This document shows, piece after piece, positions 1 through 64,000 of a stretch of DNA of 64,000 nt. Each line of letters starts with the position of its first letter. Within the stretch, counting starts at the first letter, position 1. This DNA comes from Cephalotus follicularis (lineage: Eukaryota; Streptophyta; Magnoliopsida; Oxalidales; Cephalotaceae). The position numbers and the translations under genes are program-made. The notes beneath the pieces are model-generated. The model made no database searches, was not told the origin of the DNA, and saw only the letters and a program-made list of their open reading frames with translations. The stretch lies in assembly GCA_001972305.1 (NCBI GenBank), contig BDDD01002306.1:1-64000 (forward strand), given 5' to 3'.

Positions 1-1190
1 TTCCTTCGATCAATAACATAAGCCAAATATCCCTCGCATCCCTTCTCCAGGTATCTCGATGCTCGGATAAAAGATATGATCGGCATTGAAAAACCCTTGT
101 CTCCCTTGAACTGAAAGGTCGTTCCGTCGGGTAGACAACAATCCACAGTCTTGTGGTAGCAATCCATACGAGCACGGTGTGCCGATAGCCAATCCATCCC
201 CAGTATCACGTCGAAGTCACGGATAGGCAGTACAATCAGATCTGCATATAAAGAAATGCCTGCCATAGACATCTCACAACTCCTATATACTGAGTCAGTA
301 TACATAGAAGTCCCAGTCGGTATACACACCTCAAGTGTATAAGTCAAACAGTCAGGGGTGACATCCAAACAGGATGCAAAACGTGCAGATATGAATGAAT
401 GCGATGCACAAGAATCTATCAGCACTCTAGCAGAATAACCATATATATACAGAGTACCTCCAACAACGGAAGTCGACTCTGGAACCTCTGTCTGAGCAAG
501 TACAAAAATTCTACCTTTTGCGATGCCCTTGCCAGTATCTCTCCTCTGCGATGGTCCCGCGGCCGCACCACTGCTGCTCCCTGGTCCAGTAGGCGCTGTA
601 ACAGGACTCTTAGGACAGTCCTTCACCGAATGACCCGGTGCCCCGCACCTCAAACACCAGCCATTGAACCTGCAGCAATCCTTCTGTTGGTGGCCAACAC
701 GACCACAGTAAAAGCATGTCACAGATCTAGCATTACTCCCCTGGCTGGGAGTACCCTGAGAAACAATGTGCTAAAACTTGCTCTTCGATGACTTCATCGG
801 AGAACCACTATTTCGACACTTCGACGATGCCGGTCGGGACTGTACAGGACTCTGCTTACTCTCCTTCGAGCGAGCTCTCTCAGCTCGGTCCTCATTAGAT
901 ATCGTCTCCAGTAGTCTGGCTTTCTGGGCAACTTCCACATACGTCTTTAGTCCCATGGCTCTAATTCTCGACCGTAGATCCAGTCGCAGTCCCCTCAAGA
1001 ATCTCCGTATCTTCTTTGCTTCATCAGCAACCAGGTACGGTGAATGTCTGGCTAGTTCCATGAACTTTGCTTGATATTCAGCAATAGTCATATCTCCTTG
1101 CCGCAACTCCAAGAGCTCGGTCTCTCGCCGCTCATGTTCAATGTCTGGAACATATGTCTCCAGGAACTCTGTCTGGAATCGAGTCCAAGC
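1..1190 (-). pseudogene. gag and start of protease of element K
   Basis: Read on the minus strand, 771-1190 encodes the C-terminal half of a Gypsy gag, with the motif TEFLETYVPDIE and the run FMELARHSPYLVADEAKKI that is nearly identical in element A. It is followed at about 610-725 by two CCHC zinc knuckles (CFYCGRVGHQQKDC, then CLRCGAPGHSVKDC), which bind the element RNA. A retropepsin-like protease follows at about 200-410, with SHSFIS and [12 protein letters not shown], and continues past the left edge. Gag packages RNA in virus-like particles and the protease cleaves the polyprotein. The region is a fossil with a few interruptions. Plus-strand open frames over the same bases are shadows. 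Confidence 0.85.
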
Positions 1191-1918
1191 TCCAAGCTTC
1201 AAGCTCAACAATGGAGGAATACACACTGTCCAAATGTCTCTCTCTCTCCTGGTGTTATAAAACGAGAGAGATAGGTGGGGAGGGTCATCTGTATGCAGAA
1301 GGCTTCCTCCCGACATTCTTCTCCTGACATTTAGTGGCCATATTCGTATTCTCTCCCACCTTTCTCTTTTCTGCATTTCTTTTGTTTTCTTTTACCTTCT
1401 TTCTTACAGGTTGCATGTGAGGGTGGTTATCCTTGCATGTGCCATGTGAGAAGCCTGTCTTGGCCTTCCTGGCAACCCACTATTATGGCCAACATGTCAG
1501 TAAGCACTTGCAAAGGTATTAGGTGAAGCCCTTAAACAATTCCCTTGCATTTTACTTCTGCAGACGAGGAACGTGATGGCCAATCATACAAAAGCGTCGA
1601 CGTCTTTCCTTGGACGTCGATGTCTTTTCCCCATACGCCAGAAGGTGTCGATGCCTCCTTCCCGAGTCGACGTGCATGCCCATGCATTCACGTGTACCTC
1701 AAACCACAAAGGCGTCGAAGTCTTTACAAAAGAAGTCGATGTCTTTGTACCAAAACAGTGCCGTTTAGGTATCAACATACACATTCCATTTCCAAGACCA
1801 AAATTAGGGTTTTAAGCATACTTTGAGTTCCAACTCTGCATTCTCATTATTCCAAGTTTAAGATTACATCATAGATGGAAAATATTACATTCAGGAAAAA
1901 AAAATACCGGGCGTTACA
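1190..1918 (-). repeat. LTR sequence of element K
   Basis: The minus strand from 1918 begins TGTAACGCCCGG, like the LTRs at 23757 and 31243. The T-rich start, the cluster of GTCGAC/ATCGAT motifs (1592-1745) and a CT-rich stretch correspond to the first third of the A-type LTR. It is shorter than the 2.8 kb A LTR. No clear target duplication was found beside it. Confidence 0.8.
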
Positions 1919-2640
1919 ATTCTCCCTCTTTTTCCTCATATAGGTTGCTAGTTTTAACATACTCGACATATACTGAAATGGCAGACAACACAAACTTTTT
2001 AAACACAATTAGAACTACTTAACTTGAACATCCATTTTTCACTAAATGGAAACACGTTTAGTGTAACATTCTCAAAAGCATGAGAGTAACTCATGTCATG
2101 ACTGGGATAATCCTGAGCCAGTGAACGATGTATCCGACCATCACAAGGCCATAGGGCCTAAGTAATGGGATGACGATTATCGAGCTCATAGCCTAGAAGT
2201 TGTTGGCATGCTGTCACAATTGGACGTGTAAGGTTACGCACTCACAGACCTTGTGTGTCACACTTACACAACTTGAGGAGTTGTATGTTACCCAGTCGAG
2301 GACTGTAAAGGTAGATTTTGACCAGGATGGGTCGAGATTGTCTATGATGCCTTGATTTCCCACTTGAATAATCTCAAGGGGAGATAGATCAAGTGAATCT
2401 AAGTTCCAAGGGTGAAAACCCAAGGAAGAGGCAGTCAGTGCAAAGGGAATTCCATTCTAGAAAGGATCAAAACTTTTATATGGAGTTTGCCTACTTCCAA
2501 TACGGGAAGCTAAGGCAATTAGAAGAGAAAGTACTCTGTTCCTATAGTCCAAAGCAGGAAATGCCTTGTGTTGGGTATTTTCATATACTGTATTTAGCTT
2601 ACAATGTAAATTCAACTTGGATAGAGGATCCAGGTTGAGA
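1919..2640. other. unassigned stretch between K and Copia L
   Basis: No convincing coding sequence. A G/A-rich run on the minus strand directly abuts the K LTR start and resembles a polypurine tract, but no pol lies upstream of it. The part from about 2200 may be worn 5' internal sequence of the Copia element to the right. The open frame at 2393-2638 resembles nothing I recognise. Confidence 0.4.
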
Positions 2641-3099
2641 GACTAACATTTATAACTCTTTGCAGTAGCTAAGAGGTGCTAGACAGTTGAGAGAGCTGGT
2701 AAACCTAAGGACTGGCGCCATGGTGATGAGTAGAGAATTATAAATTGTAAATTTTGTATATGGATATGTATTTAAGACATGATCTCTGTATATGAAGAAC
2801 ATTTCAATGTTCTTGTTAGTGTAATAGGCACGTGGACTGAAGATATCTACATCTTATACAATTACAATTACATTACAATAACAATTCAAGGAACTACATA
2901 ATAAAAGATATTTGATATAAATCCTTCATACTTGTTGCATTGAGGATTAGGCCATCCTAGAGGTGCTAGATAAACACAATGGTTAAGGATGTTCTATTGG
3001 ACATCCAGGACGTGTGGTCCTTTCCAACGTGTAATCCATGTTTGATTGGCTTGATGACTGAATCTCCCTTCTCTGGGTGTTGAGAAAGAGTAGTGGACA

Positions 3100-5400
3100 T
3101 ATTAGGTTAAGTCTACACAGACGGTAGTGAACCAATGTCGGACAATGCAGACGGAGGTTTTCACTACTTCACCTTCACCGATCATTTTTCACGGTTTAGG
3201 TACGTGTTTAATGTTGAAACACAATTCTAAAATCCTACGAAAGAGTCATGGATTTATGACAATAAGTAAATGATGGTAATGTCCATTATGTCTTTTATAC
3301 ATGTTCCAAATTTTATTCTGGATAATGCATTGCAGTTGGCAGAGCATATCCTAATCCGAATTCCTTTGAAATCCGTCCTCTCCATATTTAGTGACATATT
3401 TAAATAGAGGAAACCCAGCCTAAACCGTTTGAGGGTTAGGGCTATCTAGTTTATATAAGAAGGTGAAACCTTCTAAGCTGCAGGCATGATCGAGGCGTTA
3501 CCGGTTTGTGGAATATTCTAAGAAGTGTTTAGGATAATACTTTTACCATCCCAGTGTACAAATATGGTTTTGTTTCGCGTGCTGCAAAATTCCTAGAGGG
3601 AATGCCAGCTTGCAGGAAGCAGTGGGAGTAAGATGAAACTAAGAGAGTTTTCACCAGGTAGAAACCCACAGGACGATGAGGAATTAGATGTTTATTCCTC
3701 TAAAGACATAATGGGGAAAGGGATCCCAATCTGAGATAGAGTCTCTGTAAGGCACTCCTCTAGCGATGAGAACAGGAAAAGGTTTCTGACAGCGTCTAAG
3801 AAATAAGGTTTTCTCATGTAGGCACCGATGAACCTAACGTCAGTGAGATGACGAGCCAGTCAGCTACGAGGAAATAGTGAAGTGCACTGATTCCAGGACA
3901 TGGTAAGAGACCATGAAAATATAAAAGGACCCCATATACGCCTACCAAGTGAGAGAATTGGTATACGCACCCGAAGGCATAAAATCCTCTCGGATGCAAG
4001 TAAATCTTGAAGAGGAGGATTGGGGTTAATGGAAATGGTTGAAACCTTTAAAGCGCGATTGCTCGTGAAGAGGTATACACTATGAGAAGAGGTCTGCATA
4101 TACCGGGAACTTTCTCACCAATTGCAATGCTTAAGTCCATTCGGATACTTCTTCCTAATTGCCGCTCATTGTGATAATGAGCTATGGCAAATGGATGTCA
4201 AGACAGTCTACAAGAGTGGCTAGCTTGAAGAGGACATCCATTGGTGACCTTAAGCAAGCTTGAAGAGGAGTTTACATCCAAGGAACATTCGCACAAGAGG
4301 TGCAAGCTCCAAAGGTTTATGAGCTTAAGCAAGCATCTCGTAGCTGAAACATCCATTTTTATTTTTTCAAAGATATGGATAAGCCTAATCTAGAAATAAC
4401 TTTCTTGGGATTGTATGTAGAAGACGCACTACACATAGAAGATGTTGTAGGTATGTTGAAGTATAGTTAAGCAAGAACTTCACCGTAAAGGATTTGGGAA
4501 GGGCTTCCTACATTTTGAGAATGAAGATCTGTAAGAGATAGATCAAGTAGGTTGTTTGGACTTTCCCAAAGCCAGTACATCATCGGGTAGCTGAAATGGT
4601 ATGGAATGAATTCCATATATGGCTTACAGCCAATTAGCCAAGGAATTCACCTTTCCAAGAGTATGTCTTCTATGACTTATGATGAGACGACACGCATGAA
4701 TAGGCAACCTTAAGCTTCGGTAATAGGCTCCATCATGTATGCCATACTTCGTACTAGGCATGATATCGATATGCCTAAGGGTCTGGCTAGTAGATCATAG
4801 TCCAATCCCTGTAAGAGACATTGGGAAATTGTCAAGAGGATATAATGCCTGTGAAAGACTCAGGATTATTTCTTAACACATGGAGAAGATAGTGAATTGA
4901 GACGTAAGAGTCAGGTCAACTCTTATTTCAATTGTGTTCTAGATGATCGCAAATCCATTTCAGGATAAGTGTTGGTCCTGAATTAAGTGCTGAGTGAGTG
5001 GGAGGGGTTTGTGGTAGTAGAGGATTGCAGACTCCACCAGAGAATGAGAGTATGTTGCAGCCTGTGATACCGATATGGTAGCTGGTTTTGCAGCGAAAGT
5101 TCATTGTGGAACTTTATGTGGGTCTATCCATCATCTGTCCAGTAGTGCAGCATAAGGAGGATGATGGGGCTTTGCACAAACCATGGAACATGGGTCTCAT
5201 TACCTCCCAAACATATACAGTGACGGTATCATTTGATCATGGTGATCATGAATGTAACGTTTCGAAAGAGATGTTATTGAGGAAAAGTAGGAGACATCAT
5301 AAGAGTAGATGTCAACATAGAGAGAGTCGCGCGGGAAGCGAACTTAGCAGACCCACTGACCAAGGCCATGAGCAGTGCTAGAGTGCGATATGCTTAGGCT
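3100..5400 (+). pseudogene. Copia pol fossil (integrase, RT, RNase H)
   Basis: Short conserved segments in Copia order identify this region. Integrase core residues GGFHYFTFTDHFSRF lie near 3150-3215. The RT opening SIRILLP and LWQMDVKTV lies near 4138-4210, with YELKQASRS near 4320-4350 and an LGLYVED segment near 4405-4430. RT end and RNase H fragments follow near 4730-4790, and the end of RNase H (ADPLTKA) lies near 5345-5370, about 70 bp before the LTR, as usual for Copia. This pol would copy the element RNA and integrate the DNA. It is heavily decayed, with many breaks, so no single open frame spans it. Confidence 0.8.
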
Positions 5401-5414
5401 GTAGGTCTTCATGG

Positions 5415-5435
5415 CAGGAGGCCCAAGTGGGAAAT
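5415..5435 (+). promoter_or_regulatory. polypurine tract of element L
   Basis: The run AGGAGGCCCAAGTGGGAAAT directly precedes the LTR start TGTTCGATTAG. This is the normal priming site for plus-strand DNA synthesis in Copia elements, and it fixes the LTR start. Confidence 0.75.
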
Positions 5436-6690
5436 TGTTCGATTAGGGTGTCCCTACAACCCACGATGAGGCTGCAAACATATGTCCTTTACATATTACA
5501 CACTCTTAAATCGTACATTCTTAGTTCCACTCGTGTTCTATTGTGCATATTCAGTAAACATTATAATTTTGCTATATGTATTATCCCAAACCGTCTCTAC
5601 GGACCAGTTGATCACCGAGTCAACTGAATACACATATAGCGCACTGTCCACAAAGGGTTGGATCTCGTGCCTGAGAGGTTATGAGAATGAGGTCCTTACT
5701 CCCTCGTGACAAAAGTTCCAAGTCATAGGTTCACTTTTTTAGGGCAATTAATGAACCGCAAAGACTTGCCATGTTATGCTTGCCCTGAATGGTAAACGGG
5801 GATGGATTATCTCATTGCCATTTGGGTTTTACCCTCAAGCTGATGCGGGGGGAGTGTAGAGGCACGACACTGAACTGACCCACCATAGGTTATCTATTTG
5901 GAGAGTCAACACCTTTGTCAATAGAGTTCCTATTGTCACGATAGTGTTTAGTCAAAGGTGACTAGTAGATCATACAAGATTTACGTTATGTCCTTAGACC
6001 TGAGTGGCTGGCATGCATTGTGTAGTAACCGCTTGGCTTGGAATTTCGCCTTCCCTAGCACTAGCCAACTGCTGGCAAAAGGATTGTCTTTGGGCCTCGT
6101 GGGAGCTGCATTGAGATATATGGCCAAGTGCGCAATATGGCATCGTCACACCCGTGTTGAGGGTTATAGGGTATATAACATCTGTGATCGTTCAAGGCTT
6201 AAAGTCTCGGCCGGGCAATGGGAGATTGGGAACAAGAAGTTTCCTGGGATATCTCCCATAGTCTTCAGTGCGTTCATAGAATTATAGTTATCACGGTTTT
6301 ACCTAGGGGTGATATTAATCCAAACCCTAGGCCGCGGTCGGAGCCGATGTGACGAAGGATACTCGACATGCAAATCGATGACAGTGATAAAGCACTGGGG
6401 AACCAGTTAACGAAAGATAGACGTGGTACTTTGTGGTCCACGGATCCAGGGTGATTAAAATTCACACCGGGGCTATTAGCTGGATAGTCATACCAGAACT
6501 TTGGGATGTTCTAGGAAACTTATCATCGTACCAGAATTCCACAGGGCTATAGGCTCCCGCCTGATTATTGGAAAAGGGACGCATGCAGAACACATGCTCG
6601 CTTGGTGGTTAATCTTGTTTTTTAACTAGTATATATTAATTTGGAATTAGTGGTTTGTTTCTCATTCCACTAATTGTCATCTTGATATAT

Positions 6691-7356
6691 TGTAAGGACC
6701 CAAATTTTTCCATGTAAGATATTATATATGATTGCTATTGTGTTTATCGGCCGACAGTTACACTTAAAGCGTCGACGCTTTAGGTGAGAGTCGATCTCCT
6801 AATTTTGAACGTCGACGCATTGAAGTTATATGAGTCAGTTGACTTAAAGCGCCGACGCTTAGAAATAAAGAGTCGACGCTTTAGTCGGGATAGAGGTGAA
6901 AAACGCAGGAAAAGGCTGTGACGGTCGACGCTTAGAAGGAGACGGTCGACGCTTTGAGCTGCAGACAAAAGGTAAAGTCTGACTTTTTGGCATTTGAGAG
7001 TAGAATTCTCTAATTGGGGACAAGTGGCAGGCCAGGGGAAGATGCTATAAGGTATTATCTGGGGATCTAACAAGTGTAACACTTGGATTGGATTAAATTT
7101 GGTCACATGGGCTGCCAAAATAAACAATTGAATGTGTGAGAGGGGGGAAAGATATGGTTAATACATCTTCATGTAAGATGATTATGTATAAAGTTTGATT
7201 TAAAGGTTATGTATAATCTTACGAGACATAAGTTTATGATGTTATGTACTTTTAGAGAATAGTACCAAAGGATGTAACGTTTCACACCCAACGTAGCGCA
7301 ACCGATCTTCGGAGTTCGCTTTGAGCTTAAGGTGGACTCGGGTCGGGGTCGCTACA
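6691..7356 (+). mobile_element. solo LTR N (Gypsy-like, 666 bp)
   Basis: It begins TGTAAGGACCCAAA and ends GGGTCGCTACA. It is flanked by TATAT on both sides (6686-6690 and 7357-7361), and it interrupts Copia LTR sequence that is continuous in G. There is no internal region, so this is a solo LTR. It carries a GTCGAC cluster at 6768-6955. The family is probably Ty3/Gypsy from its termini. The TATAT duplication is low-complexity, so it is weaker evidence than the others. Confidence 0.8.
6768..6955 (+). repeat. GTCGACGCTTT palindrome cluster in LTR N
   Basis: About six spaced copies of a motif close to AAAGCGTCGACGCTTT, several of them near-perfect palindromes, in 190 bp. They lie in the front half of the LTR where promoter elements are expected. 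Confidence 0.8.
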
Positions 7357-8463
7357 TATATAAAGAGATTTTTAGCGGGAACATGTTTTAATTTTATTAT
7401 TAAAAATGTGAGAGACATTTTTATCAAATTAATAGGAGAGAAAGTCATAAAAATTGCAAGAGATTTTAAATGATTAAAAGGAGAAATTTTTGGCATATTT
7501 TGAATTCCTTTAACACACACTAAAAATGCACAGCTATGCGTTTTGGTGCGAGAGGTAGCGCTTTAGTGCCCAGTGCGCCAGAGGCACTCGCCATGCCTGG
7601 TGTTAGCCCATTGAGCTTGGGAAGATGGACGGCGCTTCACACCTATGGCCGTGAAGAGGAGTGCGGTTGTCCACAGTATGCCTCCTCCTCTCTCTCTCCC
7701 GTTTTCTCCCTCTTTTTCTCTCTAGTGGAAGATTAATTTTCTGCCACCTCTCCCTCCCGGCGTCTCTTTCCATAGCCATCGATCAACATGGGTCAAGCCA
7801 ATCAATGGCTCTATCCATTTTGATCTTAGTCTAGGCGTTTTTCAGATCATTTTTCGCTAGTTTACGTTTTGTGAGTTGACACTTTCGAGTCGACGCGTCG
7901 GCTGTCGTGACCCTCGGGTGGAGGTGTGAAGATCAGCATCTATGGAGTCCGGATATGGCGCGGCCGGTTCGTGGCGATGTTGAATCGGACCGCTAAGTCC
8001 AACTCAGCGAGTAACGGTCGCTGCCGACTTCGTCAGGGCGTTCTTGGGCGCTTCTCGCCAAGTCTCTACCGGATATGGGTAGATCGGTACTTCTGGAGTC
8101 CGTTGGTGTCTTGGTCGGCGTTCTGACAGGCTGGCCAGAATATGGCTGTGGTCAGGTGACGGGTTGTGGCTACTGCAAGAGCGTTGTGGCAAAGTAGTGG
8201 AGCCTCCAATGTTGGTATGGTCGCTTCCCTTTTTGCATTTATGTTAACCGATGTGTTTTCTATTTATTGTTTTTGTTGATGCCTGTTTTCGTTTTAGTTC
8301 GATTGTTAATTAAACGGCGATCCTAGGCATATTGATTATGGTAGTAAGATGTTAGTGTGAACCTTGACTTGCAGTCTTGGTGGGTTTTGAAAAATTAAAA
8401 TTATACACACTAGCATCCGAGACCCAAAATCGACTGAGACTCCTCCCCGATTTCCAACACAAT

Positions 8464-9348
8464 GTCCAACATAAAATAAAATGGCAAGGCTAGGGACAAT
8501 TCTATAGTGATTCACATGAGCCAATGTGATCACTGGGTCGCCTAGGTGAACTATTTAATTCTACTTTATTGAATCGAGTACCATGCATTCTTGGCCTTCA
8601 ATTCTTGGTCATGCAACTTCCTTGATCTTCCTCTCCATCCTCCATTTGATCCTCCTCCATTGCTTACAAACCTTTTAATAAAATTTCATTTAAATTTTAA
8701 AGAAGAGAATACAAATAGAGGGAGAAGAGAATCCGATCCTAGAGAGGAATTAAAGATAAGGAATTAAGGTGTTCGTTGGCCACCAAATTACAAACCAAAT
8801 AAAATTTAATAAAGAAAATTAAACATCCACAAAAGAAACCGAAAACTAGGTCAAGTCCCTTAGCCTACCATCATGCATAAAACATCCAGAAAAATATATC
8901 TAATATAAATTTTGAATGAACACTTATCCATTTTAATTTTTGATGGCATATTGAATGAAATGTGTCATGATACGGTATAACTGCCACGAGATGATTTAAA
9001 ATCCGGCATCACAAGGATTACATACCATACTCGTATTTGTCCCGTCGAAAGCGTGGACGCTTTTTCATAAGCGTCGATGCGTGCATCAATGCTTTGCGTA
9101 ACCTTCCTCCCTTTAAATAAAATGTCATAGTTTAAACCCTTAAGCGTCGACAATTTACGCCTAACCTTCAGTGCTTAATGTTGCCATTAGCGCTTAGCGT
9201 CAACGCTTTGTCTAACCGTCGACGCTTTACCAGAAATAGTCGACGGTTAAACAGCAACAAGACGACACTATGTCAGAAACAACCAGTAAAATAACTCAAA
9301 ACAACCACAAAAAATCAAATACAAAGTTTAACTAGGGTTGATTAGTTC
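8464..9348 (-). other. AT-rich leader-like region beside Copia LTR M
   Basis: No gene seen. 8464-9030 is AT-rich without repeats I recognise. 9040-9245 holds GTCGACGC-type motifs. The Met-tRNA primer site at 9349-9360 on the minus strand implies that this stretch is the start of the internal region of element M, whose coding part is absent from the window. Confidence 0.5.
9040..9245. repeat. GTCGACGC motif cluster next to element M
   Basis: About seven imperfect copies of AGCGTCGACGCTT in 200 bp. Seen from M it lies downstream of the LTR and primer site, unlike the other clusters, which lie inside LTRs. Confidence 0.7.
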
Positions 9349-9360
9349 GCTCTGATACCA
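9349..9360 (-). promoter_or_regulatory. tRNA-Met primer-binding site of element M
   Basis: The minus strand reads TGGTATCAGAGC, the standard site complementary to initiator tRNA-Met. It starts two bases after the LTR end on that strand, and it fixes the orientation and inner border of LTR M. Confidence 0.85.
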
Positions 9361-9362
9361 AT

Positions 9363-11431
9363 TGAAGGAAAAATACTGAGTTTTTGGCCATTTTATGCGT
9401 TAGATGGATAGGATGTATAACTTTAATGTTCATTAAGGTGGCTCTAAAATAATGAACATCCTATAATCCAACTCCATAGATGATCACAACCGTCCTAGAA
9501 TCGCTAATCAACAACCCAATCAAACAATCACTTATATACATATATAGAAGGATAGATATTATACCAAGAAACCAACTCCTTCCTTCAAGAATCCATTCTG
9601 AGACTTTAAGCTTTAACTCAGGAACAAACAACAGCGAAAAAACAAACAAAATCCTATATATCTAATCCTAGTCTAGGAACAATATAGGAGAAGTAATGCT
9701 CAATGAAAGCAGTACACCACCTATAGAAATCAAGAAGTAGTGTTATCGATTAATGGTATAAAGCTTTCTCTCTTTTCTCTTTTGTTCTCTAAGAAAAACC
9801 AACACAATGCTCTCTCACTTTGCAAAACCTTCAAGACCAGTGGCCAAGTCCTTTGCAAAAAATGTATTTAGTGTTCTCCAAGAATTCTTACGATACGAAA
9901 CACGTTCTCTCTTTTTAATCACCCAGAGTCACGAACCACTAAAAATGGATCATCATAAAAGCCATCCAAATCAGAAAAGCTGTTAATGGATTTCATTCCC
10001 TTAATGAAAAACACTTTCCTTTCATTGGTGCCATGACAAATGCATTTACATGTAAGGAAGACGTGTTCTTTGCATGACATACGGCTTATCCAAGTTGTTG
10101 TTGAATGACATACGAGTCATCCAACTATTAAGACGCGTTGCCTTCCTAGACAATAAGGAAAGAGACATGTTATGTCTTCATGCAACCAATGAGAAAAGAG
10201 ATTGAGAGATAAGAGAATACATAATCCAATTATGCATTAATACCATATTCATACTAGTGTGTTAAATCAACTAATTAGTCACATAACATCACTAATACAC
10301 CACAATATAACACGTGCCATCACACGTTATAAAACTATACGATATATGTATCCAATACATATACTCGTGAGGCATGACTCAAAAGTCCGGAATTAAATCG
10401 ATAACGATAGTATGTTACTAAGACGCTTTGCTCTTAAGTAAACTCACCATAAAAAGTCCTTGACTATTTTAAGACCCTGAACCTATGACTATCATATTCC
10501 AGGTGTGTGAATCAATCCCTTGATTAATTTCCACAATTAAGTCCGTTTCATATACATCCGATACGGCCTAGGGTAAGGATATGTGTCAATCCTAGATATG
10601 CCGGTATCCATAAATCTGTAAATACCATCATGACTATCGACAAACCTTTCCGAAAACCCTAGGTTCCAGCTCGCCATAACCTGGCCAAGTATTGCAAAGT
10701 CCACAATGAATACATATACTATAGAGCCAATCACCATCACATTAGGTGTGATGATCCCATGTTACGAACTCACTTATATTCACATAAATCTTGCAAGACC
10801 CAAAAGCTGCCTGTTTGCCAGCCCCGCGAAAGAACTAGGTAGGGCAGAAATCAAAGTTAGACAGTCTCTATGCAATGTACAGTAGCCGCTCAGGTCTAAG
10901 GATCAGACAAGTCCACCAAGAGCTTGCTAGACTCTTAGAGCCTATACACTATTGTCTTGGATGGGAAACTCTACTGACACGGGATATGTGACCATCCAAA
11001 TAGAATTTCCATGGTAGGTAAAGTTCAGTGTACATGCTTCAAGCACGCACCCCGCATTAGCTTTAGGGTTCAACCCAGGTGGCAATGAGATACTCCACCT
11101 TCCCATTTTCGAGAGCAAGCATAACACTGAAAGAACATCCGATTCACTAATGCCCAAAATAAGTGAACCTATGACTTGGAACATTGTAGTCACAGGTAAT
11201 AAGGAAGTCGCGCTCATAGCCCTTGGCTTGACAACCAACCCTTTGATGTGACAGGGCACCATATATGTAAGTAGTAACATGCTTCAATCATGTGATAAAA
11301 CATATACAGTTATGCCATTAACAAGATATAATTTGCACAATGTAACATAGACAGAACAAGACTATATATAAAATAAGTAGAGTACAAGTACATCCAGCCA
11401 CCTAGTGGCTTGACGGGAAACACTTTCTCTA
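9363..11431 (-). mobile_element. Copia LTR M (5' LTR of a minus-strand element)
   Basis: About 2.07 kb. The part at 10537-11431 matches the first 900 bp of the L/P/G/R Copia LTR family on the minus strand, including a block resembling the shared CTAGG-rich and TATCAC segments. The inner end at 9363 abuts the primer site. The outer end at about 11431 abuts LTR sequence of element D, so M probably landed in or beside the 5' LTR of D. The rest of the LTR differs from L and G, so M is a separate subfamily. Confidence 0.75.
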
Positions 11432-11748
11432 ATAGGCGGAGCCCAACCCATGCATATTTTCTTTTCTTTTTTCTTGTGGTCCGCTGAGGGCTGAGCCCAA
11501 TTTTTAAATTGTGGTTTCCTTACAGGGGGCATAGTCCAATTAAAGGATACTACATGCCTGATTTTAGTACAAATTAAAGAGTTGGAATTATTTTCAAGTT
11601 TTTGTTGAACAGTTCAATTATATGATTTTAAATTTGATTATAAGTTTTGGGAAGTCTTCTAACGGCTTTTGAAAAACCACGTGGAGGTTACCGAAAAGAG
11701 GCTTGCCATGTGATGGTCACATCTGTCTCAGTCGAGACAGGTGTGACA
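11431..11748 (+). repeat. 5' LTR of D, last 320 bp
   Basis: It matches 40925-41243: the same CCCAACCCATGCATATTTT start, the same CCACGTGGAGG segment, and the end GTCGAGACAGGTGTGACA. The earlier part of this LTR is not seen to the left, where Copia LTR M begins. Confidence 0.85.
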
Positions 11749-11753
11749 AATTT

Positions 11754-11765
11754 TTGTATCAGAGC
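11754..11765 (+). promoter_or_regulatory. tRNA-Met primer-binding site of D
   Basis: The plus strand reads TTGTATCAGAGC, one base away from the standard TGGTATCAGAGC, five bases after the 5' LTR end. It supports a plus-strand Gypsy element. Confidence 0.75.
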
Positions 11766-12429
11766 TTTTTGTTTTAGGTTCTCCATACTTTTTAAAGTGG
11801 AATGTTTTCAAGAATTTGAAGAAAAAGAGAAAATGGTTTTAAATTTTTTAACTCATGCATTACATATAGGAATTCATATCAAAGTCACGTGTCAGGTAGC
11901 ATTCCTCGAGGTCAGGGGGATGGACCCATATAATGAGATAAGTGCTATGACCCTGTTGGGTCACTAGGTAGACGGCTTATATAGAACCATTATTCGATAT
12001 AGAGTTTGAGATTCTGAGATTCGAGTCTCCTATATGGGAATATCCTATATTACCTCTGTTTATGCAATCCCGAGAGTTAGTCGCAGAGTTATGTCCTCCC
12101 CCTAAACCTTTAATGATTGATGTGTCAAGGCCAAAGTTCCAACAGGCCGTAGCTTTGCTCTCCAGGCTTATTATCGTGAAAGCCTTGATATCTCTTGTGA
12201 ACACGTCAAACGCCTTGGAGGCACTACTGTCATGGGTTCTACAATCTCGTCAAGGCAAAGGCCAAGATTTCAAGTGTATGGAACACGTGTTCAAACAGAT
12301 AGAGAATAGAGAAGATTGGAGAGTGAAGTATGTATTCTTCTTGTAAGACAAGGTCGTGTGCAACTAGTGGTAGACAGTGGGTTAGATACCCGGCCCCATC
12401 CATGACCATTTGAGCATGAGTCTATTGAT

Positions 12430-12644
12430 TTAATCGGTAATGTAAAAGAAGGGTGGAGATATGTTCATGTTTAGAAGGTAAAGCACTAAGATTGCCAAGA
12501 TATTTTTGTCCACGTATGCTTGATATCATGCACTTACTTGAAAGGTCAAGGTTTTGAATTGATAATTTATAGATACTTCTTAATAATCATTTTGAGAGAG
12601 ATGAAATTTTACAGTTATAATATGAGTGTGGAAGTTGTAATTGT

Positions 12645-12681
<37 letters not shown>

Positions 12682-13370
12682 CACTATACTATATAGGGTA
12701 ATGTGTATTAAGTGAATGCGTTTAATGGTTGTTATATAATCATTGATGTGAATCATATGAGTTGTATGAGTTGAAGTTAAGGTTTGAATGATGAAAGATA
12801 ATGTTATGGTGGATATAGTTAAGAGATAGGTTATGAAAAGTTCCTAATATAAAATTTTGAGGAGATTATAGATTGATAGATATTATGGAATGATAAGATT
12901 GATATTTGAGGTAATCAAAGTGATGAAATCATATAAATCATTTGGGATTAATAAAGGTGATATAGGTGTAAGTCTCGGAGAATACATGTAATGATTTTTG
13001 GTGACTTACATTTCTACTTGGAGGAAAATGATAAACTTGATGATGCAAATTATTTATTTATTTCTCGTTTATACTCATAATGTTGATTAATGAATTTATA
13101 ATTTAAAGGTTTTGAGTTAGAAAAATCATCGATGTGTGGTGTATGACTAGAGAGTTTATATAAATAGTGTATAAGATAAGATTAACAGATTTTATAAATG
13201 TTGAATGACTTAAAAGTAAGGATTGGTGATATAAGTGAGTGTTTAATGATTGATGTTTAGTCTTGGGTATGAATATTCTTATTTGAAGGGTGAAAATCGA
13301 TATGAATTTTAAGATAAAGTTTCAGAGTTAGGATTATATATATATGAGATAATGATGGTTTGAGTGATTG
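12430..13370. other. AT-rich non-coding stretch inside D
   Basis: A region rich in A and T with a (TA)n run at about 12647-12676. No open frame, terminal repeats or target duplications recognised. It may be an undetected insertion or decayed gag/pol sequence. Confidence 0.4.
12647..12676. repeat. (TA)n microsatellite
   Basis: About 15 uninterrupted TA units, followed by TACACACC. Confidence 0.9.
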
Positions 13371-14741
13371 GTGGAACCGTTACCGGAGTAGAATGAAGGA
13401 CTAAGCCTATAAAGACTGTTTCTAGAAGACATCACCTCACCTATGGTGGAAGAATGTCGGCTCTACACAGATCTTTAAAGACAGGGATTTGAACCTCAAG
13501 CAGAGATGATTAAGGACTATGATTAAGCCAACAGATACCCCAAGAAAATGCAAGCATAGTTACATATGCTTTGAGTAAAAGGTTTTCTACTTTTCTTCCT
13601 CATATTCGGATGAGTTATTCATTTTGATAGAGGAGCCAAATCCTTGCACGTGAACTTGTCAACCTCGGCTAGCGGAACTCTATCACCTACTCTTAGGGTA
13701 AGACTGATATTGCATGACAGGATCGGTGATGCACAAAGATAAGATCGTAAACACACCCACTACTCACATTGAGACGACAAACGCTGATGTATGGGGACAA
13801 GTTTCACAATGAAGCTGTCAAACATAAGTTTTTGAGAAGGCAATAACTCATCTTACGTGATGCATCCTAGAAGTGCCAAGTGTATCATAACTTGAGGGAG
13901 CACTTCTAGTAGAACAACATGAAAATAGATATCGTAGCTTCGATAACCAGCAGTTGAACATACCAGCAAGTCAATGCAGAGCAACAAAAAACTTCAAAAC
14001 TATTTAAGCTACTCTATATTCTCAATCGGAAGTGGAAGCATGTCACGATGGACTTCATCACATGACCTTTGCGGATACAGCTAAGGTACAATGCGATATA
14101 AGTCATACTGGAATGGCCTGCCCAAACACCTCACTTCTGTTGATTCAGCTCATCTACGATCTAGAATGCTTTGAGGAGTGATTATACTAGCACTAATGCA
14201 TCAGATTCCATTGGAACTCCGAAGTTAAGCACATTTGAACGAGAATAGTATTAGATGGGCTTTGTCACAGGACTTTTACAGACACAAGCATGACTGGCTC
14301 TACAAATTGACTTATTTTTCTATCGATTCAGGTTATCGATAACTTATACCCTATGAAAAACGGTAAGCAGAGAGCATCATATATACGTTGGAAGAGGTTT
14401 TGAGAACACTTGTTATGGACTTAAAGAATAGTTGGGATTTTAGCCTAATGTTGATCAAGTCTGTCTATAATAGCATCTATCAAGCTAGTATTGACCTGAC
14501 ACCCCCGCAAATCGGTTGGCAACACTGGATACACTAAGGTTAGGATAGCATACGTAAGAGCAATACGTGAGAGGCTACCGATAACTCAAAGTAGGCTGAA
14601 GAGTATTGATGTAGATGTAACGTGGATATGAAGTTTCAGCTTGATAAAAAAAAGTGTTCCTACGGGCATCACTGTAGAAGATTGATTAAGTTATAAAGTT
14701 GCGAAAAGCTCAGTTCCAACGAAATTGGAAAATTCGAGACC

Positions 14742-14872
14742 ACCCATTGTATTGGTGCATTAGTTTACCAAATAAACTTATCTCCATATACATATATATA
14801 TATATATATATATTGTATTGGTGCATTAGTTTACCAAATAAACTTATCTCCATATATATATATACATATATG
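14742..14872 (+). repeat. tandem duplication with (TA)n spacer in D
   Basis: A segment beginning TTGTATTGGTGCATTAG and ending TCTCCATATA occurs twice, about 66 bp apart and almost identical. Each copy is followed by a TA-rich run, so replication slippage between the TA runs is the likely origin. Confidence 0.85.
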
Positions 14873-15070
14873 ATAGCTTCCACGTATCAGTGTTGAGGAA
14901 GTACGTTTAAAGTCTCTCCCATGTATTGGACACTCTGATAGATTGGTGAGGAAGTATCATTAAAGATCAATGTCAAACGAGATGAACAGTCTGTACCCAG
15001 ATTACTTCACCATGTGTTGTGAGTAAATTTTGAGGACAAAATTTCTTATTTAGATTTATGGGGAGAGAGA

Positions 15071-15402
15071 CACGTGTATGGATCACAGAAATGCGCTGAG
15101 CGCATTGTTATCATTATTATTATTATCATTAAAAAAAATCAGGCGTTTTCTAGAAACGCCTGACGCTTAAAGAAAAGAGGGACATGGGACCAGGGGCTTT
15201 GCGCCATAGAAGAAGACGATAGAGAGAGAGTAACGCCGGGCACGAAGCGCAGGGCCAGTGACCGGAAAGAGAGAGACGTTGAGCTTCATTGCTGTTCTCC
15301 ATGGCCGGTAATCTCCCTTTCCTTTTCTCTTTCCCTTTTTTTTCTCCCTGAGCGTTGCCATCTAAGCCTTGCCTTTTCACCGCCAATATCATCATGGGCA
15401 GA
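15071..15402 (+). repeat. 3' LTR of D, left part
   Basis: It follows the purine run GGGGAGAGAGA and continues on the far side of element B at 38242. The exact first base is uncertain. It includes a 9-bp inverted repeat (CAGGCGTTT...AAACGCCTG, about 15140-15162) and a CT-rich tract near 15313-15350. Confidence 0.65.
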
Positions 15403-16734
15403 CGTCACACCCCGAACCACGAGGAGGAGCCCACGGTCAAACCCGAGACATGTCGTCTACACAATTCATTCATATCATCATCCAAAAGGTGCTATAAATT
15501 TAAAACTTCAATCAAAACCATGAATGCGGAATTAATCATTCAAATATCTCGCGTGGCTAAACCCAAATATATACATCAACTTCTTATATCTCAAGCACTG
15601 CCACAAGCCGGAAGGTCAAGCAACTGATTTACAAACATTATTACACATTGAATATACTTATACAAGGTGGGTCAATCAAAACTACAAACTTGACCAAGCC
15701 CTGCTCTACTATTTAACCCATCTGGTCAGTACAATGTATCATCTATACCTTCCTCTAATATAGAAAACCCATAAGAGCGATAATCATATGGGGATACAAA
15801 CAACCACAAGGTGTGAGTGATAGGACTTCCCTCCTTCTACGCACTATTGGTGTCGTAGGCAGAGTGTTGAAGAAGCATATAGGCTCCTCGGCCTCCTCAA
15901 CTCGATGTAGCAGAGAAGAATCCCTTGGCCTTCTCAGCTCGAGCTAGCAGAGAAGCATCCCTCGGCCTCCTCGGCTCGAACTAGCATCACCATTGTCTAC
16001 ACACTACTAGTGTCGCAATGGATAGAGACGAGATAACGCTGGTCTGGTTGACCTTCCCTCAATGCTCGTCTCATTAGGACTGAAGCATACAGAGTAGTCT
16101 GGGTTATTCAGAGTTACATGGGGTCCTTACAATCATCTCTCACAGTCGGTGTACCTCAGGTCCATCCATAAAGTGGGTCCTCCAAGTTATCTCTCTAAGA
16201 GGGCCTGTCTGTTACGACAGCTACCACACGGGGTCCTTATAGTTATCTCTCACAATCGGTGTCCCTTGTAGGTTTATCCAGATAGTGGGTCCTACAAGCT
16301 ATCTCCCTGTTAAGGCTAGTCTGTTACACGGGTTCCTCATAGTTATCTCTCACAGTTAGTGTACCTTGGGTCCATCCATAAAGCTGCAAGTTATCTCTCT
16401 GAGAGGGCTTGTCTGTTAAGACAGCCATCACATGGGGTCCTTATAGTTAACTCTCACAATCTGTGTCCCTCATAAGTTCATCCAGATAGTGGGTCCTACA
16501 AGCTATCTCTCTATCAGACTAAGCTGTTACCTCTCTAATCTCTACGATATAGTGGAGATCAGGAGTGAGATATCTTGTCAGAGCTCAACAATGTCTAGCG
16601 AAAGCCATGACCTTAGAGGTCTGCAATTATAAAACCCTTTGGATGATTGGTATTGAAACCCATTCGATCATAGAAGGGTTCAACTAGGCTACACAGCCTT
16701 AGAGCTTTCCTAAGACCTGATTTCCTGACCTCTT

Positions 16735-16888
16735 CCTCCGAGGTCTGCCTTCAAGTACCGATATCTGCCTTCAAGTACTGAGGTTTGCCTTCAAGTACTG
16801 AGGTCCTACCTTCAAGTACTGAGGTCTTGCCTTCAAGTATCGAGGCCTACCTTCAAGTACTAAGGTCACGCATTCAAGTACCGTGGTC
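16735..16888. repeat. 20-bp minisatellite in B 3' LTR (about 8 units)
   Basis: The unit is close to GAGGTCTGCCTTCAAGTACT. The same array is at 37345-37510 in the other LTR of B with a similar number of copies, so it was present when B inserted. Confidence 0.9.
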
Positions 16889-18044
16889 TGTGTCCAACAT
16901 CTTCTGCGTGAAACATCGACAGTCTTATGTAGACAAAGCGTCAATGGTTTATAGACTTAGTAGACCAATGAATACGGTTGTTCACCAGCTCATAATCAGC
17001 ACAAATCCAATTAATCAATCCAACACTCGATCCAAAGGAGCTATAATCCCCAATTGTTGGTTATGTCACGCCCCAAACCATGAGGAGGACCCAGAGTCTG
17101 ACACGTACCATGCCATCGATACATTCCACTGATACCATCACCCAAATTATGCTATAAATTTAAAACTTCAATACAATATCATGCATGCGAAACAACCATT
17201 CTATATGTCATGTGGATAACCCCAATAATATATACATAATCTTATATCAAGCGCACTGCCACAAGTCAGCAAGTCACATATAACATGAATACAATCATTC
17301 TTATACATCAAGTCTCTTATACAATAAGGTAGGTAGAGAAGTTGCGCTGCTACTATAACCCTTTCTCTGTGATCTGGCCAATCTAATCACTTCGATGCAT
17401 CACCTATACTTGCCCCTAATGGTTGTGCCCATTTGAGAATGGGTCAGCGGACCATAGTTATAATCATCTATGGTACATTCAACGATAAAGTCTGAGTAGG
17501 TAGAGGTCTCCATCCTTCTACGCACTCTAGGTGTTGTAGACCAAGGACTCCTCAAGCATAAGTGCTCCTCGGCATCCTCTATACTCTCTAGGTGTTGTAG
17601 GCAGAGGAGTTAACAAGCATGAGCACTCCTCAGCCTCCTCGGCTTGAGGTATCTGAGTAAGCATACCTCGGCCTCCTCGGCTTGAGATAGCAGAGATGCA
17701 TTCCTCAGCCTCCTCAGCTCGAGGTAGCCTTATCATTATATACGCACTGCAAGTGTTATAGTGCGTGGAGAAAAGATAACACTGGTCTTGTTGACCTTCT
17801 CCTCAATGCTAGTCTCTTTAGGACAGAAGCATGTAGAGTAGTATTGGTTATTCAGACTTACAAGAGGTCCTCACAGTTAGCTCTCACAGTCGGTGTCCCT
17901 CGTAGGTCCATCCAGAAAGTAGGCATGTAAGTTATCCTCTGTCATACTAAGCGACTACCTCCCTAATCCCCATAATATATCAGAGGTCAGGAGTGGGCTA
18001 TCTCATTAGAGCTAAGCAATGTCGAGCTAAAGCTAGGACCTTAG

Positions 18045-19135
18045 AGGTCTGCCTTCAAGCACTGAGGTTCGCCTTCGAGTACAAAGTCTGCCTTCAGTAC
18101 GAGGTCTGCCTTATAATACTGAGGTCTTGCCTTTAGTACGAGGTCTGACTTCTTGTACGAGGTCTTGCCTTCGAGTATGAGATGCTGCCATCAATACAAG
18201 GTCTGCCTTCTAGTACGAGGTCTTGCCTTCAGTACGAGGTCTGCCTTCAGTATTGAGGTCTTACCTTATAGTATGAGGTCTTGCCTTCAGTACGAGGTCT
18301 GCCTTCAGTACGAAGTTTGTCTTCAGCACTGAGGTCTTGCCTTCAGTACGAGGTCTACCTTACAGTATGAGGTCTTGCCTTCTAATACGAGGTCTTGTCT
18401 TCAGTACGAGGACTTTCCTTCAGTACGAGGTTTGCCTTCAGTACGAGGTCTGCCTTCAGCACTGAGGTCTTGCCATAAGTATGAGGTCTGCGTTCTAGTA
18501 TGTGGTCTTCCCTTCAGTACGAGGTCTTCCCTTCAATACTAAGGTCTTGCCTTCAGTACGAGGTCTGCCTTCAGTACGAGGTCTGCCTTAAGTATGAGGT
18601 CTACCTTCAGCATTGAGGCCTTGCCTTCAGTACGAGGTCTTCCTTCAGTACGAGGTCTTCCTTCTATTACGAGGTCGTGCATTCAGTATGACTTCTTGCC
18701 TTCAGTACGAGGTCTTGACTTCAGCATGTGGTATGCCTTCAACACTGAGGTCTTGCATTAAGTACGAGGTCTGCCTTCAGTACAAGGTCTGCCTTCTAGT
18801 ATGAGGTCTTGGTTTCAGTACAAGGTCTTGCCTTCAGTACGAGCTCTTGACTTCATTACTAAGGTCTTGACTTCTGTACAAGGTCTTCCTTTAGTACGAG
18901 GTCTGCCTTCAGTACATGGTCTGCCTTCTAGTACGAGGTCTTACGTTCAGTACGAGGTCTTGCGTTCAGTAGGAGGTCTTGCCTTCGTTACTGAGGTCTT
19001 GCCTTCAGTACGAAGTCTGCCTTCAGTACGAGGACTGTCTTCAGTACGAGGTCTTCCTTCAGTACGAGCTCTGCCTTCTAGTGCGAGGTATGCCTTCTAG
19101 TACGAGGTCTTGCCTTTAGTACGAGGTCTGTAATG
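18045..19135. repeat. expanded 18-20 bp minisatellite (about 57 units) in LTR T
   Basis: Near-continuous units of GAGGTCTGCCTTCAGTAC, with variants GAGGTCTTGCCTTCAGTAC and CTTCTAGTAC. The units are head to tail without spacers and clearly related to the 20-bp arrays in both B LTRs, but about seven times longer. Confidence 0.93.
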
Positions 19136-19370
19136 GTGCGATTACTATTCTCATAGTGGTTGTAGAAATTATGATTACTAGTCCCATGAAGTTTATAGCG
19201 GATACGATTTCTAGTCCCCAAAGGTTCTAGCCGATACGATTACTAGTCCCCAAAGGTTCTAGCCAATACGATTACTACTGCCCAAAGGTTCAAGCCGATA
19301 CGATTTCTAGTCCCACGAAGGTTCTAGAAAATGTGATTACTAGTACCCGAAGGTTCTAGCCAAAAACAAT
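19136..19370. repeat. 32-34 bp minisatellite in LTR T (about 7 units)
   Basis: The unit is close to GATTACTAGTCCCCAAAGG followed by TTCTAGCCGATAC. It directly follows the GAGGTCTGC array. The core AGTCCCC.AAGGTTCTAGC also forms the array in LTR S at 41588, on the opposite strand. Confidence 0.85.
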
Positions 19371-20889
19371 TCCTAATTGAGCTCAGGAAGAGCCGGGGTT
19401 AAAAACATGGTGTTTTGCAGAGAACAAGGCACTAACGTCATGGTAGGCCCTAGCTTCCCGAGCTCTGCCTTAACTTCTTTGATCCAGGTCTGCCCTCTAC
19501 CTCTGAGGTCTGCAGTCCACAATTGCTTTAGGCATCGACTATTATCTCTTAAGCAAAGCGCCAGCATTGTGGCCTTTGCAGGACATCGAAACAATTGATA
19601 ACCATTTAAATCAGTCAAACACTAGATCCAGAGGAGCCATAAGCCCAAGCGGTCGGTCACAACTCAAAATAGCTTAATAATACTTAACCCATTCATCTAA
19701 TCCTGATTTAGCAGTTCATACAGCATATAAGTACAACCTACCTCGATAATTGTCGAGTTGCAGATCTGGAAGAGTTTGTTGCTAGAAACCTTAAAATGGT
19801 TCTTCCTTCAGGTTCTACCCACTACTGCAAGCCAAGGACTCCTTTTTTACTTGATTCTGCTCATTCGCTCTCTAAGAGTGACGCTAAAAGCGAAGCTCCA
19901 AGCTTCAGTGTCGAGGGGGAAGAAGGAGAAATGATGAGAAATAGATGCACAGAGAAAAGGAACTCGTGGCTCACTTGCTCTCTCACTAAACGACCGACGG
20001 TAATCGGCCACTTTTCGTCTCTCTCTCTCTCTCTCCCTCTATCTAGATCAGGAGGTGAGAGAATGAAATAAATGGGAGATGAGATTATGAAAGCATGAAT
20101 GAGAAGTTGAACTACCTATAGAATTCCTTGGGCGAAGAATCCAGAACCTGTCCATGACCTCACAATGGCCGGCCCCACCTTTTTTCAAATGTGAGACAAG
20201 TTATGTCTCATAAGAGAGATGAAATTATTATTGACTTAGTCAACAATTGTGGGCTCCGTGACATCATCCAATATCATACATTACAATAGATAATGATAAA
20301 ACTTGGGGCTTACAGGTTACAACTCAGAAACAGCTTAAAAATCCTTAACCCATTCATCTAGTTCTGATCTAGCAGTTCATAACAGCATAATTCATTAAAG
20401 GCAGTAATATGCATGAGTTAAAGCACATATGTAGAACCTACCTCGATAACAGCTGAGACACAGATCTGGGAGAATTGGCTGATGAAACCAGTTGTAGATT
20501 TGGACAAATCCGCTGCTAAAACAGGGATCTGATTCTTCCTTCGAGTTCTACACACTGCTACGAGTCCAACGACTCCTTTCTTGCTCCAAGCCAAGCTTTC
20601 TCTCCCTAACTCACCCTCTCATTGTCTCTCTCTAGAATAGGAGGCTTGAAAAATGAATAAGAATAGAAAGCGACAAACTGTCTATATAAATACTTTCTTT
20701 AGGTGAAAAACCCAAAACTTATCCTAGGTTCACTTAAACCCACACTATCCAAAAAAAGCCAAAAAAAGGAAAACATGATAGCAATAATACACATGTCATG
20801 CCATCATACAACATTGCACGATAGCATTTAATACAAACAGTTTATACAAGACCCATAGCTTACATCCTCCATTCCTCAAAAAATCTCGT

Positions 20890-23751
20890 CCTGAGATTCC
20901 CTAAGGTCAAAACAAGTGAGGGTACAATGTTCTCATGTCTTCCTCAGGTTCTGGTGAAGCTTCTTCGAGTCCATGGTACTGCCATAATACTTTCACCAAT
21001 GGAATGGTCTTGCTTCTTAACTGCTTGACCCGACGATCAAGGATATGGATAGGTGCTTCTTCAAATCCCATGTCCATCCTCAACTCCAATGGCTCAAACT
21101 ATAGCACATGAGAAGAATTTGGATGATACTTCCTCAGCATCAAGACATGGAAGACATTGTGCACATTTGATAAACTGGGCGGTAAGGAAAGTCTGTAGGT
21201 TACTACACCTACTCTCTTGAGTATCTCGAAAGGTCTTATAAATGAGGGGCTAGCTTCCCCTTCTTGCCGAACCTCATGATTCCTTTGGTCGGTGAGACTT
21301 TAAGGAATACATGATCTCCCACAAAGAATTCGATCCCTCGCTTGCGATGATCTGTATAACTCTTTTGTCCGCTTTGGGTTATCAGAAGCATTTCCCTGAT
21401 AACTTGGCCTTCTCCGTTGTCTCTTGCAAAAGCTTTGGTCCTAATAGACTCTGCTCGCCAACCTCAAACCAAAAAATTGGGGTTCTACATTTTCAACCAT
21501 AGAGAGCCTCAAATGGTGTCATTCCAATGCTGGAATAAGAATTATTGTTGTATGAGAACTTTACTAATGACAGATGTACATCCCAACTTCCACCCTAATC
21601 CATCACGCATGCCCGAAGCCTGTCCTCTATAGTCTGGATAGTTCGCTCAAACTTACCATCTGATTAGGGATGAAAAGCTATGCTGAAACGTAATTGGGTA
21701 CTAAAGGTTATCTGCAGTTTTTTCCAAAACTGTGATGTAACCTGGGGTCCCTGTCAGACATCACGCTGACAGGTACTCCATGAAGCATGACAATCTCTCC
21801 AACATACAAGGTTGCTAACCGTTCAAGAGAATAAGTCATCTTGATCGCTAGAAAATGAGCAGATTTAGTAAGGCGGTCAACGATAACCCATATCGTATCA
21901 CGATCAGTCTTTGTCCTTTGTAATCCCGTCACAAAATCCATCGTGATTGTTCCCATTTTCATTGTGCCACAGGTAACGGTTGAAGCAATCCAGCTAGCCT
22001 CTAGTGTTCTGCTTTAAGCTGTTGACATACCATGGCTGGAGCAACATACTCAGCTATCTCGTTCTTGATGATACTCCACCCATAATTGACCTTTAAGTCT
22101 CGGTACATTTTGGTACTCTCGGGATGTACTGAGAAACTGGAATGATGGCCCTGTGACAAAAGCTCCTCCTTCAGTTCTTTACTTCTGGGAACACAAACTC
22201 TGCACTGATATCTGATCAATCCATCACCCTAAATTGAGAATTCGGGTTTCAATCCTCCTTGACCATTTAAAGCAATCTTGAGCAACCTTCCATCCATACC
22301 ATGATCTTCTCTAATTCTGTCTAACAACCATGTGAGTGCCTGAATCTGAGCAATCATTAAGCAAGCTAATCAGTGATTCAAAGCGTCTACAACCACATTA
22401 GCCTTTCCTGGATGGTACTATGTCTCAGCTAATCGGTGACTCAAAGCGTTTGCAACCACATTAGCCTTGCCTGGATGGTACTGTGTCTTAGCTAATCGGT
22501 GACTCAAAGCGTCTGTAACCACATTAGCCTTGCATGGATGGTACTGTGTTTCAAAGATATAATCATTAAGCAACTCCATCCATCTTCTTGCCTCATATTC
22601 AGGTCTTTCTGGGAGAACAGGTGCTTCAAACTTTGTGATCAGCAAACACATCAAACTTAGTGCCATACAATTTGTGCCTCCATTTGCGTAGTGCAAAGAC
22701 TATCACTTCTAACTTGAGATCATGAGTTGGATAACTCTCCTTAGGAGGCTTCAACTTCCTTGAGGCATACGCGATCACCTTTCCATCATGCATTAGAACA
22801 CCTCCCAAGCCATTCCCTGTGCATCACTTTACCCAACAAAGCCTTTATTACCTTTTGGCACGGCCGAAATCGGCGCATAAATCAAATGGTGTTTCAACTC
22901 CTGAAAACTCTGTTCATAACTATCATCCCACACAAATACCGTATTTTTCTGTGTCAATTGAGTCAAAGTTGTGGCTATCCATGAAAATCCCTCGACAAAA
23001 CTGCGATAATACAACGATAAGTCTAAGAAACTCTAGACTTCTGTCACGTTTGTTGGTCGTTTCTAGTCTCTCACTACTTGTATCTTTGTTGTGTCTACTG
23101 ATAAACTGACAATGGAAATAACGTGACCAAAAAAAGCCACCTCTGACAACCAAAACTCATAGTTGCTAAACTTTGCATACAACCGGTGATCTCTCAAAAC
23201 CTGCAATGCCGAGCGCAAATGCTCCCTATGTTCCTCCATAGACTTGGATTACACAAAGATAACATAGATGAAGACCACGATGAACTGGTCAAGATATGGA
23301 CTCAATACACTGTTCATTCAGGCTCATGAATGCGGCAGGGGCATTGGTTACCCAAAACGGCATTACCATGAACTCATAATGTCCATTATGTGACCTGAAA
23401 GCTGTCTTTGGAATATCTTCTGCTCTAACTCTGAGCTGATGAGACCCTAATCTGAAATCCAACTTGGAGAACACCGACAATCCTCTAAACTGATCAAACA
23501 TTTCACCTATATGCGAAACTGAGCACTTGTTCTTTACAGTAGCCCTGTTGAACTACTGATAATCAATGCACATCTGTAACGATCACTCATTCTTTTTGAC
23601 AAATAGGAAAGGTGCTCCCCACGAGAAAACACTTGGTCTGATGTAACCTCTATCGAGAAACTCCTACAATTGCATTTTAAATTCTTTGAATTCGGGAGGT
23701 GCGATGCGATAAGGAGCTCTCGATATTGGTGTTGTCCTTGGCAGGAGATCT
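20890..23751 (-). pseudogene. pol of element B (RT, RNase H, integrase, chromodomain)
   Basis: Read right to left: RT near 23289-23751 ([36 protein letters not shown]), RNase H near 22418-22810 ([24 protein letters not shown]), integrase zinc region near 22001-22219 (VHPESTKMYRDLK, then EYVAPAMVCQQLKAEH), integrase core near 21708-21962 (TMDFVTGLQ, VIVDRLTKSAHFLA), and a C-terminal chromodomain-type tail near 20890-21089 (IPLVKVLWQYHGLEEASPE, ending YPHLF). This order with the chromodomain marks a chromovirus. Several interruptions are present, so it is a fossil. It holds an in-frame repeat at 22375-22565. Confidence 0.88.
22375..22565 (-). repeat. 63-bp in-frame tandem triplication in B RNase H end
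   Basis: Three consecutive copies of a 63-bp unit encode [20 protein letters not shown]-like segments on the minus strand. 63 bp is 21 codons, so the reading frame is kept. The copies differ by a few bases each. Element A has the corresponding segment once ([15 protein letters not shown]). Confidence 0.85.
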
Positions 23752-23935
23752 ATAAGTGTAACGCCCGGTATTTTCATTTTTTTTTGTAATATTTCATTTT
23801 AAGATGTAATCGTATGCTTGGATTAATGAAAATGTTGGAGATTTCACCTCAATAATGTTACCAAACCCTAATTATTGCTTTGGGAGAAAGGAAGGTGTGT
23901 GTTTAAACCAAAATGGTGCAGTTTTGGGATAAACG

Positions 23936-24095
23936 CATCGATGTCTTTGGAAAGACGTCGACGCCTATGGGAGCAAAGGCGTACGTGGATGCATATACAT
24001 GCACGTCGATGTAGGCAAAGACATCGACTCCCTCGTGTGAAAAGGGAAAAGTCATCGACGTCTATGGAAGACGTCGACGTCTTTGAAAAGAATAT
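23936..24095 (+). repeat. first ATCGAT/GTCGAC cluster, A 5' LTR
   Basis: About seven copies of ACGTCGACGTCTTTG-like motifs in 160 bp, about 180 bp into the LTR. The matching cluster in the 3' LTR is at 31420-31570. A related cluster is in K on the minus strand (1592-1745). Confidence 0.85.
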
Positions 24096-24582
24096 CAGTC
24101 ACGTTATGAACTGACAGAGTAACATGCAAGAGGGAAGGAATTAGGATCCTTGCAGGCGCCTCGAGGCACGGGAAGGAGACGTGTTGATCATTCATAATGG
24201 CCTCCTGACCTGCATGACTGAAGAAGAATGAAGAAGGTAACAAGTGTTACCATGCATGCAACCTGTAAATAAAACATGAGAAGAAAACAAAAGGCAGAAA
24301 CTCACTGGGAAAGAGGGAGAGAACACGAGAGTGCTCATTGAATGCAGGGAGAAAGAGGGAGAGGGAGCCATCTACATAAGAACAACCCCCTCCCCACCTC
24401 TCTCTCTCATTTAAAACACCAAAGGAAAGGAAGAGGAGAAAACCAGTGAGTGGTGAAAGAGGGAGCCACCATTGTTGAGCTTGTTTGGAGATAGAGACTT
24501 GGAGCTCGTGGATTGCAGCTGTTGAGCGGAACTTGGAGCTGCTGTGGACAGAACCTTGGAACTCAAAGAGGTGGACTTTCCA

Positions 24583-24610
24583 GTTCCTAACGTGGAACAA
24601 CAAGGTAGGG
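24583..24610 (+). promoter_or_regulatory. stem-loop and candidate 5' splice site in A 5' LTR
   Basis: Inverted repeat GTTCC (24583-24587) and GGAAC (24594-24598) with a six-base loop, followed by AACAAG|GTAGGGG. The same layout is in LTR H (59887-59916), in LTR J (63929-63972) and in the 3' LTR of A at 32066-32094. A spliced leader is an inference; no transcript evidence is available here. Confidence 0.5.
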
Positions 24611-24841
24611 GAAAGTGATGGTTCTTATACATGCATTTTGAGTTTTAAGATAATGAATACCATTAATGAGTTGCATGTTAATGGGTGAATTGTAATTTCT
24701 GGACTTCTGTGATGATTACTGTGAAATACGGAGTAACCATGCATATGTGATTACATGAATATGTGAACTGGTTTGTGTAAAGGATGGATATTATAATGGC
24801 TTGTTGTATTAAAACTGTGGAGAAAACGTTCTGGGTTGGAT

Positions 24842-25360
24842 AGACATCGACGTCTACATGAAGACATCGATGCCTTCGTGTGAAAATGTGAAAGATATCG
24901 ATGCTTGAGTAAAGACATCAACGCCTTTTCTGGGCATTATAGAACAGTAATGTTATGCCTTCGTGTGTGAATGAGAAAGACATCGATGTCTTTGGGAAGA
25001 CATCGACGCCTTTTCTGGGTATTCCAAAACAGTAGTGTTTACTGTTGTTGGTGAACTGCCCTTGGTGATTGCATGTTTTATTCATGAAATGGTGTTTTGG
25101 TTATATTCCCTGTTAACCAGTAGCATGCCTTACACGTTGAGAGAGTGAGATTCTTTTATATGAAGAATTAAAGGGCCGGATTCTACCCTCCAGGATCAAG
25201 ACTCGCGAACTAATACCTCCTGGTATTCATAAAGACATCGACGTCTTTTGAAAAGCATCGACGTCTTTGGTCTGAAAATGCCTGGGAATAACTGCACAAG
25301 TGTTGGCGCCTTAGGGTAAAAGACGTCGACGCCTTTGGGATAAACATCGATGCTTATCCC
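24842..25360 (+). repeat. second ATCGAT/GTCGAC cluster, A 5' LTR
   Basis: About twelve spaced copies of the GACATCGACGTCTTTG type, often in pairs 15-25 bp apart, downstream of the candidate donor site. In the 3' LTR the equivalent is 32324-32835, where the part at about 32706-32782 is replaced by an A-tract. Confidence 0.85.
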
Positions 25361-26139
25361 TCTGTTTGGAAAAGTTTCACTCGAATGGGACCCGTTAGAC
25401 CCGAAACGACTCTAGGAACGAACCTAGATGCATTCTGAGCATATGTTTGCATTATTACTGTGAAGTGCATTATGGTTGATTTCAAAAAGTGTTAACGATT
25501 TTGAAAGGCTTACATGATTATTATATTAATTAATTGCATGAAAATGTATATTTGCCAAATACATATATATATTTTTGAAATGATTGGGGAAAGTATTTTC
25601 CAAAGACGGAGAAATGTTTAAAGGATTATCTATACAATCAAATTGTATTGTTTTAAGTTTATAACTTATTACAACATGAGACGGAGTTTTATAATTTAAA
25701 CAAATATATTTGATCAAGTAATTATATTCATTGCTTGACTTGTACTGTACGGTGTTTGTGCTTGTTGATTATTGGCCGCTGTGCTAATAACCTGTTGATT
25801 GTTTAGCCGTCGTGCTAAGAAACCTCTACGGAGGACTTGCTTCAAACCATTCGCAAACGGGGATTTGAGTTAGAGTGCATGACGTTGGGGCCAGGAGGTG
25901 GCGACGGTGATGATGACTTGTTTGTCTGGTTCCCTTTTGGGGACATACTTGCTACTTGTGTTGATATAGCCTTATGAGGTTATACCTGTATTGTGAACAT
26001 GCATATACTTATACATGTATATACTGTGATATATATATACTGAGATATATATACTGTACTGCATCACAATGCATTCATTCATGTTGCTCATTATCATATA
26101 CCTCGAATTGTATTTAAGAGTCTTTTCACTTAGCCGAAT

Positions 26140-26180
26140 GAGGACAAAGGCTAACCCCTACTGTAACAGATTGATGGAGT
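26140..26180 (+). promoter_or_regulatory. conserved block and candidate 3' splice site in A 5' LTR
   Basis: GAGGACAAAGGCTAACCCC is followed by CTACTGTAACAG|ATTGATGGAG. LTR H has the same block at 61886, then TGTGTTTCAG|GTTGATGCAG. LTR D has a related block before CCATCTCAG (40728). Paired with the donor at 24604 this would remove an intron of about 1.57 kb lying wholly inside the LTR. Confidence 0.45.
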
Positions 26181-26549
26181 GGGATTTGATATGGAGCAAT
26201 GCAAGGAGACTTACGGAGAAGACTGAGTTGTTCTTATATCTTATGTACTGGTTTACTGAACAATGATCATGATAATTGGATTTTTGTAATGTGGTTTATT
26301 TCTTTCATACTATATTATCACACTCCATTTATGGGCGATCGACAATGTTATTGGGTTTTACATAAACTTTGTGGGTATCACGTAGTATGGGATGCGTGAT
26401 ACATATTTAAATTCAGCTTAATTCATGTTATTGCTTCCGCTATTGAAGGTTTTTTGCTTTTACGTTTTGTCGCATAAGATGAATTATGTTGTGTTGATTG
26501 CCTTACCGCTCTAATGTTGTCCTCATGGAAAAACGGGGGCGTGAAAAAA

Positions 26550-26561
26550 TGGTATCAAAGC
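26550..26561 (+). promoter_or_regulatory. tRNA-Met primer-binding site of A
   Basis: TGGTATCAAAGC, three bases after the 5' LTR. It differs by one base from the usual TGGTATCAGAGC of plant elements primed by initiator tRNA-Met. Confidence 0.88.
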
Positions 26562-26657
26562 ATATTCCATATATGCTTAGCTAGGATACTTTCCTTGGCA
26601 ATCGATAAATTGTTTTCCTAAAGTCATGACTAACCGTCATCCTTCTTATAGGAACAA

Positions 26658-27780
26658 ATGGACCGAAGGAGAACGCGTGCTAGGGCTAGAGCTGTTGGAG
26701 CCAATGACCCTGAAGAAGCGGATATGCCGCAAGGAGTGAATGTCCCCCAGGATGATAGGGATCCGATGACCCGGATTGTAGATTATTTCCAGCAATAGAT
26801 GGCCTTTAATTTGGCTAACGCGGAGGAGATGCGCCAGTACTACGCGCAAGCTTGGCCGCAACACAGAGCTCCCGATCACTGCCTGGGAGAGGATAGTAAC
26901 CAGTTTGGGAGGGACATTGAAAGGTTTATGAGACATAATCCACCCAGTTTCCAGGAGAACTTGATGCTACTGTGGCTGAGAGATGGCTGCAGGACCTGGA
27001 GAAAATCTTTGAAGTAATGGACTGTACTGAAACTCAAAAACTGAAGTTTGCTGTATACCGCCTATGGGGTGAAGCCACTCATTGGTGGGAGATGGTCAAG
27101 ACGAAATGGGAATCTCAAAGGCTTTACAGTATTTGGGGAAGATTCCAGGCAGAATTCTTGGAGACATATGTTCCTCAGTTGGAACAAGAGCGCTGGGAGA
27201 CAGAGCTCTTGGAACTGTGACAAGGGGAAATGACGGTGACCGAGTATCAAGCAAGGTTCATGGAGCTAGCTAGACACTCGCCTTATCTTGTAGCTGATGA
27301 AGTGAAGAAGATACGGAGATTTTTGAGGGGTCTGCGACCGGATCTTTGGTCAAGAATCAGAGCTATGGAGTTGGGAACTTTTGTGGAGGTTGCTCAGAAG
27401 GCGAGATTGATAGAGAGCATATCCAACGAGGACTGAGCAGAGAGGGCTCAAGCATAACAAAATAAACAGAGTCCGACGAGGCCAGCTTCTTCAAAATGGC
27501 AAGGCAGCGGTTCTCCGACAAAATCATCGAAGAACAAATCTGGGCAGACTGCCACACAGGGTACTCCTAGCCAAGGGAGTAATGCAGGTACTGGGGCTTG
27601 TTATAACTATGATCGTAAAGGCCACTTACAGAAAGATTGTTGGAGGATGAATGGACTGTGTTTGAGGTGTGGGGCATCTGGCCATTCCGTGAGAGATTGC
27701 CCGAAGAGTCAGGCTACAACATCTACTAGACCAGGGGGCCTTCACAGCGAAGGGACACCAGCAAGGGCATTGCAAAAGGT
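26658..27780 (+). pseudogene. gag of element A
   Basis: It begins with ATG at 26658, 96 bp after the primer site, giving a basic start (MDRRRTRARARAVG). The capsid region follows, with LKFAVYRLWGEATHWWEMVK near 27035-27100 and FMELARHSPYLVADEVKKI near 27260-27315. Two CCHC knuckles lie at 27599-27702 (CYNYDRKGHLQKDC and CLRCGASGHSVRDC). Gag assembles virus-like particles in the cytoplasm and the knuckles bind the element RNA. The capsid is the retrotransposon-gag type of Tekay chromoviruses. A few interruptions are present. Translation would continue into pro-pol, as is usual for these elements. Confidence 0.88.
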
Positions 27781-30700
27781 AGAGTTTTTACCCTTTCACA
27801 GACAGAGGTTCCGGAGTCTACCTCAGTCAATGGAGGTACATTGTATATTTATGGTTTTTCTGCTAGAGTGTTGATGGACCCTGGAGCATCACATTCTTTT
27901 ATTTCCTCACAATTTGCATCACACTTAGATGTAACACCAGACTATATGCCATACACCTTGGATGTGAGCACACCTGCTGGAGTTTCCATGTATACAGATA
28001 CCGTATATAAGAGTTGTGAGATGTCTGTGGCAGGCATTCCCTTGTATGCGGATTTGATAGTATTGCCCATCCGCGACTTTGATGTTATTTTGGGGATGGA
28101 TTGGCTGTCAGCACATCATGCTTACATGGACTGCTACAGCAAGAAAGTTGATTTCCGTCTGCCCGATGATATCGTTTTCCAGTTTAAGGGAGACAGGGGG
28201 TTTTCCACACCGGTTATATCCTTTATCCGTGCGTCGAGGTATCTCGAGAAAGGATGTGAAGGATATCTTGCTTATGTAATTGACCGGAGGAAAGAGAAGG
28301 GTTCGAGCCTGGAGGAGATCCCAGTGGTGTGTGAATTTTCAGATGTATTTGCCGATGACGTAGGATCTTTGTCACCAAAGAGGAATATGGAGTTTGTTAT
28401 CGATCTTATACCAGGTACAACTCCTATTTCCAAAGCACCGTATAGAATGGCTTCTGAAGAATTAAAGGAACTGAAATTGCAGTTACAAGATCTGATAGAT
28501 AAGGGTTTCATTCGACCAAGTGTTTCTCCGTGGGGTGCGCCTGTACTGTTTGTCAAGAAGGAGGACGGGTCGATGAGGCTCTGCATTGACTACAGAATGT
28601 TAAACAAGGCAACTATCAAGAACAAGTATCCTTTACCCCACATCGAGGATTTGTTCGACCAGCTGCAAGGAGCGAGAGTATTCTCGAAACTTGATTTGAG
28701 GTCAGGCTATCACCAGTTGAGAGTGAGGGAAGGAGATATAGAGAAGACTGCTTTCCGGACAAGGTATGGTCACTACGAGTTCCTCGTAATGCCTTTTTGT
28801 GTTACCAATGCACCGGCTGCGTACATGTCATTAATGAACGATGTGTTTCGACCGTACCTGGATCCGTTTGTCGTTGTGTTTATTGACGACGTACTAGTAT
28901 ACTCAAGGAGTGAGGAGGAGCATGCTTGGCATCTGAGGTTGGTTTTGCATATTCTCCGAGAGCAGCAGCTGAATGCCAAATTTAGTAAGTGTGAATTTTG
29001 GCTTGACCGTGTGATCTTCCTTGGTCACATTGTATCTGGAGATGGTTTGGCGGTGGATCCGTCGAAGACAGAGGTGGTACGAGATTGGCCACAGCCGAAG
29101 AGTGTAACAGAGGTACGCAGTTTTCTTGGATTAGCGGGGTATTACAGGAGGTTCATCCAGAAATTTTCAAAGATAGCTGAGCCCTTGACTAGACTGACAC
29201 AGAAGAAGACCTTGTTTATCTGGGATGAAGATTGTGAAGCTAGTTTCCATGAACTGAAGGATCAGTTGGTTTCCGCTCCTATCTTGGAATTACCCGAGGG
29301 TAATGAGGACTTTGCAGTCTATAGTGATGCATCGGGTAAAGGCTTGGGTTGCGTGTTGATGCAACGAGGTAGAGTGATCGCTTATGCTTCGTGGAAGCTA
29401 AAGCCATACGAAGAGAATTACCCGACTCGCGATCTTGAACTGGCAGCTATTATCTTTGCTCTTTAGAAATGGAGACACTACTTGTATGGAACTCAATTTG
29501 AGATCTTTACTTATCATAAGAGCTTGAGGTACCTGTTTTGTCAGGACACACTAAACATGAGACAGCGCAGGTGGGTAGAATTCTTTAAGGATTATGACTG
29601 CAGTATCCAGTACCACCCGGGGAAAGAGACTGTAGTCGCTGATGCCTTGAGCCGCAAGGCTATGGTTGCCAGTACGATGGTGTCGCAATGGAAGATGTTA
29701 GAAGACTTCCAAGAGTGGTCTCTGTTTAATCAGGCACCGTGAATCTTTGTGGTCGACATGCGGGTCCATCTAGTGTTACTGGATCACATCAGGGATGCAC
29801 AACCACACGATCCAGAGTTGCAACGAATTCAGGAGAACCTGGACTCGGAATCCAATTTTCGAGTACATGCTGATGGTTTTCTGAGATTTCGGGGACGTGT
29901 GTGTCTCCCAGATGAACCAGGGTTGAAGAATGAGTTGCTTCGTGGGGCTCATAAATCTTTGTACAGTATTCATCCTGGTAGTACCAAAATGTACCAAGAT
30001 ATGAAGAAAACTTACTAGTGGCCTAGCATGAAGCGCGAAATTGCAGAATATGTTCCGAAGTGTTTGACTTGCCAAAGGGTCAAGGCCGAACACCAGAGAC
30101 TGGCAGGACTGTTGCAGTCATTACCAGTGGCAGAGTGGAAATGGGAACACATCACGATGGACTTTGTTTCTGGATTTCCACTGACTAGGCATCGTCATAA
30201 TGCCGTGTGGGTTATTGTTGATAGACTCACCAAATCAGCACACTTTTTGCCTACACACGTCACTGATTTCGCGAGCAGGTTGGCTCGATTATACGTGAAG
30301 GAGATTGTGAGACTACACAGTGTTCCAGTGAGCATCGTTTGTGATAGGGATTCGATCTTCACTTCCAACTTCTGGAAGAGATTTCAGACAGCATTCGGGA
30401 TGAGATTGAATCTCAGTACTGCTTTTCACCCTCAAACAGATGGACAGTCAGAGCGTACCATCAAAACCTTGGAGGATATGCTTCGGGCTTCTGTGATCGA
30501 TTTTACTGGGACATGGGAAGACCATATTCCTCTGATAGAGTTTTCTTATAATAACAACTATCACGCGAGTATTGGTATGGCTCCATACGAGGCACTGTAT
30601 GGGAGGAAGTGTAGGTCACCCATCTGTTGGGACGAGGTTGGTGAACGACCATTGCTTGGGTCGGATTTGGTGGAGGAGACTTCGGAGAAAGTCAAGTTCA

Positions 30701-31197
30701 TCAAAGAGAAGTTACTAGAAGCACAAAGTCGGCAGAAGAGCTATGTTGACAGTGTGAAGAGGAGGCCTTTGACCTTCAGTGTGGGAGATCACGTGTTTTT
30801 GAAGGTATCTCCGTGGGAAGGGGTACAAAGGTTCGGAAAGAAGGGCAAGTTAGCGCCACGCTATATTGGTCCTTTTGAGATTCTAGAGAGGGTTGGGGAG
30901 GTAGCTTATCAGCTAGCCTTGCCTCCTACTTTGTCGGGTGTACATGATGTCTTCCATGTATCGATGCTACGAGGTTATATCCGAGATCCATCACATGTCC
31001 TGGATTATGACTCGGTTACGGTGAGGGATGACCTTTCCTACGAGGAGTCACCCGTGAGAATCTTGGATTGGAAGACACAAGTATTGAGGAACCGGACTAT
31101 CCGGATGGTGAAGGTTCAGTGGCAATTTCATCAGCCGGATGAAGCGACTTGGGAATGTGATGATGATATCCGAGAACGTTACCCGCATTTGTTTTAG
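27781..31197 (+). pseudogene. pro-pol of element A (protease, RT, RNase H, integrase, chromodomain)
   Basis: Protease: [10 protein letters not shown] near 27877 and [12 protein letters not shown] near 28080. [21 protein letters not shown] near 28505, [15 protein letters not shown] near 28682, and the catalytic FIDDVLVYS near 28879. RNase [15 protein letters not shown] near 29318 and [10 protein letters not shown]. Integrase: zinc region H..H..C..C near 29950-30085 (CLTCQ), then core TMDFVSGFP, IVCDRDSIFTSNFW and HPQTDGQSERTIKTLEDML near 30157-30480, supplying D, D and E. The C-terminal tail (IRMVKVQWQFHQPDEATWE, ending RYPHLF) is a chromodomain-type module that guides integration to heterochromatin in this family. 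The longest open part is 27841-29466. A few breaks are present. Confidence 0.93.
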
Positions 31198-31228
31198 TAT
31201 TGTGCTAATTTTGAGGATGAAATTTCTT

Positions 31229-31242
31229 GAAGGAGGGGTGGA
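31229..31242 (+). promoter_or_regulatory. polypurine tract of A
   Basis: GAAGGAGGGGTGGA immediately precedes the 3' LTR start TGTAACGCCCG and follows GAGGATGAAATTTCTT, the usual end of Tekay internal regions. Confidence 0.88.
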
Positions 31243-34028
31243 TGTAACGCCCGATATTTTCATTTTTTTGTAATATTTCATTTTAACATGTAATCGTATG
31301 CTTGGATTAATGAAAATGTTGAAGATTTCGCCTCAATAATGTTACCAAACCCTAATTATTGCTTTGGGAGAAAGGAAGGTGTGTGTTTAAACCAAAACGG
31401 TGCAGTTTTGGGATATATGCATCGATGTCTTTCGAAAGACGTCGACGCCTATGGGAGCAAAGGCGTACGTGGAAGCATATACATGCACGTCGATGTAGGC
31501 AAAGACATCGACTCCGTCGTGTGAAAAGGGAAAAGTCATCGACGTCTATGGAAGACGTTGACGTCTTTGAAAAGAATATCAGTCACGTTATGAACTGACA
31601 GAGTAACATGCAAGAGTGAAGGAATTAGGATCCTTGCAGGCGCCTCGAGGCACGGGAAGGAGACGTGTTGATCATGCATAATGGCCTCCTGACCTGCATG
31701 ACTAAAGAAGCATGAAGAAGGTAACAAGTGTTACCATGCATGCAACCTGCAAATAAAACATGAGAAGAAAACAAAAGGCAGAAACTCACTGGGAAAGAGG
31801 GAGAGAACACGAGAGTGCTCATTGAATGTAGGGAGAAAGAGGGAGAGGGAACCATCTGCATAAGAACAACCCCCTCCCCACCTCTCTCTCTCTTTTAAAA
31901 CACCAAAGGAAAGGAAAAGGAGAAAACCAGTGAGTGGAGAAAGAGGGAGCCACCATTGTTGAGCTTGTTTGGAGTTAGGACTTGGAGCTCGTGGATTGCA
32001 GCTGCTGAGCGGAACTTGGAGCTGTTGTGGCCAGAACCTTGGAACTCAAAGAGGTGGACTTTCCAGTTCCTAACGTGGAACAACAAGGTAGGGGAAAGTG
32101 ATGGTTCTTATACATGCATTTTGAGTTTTAAGATAATGAATACCATTAATGAGTTGCATGTTAATGGGTGAATTGTAATTTCTGGACTTCTGTGATGATT
32201 ACTGTGAAATACGGAGTAACCATGCATGTGTGATTACATGAATATGTGAACTGGTTTGTGTAAAGGATGGATTTGATAATGGCTTGTTGTGTTAAAACAG
32301 TGGAGAAAACGTTCTGGGTTGGATAGACATCGACGTCTACATGAAGACGTCGATGCCTTCGTGTGAAAATGTGAAAGACATCGATGCTTGAGTAAAGACA
32401 TCGATGCCTTTTCTGGGCATTATAGAACAGTAATGTTCTGCCTTCGTGTGTGAATGCGAAAGACATCGATGTCTTTGGGAAGACATCAACGCCTTTTCTG
32501 GGTATTACAGAACAATAGTGTTTACTTTTGTTGGTGAACAGCCCTTGGTGATTGCATGTTTAATTCATGAAATGGTGTTCTGGTTATATTCCCTGTTAAC
32601 CAGTAGCATGCCTTACACGTTGAGAGAGTGAGAGTCTTTTATATGAAGAATTAAAGGGCCGGATTCTACCCTCCAGAATCAAGACTCGCGAACTAATACC
32701 TCCTGGTATAAAAAAAAAAAAAAAAAACTTTAAAAAAAAAAAAAAAAATTAGAAATAAAAAAACAAGGAAAAAAAAAAAAAAGTGTTGGCGCCTTAGGGT
32801 AAAAGACGTCGACGCCTTTGGGATAAACATCGAAGCTTATCCCACTGATTGGAAAAGTTTCACTCGAATGGGACCCATTAGACCCGAAACGACTCTAGGA
32901 ACGAACCTAGATGCATTCTGAGCATATGTTTGCAATATTACTATGAAATGCATTATGGTTGATTTCAAAAAGTGTTAACAATTTTGAAAGGCTTACATGA
33001 TTATTATAATAATTAATTGCATGAAAATGTATATTTGCCAAATACATATATATATTTTAGAAATGATTGGGGAAAGTATTTTCCAAAGACGGAGAAATGT
33101 TTAAAGGATTATCTATACAATCAAATTGTATTGTTTTAAGTTTATAACTTATTACAACCTGAGACGGAGTTTTATAATTTAAACAAATATATTTGATCAA
33201 GTAATTATATTCATTGCTTGACTTGTACTGTACGGTGTTTGTGCTTGTTGATTATTGGCCGCTGTGCTAATAACCTGTTGATTGTTTAGCCGTCGTGCTA
33301 AGCAACCTCTACGGAGGACTTGCTTCAAACCGTTCGCAAACGGGGATTGGAGTAAGAGTGCATGACGTTGTGGCCAGGAGGTGGCGACGGTGATGACGAC
33401 TTGTTTGTCTGGTTACCTTTTGGAAACATACTTGCTACTTGTGTTGATATAGCCTTATGAGGTTATACCTGTATTGTGAACATGCATAAACTTATAAATG
33501 TATATACTGTGATATATATATACTGCGATATATATTCTGTACTGCATCATAATGCATTCATTCATGTTGCTCATTATCATATACCTCGAATTGTTTTTAT
33601 GAGTCTTTTCACTTAGCCGAGTGAGGACAAAGGCTAACCCCTACTGTAACAGATTGATGGAGTGGGATTTGATATGGAGCAACGCAAGGAGACTTAAGGA
33701 GAAGACTGAGTTGTTCTTTTATCTTATGTACTGGTTTACTGACCAATGATCATGATAATTGGATTTTTGTAACGTGGTTTATTTCTTTCGTATTGTATTA
33801 TCACGCTCCGTTTATGGGCGATCGACAATGTTATTGGGTTTTATATAAACTTTGTGGGTATCACGTAGTATGGGATGCGTGATACATATTAAAATTCAGC
33901 TTAATTCATGTTATTGCTTCCGCTATTGAAGGTTTTTGCTTTTACGTTTTGTCGCATAAGCTGAATTATGTTGTGTGTATTGCCTTACCGCTCTAATGTT
34001 GTCCTCACGGAAAAACGGGGGCGTGACA
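31243..34028 (+). repeat. 3' LTR of element A (2,786 bp)
   Basis: It is nearly identical to 23757-26546 along its whole length, ends GGGGGCGTGACA and is followed by ATAAG. It differs sharply only at about 32706-32782, where an almost pure A-tract stands in place of the GTCGAC-type motifs seen at 25215-25290 in the 5' copy. Confidence 0.93.
32706..32782. repeat. A-rich low-complexity tract in 3' LTR of A
   Basis: About 77 bases, almost all A, with a few C, T and G. The flanks on both sides align base for base with the 5' LTR, and the replaced segment has nearly the same length. The few non-A bases partly coincide with bases of the 5' copy, which suggests consensus damage, not a biological insertion. 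Confidence 0.85.
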
Positions 34029-34033
34029 ATAAG

Positions 34034-36186
34034 AAATTCTACATCTCTCAAGAGGTAAGGACGTCAACTACTCAGGGAACATATCAAGATACGCACTGAC
34101 CATCGGGAAATCCTCCAACCTCGGTACCCATCTCTTGCTATCTCTCACATGTGCCAGTTAACCATTGCAACCCTGTCTCAAAAGCTTGTTAGCATGAATA
34201 ACAGATATCATCTGAACTGACTGGTGCTTTAAGGTTCCAACAAACCAGAACTGAGACTGGCCTAACATACAGAAGGTTACGACCTTCCTATAACAATCCA
34301 CAAGATCATAGTGTGCCACTAACCAATCCTTCCCTATGATTACATTCAGCTCATCCATCGACAACACTATAAGATCTGCCAACAAAACACGATCGTCGAT
34401 CTCAATGGCACAACATTTACACACCCATTCACAATACATAGGCTCTCCTACTGGGTACTAACCTCAATTACAAAAGATAAGGGCTTGGGTTCTACCTCAA
34501 CGTAACAGAGAAAATGCATAGCAATGTTTGAATGAGATGAACCAGGAACTATAAGAGTCTGTTCCATATGCTAAGATATATTGATGCTACCACCAATAAC
34601 CAAGGCAAATCCTGCTACGGCTCTCTGATCCATGGCATAAACTCTACCCTTCATGGTAGGAGCTGATCCAATAGGCTGCTTACCACGATCTTCCCCCAGT
34701 GAAGAAGACGAAGTGGTACTAGGACGACCCTGGTATTGCTGTCCAGAACCACGGCACTGTTGGGAACCTCCCTGAGATCAAGCCAAACTCTAACCTGGCT
34801 GATTCCCCAAACCATACCAGCTACGAGGATACTGTGTAGCCATGTGATCCATAGCTCCATAAACTATGCACTTGCTGTTCATCCACCACCAATCATCTAA
34901 AGCATGATTTGTGCGCTGACAATACATGCAAGGATCAAAAGGAACCTGACTACTATCACTGGAAAGCATAGGGTGACTTCCCTGTGATGGCATCCTCCTC
35001 TGGTGTCTCTACTGAGAGCCACGACCTCGACTCCCCTGCTGAGAACCTTGAAACTGCCCTCACGAACTTCAGGAACCGGATGGACTACCAATGCTCCGAG
35101 GAGATGCGCCCTGACTCAGGTTGTTGCTATTTCCTGACCTCTTGGATTTATTACTACTCCAGAACTCCTCCCTGACTACCAATCGAACGAAGTAGGCCTA
35201 CTGCTACTATACTGGATCCTTAAATTTTGCAGTTCTTCTTATACCAAATCAACATCTTTGGCTCTGCTAGTCAACTCAAAGAAGGTTCTAAATCATAGAG
35301 GCATCTGTCTGATATCTTGTCTAAGCCCACCAAGAAACCTCTTGGCCTACCATGCTTCAGTACCAACCATGTAAGGAGCTATCCTCGCCAACTCAATAAA
35401 CTTGGCCTTGTACTGGGCCTCTATCATGCTGCCTAAGGTTAGGCCAAGAAATTCGGCCTCCTTTCTGTCAACCTCAGCCTCGGGAAAGTACTTAGTAAAT
35501 TCTGTTACAAACATGTCCCATGAATTTGCTATCCCTGATTCTTCCCAGGACGCATCAACCATCCTCCACAAATGTTCTGCTTCACTGTGCAGCATATAAG
35601 TGGAAAAAGGAACCTTCTCTAAGTATGAACATTCCAAGACCCTAAAGATTTTCTCTAACTGCATCAACTATCTCCTAGCAACAATAGCTTCAGAGTCCCC
35701 TATAAATGCTAGAGGATTTAATTTCAAAAACCTGATAAAGGGATCCTCCTTGCGTGTAGTCCGCTCAACTAGTCTACTTACCGCTTTTACACGCCTAGCT
35801 AATCTTGCAGCTAGGGTTTGCTCTGCTGTAGCCACTTGTCGCTGCATAAATTCATTCATCTGGGCCATCATGGAATGCATCTCCCTCAGATAATCTCTAG
35901 TCTCATCTTGAGCTGGAGCAACAAATTCTGCTTTGTGGGCCACATTCAGTTCTTCCTATCTTCAAAACCTCTATTGGCTCAGGAACGTCTAGTCGATGGC
36001 CCTCCTCTAACTGTTCTCCCCGCTCCTCTTCGATGACCTTCCATACCTACCTTATATAAGAGAAAAGGGCCAGATATCCACTTGTCATATCCGAAACTCC
36101 AAAATAACTGAAGAAATCAATAATCTTATTCACACCAATTAATTCCAAAAGCCCAGGATCCTAGCCTGGCATAGTCAACATAGAAC
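34034..36186 (-). pseudogene. gag and protease of element B
   Basis: On the minus strand from the right: gag near 35347-35943 (REMHSMMAQMNEFMQRQVAT, DPFIRFLKLNPLAFIGDSEA, YKAKFIELARIAPYMVGTEA), a zinc-knuckle region near 34830-34930 (CMYCQRTNHALDD and CIVYGAMDHMATQYP), and protease near 34158-34439 (LLADLIVLSMDELNVIIGKDW). The frame then stops at element A, which inserted here, and pol resumes left of A. Strongly related to the gag of C at 46176-46982. Several breaks. Confidence 0.85.
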
Positions 36187-36199
36187 AACTCTAATACCA
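36187..36199 (-). promoter_or_regulatory. primer-binding site of B
   Basis: The minus strand reads TGGTATTAGAGTT, six bases after the LTR end. It is a worn version of the Met-tRNA site TGGTATCAGAGC. Confidence 0.75.
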
Positions 36200-36664
36200 C
36201 CTAACTGTCACCCCCAGAACCACGAGAAGGACCCCATTGTCTGACACATGTTATGCCGTCTATATAATCCTTTCATATCATCATAAAAAAAGGTGCTATA
36301 AATTTAAAACTTCAATCAGAACCATGCATGCGTAGTTAATCATTCAAATATCTCGAGTGCATAAACCCGAATATCTACATTAACATCTTATATCTCAAGT
36401 ACTGTCACAAGCCAGAAGGTCAAACAAGTGATTTACAAACATTCTTATACATTGAATATTCTTATACAAGGTAGGTCAATCGGAACTGCACCCATGACGA
36501 AGCCTTGCTCTGCGAACCAGCCCATCTGGTCACCTTGATGCATCATCTATACCTGCCCCTAATATAGAAAACCTATAACAAGCCATAATCATCTGGTGAT
36601 ATGTATAACCACAAGGTGTAAGTGGTAGGACTTTCATCCTTCTACGCACTCTCGGTGTCATAGG

Positions 36665-36790
36665 AAGAGGAGCCAACATGCATAAACGCTTTTCGGCCTC
36701 CTCGACTCGCAGTAGCCGAGAAGCATCCCTCGGCCTCCTCAGCTCGAGGTAGTAGAGAAGCATCCCTCGGCATCCTCGGCTTGAGGTAGC
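36665..36790. repeat. CTCGG-rich short repeats in B LTR
   Basis: Three to four imperfect units of GCCTCCTCGGCTCGAGGTAG followed by AGAAGCATCCCTCG. Counterparts lie at 15876-15992 and in LTR T at 17560-17735. Confidence 0.75.
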
Positions 36791-37344
36791 ATCACCATTA
36801 TCTACACACTACTAGTGTCAAAGGGGATAGAGTCGAGATAAAGGTAGTTTGGTTGACCCTCCCTCAATGTTAGTCTCTTTAGAAGTAAAGCATACAGAGT
36901 AGTCTTCATTATTCAGCGTTACACGGGGACCTTACAATTATCTCTCATAATCGGAGTACCTCGGGTCCATCCATAAAGTGGGTCCTGTAAGTTATCTCTC
37001 CAAGAGGGCTTGTTTGTTAAGACAGCCACTACATGGGGTCCTTACAATTATCTCTCACAACCGGTGTCCCTAGTAGGTTCATCCAGATAGTGGGTCATGC
37101 AAGCTATCTCTCCGTCAGACTAAGCGGCCACCTCTCTAATTGCCATGATATAGTGGAGATCGGGAATGGGCTATCTCGTCAGAGCTTCACAGTGTCGAGA
37201 AAAAGCTATGACCCTAGAGGTCTGGAAGTACAAAACCCTTTGGATGATTGGTATTGAAACCCATCTGATCAGAGAAAGGTTCACCTAGGCTACATAGCCT
37301 TAGAGCTTTCCTAAGACCTGATGTCAAAGGAGCTCTGACATCTT

Positions 37345-37510
37345 CCTTCGAGGTCTGCCTTCAAGTACCGAGGTCTGCCTTCAAGTACTGAGGTCTTGCC
37401 TTCAAGTACTGAGGTCTGCCTTCAGTACCGAGGTCAGCCTTCAAGTACTGAAGTCAGCCTTCAAGTACCGAGGTCTGCCTTCAAGTACTGAGGTCTTGCC
37501 TTTATGTGTT
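37345..37510. repeat. 20-bp minisatellite in B 5' LTR (about 8 units)
   Basis: Units close to GAGGTCTGCCTTCAAGTACC, the same as at 16735-16888 in the partner LTR and the parent form of the large array in LTR T. Confidence 0.9.
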
Positions 37511-38241
37511 GAGTTCTGCCTCAAACATCTTGTGTGTGAATTGTCGACAGTCTTACACAGACAAAGCGTCAACGGTTTATGGACCTAGCAGACCGACGAA
37601 TAAAGTTGATCACCATCTCATAATCAACCCAAATCCAATTAATCAATCCAACACTCGATCCAGAGAAGCTATAAGCCCCATTGGTCTTTTACAACTCTAA
37701 AACAGCTGAAGAATCCTTAACTCATTCATCTAGTCTTGATCTAGTAGTTCATAATAGCATAATTCATTCAAGGCAGTAATATGCATGAGTTCAAGCACAA
37801 ATGTAGAACCTACCTAAAAAACGGTTGAGACACAGATCTTGGAGAACAGGCTGATGACACCGATTACAGATCTGGAAGAATCTACTGATAAAACTAGGAT
37901 CTGATTATTCCTTCGAGTTCTACACACTGCTACGTGTCCAACGACTCTTTTCTTGCTCCAAGCTAAGCTTTCTCTCTCTAACTCCCCCTCTCATTGTCTC
38001 TAACTAGAACAGGGAGGCGTGAAAAATGAATGAGAATAGAAAGCGGCGGACTATCTATATAAAGTCTTTCTTTGGGTGAAAAACCCAAAACTTACTCTAG
38101 GTTTACTTGAAACCACACTACCCAGAAACAGGCCAAAAGGAAAAAGAAAAACATGACAGCAATAATACACATCTCATGCCATCATACAACATTGCATGAT
38201 ATCATTTAATACAAACAATTTATACAAATCCGAGGCTTCCA

Positions 38242-41200
38242 GTGGAGCCGGTCTTTGTCTTAAGGATAAGCTCTACCCATTTTTATGGTATTTGAGGCGT
38301 TTTTCGGCTGAAATCAGCTGGATTTAGACAAATGAGTCAACTCGGTCATCTTGGCTCACTACCACCCATGGCTCTACGTTTAGCACCAAGTTACTGTGAG
38401 TCTTGATTACCAACGAATAAATCGGAGGTTTTTGTGGCCAGTGGTGGCGTGACCGGAGCTCAGGCGACCTGGATAGAGCTCCGGTGAGGTGAACTAACGC
38501 CGAGTCTCGGGTAGAGACGCATACAACCGAAGGTTTTGAGGCGCTTTTGTGAAGCGGCTAGAGGTTTTAAATACTGGTGAGTCAACTTAGTAGTTTGACT
38601 CACTACCGGCCTTGATAGCACGTTCAATGTCGAGTCACAGCGCGTCTCCAGAATAGTGTACAGATCGGACATTTTTGGGGCCTTTTATGGCGTGGTCAGA
38701 GCTCCGGTGGCGCACAATGTTAGCTTGTTTTTTGTAGGGCATAATGGTAGTGTGATATTCATGTAGTGTGAAGGGGTGGTAAAAGTTGGTAGGGCTTCCA
38801 AATGATGATGAGGATCCGATAATCATTCCAGAGCTTGAGGGGCTAGTCCGTGGTAGTTAATGGCATGTATATTGTGAGTAGAACATCTCCTTCCATTATC
38901 TTATTTTTTCTTGAAATTCTTTGATGACATGTGACTTCTTGATAGCCTAATTTGAATTTTTTTCCTATGTTTGTTGGTAGCCTGTTTGTCGATTCCTATG
39001 ACTTGTTGATAGCCCTTATTGTTTGATTCCATCATGTGATTTGACTTGTTACATGATGATACCATAATTGTTTATTCAGAATCCTTCATTTGGGTATTCT
39101 CGATTGAACTCCCATATTGATATGCGACGTTTATTTCTTGTATATTCATTTAGCCTTCTGCTGTTATATCCATTTGGCTCTCGCGGTTCTATATATATTT
39201 GTTTCATTTGCTATTGCTATATTCATTCTATTTCCGTATCTTCATACTTGAACTCCTGTTGTTGGTATCTTGAGTTATATCTATCTATTGATAGAAATTG
39301 ATGTTATGTGGCTATGTGCTTGTGAGTAGAAAGTCTATTTTTCTTATTTACTCTTTCTTGGAATTTCCTTGATGGTGATATGTTCCCTTTTGTATCATTT
39401 TGATACGAGATGATATTGATTATCTAATTTTGGACTCGAATCGTGTTTTTGATTGTGAAACTCATTTTCTCATTATAGTGATATTGTTGATTTGGACATG
39501 ATGAGTTCTGGTTCTGGTGATATTGTCACCTTCCATTCTGCACGTAGACTTACATGTTTCTTTCTCTATGTGCTTTATTGGGTGATTGTTCTTTGTACTT
39601 TGATGCTGGGTACAACATGTGTTATGATGCTCCGAGGGTGAGGTATACGTCTAATGCACAATTCTCCGTAGCAGGCCCATTGGACTATGATGGGGCGTTA
39701 CGCAGGACTGTAAAGTGCTTCCATAGCTATGTTCCGTACCAGGCCCATTGGTTTATGATGGGGTGTTTCAAGATTTAGAGAGGCATCCGTAGCCTACCCA
39801 TAAGATGAGAATGAGATGTTGCTTACACGTAGGCCCATCGTGGGGGTGGGGTACGTGTCGCTTACACGTAGTCCCATCGTATGGGGTGGGTTACGTGCCC
39901 CATACACAAAGCCCATCGTACGTGGTGGGCTACGTGTAGCTTACCATAGGCACTCTACACCAGTGTATCATGTACGATGTACACATATTTGTAGCCTATT
40001 GGCTTGTTATTATTGCTGCAACTGTTATATGACGATGACATTATATATGATGTTGACATTATAGTTATACTAGTATCTCCAAATATTGTGGTTATGTAGT
40101 CACATACCCTGATTATATTTGTTGATCACATCTGCGAGTCTTGATTATATTATGTACCTTGATTTCATTGTGCATCTTATTTATACACGTGGAGCTCTTT
40201 CCTTGGGCATGGGATTGCTTCTATAGATTTACATTTTATTCATACGTGGGCATGTTTGTGAGTTCTGTTTATAATTGTGAAGCCTATTTGTTGTGTATCG
40301 AGATACCCTTTCATGGATTTTGTTATACTTGTGTATCTCATTTACATTATAGATCTCCTTTACATCTGTGGATTCCATTTACATTTGTGAATCTTGATTT
40401 CGTTGTGGATCTTGATGTCCTTTGTGGATGTAGAATACATTTATGGATCTTGTTCATTTCTGGAGCTCATTTCTTGTGACTGAGATTTCATTCTATCGTG
40501 ATTGTTGTTCTGTGTATTTCATTTTATTGTACTTTCATCTTTAATTATGTGGAGCCACTTGTTGAGATCTGAGCTTTCCTTCTATGGATTATATTTAACT
40601 TACATTGTGTTTATACTATTGCTCTATTTATTCAGCACATCCCAATTATTTGAGGGATGTACTAGGGGATGATTTGTTTCTACTCACTTAGTCATTTGGA
40701 CTAACCCGCTCCTTTTTATCCATCTCAGATAGTGCCAATCAGTGGCTAAGTCTGTTTCAATTGATGTCAGACTACAAGGGCATGCCTACCAGAGCTTCAA
40801 GACATGCATATCATCCACGACATCAGCATTTAAATTTTGCATTACTTATGTTTTTATATAAATATTTTTATAGTTTTGTTTGCAATGGTTGAATACAATT
40901 TATGATTTGTGCTTTGATAATATGATTGAGGCGAAGCCTAACCCATGCATATTTTCTATTTTTTTTTATAATGGTCTGCTGACTGCTGAGCCCGATTTAT
41001 AAATTGTGTTTTCCTTATAGGGCGCATAATCCGATAAAAGGATACTACATACCCTATTTTCGTAAAAATTTAAGAGTTGTAATTATTTTCAAGTTTTTGT
41101 TGAACAGTTCAATTTTATGATTTTAAATTTGTTTATATGTTTTGGGAAGTCTTCAAATGGGTGTTGAAAAACTACGTGGAGGCTTCTGAACGGAGGCTTG

Positions 41201-41243
41201 CCACGTGATGGTCGCATCAGTCTCAGTCGGGACGGGTGTGATA
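38242..41243 (+). repeat. 3' LTR of D, right part
   Basis: Continuation of the D LTR after element B. Its last 320 bp match the 5' LTR end at 11431-11748, and it ends GGGACGGGTGTGATA. It contains a minisatellite near 39660-39960 and a block CACTTAGTCATTTGGACTAACCC (in part) before CCATCTCAG near 40728, resembling the end block of LTRs A and H. Open frames at 39068-40479 are accidental in T-rich sequence. Confidence 0.82.
39660..39960 (+). repeat. imperfect minisatellite in D 3' LTR
   Basis: About six degenerate units containing AGGCCCATCG or AGGCCCATTGG followed by TGGGGTGGGTTACGTG. Unit length varies from about 35 to 70 bp. Confidence 0.7.
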
Positions 41244-41587
41244 ATTTACAAATTAATCTTCAATGGATTTTTAAACTCCGATAGGGGCCAAAAAGTGAAT
41301 TGTACTGTTATACGTGCATCTCCGGGAGCACAATTGTGAGATAGGACTTACGAGAACTAGCATTATTGAGTGATTGTCGTGGATTGAGATGGGCGAGATA
41401 ACCCACTCCTAATCTTCATCTCCGTCATGAAGGTTAGGGGTGTAGACCACATTTTACCGTTATTGATTGAATTTGTTATCGTTTACCGAGTGACCCTATT
41501 AGAACATCCTTTTTGGGGCGAACCTTTTGCGAGACACAGCATCGTGGATGGACTATAGGATGATGGTACCATACTGAGTGAATGATT

Positions 41588-41832
41588 GATTGAATTGAAA
41601 TTGAGCTACAACCTTCGGGGACTGGCGATTGAATTGAAATTAAGCTAGAACCTTCGGGGACCGGCGATTGAATTGAAATTGAGCCAGAACCTTTGGGGAC
41701 TGGCGATTGAATTGAAATTGAGATAGAACCTTCGAAGACTGGCGATTGAATTGTAATTGAGCTAGAACCTTCGGGGACTGGTGATTGAATTGAAATTGAG
41801 CTAGAACCTTCGGGGACTAGAATTGAGATTGT
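41588..41832 (+). repeat. 39-bp minisatellite in LTR S (6 units)
   Basis: Unit GATTGAATTGAAATTGAGC followed by TAGAACCTTCGGGGACTGGC, six head-to-tail copies with few differences. The core is the reverse complement of the array core in LTR T (19136-19370). The minus-strand open frame with repeated SISIQSPVPEG (41476-41913) is produced by this array because 39 is a multiple of three. Confidence 0.92.
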
Positions 41833-41857
41833 TATTGGCGTGGTCAGTGTTATCTTG

Positions 41858-44800
41858 TGTAACACCCCCGATTCGGCGGGAGTCGTTACGGTTCCTAATC
41901 TGAGACTAAGCATAACCTATCATATAACATAGCTTGATTTTATTCTTTTTATCATATTATTAATTCATATTTTATTCAAATTGCGTGATGGTCTAAAACT
42001 TAATATTCAAAATCTAAAACATTGTCTAAGACTTTGTTCATAATATGAAACTTAAACATAAACCAAACTGAAATATAATCCAAAGTCATAAACTGAAAGA
42101 CATAATATTAATCAAATAGGGGGTCCTAACATGACCATAAAAAAAAAATGCAAAAACGAGTCCATCTCCTAAGTGATCCTTATCATAGGTAACATCTCGC
42201 TCATCACACATTTCCCGGATGCTGTCCCAGAATACCTGCCGCATGGAAACAAAAACGCGACTGAGCAAACCTCAGTACAGATATAGAATCATAAAACATA
42301 AAACGATAGTTTAAAAGATAGAAAATACCTGAATCTTTAAATATCATATACCTTATGCATAAAATAACTTAATATGATTTTCAAAAGCAAAAGTAAATAG
42401 TCACACAATCAATTCAAAATGAATATCTAATTTTCAAAGAGTTATTCAATTTCAAAACATAATCCAAGTTCAAAACAGTATCCAAATCAAACGTCAAGTT
42501 ACTTTAACATCAACCAAGTTAAAGATTTTAAAATAAAAACTTATCCGATTCCATAATCTCATCATAGAGATCCAAACATATAACAGAGACTTATCCGATT
42601 CCGAAATCTCATTACCAAGATCCAAGGCGCATACACATATGCGTAGTTGCAAGGGGTTTGTAAGGCCCACATGCCAAACGGAAGGACGTGTACGACACTA
42701 TACAATCAATCCCCAAAATCCGAATCCTTAACATAACAAAAACTAGAGTATACCCATACGCCTCTATCACAAAATCGGATCCATAAATCCACCTCATGGG
42801 ATTTATTCAAAACATAGAGAGACGCCGTAGTCAAATCACACCGCTACGGAAGTGTCATGTCCCCGTGCCAAGCCTACGACATGCCTATGGTACCTCCATA
42901 GGTAGGAAATATCTCTGTGTATATCCTTATTTCAAAAACATCGCTTTATTTCTATAAAAAAAAATAGTTTAAAAATGTAAACACATTTTCTGAACATTTT
43001 CTGGACATAGAAAAATCATTACATAGCATCAACTCATTTATTTTAAACTATAAAGAGATGATCGTATCATATTTCTTAACATATCATAGCATATGAATAA
43101 AGTCAAGAACATTAAATTCGCAAAATGTCAACTGACTTTTATTTACAAAATCGTATCGAATCATAAAACATAGCCAAGTTCATAAAACAAGAGGAATCAC
43201 ATTTGAATTCATTTTAGTAAAACCAAAGGAATAAGCCAAGAATGAAGAATCCGTACTTTAATCATAAAAAGTAAAATGGGATAGTTTCAATTAAATCAGA
43301 TGGCCAAAGAACAGAAAATCCGTACATCATTCATAAGGTAAAACTATCATAAGTAAAACTATCTTTTTACCATAATAAAACCAATAGGAGGGTATCAAGG
43401 AATGAAAAATCCGTACCTTAAGCATTCATAACAAAGATAGATGAATTGATCAACAATTTTAAAAGTCCCTCGAAGCACAAAAATCTAAAAGATGCAATAC
43501 CATTCATATAAAGGTTCAAAAATCACTTCCAAACATCAAACAGTAATTTAACAGTGTCAAAACATACTCCAAATTATTAGACGAACAAACGGATTACAAA
43601 ACTTAAAACCAGAAAATTCACTGGACAATTCCAGCCGACTGTATCAAGATCCAGTCGACTACTCAAAGGGTGGCAGTCGACTGTGCTGAATAGGCAGCCG
43701 ACTACTCAAACTGGGTTGAATCTAGTCGACTGTGCAAGGCAACCAGTCGACTGTTTAAGGATGGCAGTCGACTACTCAAGGTCTAACAGTCGACTGTTTA
43801 AATGGTCAGTCGACTGTTCTGCTCGACAGAACAGCACAATTCTAACAAACCTATGTCAATTTTCTATCAAAATCGTTTTATTACATTACCAGATGATTTT
43901 AAACACTTATATAGGACTTATGTGACATATCCGTTGTATTTAAACATCCAGAATCAAAAGTTCATGCAATGGGTGATCTTTATTTAAAGAGAAGCAATAT
44001 TCTAACTCATAGCATGCATAACTATTAATCATATACCAATTTCTAGTTTCAAAATCTGTTTATAACCATTACTAGACACTTCAAGGCTTGCTAAGAATCT
44101 TAGAAACATTAACCAAACATACATGGCAAGAATCAAAACTAAAACTTACTAGCAACCACATGAAATAGAATTTGATAACATTTAAACTAAATTTAATTGC
44201 TAAACCATAATAACAGAGGAAGAACAAACCTGGTATGATGATCAAAGGAGAACAAAACGAATTCTAATCTTGCAGGTTCGGGTCTTAGGCACAATGACAC
44301 AATGGAGGCATAAACAATGAATAATAACATACATATACAATATGGAAAAGGTAATTTAGGTCATGGTAATGTAGAAAAGGAATCTAAATCTGATATAATG
44401 TGGAAATAGGGCATAATTTCGGGATTGAGGGAGGGGAAGAAGGAAAGAAATCATATTTGGGAAGGAAGAAGGAAGAAAAACGGGAGAGAGAGGTGAGAAA
44501 ATAGAAACAAAAATTATTTTGCGAAAATACAATATTTGTTCCCTTTTAAAATCCTTTTTACATTGTTTGTATTAAAAACTAATTTTAATCACTTTAAAAT
44601 ACCCATACCAATTATTACCTATCTATAATTACATTTTATCAATTATCAACATAGTTGGTATTATAAAGCCCAAACATAAAGTCCAAATAAAATTTTAAAA
44701 TGGACCAACCTAATAACAAAACAATAAATTCTTACTTTTCCAACCATCATATTCTAATAAATATGAAAAGCCCTAGTTTAAAGTCATATAGTCCAAAGAA

Positions 44801-44893
44801 CACATTATGTAGCCCCAAACAAAATATGCCAACACAACCAATAAATCAAATTTAAAATCCGAAAATATGCACGTGAACGAACGGGGTATTACA
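41858..44893 (-). mobile_element. solo LTR E (3.04 kb, Gypsy, same family as F)
   Basis: On the minus strand it begins TGTAATACCCCGTTCG at 44893 and ends CGGGGGTGTTACA at 41858. TCTTG is present on both sides (41853-41857 and 44894-44898). The segment with CGTAGCGGTGTGATTTGAC and the CCATGCGGCAGGT block matches LTR F on the other strand. There is no internal region. It contains an AGTCGACTG cluster at 43630-43815. Confidence 0.93.
43630..43815. repeat. AGTCGACTG cluster in LTR E
   Basis: About ten copies of the palindrome CAGTCGACTG or close variants in 185 bp, with spacers of about 8-15 bp. They lie about 1.1-1.3 kb from the LTR start on the minus strand. Open frames crossing it are artefacts of the repeat. 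Confidence 0.88.
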
Positions 44894-45600
44894 TCTTGTC
44901 TCTGTTTGTCTACGACTCGGTATGCGTAGACAATAGAGATAGAGTTTATGGATTGATTATACACATGGTATAGCTATTGATTGACTGATTGATCGACTGC
45001 TTGATTGTCTATAGGCCTAGGGTGTATGGATTGTAATTCTATGGTTAAGACATTGTTATGTACGCCACCTCTTAGGGATAATTGTTGTACTAATGTTGTA
45101 CACAATTTGTATTCTGCATCTCTCATGCCATGCATATATCTGCTATACATGTTCACTTCATTGCATATAGTATTACCTACATGGCTGTATTTGGCTGACC
45201 CATTCTCGAAATGGACACAGCATCTAGGGCTGAGTGCGGGGGATGCTTCGAAGTGACAGACCGGACCTCCAGGGCTGGGTGCAGATAACAGTTATGTGTT
45301 TTGTTTATCTACCTTATATGAGATTCCTATGTATAAGACTTGTTGTATAAGCGAGGTGTATTTTCATTTGTATTTAACCTGTCTACTTTTGGCAGTACTT
45401 CGGATGATTTTTGATGACATGATATGTATATTGGGCTTATCTATGCAAGTATTGAATGAATATTTTCTCATGCATATTGATGTATTAAAGTTTTAATTTA
45501 TAGCATATTTTGGGAATTATGTTATTATGTACTGGTGGATTGATTGCAAATTATGTCACGTGTCGAGCTGCGGGGTCTGCCCATGGTTCGGGACATGACA

Positions 45601-47090
45601 GATACAAATAGTACCTCCTATAACTAAAGTGGACCCCCCTACAGCTCTCTAGTCCATAGCATGAATCCTACCCTGCATTGTAGGCGTCAATCCCATAGGT
45701 TGTTTACCACGATCTCCCCTTACTGCAGAAGGTGAACTGGTAGTAGGATGGCCCTGATACTGCTGTCCAAAACCACGGCCCTGCTGATAATGGATACTTA
45801 GGATCTGCTGAGAACCTCCCTAAGATCTATCCATACTCTGTCCTTGCTGATATCTCGTACTAACCCTGTCACGAGGACATTCTCAAGCCATGTGATTCAT
45901 CGCTCCATAACTCATGCACTTACCAGCCTTCAATCAACAATCATCAGATGCATGGATAGTGCATTGGCAATGCACACACGGATCAAAGGAAGCATGATCA
46001 CCACCACTAAAAAGCCTAGAGTGACCTCCCTATGTCCCTAGGTTCCTCTATAGAGAGCCCAGCCCTCGACGGCTCAGCTTTGAACCTCGAAACTGCCCCT
46101 ATGCCCTGAAAAACTTGGTGGACTGCCAATACTCTGAGGTGAATCACCCTGACTCACGCTACTGTTCCCTAATCTCTAGGACTTATTACTACTCCCAGAA
46201 CTCATGCCTGACTGCCAATCAGAAGAACCAAGTCTACTGCTGCTAGTTTGGATCCCTAAGTTACGTAGTTCATCAGACTTAAGCTCTCTGGCTCTGCTAG
46301 TAGGCTCAAGAAAGGACCTCAACCGTAGCGGGACCAAATTCCGTCTGATGTCTGGTTTAAGCCCACCAAGAAACTTCATGGCTCACCTTGCCTCTGCGCT
46401 GACCGTGAGAGGAGCAATCCTTTCCAATTCAGTAAACTTTGCCTCATACTAGGGCACAATCATGCTGCCTTGCACTAGGCCAAGGAACTTGGCCTCCTTC
46501 TTGTCAACCTTTGTCTCGAGAAAGTACTTCGCATTGAACTTTGCTACAAACAAATCCCAAGACCTCACTATCCCTGATTACACCCAGGAAGAATCAACCA
46601 TCCTTGACCAATGCTCTGCCTCACCCTATAGCATATAGGTAGCAAACACGACTTTCTGCAAGTTGGAACACTCAAAGAACCCAATGATCTTGTCCATCTG
46701 CATCAACCAGATCTCAGCGGCAACAACATCGGAATCCCCTGTAAAAGCTGGGGGATTTAGCTTCAGGAACCTAATCAAAGTATCCTCCTTGTGTGTAGAA
46801 CAATCAACTGGTCTCACTGTTGCCTCCACACATCCAGCTATTCTAGCAGCTGCAGTTTGACCTGATGCAGCGACTTGGCGCTGCAAGAGCTCATTCATCT
46901 GGGCCATAGTGGCATACATCTCCCTTAGGAAATCCTTTGGATCTTCTTGGGCAGGTGCAATAAATATTGTATCTGGTGTCACAACACTTTCTTTTGGTTC
47001 TTCAACACCGTAATAGCCTTGGTGCGTCTAGTCAATGGCCGACCTTTGGCTCTTCTTGTAGTTCCTCCCCAACGGCCTTCCATATCTAAC
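45601..47090 (-). pseudogene. gag of element C
   Basis: The minus strand from 46982 encodes FIAPAQEDPKDFLREMYATM, AQMNELLQRQVAASGQT, IRFLKLNPPAFTGDSDVVAA and MQMDKIIGFFECSNLQKVVF. Next come FLGGLKPDIRRNLVPLRL near 46320-46380 and a decayed zinc-knuckle region near 45870-45960. The order and motifs are those of the Tekay gag and parallel B (35347-35943). Several breaks. Confidence 0.85.
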
Positions 47091-47226
47091 TTAGATAGGA
47101 GAAAAGGTTAGATGTCCACTTATCTCAACCATAATTCCAAAATAAACTGAAACAGTAACCATCTTATCCATAACACTTAATTTGAATAGCTAAGGATCCT
47201 ATCCTATCATACCCAACTTAAAGTAG

Positions 47227-47238
47227 GCTATGATACCA
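47227..47238 (-). promoter_or_regulatory. primer-binding site of C
   Basis: The minus strand reads TGGTATCATAGC just inside the LTR end at 47245. It is one base away from the Met-tRNA site. Confidence 0.75.
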
Positions 47239-47244
47239 CTCAAC

Positions 47245-48006
47245 TGTCACATCTCGAACCACGAGAGTACCCCAAGGCCCAACACCTGGCGAACCGTCCA
47301 TATGATTCATCCATATAAATAGCACAACATCCAAGATAATCTATGAATTAAAAACTTTAACAACCATACATTGTGGAAGATAACCATTCAGATACTTTTA
47401 TACATAAATCCAAAGATACCAGCATCATATGACATATGTCTTTAGCACTGCCACAAGCCGGCAGGTCAATACAACTGGAAAACATATCTTAAACAACAGT
47501 GTCTTATACAAGGTAAACAAAAACAAATAGGAACTACGATTGGAAGTCTTGTCCTGGAGGTCCAGCCTGATCACTTTGAGGTATCCTCGGCGCTCGTCCC
47601 AAGATGTATGCCCATTTTGAGAATGGGACAGCCAAACACGGCTATGTAGGCAATACTATATGCAATGAAGTGAAAAGATATATACAGATATATGCATTGC
47701 ATTTGAAATGCATGAATGGCAATTGTGGACAACATTAGTACATCAATCGTCCCTAAGCGGTGACATACTTAATGAGTCCTAACCATAGAATTTACCATCC
47801 ATACACCCTAGGTCTACAAACACTCCATAAACAATCTGTAACCATCCAATTGTACAAATAATACATAAGGTATAAGTACTACTCTGCCTCTTAGGCTTGA
47901 GATGGTAGTTTCATTTGTCTACACACTCTCAGTGTCGTAAGCGATGGAGTCGAGATAACACTAACCACTCCATCCATACCATAATGCTAGTCCCCTTAGG
48001 TTCCAG
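47245..48006 (-). repeat. 5' LTR of C, inner part (762 bp)
   Basis: On the minus strand it ends GTGGTTCGAGATGTGACA at 47245. It matches LTR S at 44899-45600 in inverted orientation and is cut off at 48006 by LTR P. The outer part is not found in the window. Confidence 0.8.
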
Positions 48007-49897
48007 TGTTGGATTTTGGGAAAGCAGCGGAAGAAAATCATTTCCGGCAAGTAGGGTTTAATTTTAAATTTTTGATCCTAGCTAAGGAATCACTCACAAC
48101 CATTGCCCTAAAATGTCCCAATTACACCCAAGGATCACTAATTGGTTAATTAAAAGTCTCATATGCAAGTTCCAATCTAGCTAGGGTTCAGTGGAGCAAG
48201 GGAATTCAAAGCCTAGAATCGGCCAAGAGCCAAAATAAGATTAGGGTTGCACACATAACCCTAATCCATACTCTACCTTTAACAAACCCAAAAACCCTAA
48301 CCCTAAGGGTTTCACCACAGATATAACCTGCATAAAACAACATTCTAGGGTTGGGCAAAACCCTAGCAACCAATACACACACCACATCATAGAGAAGTAA
48401 ATAGGTCAAATTAAAAGTTCCATTACCTAAAGTCTTTACTCGTTCAATTTGTGTGTTCCTTTTCTTTGAGCTTCAAGCAATCCACCATCACATTTGTTGC
48501 TCCTAAAGAGGCGGAAAGAGGGTAACGGGAAGGTGTTTTGGTTGAATGTTCTATCCTAGAAATATCACTCAAAGGAGGTAGAGATTATGGCGGATCTCCA
48601 CCTACAAAGAGTTAAGGAGACAGGAGAAGTATTTTAGCTTCACTCTTCTAGAACTTCAAAGTTCTATAACTCCATTAATGGAGTTCTCTTTCTCATGGTG
48701 AAGCAGTGAAGAAGAGAGAAAAGAGAGAGTCATCGGAGAGAGTGAGAGAACTGTTGTTTTTCAAAACTAATTCACTTAAGTTAATGCATGTGATGTTGCC
48801 ATGTGCATAAGGATTGGAGAAACAAATATCTACACTCACATGATTTCTCAACCAATGAGATTCATCCAACACACCACTCTTACACACACTCAAGGCCGAC
48901 CTCAGGAGGAGCTTGTACAACAAGCTTTCAATTCCTTAGCCCTTAAGTAAGTTGACAAAGTCCAACCTTCTAGAACACTTACCGACCAACCAAGTGACGT
49001 AACTAAATTAACCTAGTTACAATAGGGCATGTTGAGGCGCCATTTGAGCCGGCCCAATACAAGCATAAACGATGCTAGGGTAAGGCCCAAATGTACTCTC
49101 TCTCTATGAATTCTCAATATTTCATTAATGACCAAAATACCCCTTAGCACATAATGATCTATTTATGGTGTTGCTAGAATTTACTTCCTTAGAAATGAAT
49201 AAAGTCCAGCAAAATAGATATTCACTGCGTAAGTAACATCTCCCAAATGCTATCCTCTTACCAAATGACATGTGTCTCACACACGTCAACTGATTCCAAG
49301 ACCAGGTGGGAGCCAAAAGCCCGGTTGGATTTCGGTACAATGATATATTTTTCAGAACATCTCAATGTTCTGGTACGACCATCCCAATAGTATTTCGACT
49401 ATCTAAATAGCCCCAGTGTGATCTCCAATCCCCCCTGGATCCCTGGAGTGTAGTTCCACGTCTATCATTCGTTAGCCGGTTAACCATTGCTTTATCACTG
49501 TCATAGGTTTATGAGTCATGAATCCCTCATCATCTCGGTTTCGACCGCATACTAGGGTTTGGATTAATGTCACCCCAGGTAAAATCGTGATAACTATAAT
49601 TCTACGAACACATTGAGACTATCAGAAGAATTCCCAGCAAACCTCTCGTTTCAAATCTCCCAAGTGCATGCCCAAGACTATAAATCTTCAATGGTCACAG
49701 ATGTTATAGAGCCTATAATCCTCAACATGGTTGTGACGATCCCATCTTGCGCACTCGCTCATACATCTCAATGAAGCTCTCAGAAGTCCCAAAGACAAAC
49801 CTTTTGCCAGCACGTGGCTAGTTCTGGGAAAAGCAAAAATCAAAGACAAACGGTTACTACACAATGCATGCCAGACACTCAGATCTAGGGACACAAC
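48007..49897 (-). mobile_element. Copia-type LTR P (minus strand, front part not present)
   Basis: Its minus strand ends CCCAAAATCCAACA at 48007. The block at 49330-49894 matches L (5958-6560), G and R. The first ~550 bp of the family are missing, and unclassified sequence Q begins instead at 49898. Between 48200 and 49000 it has no similarity I can name. Open frames are not conserved as proteins. Confidence 0.75.
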
Positions 49898-50458
49898 TGA
49901 TAAGCATAAAAATGTATTCTTTTTAATGAGTTAATTGTTGTATTTTTATGCGTGCAACATATTACTTTGGTGATGTTTGATTGACTTTCAGGTAAGAAGC
50001 CTAAGAGATCAAAATGCAGAAACTTGAGTCAAACAGGCACAAATTGAAAGCAAGAAGATCAAAGATTGAAGAATAGCAAAATTCTGCAGAAAATAGAGGA
50101 AGACATTAACGCCAATCTTTAAGTGTCGACGCCTAACCCTTAAGCACTGACGATATCAGCTTAAGCATCGATGCTTTGAACTTTAGTTGGCACAAATTTG
50201 CAGAACTATGATTTTCGTCAACACCAATATGTTTGGTGTCAACGTGCTGGGAATTCAATATTAGGCATCAACGCCATGAGGAAGATGTCAACGCCATAAT
50301 TGCACAAATTGGATAGTAGCGTACGCGTTAACGTGCAAAGAGGAAGATGTCGATGCCATCATGCTTAACAACTTAAGCGTCGATGCGTTACTTTAACGTC
50401 GACGCCTTACATTAACATCGATGCTTAACGCTCAAGTATGCCCCAGAACGCAAGAGTC
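49898..50458. other. block Q, left part: unclassified LTR-like sequence with GTCGAC cluster
   Basis: It begins TGATAAGCATAAAAATG right after LTR P sequence and contains TTTCAGGTAAGAAG, which resembles a splice donor. At 50108-50430 it has about ten GTCGACGC-type motifs. It continues on the other side of G at 55587. It may be an LTR of another Gypsy lineage, but I could not match its end. Confidence 0.5.
50108..50430. repeat. GTCGACGC motif cluster in Q
   Basis: About ten imperfect copies of TAAGCGTCGACGCC, including CATCGATGC and GTCAACGCC forms. It resumes right of G at 55587-55675, so G landed inside the cluster. Confidence 0.75.
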
Positions 50459-52432
50459 ACATCTGTTGGAAACCTAGCAAGGGTTCCCGGTCGATTTGGT
50501 CCTAGGACGTAAGTGTGTATAATTTTAATTTTTCAAAAACACCAAGACAACAAGTCAAGGTTCACACTAACATCTTAGTACCAAATAAATAAGCCTAGGA
50601 TCACCGTTTAATTAACAATCGAACAAAAAAAAAATCAAGCATGCGCAAGAAAAATAACCGACACCACATCGGTAAATGTAAAGCTTAAGGGAAGCGACCA
50701 TACCAACGTTGGAGGCTCAACCACTTTGCCGCTACACGCTTGCAGCAATAACCGCCCTTCACCGGACCCACTGCGCAATATCCGAAGAGCACGACAGCGA
50801 CCAGCCACCACAGTAACGGACACAAAAAATGCCGATTATCCCAAAACCGGTGGAAACACGGTGAGAAGCACCCCGAAATGCCCAGGCGCTGCTGGCAGTG
50901 CCGGCAACTCACTGAGTTGGACTCAACGATTTTCGATACAACTTGCCATGGATCAAACACACAATATCCGGTCTTCAAAATACCCGATCTTTAAAACTGT
51001 GGCAGAGACCCACTGCGACTCACCATGGAATGGGCGGTCACAGCGAATCGGCGAGTCGGACTCATTGAGTCAACTCGCCCGACCAAACCAGGGCTGGCTA
51101 CTTCAGCCCCGTGCCATAGACCACACTATCTAAGCACCAACAACCAAGACTCACCGTTACTCGGTGCAAAACACCAAGTCACAATGGCAACTCGGCAAAT
51201 AGACAAGGTCAACTCAACAAACGCATACCGACCAAAACACGATCAGAAAATGCTAAACTAAGATCAAAATGGATAGAGCCATTGATTGGCTCCACCAATA
51301 GTGATCATCGGTGATAGAAAGAGACACACGGAGCAAGAACGGTAGAAAATGACAACTGCTATGAGGGAGAGAAATGGGGGAGAAAGAAGGCGAAAATGGG
51401 AGAGAGGGGGGAGGAGGCTTAAAATTGAAGGACACTCGCCTTCACCTGGCCACCAGAGCGAAGATGCGTACATCTTCCTTGGCCTAGCAGGCAACTCTGA
51501 AGCGCTAAACGCGTTAACGCGTTGGACACATGAAGCGTGTCCCTCCCTCCCATTAAAACGCGCAAATGCATTTTTGGCATGTCCCTTTTTTGTAAAAGAC
51601 AAAAGTTTTTACTTAAATCAAACTGTTTTTCTTTTCTCCTTTTTAAATTAAAGTCTTTCATCTAATTTTGTTTCTCCCTTTATCAAATAAAGACTCTTTC
51701 TTTATTTTGATTTAATTAAAATTAAATCATGCTCCGGCTTTAAATCTCTATATACATCAAGATGACTATTAGTGGAATGTGAAACAAACCACTAATGTCA
51801 AAATAATATATACTGGTTAAAAACTAGATTTACCACCAAGCGAGAATGTGTGCAACATGCATCACTTTTCCAATAATCGGGCGGGCCCCGAAAGCACGAT
51901 GGAATTTTGGTACGATGATAAATTTCCAAGAACATCCCTAAGTTCTAGTACGACTATCTAGCTAATAGCCCCTGTGTGATCTGTAATCACCCCCAGATCT
52001 GTGGACCACAAAGTACCACGTCTATCATTCGTTAGCCTGTTCCATAGTGCTTTATCACTGTCATCAGTTTATGTACCGTATATCCATCCTTATCTCGGCT
52101 CCGACCATGGACTAGGGTTTCGATTAATGTAACCCTAGGAAAAACCGCGATAACTATAATTCCATGAACGCACTTAGACTATGGGAGATATCCCCAGAAA
52201 CCTCTATTCCCAATCTCCCAGTGCCCGACCGGGAATTCAAGTCTTCAACGGTCACAGAAGTTATAGAGCCTAGAACCCTCAACACGGGTGTGACGATCCC
52301 ATCTTGCGAACTCGCCCATACAACTCAATGCAGCTCCCACAAGGCCCAAAGCCAAACCTTTTTCCAGCACGTGGCTAGTGCTGGGGAAGCCGAAAATCAA
52401 ATCCAAGCAGTTACTACACAACGCATGCTAGT

Positions 52433-55030
52433 TGTAGTACCCCATTTGTCTGTGTGCATAGTTTTTGGCTTTTTAATCTGTTTTGTTAAGTAGTCTATCT
52501 TTTTTTTAGACTGCAAGGTTTAAAGTGTCGACTGTTCTATGTTAAGCGTCGATAGTTTACTAAAGTGTCGACGCTTTGAACATTAAAGCTTCGACGCTTG
52601 AACCCTTTCCAACGCCGGTTAAAAACAGTGAGTTTTTATCTTGGACAAACTTCTCCAACCGACGACACTCTAAATGTAAGCTTCGGCGCTCCAAAGTCAA
52701 GCATTTTTTTTACCTGGACGAAGCTCGTAAGTGGTGACACTTGGAAGTGAAGCGTCAAAGCTTTGCCCCGCATATCAGATGAAGAACCTTCGACAAACCC
52801 GTAAGTGGGGAAGCTTGGAGGTGTAGCGCGGATGCTTTGGCCTGCATAATAGTTGTAGAAGTTAACATTTTGTCTTGTTATGAATGAATTAAATGGATTG
52901 AGGGACACGTTTCAAGCAAGGAAGTAAGGAGTTAAGATATTTTTATGGAAAGGGACATGTGTGATCTTTTGGGTGGATGGATTTGAGCACATGGGCAACT
53001 AAGGGAGGCATTTTCACATGGGTGATGTCATTATGAGGCATGGTGGCATGGTGGCTCACCCCATGCATGCTTGCTCTACATGTTTTCTCTTTGTATAAAT
53101 ATATGTGTAATTTTATCTAAAAATAGATTGGCTTTTGCTGAGTTTGGAGAGGAGAATTCAGCTAAGAGAGGGAGAGAATGAGATTAAAGCAAGGTAAGGA
53201 TTTCAACCATCCATGCTCTGTTTTCTTCGGATAATTGGCAACAGATTGTTTTATTAATATCTTGCTCGTTCTTGATGAAATTTCGAAAGGTTGGATGTTT
53301 TGGAAAAGTTAGGATGTCCTCTTTAACTGTTATGCTTTGTATGTTTCAAAATTCTGTCGATTTCCTGACGAGAATCCATGTTTTAAATTATTGCTCGGGT
53401 ACTATTTTCTTCTGTTTTATTCCTGGATTATGCAGCAACTTCTTTAAATCATAGATTTTTTGTTTCTTGATAAAAAAATAAATGGTTGAATGTTCTAAAA
53501 ACCTTAAGATGTCCTCTTGAACTGTTAAGTTTCATGTATCTAGAATTTCTATCCAATTCCTGACGAAAATCTATGTTCAAAATTTCTGTTCATGTTCTAT
53601 TTTCATATGAAATCAGTGACTTTAAAAATTCACTGCAGCTTCGTTTCTCAACCAAAAATTATGAACTTTACCTTTCTAGAATCTCTGAAACGTCTACTTT
53701 AACTTTGATGTTTTATGTTTTCTCTGAAAATGACTATGTATATACGAAAAATTAGGTTTAGAAATTGTTATCTTTTCATAAATTATGTTTTACTTTATGA
53801 AAATGTACGGATTTTGTTATCGGATGTTTGTTCGAATTTTATAAAATCTTTTACTGAAGTTTAATACTTCCGGTTTTATAAATTGAGTATGACTTTCACT
53901 ATCGGAAGTATACTAAACGAGTATGACTTTCAGTTATGAAAGTATACTTATTTTTTTTGACATTGAACATGACTTTCACATTAGGAAGTATGTAACTTTT
54001 CATATACATATATGATTATGATATGTTCAGAAAATATTTAGAAAATATGTTTTTGAATTGATTTTAGATAAAGCAATATTTTTGGAATAATAACATACAG
54101 AGATATTTGTTTCCTACCTATGGAGATACCGTAGGCAAGTCGAAGGCCTGGCACGGGGACATGACACTTCCGTAGCGGTGTGATTAGTCTACGACGTCTC
54201 TCTTTGTTTTGATATCCTTTGAATAGGATTTGGATCCCCCTTTTGATAGAGGCGTATGGGTTAACCCTAGATTTGGTTATTGGATTCAGATTTTAGGGAT
54301 AGACAGTGTAGTGCCATACACGTCTTTCCATCGGAGCATGTGGGCCTTGCAAACCCCTTGCATTTATTATATATATACATATATATCCATCAGATCTCTG
54401 TTATGGAATTATTTATTTGGATATTTATGATTTTTTGGATTCGGATTATGAAATTCAGATTTTTCTTTGAATCTTGGTTATTGCTTATGAAATCGGATTT
54501 CGTTTTTGGATTTTGCTTTCGAATTTTGTCTTCGGATTTTGCTTTCGGATATTGTTTTGAAATCGGATTTTTCAGATTTATGATTTAAAATTTCAGGTAC
54601 TTCCTGTTTTGTTTAAATCATCATTCTATGTTCTATATTCCTTATCCTTACTGAGGTTTGCTCAGCCGCGTTTTGTTTTCCATGCGGCAGGTTTTCAGGA
54701 GCATCATGGGAATGTGTGAGAGAGACCCTATGTCTGAGGATCATGTAGAAGATTGGTCCGTTAATGTTTTTGTTGTCTTATGGTCACGTTAGGGCCTGAC
54801 TTTTGAGCAATGTTATGCTCTTCAATTTATGACTTTTGTGAACCATTTTATGATTTTCGAAATATGACCTTGGTTATGATTTTCAGATCTTGTTTCGGAC
54901 TATGGTATGTTAAGGGATTTTATTTCAGACCACTACGTTAAATGAACAAAGTCGAGTTTTTGTTATGTATATATTTTGTTTAGTTCTGTATTATGACCTG
55001 TAAGGGCTCCCACCGTTTGGGGGTGTTACA
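52433..55030 (+). mobile_element. solo LTR F (2.6 kb, Gypsy, same family as E)
   Basis: It starts TGTAGTACCCCATTTG and ends GGGGGTGTTACA. The flanks are CTAGT (52428-52432) and CTAGC (55031-55035), a target duplication with one difference. 54100-54400 and 54590-54800 match LTR E in inverted orientation, including the CATGCGGCAGGT block. It contains a GTCGAC cluster at 52525-52845 and a CAAG|GTAAGG site at 53190. Confidence 0.9.
52525..52845 (+). repeat. GTCGACGCTT motif cluster in LTR F
   Basis: About nine worn copies of AAAGTGTCGACGCTTTG, the best ones at 52525-52600. It starts about 90 bp into the LTR. Confidence 0.75.
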
Positions 55031-55586
55031 CTAGCCGCTCCGGTCTAACGATACAACGTAAATCATGTATGATCAACTAGTCCTCTTTGACTAAGCACTA
55101 CCACGACAATAGGAACTCTATTGACAGAAGTGTTGACTCACCAAATAGATAGGTTCAGTGTCGTGCCTCTGTACGCACCCCACATCAGCTTTTGGGTAAA
55201 ACCCAAATGTCAATGAGATGATCCATTCTCCTTTACCATTCGGAGCAAGCATAACACGACAAGTCTTTTGTGGTTCATCAATTGCCCGGAGAGAGTGAAC
55301 CTATGACTTGGAACTTTTGCCACAAGGGAGTAAGGATCTCATTCTCATAACCTCTCAGGCATGAGATCCAACCTTTTATGGACAGGGTGCTATATGTGTA
55401 TTTAGCTGACATGGTGATCAACTGATTCATTGAGACGGTTTTGGATAATACATATAGCCAGATGCCAATGTTTACAGAATATGCACAATAGAACAAGAAT
55501 GTATGATTCAAGAGTGTGTCATATGTAAAGAACATATGTCCACAGCCTTCTCGTGGCTTGCAGGGACACCCTAATCTAACAACATC

Positions 55587-55829
55587 GACGTTTGACGCAT
55601 TGAACATATGAAAGCATCAACACAAAACGCCAAAGCATTGACGCCCAAGACTTAAGCATCGTCGCTTAAGACTTATCAGGCGAATTTTTTTGAAAGTTTT
55701 TATAGTTTTAATTAGATTGTAGAGCATAAAAAGGAAGAGAAGTCAGGTCAAGAAAGGAGGCTGGTTAATGTGAAAAACAGCATGATTTTGGAGGAACAGA
55801 GCGGCTGCTGATGAAGAACAAATTGAAGA
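55587..55829. other. block Q, right part
   Basis: Continues Q after G and its ACATC duplication: more GACGC motifs to about 55675, then a stretch with AGAAAGGAGGCTGG. It ends at LTR R (55830). Nothing coding seen. Confidence 0.5.
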
Positions 55830-55872
55830 TGTTGGAGTAAGGGTGTCCCTGCATGCCACGAGGTGGCTCTGC

Positions 55873-55909
<37 letters not shown>

Positions 55910-57060
55910 GGAGATACACTCCTTGTCTGAAGATGTCTCTTTAACCCGTGAGGCGACTGCATGTGTGTATATTACAATCTCTATTTATACAATCTGAATT
56001 CCTTTTTGTGTTTAATAGTGCATATTCAATCAATAATGGCAACTCGCTATATGTATATCCCAACCAATCTCAATGGATCAGTGGATCACCATGTTAGCTG
56101 AGTACACATATAGTGCCCTATCATTCGTGGGCTTGGATCTCATGCCTGAGAGGTTATGAGAATGAGATCCTTACTCCCTTCTGATAGAACGTTCCAAGTT
56201 ATAGGTTCACTTTCTTAGGGCAATTGTTGAACCGTAAAGACTTGCCGTATTATGCTTGCTCCCGAGTTAAGTGGAGGATGGACCATCTCATTACCATTTG
56301 GATTTATCCTAAAGCTGTTGCGGGGTTCGTGCTAGTGAGCATGAGACTGAACAGACACACCATAGGAAACCTATTTGGAAAGTCATACCTATGTCAATCG
56401 GATTCCTCAGTAGTGTATAATCTATGGTGACTAGTAGACATTTCATGGAAGTGTTGTATCCTTAGACCTGAGCGACTGGCATGTGTTGTGTTGTAATTGC
56501 TTGCCTTTGATTTTCGCCTTCCCCGGCACTAGCCATGTGCTGGCAAAAGGGTTGTCTTTGGGCATTGTGGGAGCTTCATTGAGATTTATGGGCGAGTTCG
56601 TAATAAGGAATCGTCACAACATCATGTAGGGTGATTGGCTCTATATTATTTATGTCCGTTGAGACTCATAAAACCTTGATCAGGTATAGGCAGGCTAAAA
56701 ACGGGTTTCTGAGGAAGTCTGTCGAAAGTCTCGATGCGTACATAAATATATAGTTATCACGACTTTACCTAGGGGTGACATTATTCTCAACCCTAGCTCA
56801 AGATCGGAGCTAAGAATGACGTAGGATACATGACACGTATGCCGATGACTAGATAAAGTACTAGTTTACCGGATGTCAGCTTATAGATGTAGTTTATTAT
56901 ACCGATCCGGGGGTGATGTGATTCACAACGGGGCTGTTTTAATAGGCGGGGACTATTGAGATAGCCGTACCAGAACTCCTGGGATGTTCTGAGAAATTTA
57001 TAGTCATTGATCCAGGTGGATCTGCCATGATCCAAGAAGGAGTCACGGCCCAATGAAATC
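55830..57060 (+). mobile_element. Copia-type LTR R (plus strand)
   Basis: It starts TGTTGGAGTAAGGGTGTCCC, the family start seen in L and G. It then matches the L block with the GCTGGCAAAAGG and GGGGTGACATTA segments up to about 57060. A (TA)n run lies at 55875-55906. The right border is unclear because sequence of element I begins soon after. No pol seen beside it. Confidence 0.75.
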
Positions 57061-57154
57061 TAATTTCTAAGTTTGGGCCGAATATGCCCCATAATTCTTT
57101 TGGGTTTCTAAATCCTTCTTTTGGGCTTACTACACTCATTTGGACTTAATCCCA

Positions 57155-57985
57155 TGATAAGGAGCTTGAAATTTTGTCCATTTAATGGAGTTTCAAGTTT
57201 GATGTCCAGATTAAATGAATCAAGCAATGAATACTTATGATTCCAAAAATATGATTTGGGAAGGTTCCCATAAGCCTACATTTATTAAATTTCGTGGTCT
57301 TCTATGCATGGAAGCTAGTATCAACGTATGGGAAACATGATAATTCGGGTTTCAAGACTTGGGAAGTAGTTTCAAGGCATGAAAGCTTGTTTCAACACAT
57401 TGGTTTCATCTTTCAAGACTTTGATTAATTCCTCTGTAATTTCCTATGAAGACTCATTTATTATCTCCTAGTTTGTTGTATTTGTAGTTTGACCAATCAT
57501 TAATGATGTAATCTGGTTGGTTTAGTTCACCATGTGGTTAAACAACAACTAGCCATGGTTCCTAGTAGTAGGTTTGGCCTAAAGCTTATAAAAGCCTTTG
57601 AAACATAATGTAATTGGATTTTGGACGAATTTTAATAATACTTTGAAGTATTAAACTAAACTTTGTGTTCTTTTATCTCCTTTATCCATGTCTTGATCTA
57701 GCTTGGTGGTGGATTGTTCTTGCTAGTGGCTTTGCCTTTATGCTTGGACCTTCTTTGATCAATTATCTCTATCTTCTACATTTATTGACAAAAATCAGAA
57801 AATTAAACCTTAAAGAACCTCCAAACCCGTGACCTATCACTATACACCACCCTAAAGACTAAACCAGCCCCTAATCCTCCTTACATACCTTCCAAAACAT
57901 ATCCCCATTGTCCATAAAATTGAACCAGCCTTAAACACTATTCCTAAAGTCAATATATCACTTGAAAAGCCCACTTACACCCGCA
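57155..57985 (+). repeat. putative 5' LTR of element I
   Basis: It begins near TGATAAGGAGCTTG and ends in CGCA five bases before the first primer site. TATAAAAG at 57587-57594 is a plausible TATA box. About 830 bp long. The left border is a guess from the TG start; the right border rests on the primer site. Confidence 0.55.
57587..57594 (+). promoter_or_regulatory. TATA box in LTR of element I
   Basis: TATAAAAG about 430 bp into the putative LTR and about 400 bp before its end, a normal place for the U3/R border. Confidence 0.6.
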
Positions 57986-58154
57986 TGAATTGGTATCAGA
58001 GAACCAGGTTTGAATCCTCCTTACATACCTTCCAAAACATATCCCCATTGTCCATAAAATTGAACCAGCCTTAAACACTATTCCTAAAGTCAATATATCA
58101 CTTGAAAAGCCCACTTACACCCGCATGAATTGGTATCAGAGAACCAGGTTTGAA
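57875..58154 (+). repeat. 140-bp tandem duplication covering LTR end and primer site
   Basis: Two adjacent 140-bp copies (57875-58014 and 58015-58154) that look identical. Each contains the LTR end and the primer site TTGGTATCAGAGAACC, at 57991 and 58131. Identity implies a recent event or gene conversion. Confidence 0.93.
57991..58002 (+). promoter_or_regulatory. tRNA-Met primer-binding site of I, first copy
   Basis: TGGTATCAGAGA right after the LTR end. A second copy is at 58131-58142, in the duplicated segment. Confidence 0.82.
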
Positions 58155-58174
58155 GTGAGCTCTTATCAACATCA

Positions 58175-59276
58175 ATGGCAAACCATAGTAACTCATCTTC
58201 TCCACCACAGCCATCTGAAATCACCATTAGAATGATGAGAGAGGAGATGGCAGAAATGAAGGAATATATGATAAACCTTACTCAACAACTCCAAAACCTA
58301 CATGTTAACCAAAACCAGCCCATACACAACCCTCCCCCACCCCGTCAGCATCTAGCAAGAAGGAATGTTCACAATCCACCTCATGTCCATGAATTAGACT
58401 CTAATGATGATGAAGGTGATGAAGGATCAAGAGGAAGGAGAAGGAGGCCACAACCAGATGATAATGATAGAGGACTCCAACTAGAGGTCGCTGAATTTGT
58501 GGGTAATTTGAATCCAAATGACTTTATTGAGTGGCTAAATGCCATTGAGAGAGTCTTTGATTACAAGGAGTATTCAGAGGAGAAAAAATACAAGGTAGCT
58601 ATACTGAAATTTAAAAAGTATGCTAGCCTTTGGTGGGAAAGCATTAAGAATCAAAGAGAGAGGGAAGGCAAGGAGAAGATAAGGAGTTGGACTAAATTGA
58701 AGAAACTTTAAAAAAAAGGTTCTTGCCCTATTCTTATAAGCATGATGTTTTTGTGAAGCTTAATCTCTTAAAGCAAGGAGAAAAGAGTGTGGAGGAATAC
58801 ATAAGAGAGTTTGAACAACTATTGTTGAGGTGTGAAATACCTGAACCACTGGAACAAAAGATGGCTCATTTTCTTAGAGGATTACATTCGGATATTGGCA
58901 ATATTGTAGAATTGTAGCCCCTTTGGACATTTGAAGATGTGTGTAAACTAGCAATTAAAGTGGAGAAATAAAAGAAGATATCAAAGGGTTCAACCTCAAA
59001 GCCTTACACCCGTGGGACTAGTTTTTCAAAAGGTTTTTCTTCAACCAAAACTGAAACTAGTTACAAAGACAAGAACAAATTCAAGGAGGCAGAAGTTGAC
59101 AAGGAGAAGACGTCTATTCCTCAAGGAGGCAAGAAGTGTTTCAAGTGACATGGGTATGGTCATTTCCAAGCCGAATGCCCTAATAGAAGGGTGATGACTA
59201 TCAAAGAAATGGAAGAGATAGAATCTGCCATTAAGGAGGAAGAGAATAAAGAGGAAGAATCCAATGATGATGAAGA
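58175..59276 (+). pseudogene. gag of element I
   Basis: ATG at 58175, about 20 bp after the second primer-site copy. The N-terminal part has a coiled, acidic-basic stretch (MMREEMAEMKEYMINLTQQL, residues about 13-32), then a proline-rich and an arginine-rich segment (GSRGRRRRPQ). The capsid region follows: FVGNLNPNDFIEWLNAIERV near 58496-58555, KYASLWWESIK near 58617-58650, and EEYIREFEQLLLRCEIPEP near 58790-58850. A zinc-knuckle remnant lies near 59130-59180, followed by a glutamate-rich tail. The capsid matches the retrotransposon-gag family. A few breaks; solo LTR H lies just downstream. Confidence 0.87.
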
Positions 59277-59423
59277 ATCGATGTAACGCCCGAGGCTTTC
59301 GTTAACGTGTAATGTTGCATTCCTAATGTAATTTTACACGTGGAGTTAATGAGAATCGTGTTTTTCCCCTTAGGTGTGTTGAAAGTTGCAAGAAAAAGTG
59401 TGTTAGTACGTTTTTGTACAGGG

Positions 59424-59575
59424 GGCAGCCGACTGCCACAGGGAGGCAGCCAACTGGACCCCCCTGGTGAAGGCAGCAGCCAGCTGCTGTGCGAAAGCAG
59501 CCGACTGGTGGGGGTTTCGGCAAAAACAGTCGACTGCCAAGTCATGGCAGCCGACTGCCAGGCGCCAGACAGCCC
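59424..59575 (+). repeat. first GCCGACTG cluster in LTR H
   Basis: About seven copies of GGCAGCCGACTGCCA or AGTCGACTG in 150 bp, upstream of a TATA-like CCATAAAAAC near 59658. Position and layout resemble the first cluster of LTR A. Confidence 0.85.
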
Positions 59576-59886
59576 GCGTGCTGTCAGCCTTGAAGTGATA
59601 AAAAGTGGGAGTTTTGGCATTTTGGGCAGATGACAGAGAGAGGGGCCGGGTTTTCTCCATAAAAACACAAGATTCCCTTCCCAAATCTCCATCCTTCTCA
59701 GTGGATTCAAGAGTGTTTGGGAGTAGAGAAAATGGAGTGAAAGTGTGTGTGTTGTGGGTATACGGAGCTTGGTGTTGAACCGTGGACTTGGAGGCTTGGG
59801 CAGTGGAGGAACCGGACCTATGGAGGCAGCGGGACGAGCTTGGGAGTGCAAGGACCTCGGATCTGGGACTTAAAGAGGTGGATTGC

Positions 59887-59916
59887 AACTCCTAACTTGG
59901 AGTTCTAAGGTAGGGG
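59887..59916 (+). promoter_or_regulatory. stem-loop and candidate 5' splice site in LTR H
   Basis: AACTCC (59887-59892), loop TAACTT, GGAGTT (59899-59904), then CTAAG|GTAGGGG. Compared with LTR A, two stem pairs differ on both sides so that pairing is kept. Confidence 0.5.
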
Positions 59917-60084
59917 AAAGCTATAATTGTGATTTAAAGTCATTTATAATGATGTTCATGAGTCAAATGCATATGTTATACTGTGATAAAGCATGAATAT
60001 GTGTTGTGGTGATAGTGCTTTGTGGTTTAATTGGTTTAAAGTGGATTGAGCATGTGTGATTTTTGCTGTTTTTGGGCACTGCCC

Positions 60085-60610
60085 ATAGGGGCAGTCGACT
60101 GTCCAGGGAGGACAGCCGACTGTCCGAGGCCAGTAGTCGACTGTTCGCGAGGAACAGCCAACTACCCATAGAGGGCAGCCAACTGCGTATAGGAGCCAGT
60201 CGACTATTTGTGCCTGGTATTGCAGGTTGCTTCCTGTTGATTGAGTAGCCGACTGCCAGAGGAGGGCAGCCGACTGTGGGTGGTACAGTCGACTGTTTTG
60301 GGTAACAGCCAACTGTCCACGTGTCACATTACTCGGGCTTGCTGAGGTGGCATGCTGGGACAAGTGGCGACAAAGGAATGTGTATGGACCAGCCAAATGC
60401 CAAGGAGGGCAGCCTACTGTTGGTAAGGGACAGCCGACTGCCAAGGAGGGCAGCCGACTGTTGGTAAGGGACAGCCGACTGCCAAGGAGGGCAGCCGACT
60501 GTTGGTTAAGGGCAGCCGACTCCCAAGTAAGGGATAGCCAAGTAAGGGACAACCGACTGTTGAAGGAGAACAGCCGACTGTCAGTGAGAGACAGCCGACT
60601 GTTTGGGACT
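60085..60610 (+). repeat. second GTCGACTG/GCCGACTG cluster in LTR H
   Basis: About twenty copies. At 60404-60525 three nearly identical 41-bp units occur, each with AGGAGGGCAGCCGACTG and GGTAAGGGACAGCCGACTG. It lies downstream of the candidate donor, as in LTR A. Confidence 0.88.
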
Positions 60611-61349
60611 GTTTTGCATTGTGAGCATATGTGTGCATCTTGTACCGTGATAAACTGCATTGTGAATTGGTTATTGATGATTGTGAAACGTTTTACCCCT
60701 TTTGGAGGTGCAAACATGATTCTATAAATCATTACTTTATGTGAAATGTACGTTTTGAGATATCTATATATTCTCGAAAGATTGTGAAAACGGCTTCCAC
60801 AACCTTGTGAAAATGGGTTTGGTTAATTGAATGGTTTATTAAAATCATTTGTTGTTTGGAAAAGTATGTTTTCCAAAAGGATTGCGAAAATGGCTTTCAA
60901 GAGATTGCGGAACTGTTATACAAATATGTATTTTTGAGGTATTTTAATGTAGTTCAAATAACCGGGTTTTACGGAAAGTGTATGATTCCAAGTACTTTGA
61001 TACTTGAGTTTTCGGGAAAAGTATTGTTATATATATTTTGACAAATATATATGTTGCAAGTATTTATAACTATAAATTACTTGAAATGTTTGAAGGAAAA
61101 TGTATTGTTGCAAGTATTTTATGAAGCATAATTTACTTGGGAAATGGAGTGTTATATATACATTTTGACAAATATATATATGTTGTAAGTATTTATAATT
61201 TTAAACGTTTTGGAAACAAACTGCAATGATTTGAACGAGATGTTTTGATCAAGTATTTATTTTATAAATTACTTGAGTGGTATTGTGCGTGATGTGATTG
61301 CACTGTGCTATTGCTATGAGTGTACTGTTATTGTGTCCTGATTGTTGTT

Positions 61350-61550
61350 ACTTAGCCGTCGTGCTAGTATCGTGGATGTTATTGTATTGATTGTGATTGA
61401 GTGTTGCCGGTAGCGGGGTAATGTTGGTACTTAGCCGCCGTGCTAGTATCGTGAGTGTTGCCGTTAGCTGGGAAGTGTTGGTACTTGCCGCCGTGCTTGT
61501 ATCATAGCGTGTTCAGAGTGTTGTTACTCACCGTCGTGCCAGTGACGGGA
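61350..61550 (+). repeat. CTTAGCCGCCGTGCTAGTATCG repeats in LTR H
   Basis: Four imperfect units of about 50-80 bp, each with CCGYCGTGCTAGTATCGTG and AGTGTTG. LTR A has two similar units at 25775-25830. Confidence 0.75.
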
Positions 61551-62285
61551 ACAATTGTTTGCATTGAGTGTATTGATTGTCTGCCATGACATGCCTGATT
61601 GAGTATAGTGTTGTCCTTGGGGACGTGACTGATCGTTACTGTGGAGTGATGGGTCCTTAGAGACCTGAGACGTAGTTGGCTACTTGTGCTGTTGTGATAT
61701 TGTGAACCGTGTAGTGAGATGATGTGTTCTGGTGACATCGTGGGCAGTGACCTTGTGGTCGTGGCATATGTATATATATATATATCTATATATATGCATC
61801 GAGATATAGTATGTACTGCATCATTGTGCATTCATGTCATGACATGTTTTATCCTTGACCCTGGATCGCTTTTATGGCTTTGCCGAGTGAGGACAAAGGC
61901 TAACCCCCTACAACTTCAGTGTGTTTCAGGTTGATGCAGCGGATTGTTACCGTTGAGCTCCGTGGAGCGAATGGAGTTTATGTTGTTTCTACTTTTGAGA
62001 AAAGTTAGTGGATCTTTGTAATAAATGAATCGATGTAATGATGAATATTGTTCACGCTCCGTTTGAGGGCAGTTAACTTTGATGATGTTTATTGTTGTAG
62101 CATGTAGTATGGGATGCATGTTACGTTATAATTCGGCTTATTTTTAAATGCTTCCGCAAGTTGTTAATGGATATGGAAAGTTTTAAATTTATGGTAAATT
62201 GCATAAGTCGGATTTATATGTTGATTGACACCACTATATATGTTGTTTGTGAAACGGGGTGTGACAATCGATTATCGACCAATGA

Positions 62286-62832
62286 ATGGAGAGTTGCTGG
62301 TTAAGGATGGATGATCAAAGAGAAAACATATTTCAATCAAGATGCTCTATTGGGATCAAAATATGTTCCATGATTATTGACAGTGGGAGTTTTGCTAACG
62401 TTGCTTCCACCCCCTTGGTGACTAACTTGGGGCTTCCAACAACATCTCATGCGAAACATTATAAGCTTCAATGGCTTAATGATGGAAACCAACTGAAAGT
62501 TACTCATCAAGTCCTACTCTCTTTCGCCATATGTAAACACTATAATGATGAGGTTCTTTGTGATGTAATTCTAATGGATGCCTGTCATTTGTTACTTGGA
62601 AGACCGTGGCAGTTTAATAGGAGTGCCATTCATGATAGAAGGAAGAACACTTATACAATTAAAAGAGATGAAAAAAAAGGTTGTATTAACATCTCTTAAA
62701 CCCTCCCAGTTACTTGACGCCAAAACAGAAGAGAGCTTGTTTTTGAATGGTGGATGCGTAGAGAAAGCTTTGGATGAGAAGAAGGGTGTTCTTGCTTTAT
62801 TGGTTGTGGAACGAGATCAACGGGAGGAAATC
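62286..62832 (+). pseudogene. protease region of element I
   Basis: The open part at 62286-62699 includes the aspartic protease motif IIDSGSFANVASTPLVTNLG near 62374-62433, then YKLQWLNDGNQLKVTHQVLL and DVILMDACHLLLGRPWQFNR. This is the retropepsin-type domain found after gag in several plant Ty3/Gypsy lineages. It would process the element polyprotein. It follows solo LTR H directly and is cut by LTR J at 62833. Confidence 0.85.
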
Positions 62833-63002
62833 TGTAATAACCGCAAATTCAATTAATGTATATTGCTCAAATTTTCAATAAAATTAAAATTTTAATTGAG
62901 TTTATTTGTCCAATTATAATAATTATGTGATTGGTAAATGCTTGGGTTGAATGGAGATACAAATTGGTGAAAAACAAACATAAGAAACCCTAAATCAGCT
63001 CA

Positions 63003-63085
63003 AACAGCCAACTGTCACAGGGCAACAGTCGACTGTCTGATGCGTGGTGTGACAGTCGACTGCCTGTTAATGACAGTCGACTGGA
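63003..63085 (+). repeat. AGTCGACTG cluster in LTR J
   Basis: Four copies: CCAACTGTC, CAGTCGACTGTC, CAGTCGACTGCC and CAGTCGACTGG, spaced about 18-24 bp apart and ending 5 bp before the TATA box. Confidence 0.85.
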
Positions 63086-63089
63086 ATGG

Positions 63090-63100
63090 TATATAAAAGG
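63090..63100 (+). promoter_or_regulatory. TATA box in LTR J
   Basis: TATATAAAAGG, a strong plant TATA box, directly downstream of the GTCGAC cluster. It places the cluster in the upstream promoter position of U3. Confidence 0.75.
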
Positions 63101-63928
63101 TGTATGTGCATGCCTGTGTGACAGAACCAAGGGGGGTGTATGATGGGCAGGTGTCATGCGAGACAACAGCTACCAGAGCATGCAAAAGGAGTGCTTTGCA
63201 TGTGCTCTGCAGACCTGCAACCTGCAAAAAAGAAGTGGAAAGAAGAGAGAGGTGAGAAAGAAGTGAACATGTGAGAGAGAGAAGGAGGAAATGCTGAAGG
63301 GGAGTAATGACATGAATTGAGCCTTATATCCGTTGTACATGAGCTGACTGAATGCTAGGAAACACTGAAGATAGAGGAGAGTTTGCTGGAGAATTGATGA
63401 GCTTGCATGTTACAGGATTAGAGCTCAAAGAAGTAGTTGAAGCTTTGATTCCTGGTAAGCTTCCAATCTGGGATTATGGTTGAAGTTGTATGCTAACAGT
63501 AGTACATATGGTTACCTATATACTGTCCATAATGTCACATTTAGAAATGGTAATGAAAGTGAGTAAGAAAAATGAATATGAAGCTTAGAGAATCGTTGAT
63601 AACTCTAATTCGAATTATAGTTGCTGTTAGTTGTCAAGATATATGTATACTGATTCCCTTGTGTATATATACACATCTTCTGTCAACATGACTAAGGCTA
63701 ATGAACCTGGAATTGAAATAGAGTTGTCAAAGGGTTCAAAGGGAAGTTGTAAAAGGGAAGTTTGAGGCTTAAGGAACTAGTAATAAACTACTGTTGAAGT
63801 AGTAATGGTAAATGGATAATTAGTTAACTTACTGATTAAGTGACTGAACCTTCATGCATGCATGATATAGATTAATTCTGCTGGAATTGAAGTATTGAGT
63901 TGGGAAAAGGACTTCGAACTCAAAGAGA

Positions 63929-63972
63929 GAGATCAACCCCAATTGATCTCGGGATAGCGTTTAAGGTAGGGG
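63929..63972 (+). promoter_or_regulatory. stem-loop and candidate 5' splice site in LTR J
   Basis: GAGATCAA (63929-63936), six-base loop, TTGATCTC (63943-63950), then GTTTAAG|GTAGGGG at 63965. It is preceded by AACTCAAAGAG as in LTR A. Confidence 0.5.
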
Positions 63973-64000
63973 TAATGACATGTTTTTGGAAGATCTGAGT

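Follow-up and report, generated by a model that had tools for sequence, protein, structure and literature searches.

The window, by which is meant the whole 64,000-nt stretch of Cephalotus follicularis DNA analysed here, contains a Ty3/gypsy retrotransposon, element A, whose 5' LTR (23757..26547, + strand), delimited as a direct repeat and by its junctions, is 95% identical to its 3' LTR (31243..34029, + strand). Between these repeats lie the remains of gag-pol (27458..31194, + strand), with zf-CCHC, RVP_2, RVT_1, RNase H and SH3_Tf2-1 domains and pieces of an integrase, and no other stop-to-stop ORF of more than 150 codons. Rfam and tRNA scans of the window, as well as a plasmid search, returned no matches. 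The 5' LTR of A carries clusters of palindromes centred on TCGA. Array A1 (23937..24078) consists of six AAAGAC-RTCGAY-GTCTTT sites, and arrays A2/A3 (24846..25351) have sites at 24846, 24866, 24897, 24982, 25002, 25237, 25257, 25325 and 25346 and a decayed one at 24917; matching arrays are found in the 3' LTR at 31421-31543 and 32329-32470. Array J (63005..63083), four sites with gaps of 21, 27 and 21 bp, the first decayed to CAGCCAACTG in the window copy, lies in the 5' LTR of another Ty3/gypsy element, whose second LTR copy lies 7.4 kb downstream at contig position 70294. The initial annotation had placed such clusters in many different LTR families; the LTR pair of A and the second LTR copy of J bear this out for these two elements.

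The remaining arrays, like those of A and J, are assigned no strand. Array K (1596..1740) has five sites with arms of the AAAGAC/GTCTTT kind and gaps of 20, 31, 19 and 69 bp and, to judge from its similarity to A, would also belong to an LTR. Array N (6746..6950) has nine sites with arms of the AAAGC/GCTTT kind, including an 18-bp perfect palindrome at 6765-6782, and its stretch gave 4,828 first-look candidates genome-wide. Beside M (9073..9244), four sites with gaps of 73, 72 and 21 bp have arms that by eye are of the AAGC/GCTT kind. Array E (43634..43814; 4,750 first-look candidates) comprises nine CAG-YCGA-CTG sites with gaps of 20, 22, 21, 28, 21, 21, 22 and 20 bp and likely lies in an LTR, as a same-strand pair 6.4 kb apart on C367 is present among the 40 copies listed. 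Array Q (50349..50495) has five sites, with further single sites at 50125 and 50167, and array F (52527..52572) three, with gaps of 21 and 19 bp. Region H holds three arrays: H1 (59428..59555), with four CAG-YCGA-CTG sites; H2 (60094..60293), with four CAGTCGACTG-like and three CAGCCGACTG-like sites; and H3 (60433..60599), with eight sites, nearly all CAGCCGACTG in one orientation and mostly within a 41-bp tandem repeat (93% matches). Array units include CAGTCGACTG and AAAGACGTCGACGTCTTT.

GTCGAC occurs 38 times in the window, compared with a mean of 5.7 in 100 dinucleotide shuffles, the largest of which had 13, and at 6.3 times its dinucleotide expectation it ranks first in over-representation among the 64 six-letter palindromes; the excess of ATCGAT is weaker (28 in the window, 14.5 expected). 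If an array must have three or more sites, no successive gap above 75 bp and one or more gaps of 18-23 bp, the window contains 15 arrays against a mean of 0.19 and a maximum of 2 in 100 simulated controls. A motif density equal to that of shuffled sequence is thereby excluded, as no shuffle reached 38. In 20 sample loci (200 kb) there are 31 arrays, about one per 6.5 kb, against an average of 0.47 in 100 simulated controls. Genome-wide, CAGTCGACTG is found 197,377 times (control, 939) and the 18-bp unit AAAGAC-RTCGAY-GTCTTT 51,413 times (control, 187). The dense GTCGAC clusters first noticed in the sequence are thus confirmed, with sites within about 20 bp of each named position, or about 35 bp for the cluster beside M (given as 9040), but their description as 10-16 bp palindromes does not hold for most of them, only 12 of the 38 window sites being in a perfect palindrome of at least 10 bp. 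Variants recur regularly too, GCCGAC in arrays E and H, GTCGAT and ATCGAC in A and K. The core is constant and TCGA-centred while the arms vary by family, in agreement with the family-specific flanks proposed earlier.

In the sample loci, 8 of the 31 arrays lie within demonstrated terminal repeats (L009, L023 and L024), the 10-kb loci being too short to place most of the others; the terminal repeats of L010, L015, L019 and L022 carry no arrays. A chromodomain at the integrase end would place A, J and L029 among the Tekay/Del chromoviruses; the scanned pieces of these elements contain RVP_2, RVT_1 and SH3_Tf2-1 and gave no Chromo match, and one was found in L022. A segment of one locus (L029:7890-9154), considered as a nested LTR, was rejected as such. 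It is better read as part of a longer J-type LTR lost from the 5' copy, given that J (L050:109-216), L012 and L028 likewise have a matching second array, at a distance of about 1.1 kb.

The arrays also have a regularity that the initial annotation missed: neighbouring TCGA-centred palindromes sit 19-22 bp apart. Across the genome, a distance of 21 bp is found for 105,145 GTCGAC pairs against 1,224 for a reversed-pattern control, with further excesses at 28 bp (12,877 against 65) and 26 bp (582 against 110) and none at 16 bp (68 against 72). Once similar linkers are collapsed, 82 of 151 adjacent gaps are still 19-22 bp. Among 12 four-letter palindrome cores, the 20-21 bp excess is far greater for TCGA (8.6 times, 82 pairs) than for the next in rank, GCGC (3.5 times, 5 pairs) and ACGT (2.5 times, 13 pairs). 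The second spacing of 27-29 bp is no whole number of helical turns, and simple same-face phasing is therefore incomplete. Of the 69 adjacent pairs at 18-23 bp whose arms were classed, 68 agree in class, 63 of them in the CAG class, and 27 of 30 phased GCCGAC pairs are on the same strand, CAGCCGACTG being an imperfect palindrome with one kept orientation.

Such periodicity could result from the plain tandem duplication of a 21-bp unit without function. Some units did arise by duplication, because neighbouring linkers of one array resemble each other more (0.454) than do linkers of different arrays (0.345) or shuffled ones (0.312), and the extra units in the L025 array relative to its relatives and the tandem repeat of H3 point the same way. 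Nevertheless, linkers are near random whereas arms and core hold, and core and spacing recur in LTRs that have no other detectable homology. Conservation among five J-type LTR lineages bears on this question as well: motif columns score 0.932, linkers 0.615 and all other columns 0.686, a motif-column value matched by only 4 of 20,000 random placements, and reference CpGs are kept in 14 of 16 cases within motifs versus 7 of 18 outside. Motif CpGs are thus kept in diverged lineages of this group, and duplication without function is a very improbable explanation of the arrays.

Another possibility is that the palindromes are kept as transcript hairpins feeding small RNAs, or as host targets for silencing. 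Two arrays tested fold as RNA better than their shuffles (z = −5.0 and −3.9; reached by 0 of 200 and 0 of 100 shuffles), and a small-RNA excess has been reported on maize Sirevirus palindrome clusters (Bousios 2016, as cited in the available part of PMC10760457). Hairpins, however, require the mutual complementarity of two units, not an invariant TCGA core, nor a 21-bp period without an excess at 16 bp, and it may be argued that an element would be expected to lose targets of silencing rather than to conserve them. A role at the RNA level or in silencing is, on these grounds, considered quite unlikely.

The arrays are not restricted to one type of element. The 18-bp unit AAAGAC-RTCGAY-GTCTTT is found in the LTRs of the Ty3/gypsy element A and of the Sirevirus-type Ty1/copia elements L009 and L023. 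When LTR A and region K are compared unmasked with five Sirevirus-type LTRs, the matches are confined to pieces of 18-46 bp in the four L009/L023 LTRs, and with the unit masked there is no match at E 0.01. Conversely, homology outside the motif unites A, K, H and the L024 LTR, and a weaker link joins J-type LTRs to A (about 67% over 197 bp). A single ancestral LTR segment, raised at the outset as a possible explanation, thus accounts for the likeness within these lineages, whereas between Ty1/copia and Ty3/gypsy the masked comparison rules it out. Clustering 50 arrays by similarity gave 17 clusters at E 1e-10, 14 at 1e-6 and 23 at 1e-15.

The Ty1/copia assignment of L023 comes from its reverse transcriptase (RVT_2, E 6.4e-73). 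Of the marks of Sirevirus/SIRE elements, it has three copies of the PPT AGGGGGAG on its strand, the last directly before AT|TG at the 3' LTR, and a C-rich signal, CACCCCCCCTCTTG, near the end of both LTRs. After the 5' LTR stands a candidate PBS, TATCAGAGA, with 8 of the 9 letters of the Sirevirus PBS TATCAGAGC, the exact 9-mer not being found. Sirevirus-type LTRs hold 13-17 RYCGAY sites each. In L009/L023 the layout is that of the Sirevirus palindromic repeated motifs (RM): at least eight copies of a palindrome in the upstream half of the LTR before the TATA box, and also before the env-like ORF; L023 has a 10-site array between pol and the 3' LTR, ahead of this third ORF. L020, also Sirevirus-type, has only scattered sites and lacks the layout. 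The same TATA box follows the last array site by 104-125 bp in 4 of 4 Sirevirus-type LTR copies examined, with GCCTATAAAAGGAAG after the array in all four, and CpG o/e, at 0.9-1.7 along most of the array, is 0-0.4 in the vicinity of the TATA box and immediately beyond it.

A TATA box at a constant position behind the array is seen in Sirevirus-type LTRs only. The TATA box noted after the J cluster, TATATAAAA, is present in the window copy and absent from 20 of 20 other fetched copies, including the other LTR of the same element (L030); it is a private mutation of the window copy and was dismissed as promoter evidence. Likewise, a TATA-like site proposed after the first cluster of H could not be recovered, there being no TATAWA in the following 345 bp.

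The suggestion that these palindromes are sites for a dimeric host factor is partly supported and is the best reading, given the fixed spacing, the conserved cores among diverged linkers and the unit common to both superfamilies; its original TATA argument fails for J and the first cluster of H. In the results gathered here nothing favours the other role first suggested, a site used for LTR recombination. A sequence-specific nuclear protein would bind the TCGA-centred palindrome as a symmetric dimer, with neighbouring dimers two helical turns apart (20-22 bp) and runs often 27-32 bp from each other. The arrays, which in the Sirevirus-type LTRs examined lie upstream of a TATA box, would then most likely be a cis-regulatory module of the element's promoter. 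The protein is most likely host-encoded, because gag-pol-only Ty3/gypsy and Sirevirus-type Ty1/copia elements use the same 18-bp unit in LTRs with no other detectable likeness. CAGCCGACTG, an imperfect palindrome with one orientation, is not what a strictly symmetric dimer would lead one to expect, and as arms differ between families, there may be two or more binding proteins, or one that changes fast. That the arrays of this one plant genome are binding sites of a dimeric, most likely host-encoded nuclear protein acting on LTR promoters is regarded as somewhat more probable than not. More tentatively, and with less than an even chance of being right, many LTR families in the two superfamilies may have captured one such factor, its sites serving them as a common promoter module in which arms diversify while core and 21-bp period stay fixed; much of the retrotransposon content of the genome would then share one regulatory code.

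Among host proteins, AP2/DREB (CBF) factors reading RYCGAC (CRT/DRE) cores would make the arrays stress-type enhancers. The CRT/DRE enhancer contains RCCGAC, which is bound by CBF/DREB, and barley CBF2 has been linked to GTCGAC; within the CAG class, GCCGAC is a common variant and has one preferred orientation. ATCGAT and the AAAGAC arms are, in contrast, unlike a DRE, and this identification seems improbable.

The binder might instead be encoded by the elements themselves, perhaps by the third ORF of Sirevirus-type elements (Pfam Transposase_32), relieving silencing through the arrays in the manner of VANC proteins, with Ty3/gypsy families exploiting it. The array that L023 carries ahead of its third ORF would suit this idea, and in the L009 third ORF a Lys-rich stretch lies close to the first ATG, with long C-terminal helices predicted at low confidence. 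VANC targets also vary by family, as the arm classes do (available part of PMC5735166). Against this, L020 has a third ORF, yet only scattered sites, and element A has no further ORF above 150 codons between its LTRs. Loci of the four best-scoring Transposase_32 matches have single scattered sites and no array (at L052, only 196 bp are available on one side before the contig end). A structure model of one Transposase_32 copy (mean pLDDT 54.8) matches no solved structure in a fold search (best E 0.81), and a profile search of solved-structure sequences stayed at chance level (best E 0.23); Transposase_32 as a general binder was therefore rejected. In addition, the third ORFs of SIRE elements reportedly form 19 groups that resemble one another little or not at all (available part of PMC6317226). 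An element-encoded binder is thus unlikely, if somewhat less so than the RNA and AP2/DREB explanations. As the same unit occurs in both superfamilies, a single short DNA probe could serve to fish out the binder, making an element-encoded origin directly testable.

In the literature searched, no paper on GTCGAC or CAGTCGACTG arrays in LTRs was found, and three known systems invite comparison. VANC proteins are encoded by VANDAL DNA transposons, bind a motif in them and lower methylation (PMC5735166, in the part available); here, in contrast, the motif is palindromic, has a fixed period and lies in LTR retrotransposons of two superfamilies, and the binder is only putative. In maize Copia elements, palindromes of CACCGGACNNNGTCCGGTG form clusters as here, and the same palindrome is the most abundant motif of structured regions in Helitrons; its core differs, and the available part of that article treats it as RNA structure and a small-RNA source (PMC10760457). 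The closest likeness is to the RM of Sirevirus LTRs, in which a short CpG-rich palindrome is repeated many times in the upstream LTR half before a TATA box and recurs ahead of the third ORF (Bousios et al. 2010, PMC2829016, from the part available, as for the RM statements that follow). The L009/L023 arrays share their copy number, CpG richness, pre-TATA place and copies before the third ORF, and two published RMs, CGGTCGACCG of Vitis and ACAATCGATTGT of Tnd-1, contain cores found here. The L009/L023 core is TCGA and so not the CGG-CCG of RM, from which the published Tnd-1 motif also departs, and the 20-22 bp period and the single 18-bp unit common to two superfamilies are unlike RM as described. 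No factor reading the RM is named in that part of the article. Should the arrays be read by a host factor, much of the mobile DNA in the genome would come under its action together, which would explain the convergence of unrelated families on one promoter code. RM were called Sirevirus-specific and absent from the classic Ty1/copia elements compared; the arrays described here extend beyond Sireviruses to the Ty3/gypsy LTRs of A and J, with the same unit in LTRs of both superfamilies in one genome and nothing else detectably shared.

GTCGAC occurs 38 times in the window against 5.7 expected, a count reached in 0/100 shuffles, which bears out the dense clusters described in the initial annotation. 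ATCGAT, named there as part of the same pattern, does belong with GTCGAC but is more weakly enriched (28 vs 14.5 in the window). Arrays of these palindromes, defined by at least three TCGA-centred sites with successive gaps of at most 75 bp and at least one gap of 18-23 bp, are not confined to the window: twenty 10-kb loci taken at round positions of the same genome (200 kb in total, including some N) contain 31 arrays in 15 loci, against a mean of 0.47 and a maximum of 3 in 100 simulated controls. Throughout the 1.577-Gb assembly, with the reversed pattern as control, CAGTCGACTG is found 197,377 times vs 939, and AAAGACRTCGAYGTCTTT 51,413 times vs 187. The 50 arrays of a 280-kb set form 17 homology clusters at E 1e-10 and 14 at 1e-6, and all of the array evidence comes from a single plant genome.

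Neighbouring sites in arrays lie 19-22 bp apart. After similar linkers are collapsed, which reduces 254 gaps to 151, 82 adjacent gaps are 19-22 bp, 17 are 28-32 bp, 12 are 40-43 bp and 19 are 48-53 bp. Genome-wide, GTCGAC pairs 21 bp apart, start to start, number 105,145 vs 1,224 for the reversed pattern, and 28 bp is a second preferred spacing (12,877 vs 65); pairs at 26 bp number 582 vs 110, and there is no excess at 16 bp (68 vs 72). All of these genome-wide counts are weighted strongly by large families, for which the unique-linker histogram serves as the control. Among 12 four-letter palindrome cores tested, TCGA is the most enriched at 20-21 bp (8.6-fold, 82 pairs), followed by GCGC (3.5-fold, 5 pairs) and ACGT (2.5-fold, 13 pairs). 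Other repeats are present in the window. A large tandem array at 18044-19130 has a 19-20 bp GAGGTCTTGCCTTCAGTAC-like unit and a longer period of 132 bp, and the GAGGTCTTGCCTTCAGTAC-like tandem repeat recurs in two related repeats at 16740-16890 and 37350-37521. At 57873-58154 there are two 140-bp tandem copies, which, being identical, are probably the result of a very recent duplication.

The information at array sites is ~1-2 bits per base in the core, a value partly set by the search rule, and 0.01-0.5 bits in the linkers, where, as in the arms, this rule has much less effect. The arms fall into three classes. AAAGAC-RTCGAY-GTCTTT is found in A and K and in Sirevirus-type elements at loci L009 and L023; AAAGC-GTCGAC-GCTTT, judged by eye, in N and less cleanly in M, Q, F and scattered sites of L020; and CAG-YCGA-CTG in E, H, J and loci L012, L025, L028 and L029. 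Of 69 neighbouring pairs with an assigned class and a gap of 18-23 bp, 68 have the same class at both sites, which is CAG in 63 of these, and CAG-class neighbours at gaps of up to 60 bp are 20-22 bp apart in 62/81 cases and 27-29 bp in 8/81. GCCGAC variants hold a single orientation, with 27/30 phased pairs (from few loci) on the same strand. Throughout the H array at 60433-60599 these non-palindromic variants point one way, suggesting that the site is partly directional.

Element A, with 95% identical LTRs at 23757-26547 and 31243-34029, harbors RVP_2, RVT_1 and SH3_Tf2-1 domains between them, indicating Ty3/gypsy. Similarly, Ty3/gypsy gag, protease, RT and integrase-end domains lie between J and its second LTR copy (92%), at position 70294 of the window's contig, C2306. 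J-type LTRs (J, L012, L028 and L029, the last a related gypsy element) carry a second array ~1 kb from the first, located in L029 at L029:8211-8299 and in J, as five CAG-class sites ~1.1 kb downstream of the first array and just past the window, at L050:109-216 (C2306:64109-64216). Five lineages of J-type LTRs (L012, L025, L028, L029 and, representing the J family, L035) have 397 columns in common, over which pairwise identity is 0.932 in motif columns, 0.615 in linkers and 0.686 in the remaining columns. Four 10-bp blocks placed at random match the motif value in 4/20,000 trials; 34/40 motif columns are invariant vs 12/39 in linkers, and reference CpG is retained in 14/16 cases in motifs vs 7/18 outside. 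These figures are small and could be inflated by conversion between units. The TATA box noted after the J array, TATATAAAA, is present in the window copy but absent from the 20 other copies fetched (from 39 others listed, with ~6,031 first-look candidates), among them the partner LTR of this element.

Locus L023 holds a Ty1/copia element with Sirevirus signatures: the PPT AGGGGGAG-AT|TG, with the PPT present three times, a run of C close to the end of each LTR, an RVT_2 domain, and, preceding the 3' LTR, a third ORF (Transposase_32). Its LTRs hold 13 and 15 sites, and an extra 10-site array lies between pol and the third ORF. In four LTRs of this family (two each from L023 and L009), GCCTATAAAAGGAAG lies 104-125 bp past the last array site and CpG o/e is 0.9-1.7 across most of the array. 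The third ORFs (L023:3696-4361 and L009:8326-9738) match Pfam Transposase_32, that of L023 slightly below the curated cut-off; the L009 ORF has a Lys-rich start and predicted long C-terminal helices, and a first-look search of the assembly gives 13,073 candidates for the family. Sirevirus-type L020 has scattered sites only, and arrays are absent from the terminal repeats seen in L010 (copia), in L015 and L019, and in L022 (gypsy with chromodomain). Eight of the 31 sample-locus arrays lie in demonstrated terminal repeats (L009 2, L023 2, L024 4) and two precede the third ORF, with 21 left unplaced. The L024 terminal direct repeats (194-3280 and 5537-8626; 3.1 kb, 89%) enclose only ~2.3 kb of internal DNA, and each has two different arm classes side by side.

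Descent from one shared ancestral LTR segment could explain the recurrence of the palindrome, and within gypsy this explanation holds: homology among A, K, H and L024 extends outside the motif, and J-type LTRs are more weakly homologous to A, at about 67% over 197 bp. As read from these sequences, arm class is switched within this homologous group. Common descent fails between gypsy and copia. Comparing LTR A and region K with five Sirevirus-type LTRs (two from L023, two from L009, one from L020), a raw search returned many 18-46 bp matches, all in the four L009/L023 LTRs and at motif-unit positions, and masking the unit left no match at E 0.01; L029 and H were unmatched to the five LTRs even in the raw search. 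Apart from the 18-bp unit and its spacing, the gypsy A/K and copia L009/L023 LTRs thus have nothing detectable in common at the sequence level. A palindrome unit common to two superfamilies was not found reported in the open-licence literature searched.

Units that are symmetric in themselves and repeat at a constant period of two turns, with cores conserved and linkers free to vary, point to DNA-binding protein dimers that would sit side by side on LTR DNA. A spacing of 28 bp does not equal a whole number of helical turns; it may mark the boundary between groups of dimers that cooperate. As the unit is used both by copia elements and by a gypsy element that has only gag-pol, the binder would most likely be a host protein, and as arrays precede the TATA box in Sirevirus-type LTRs, they may control the promoter. 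The arrays could instead act through small RNA, a reading to which we give lower weight and with which the good folding as RNA of 2/2 arrays tested is consistent. Promoter control by bound dimers is preferred. Regulation was also proposed in 2010 for the motifs of PMC2829016, where a database comparison gave mainly stress-related sites. The array layout of L023, in the LTRs and before the third ORF, is the one that paper describes for Sirevirus repeated motifs.
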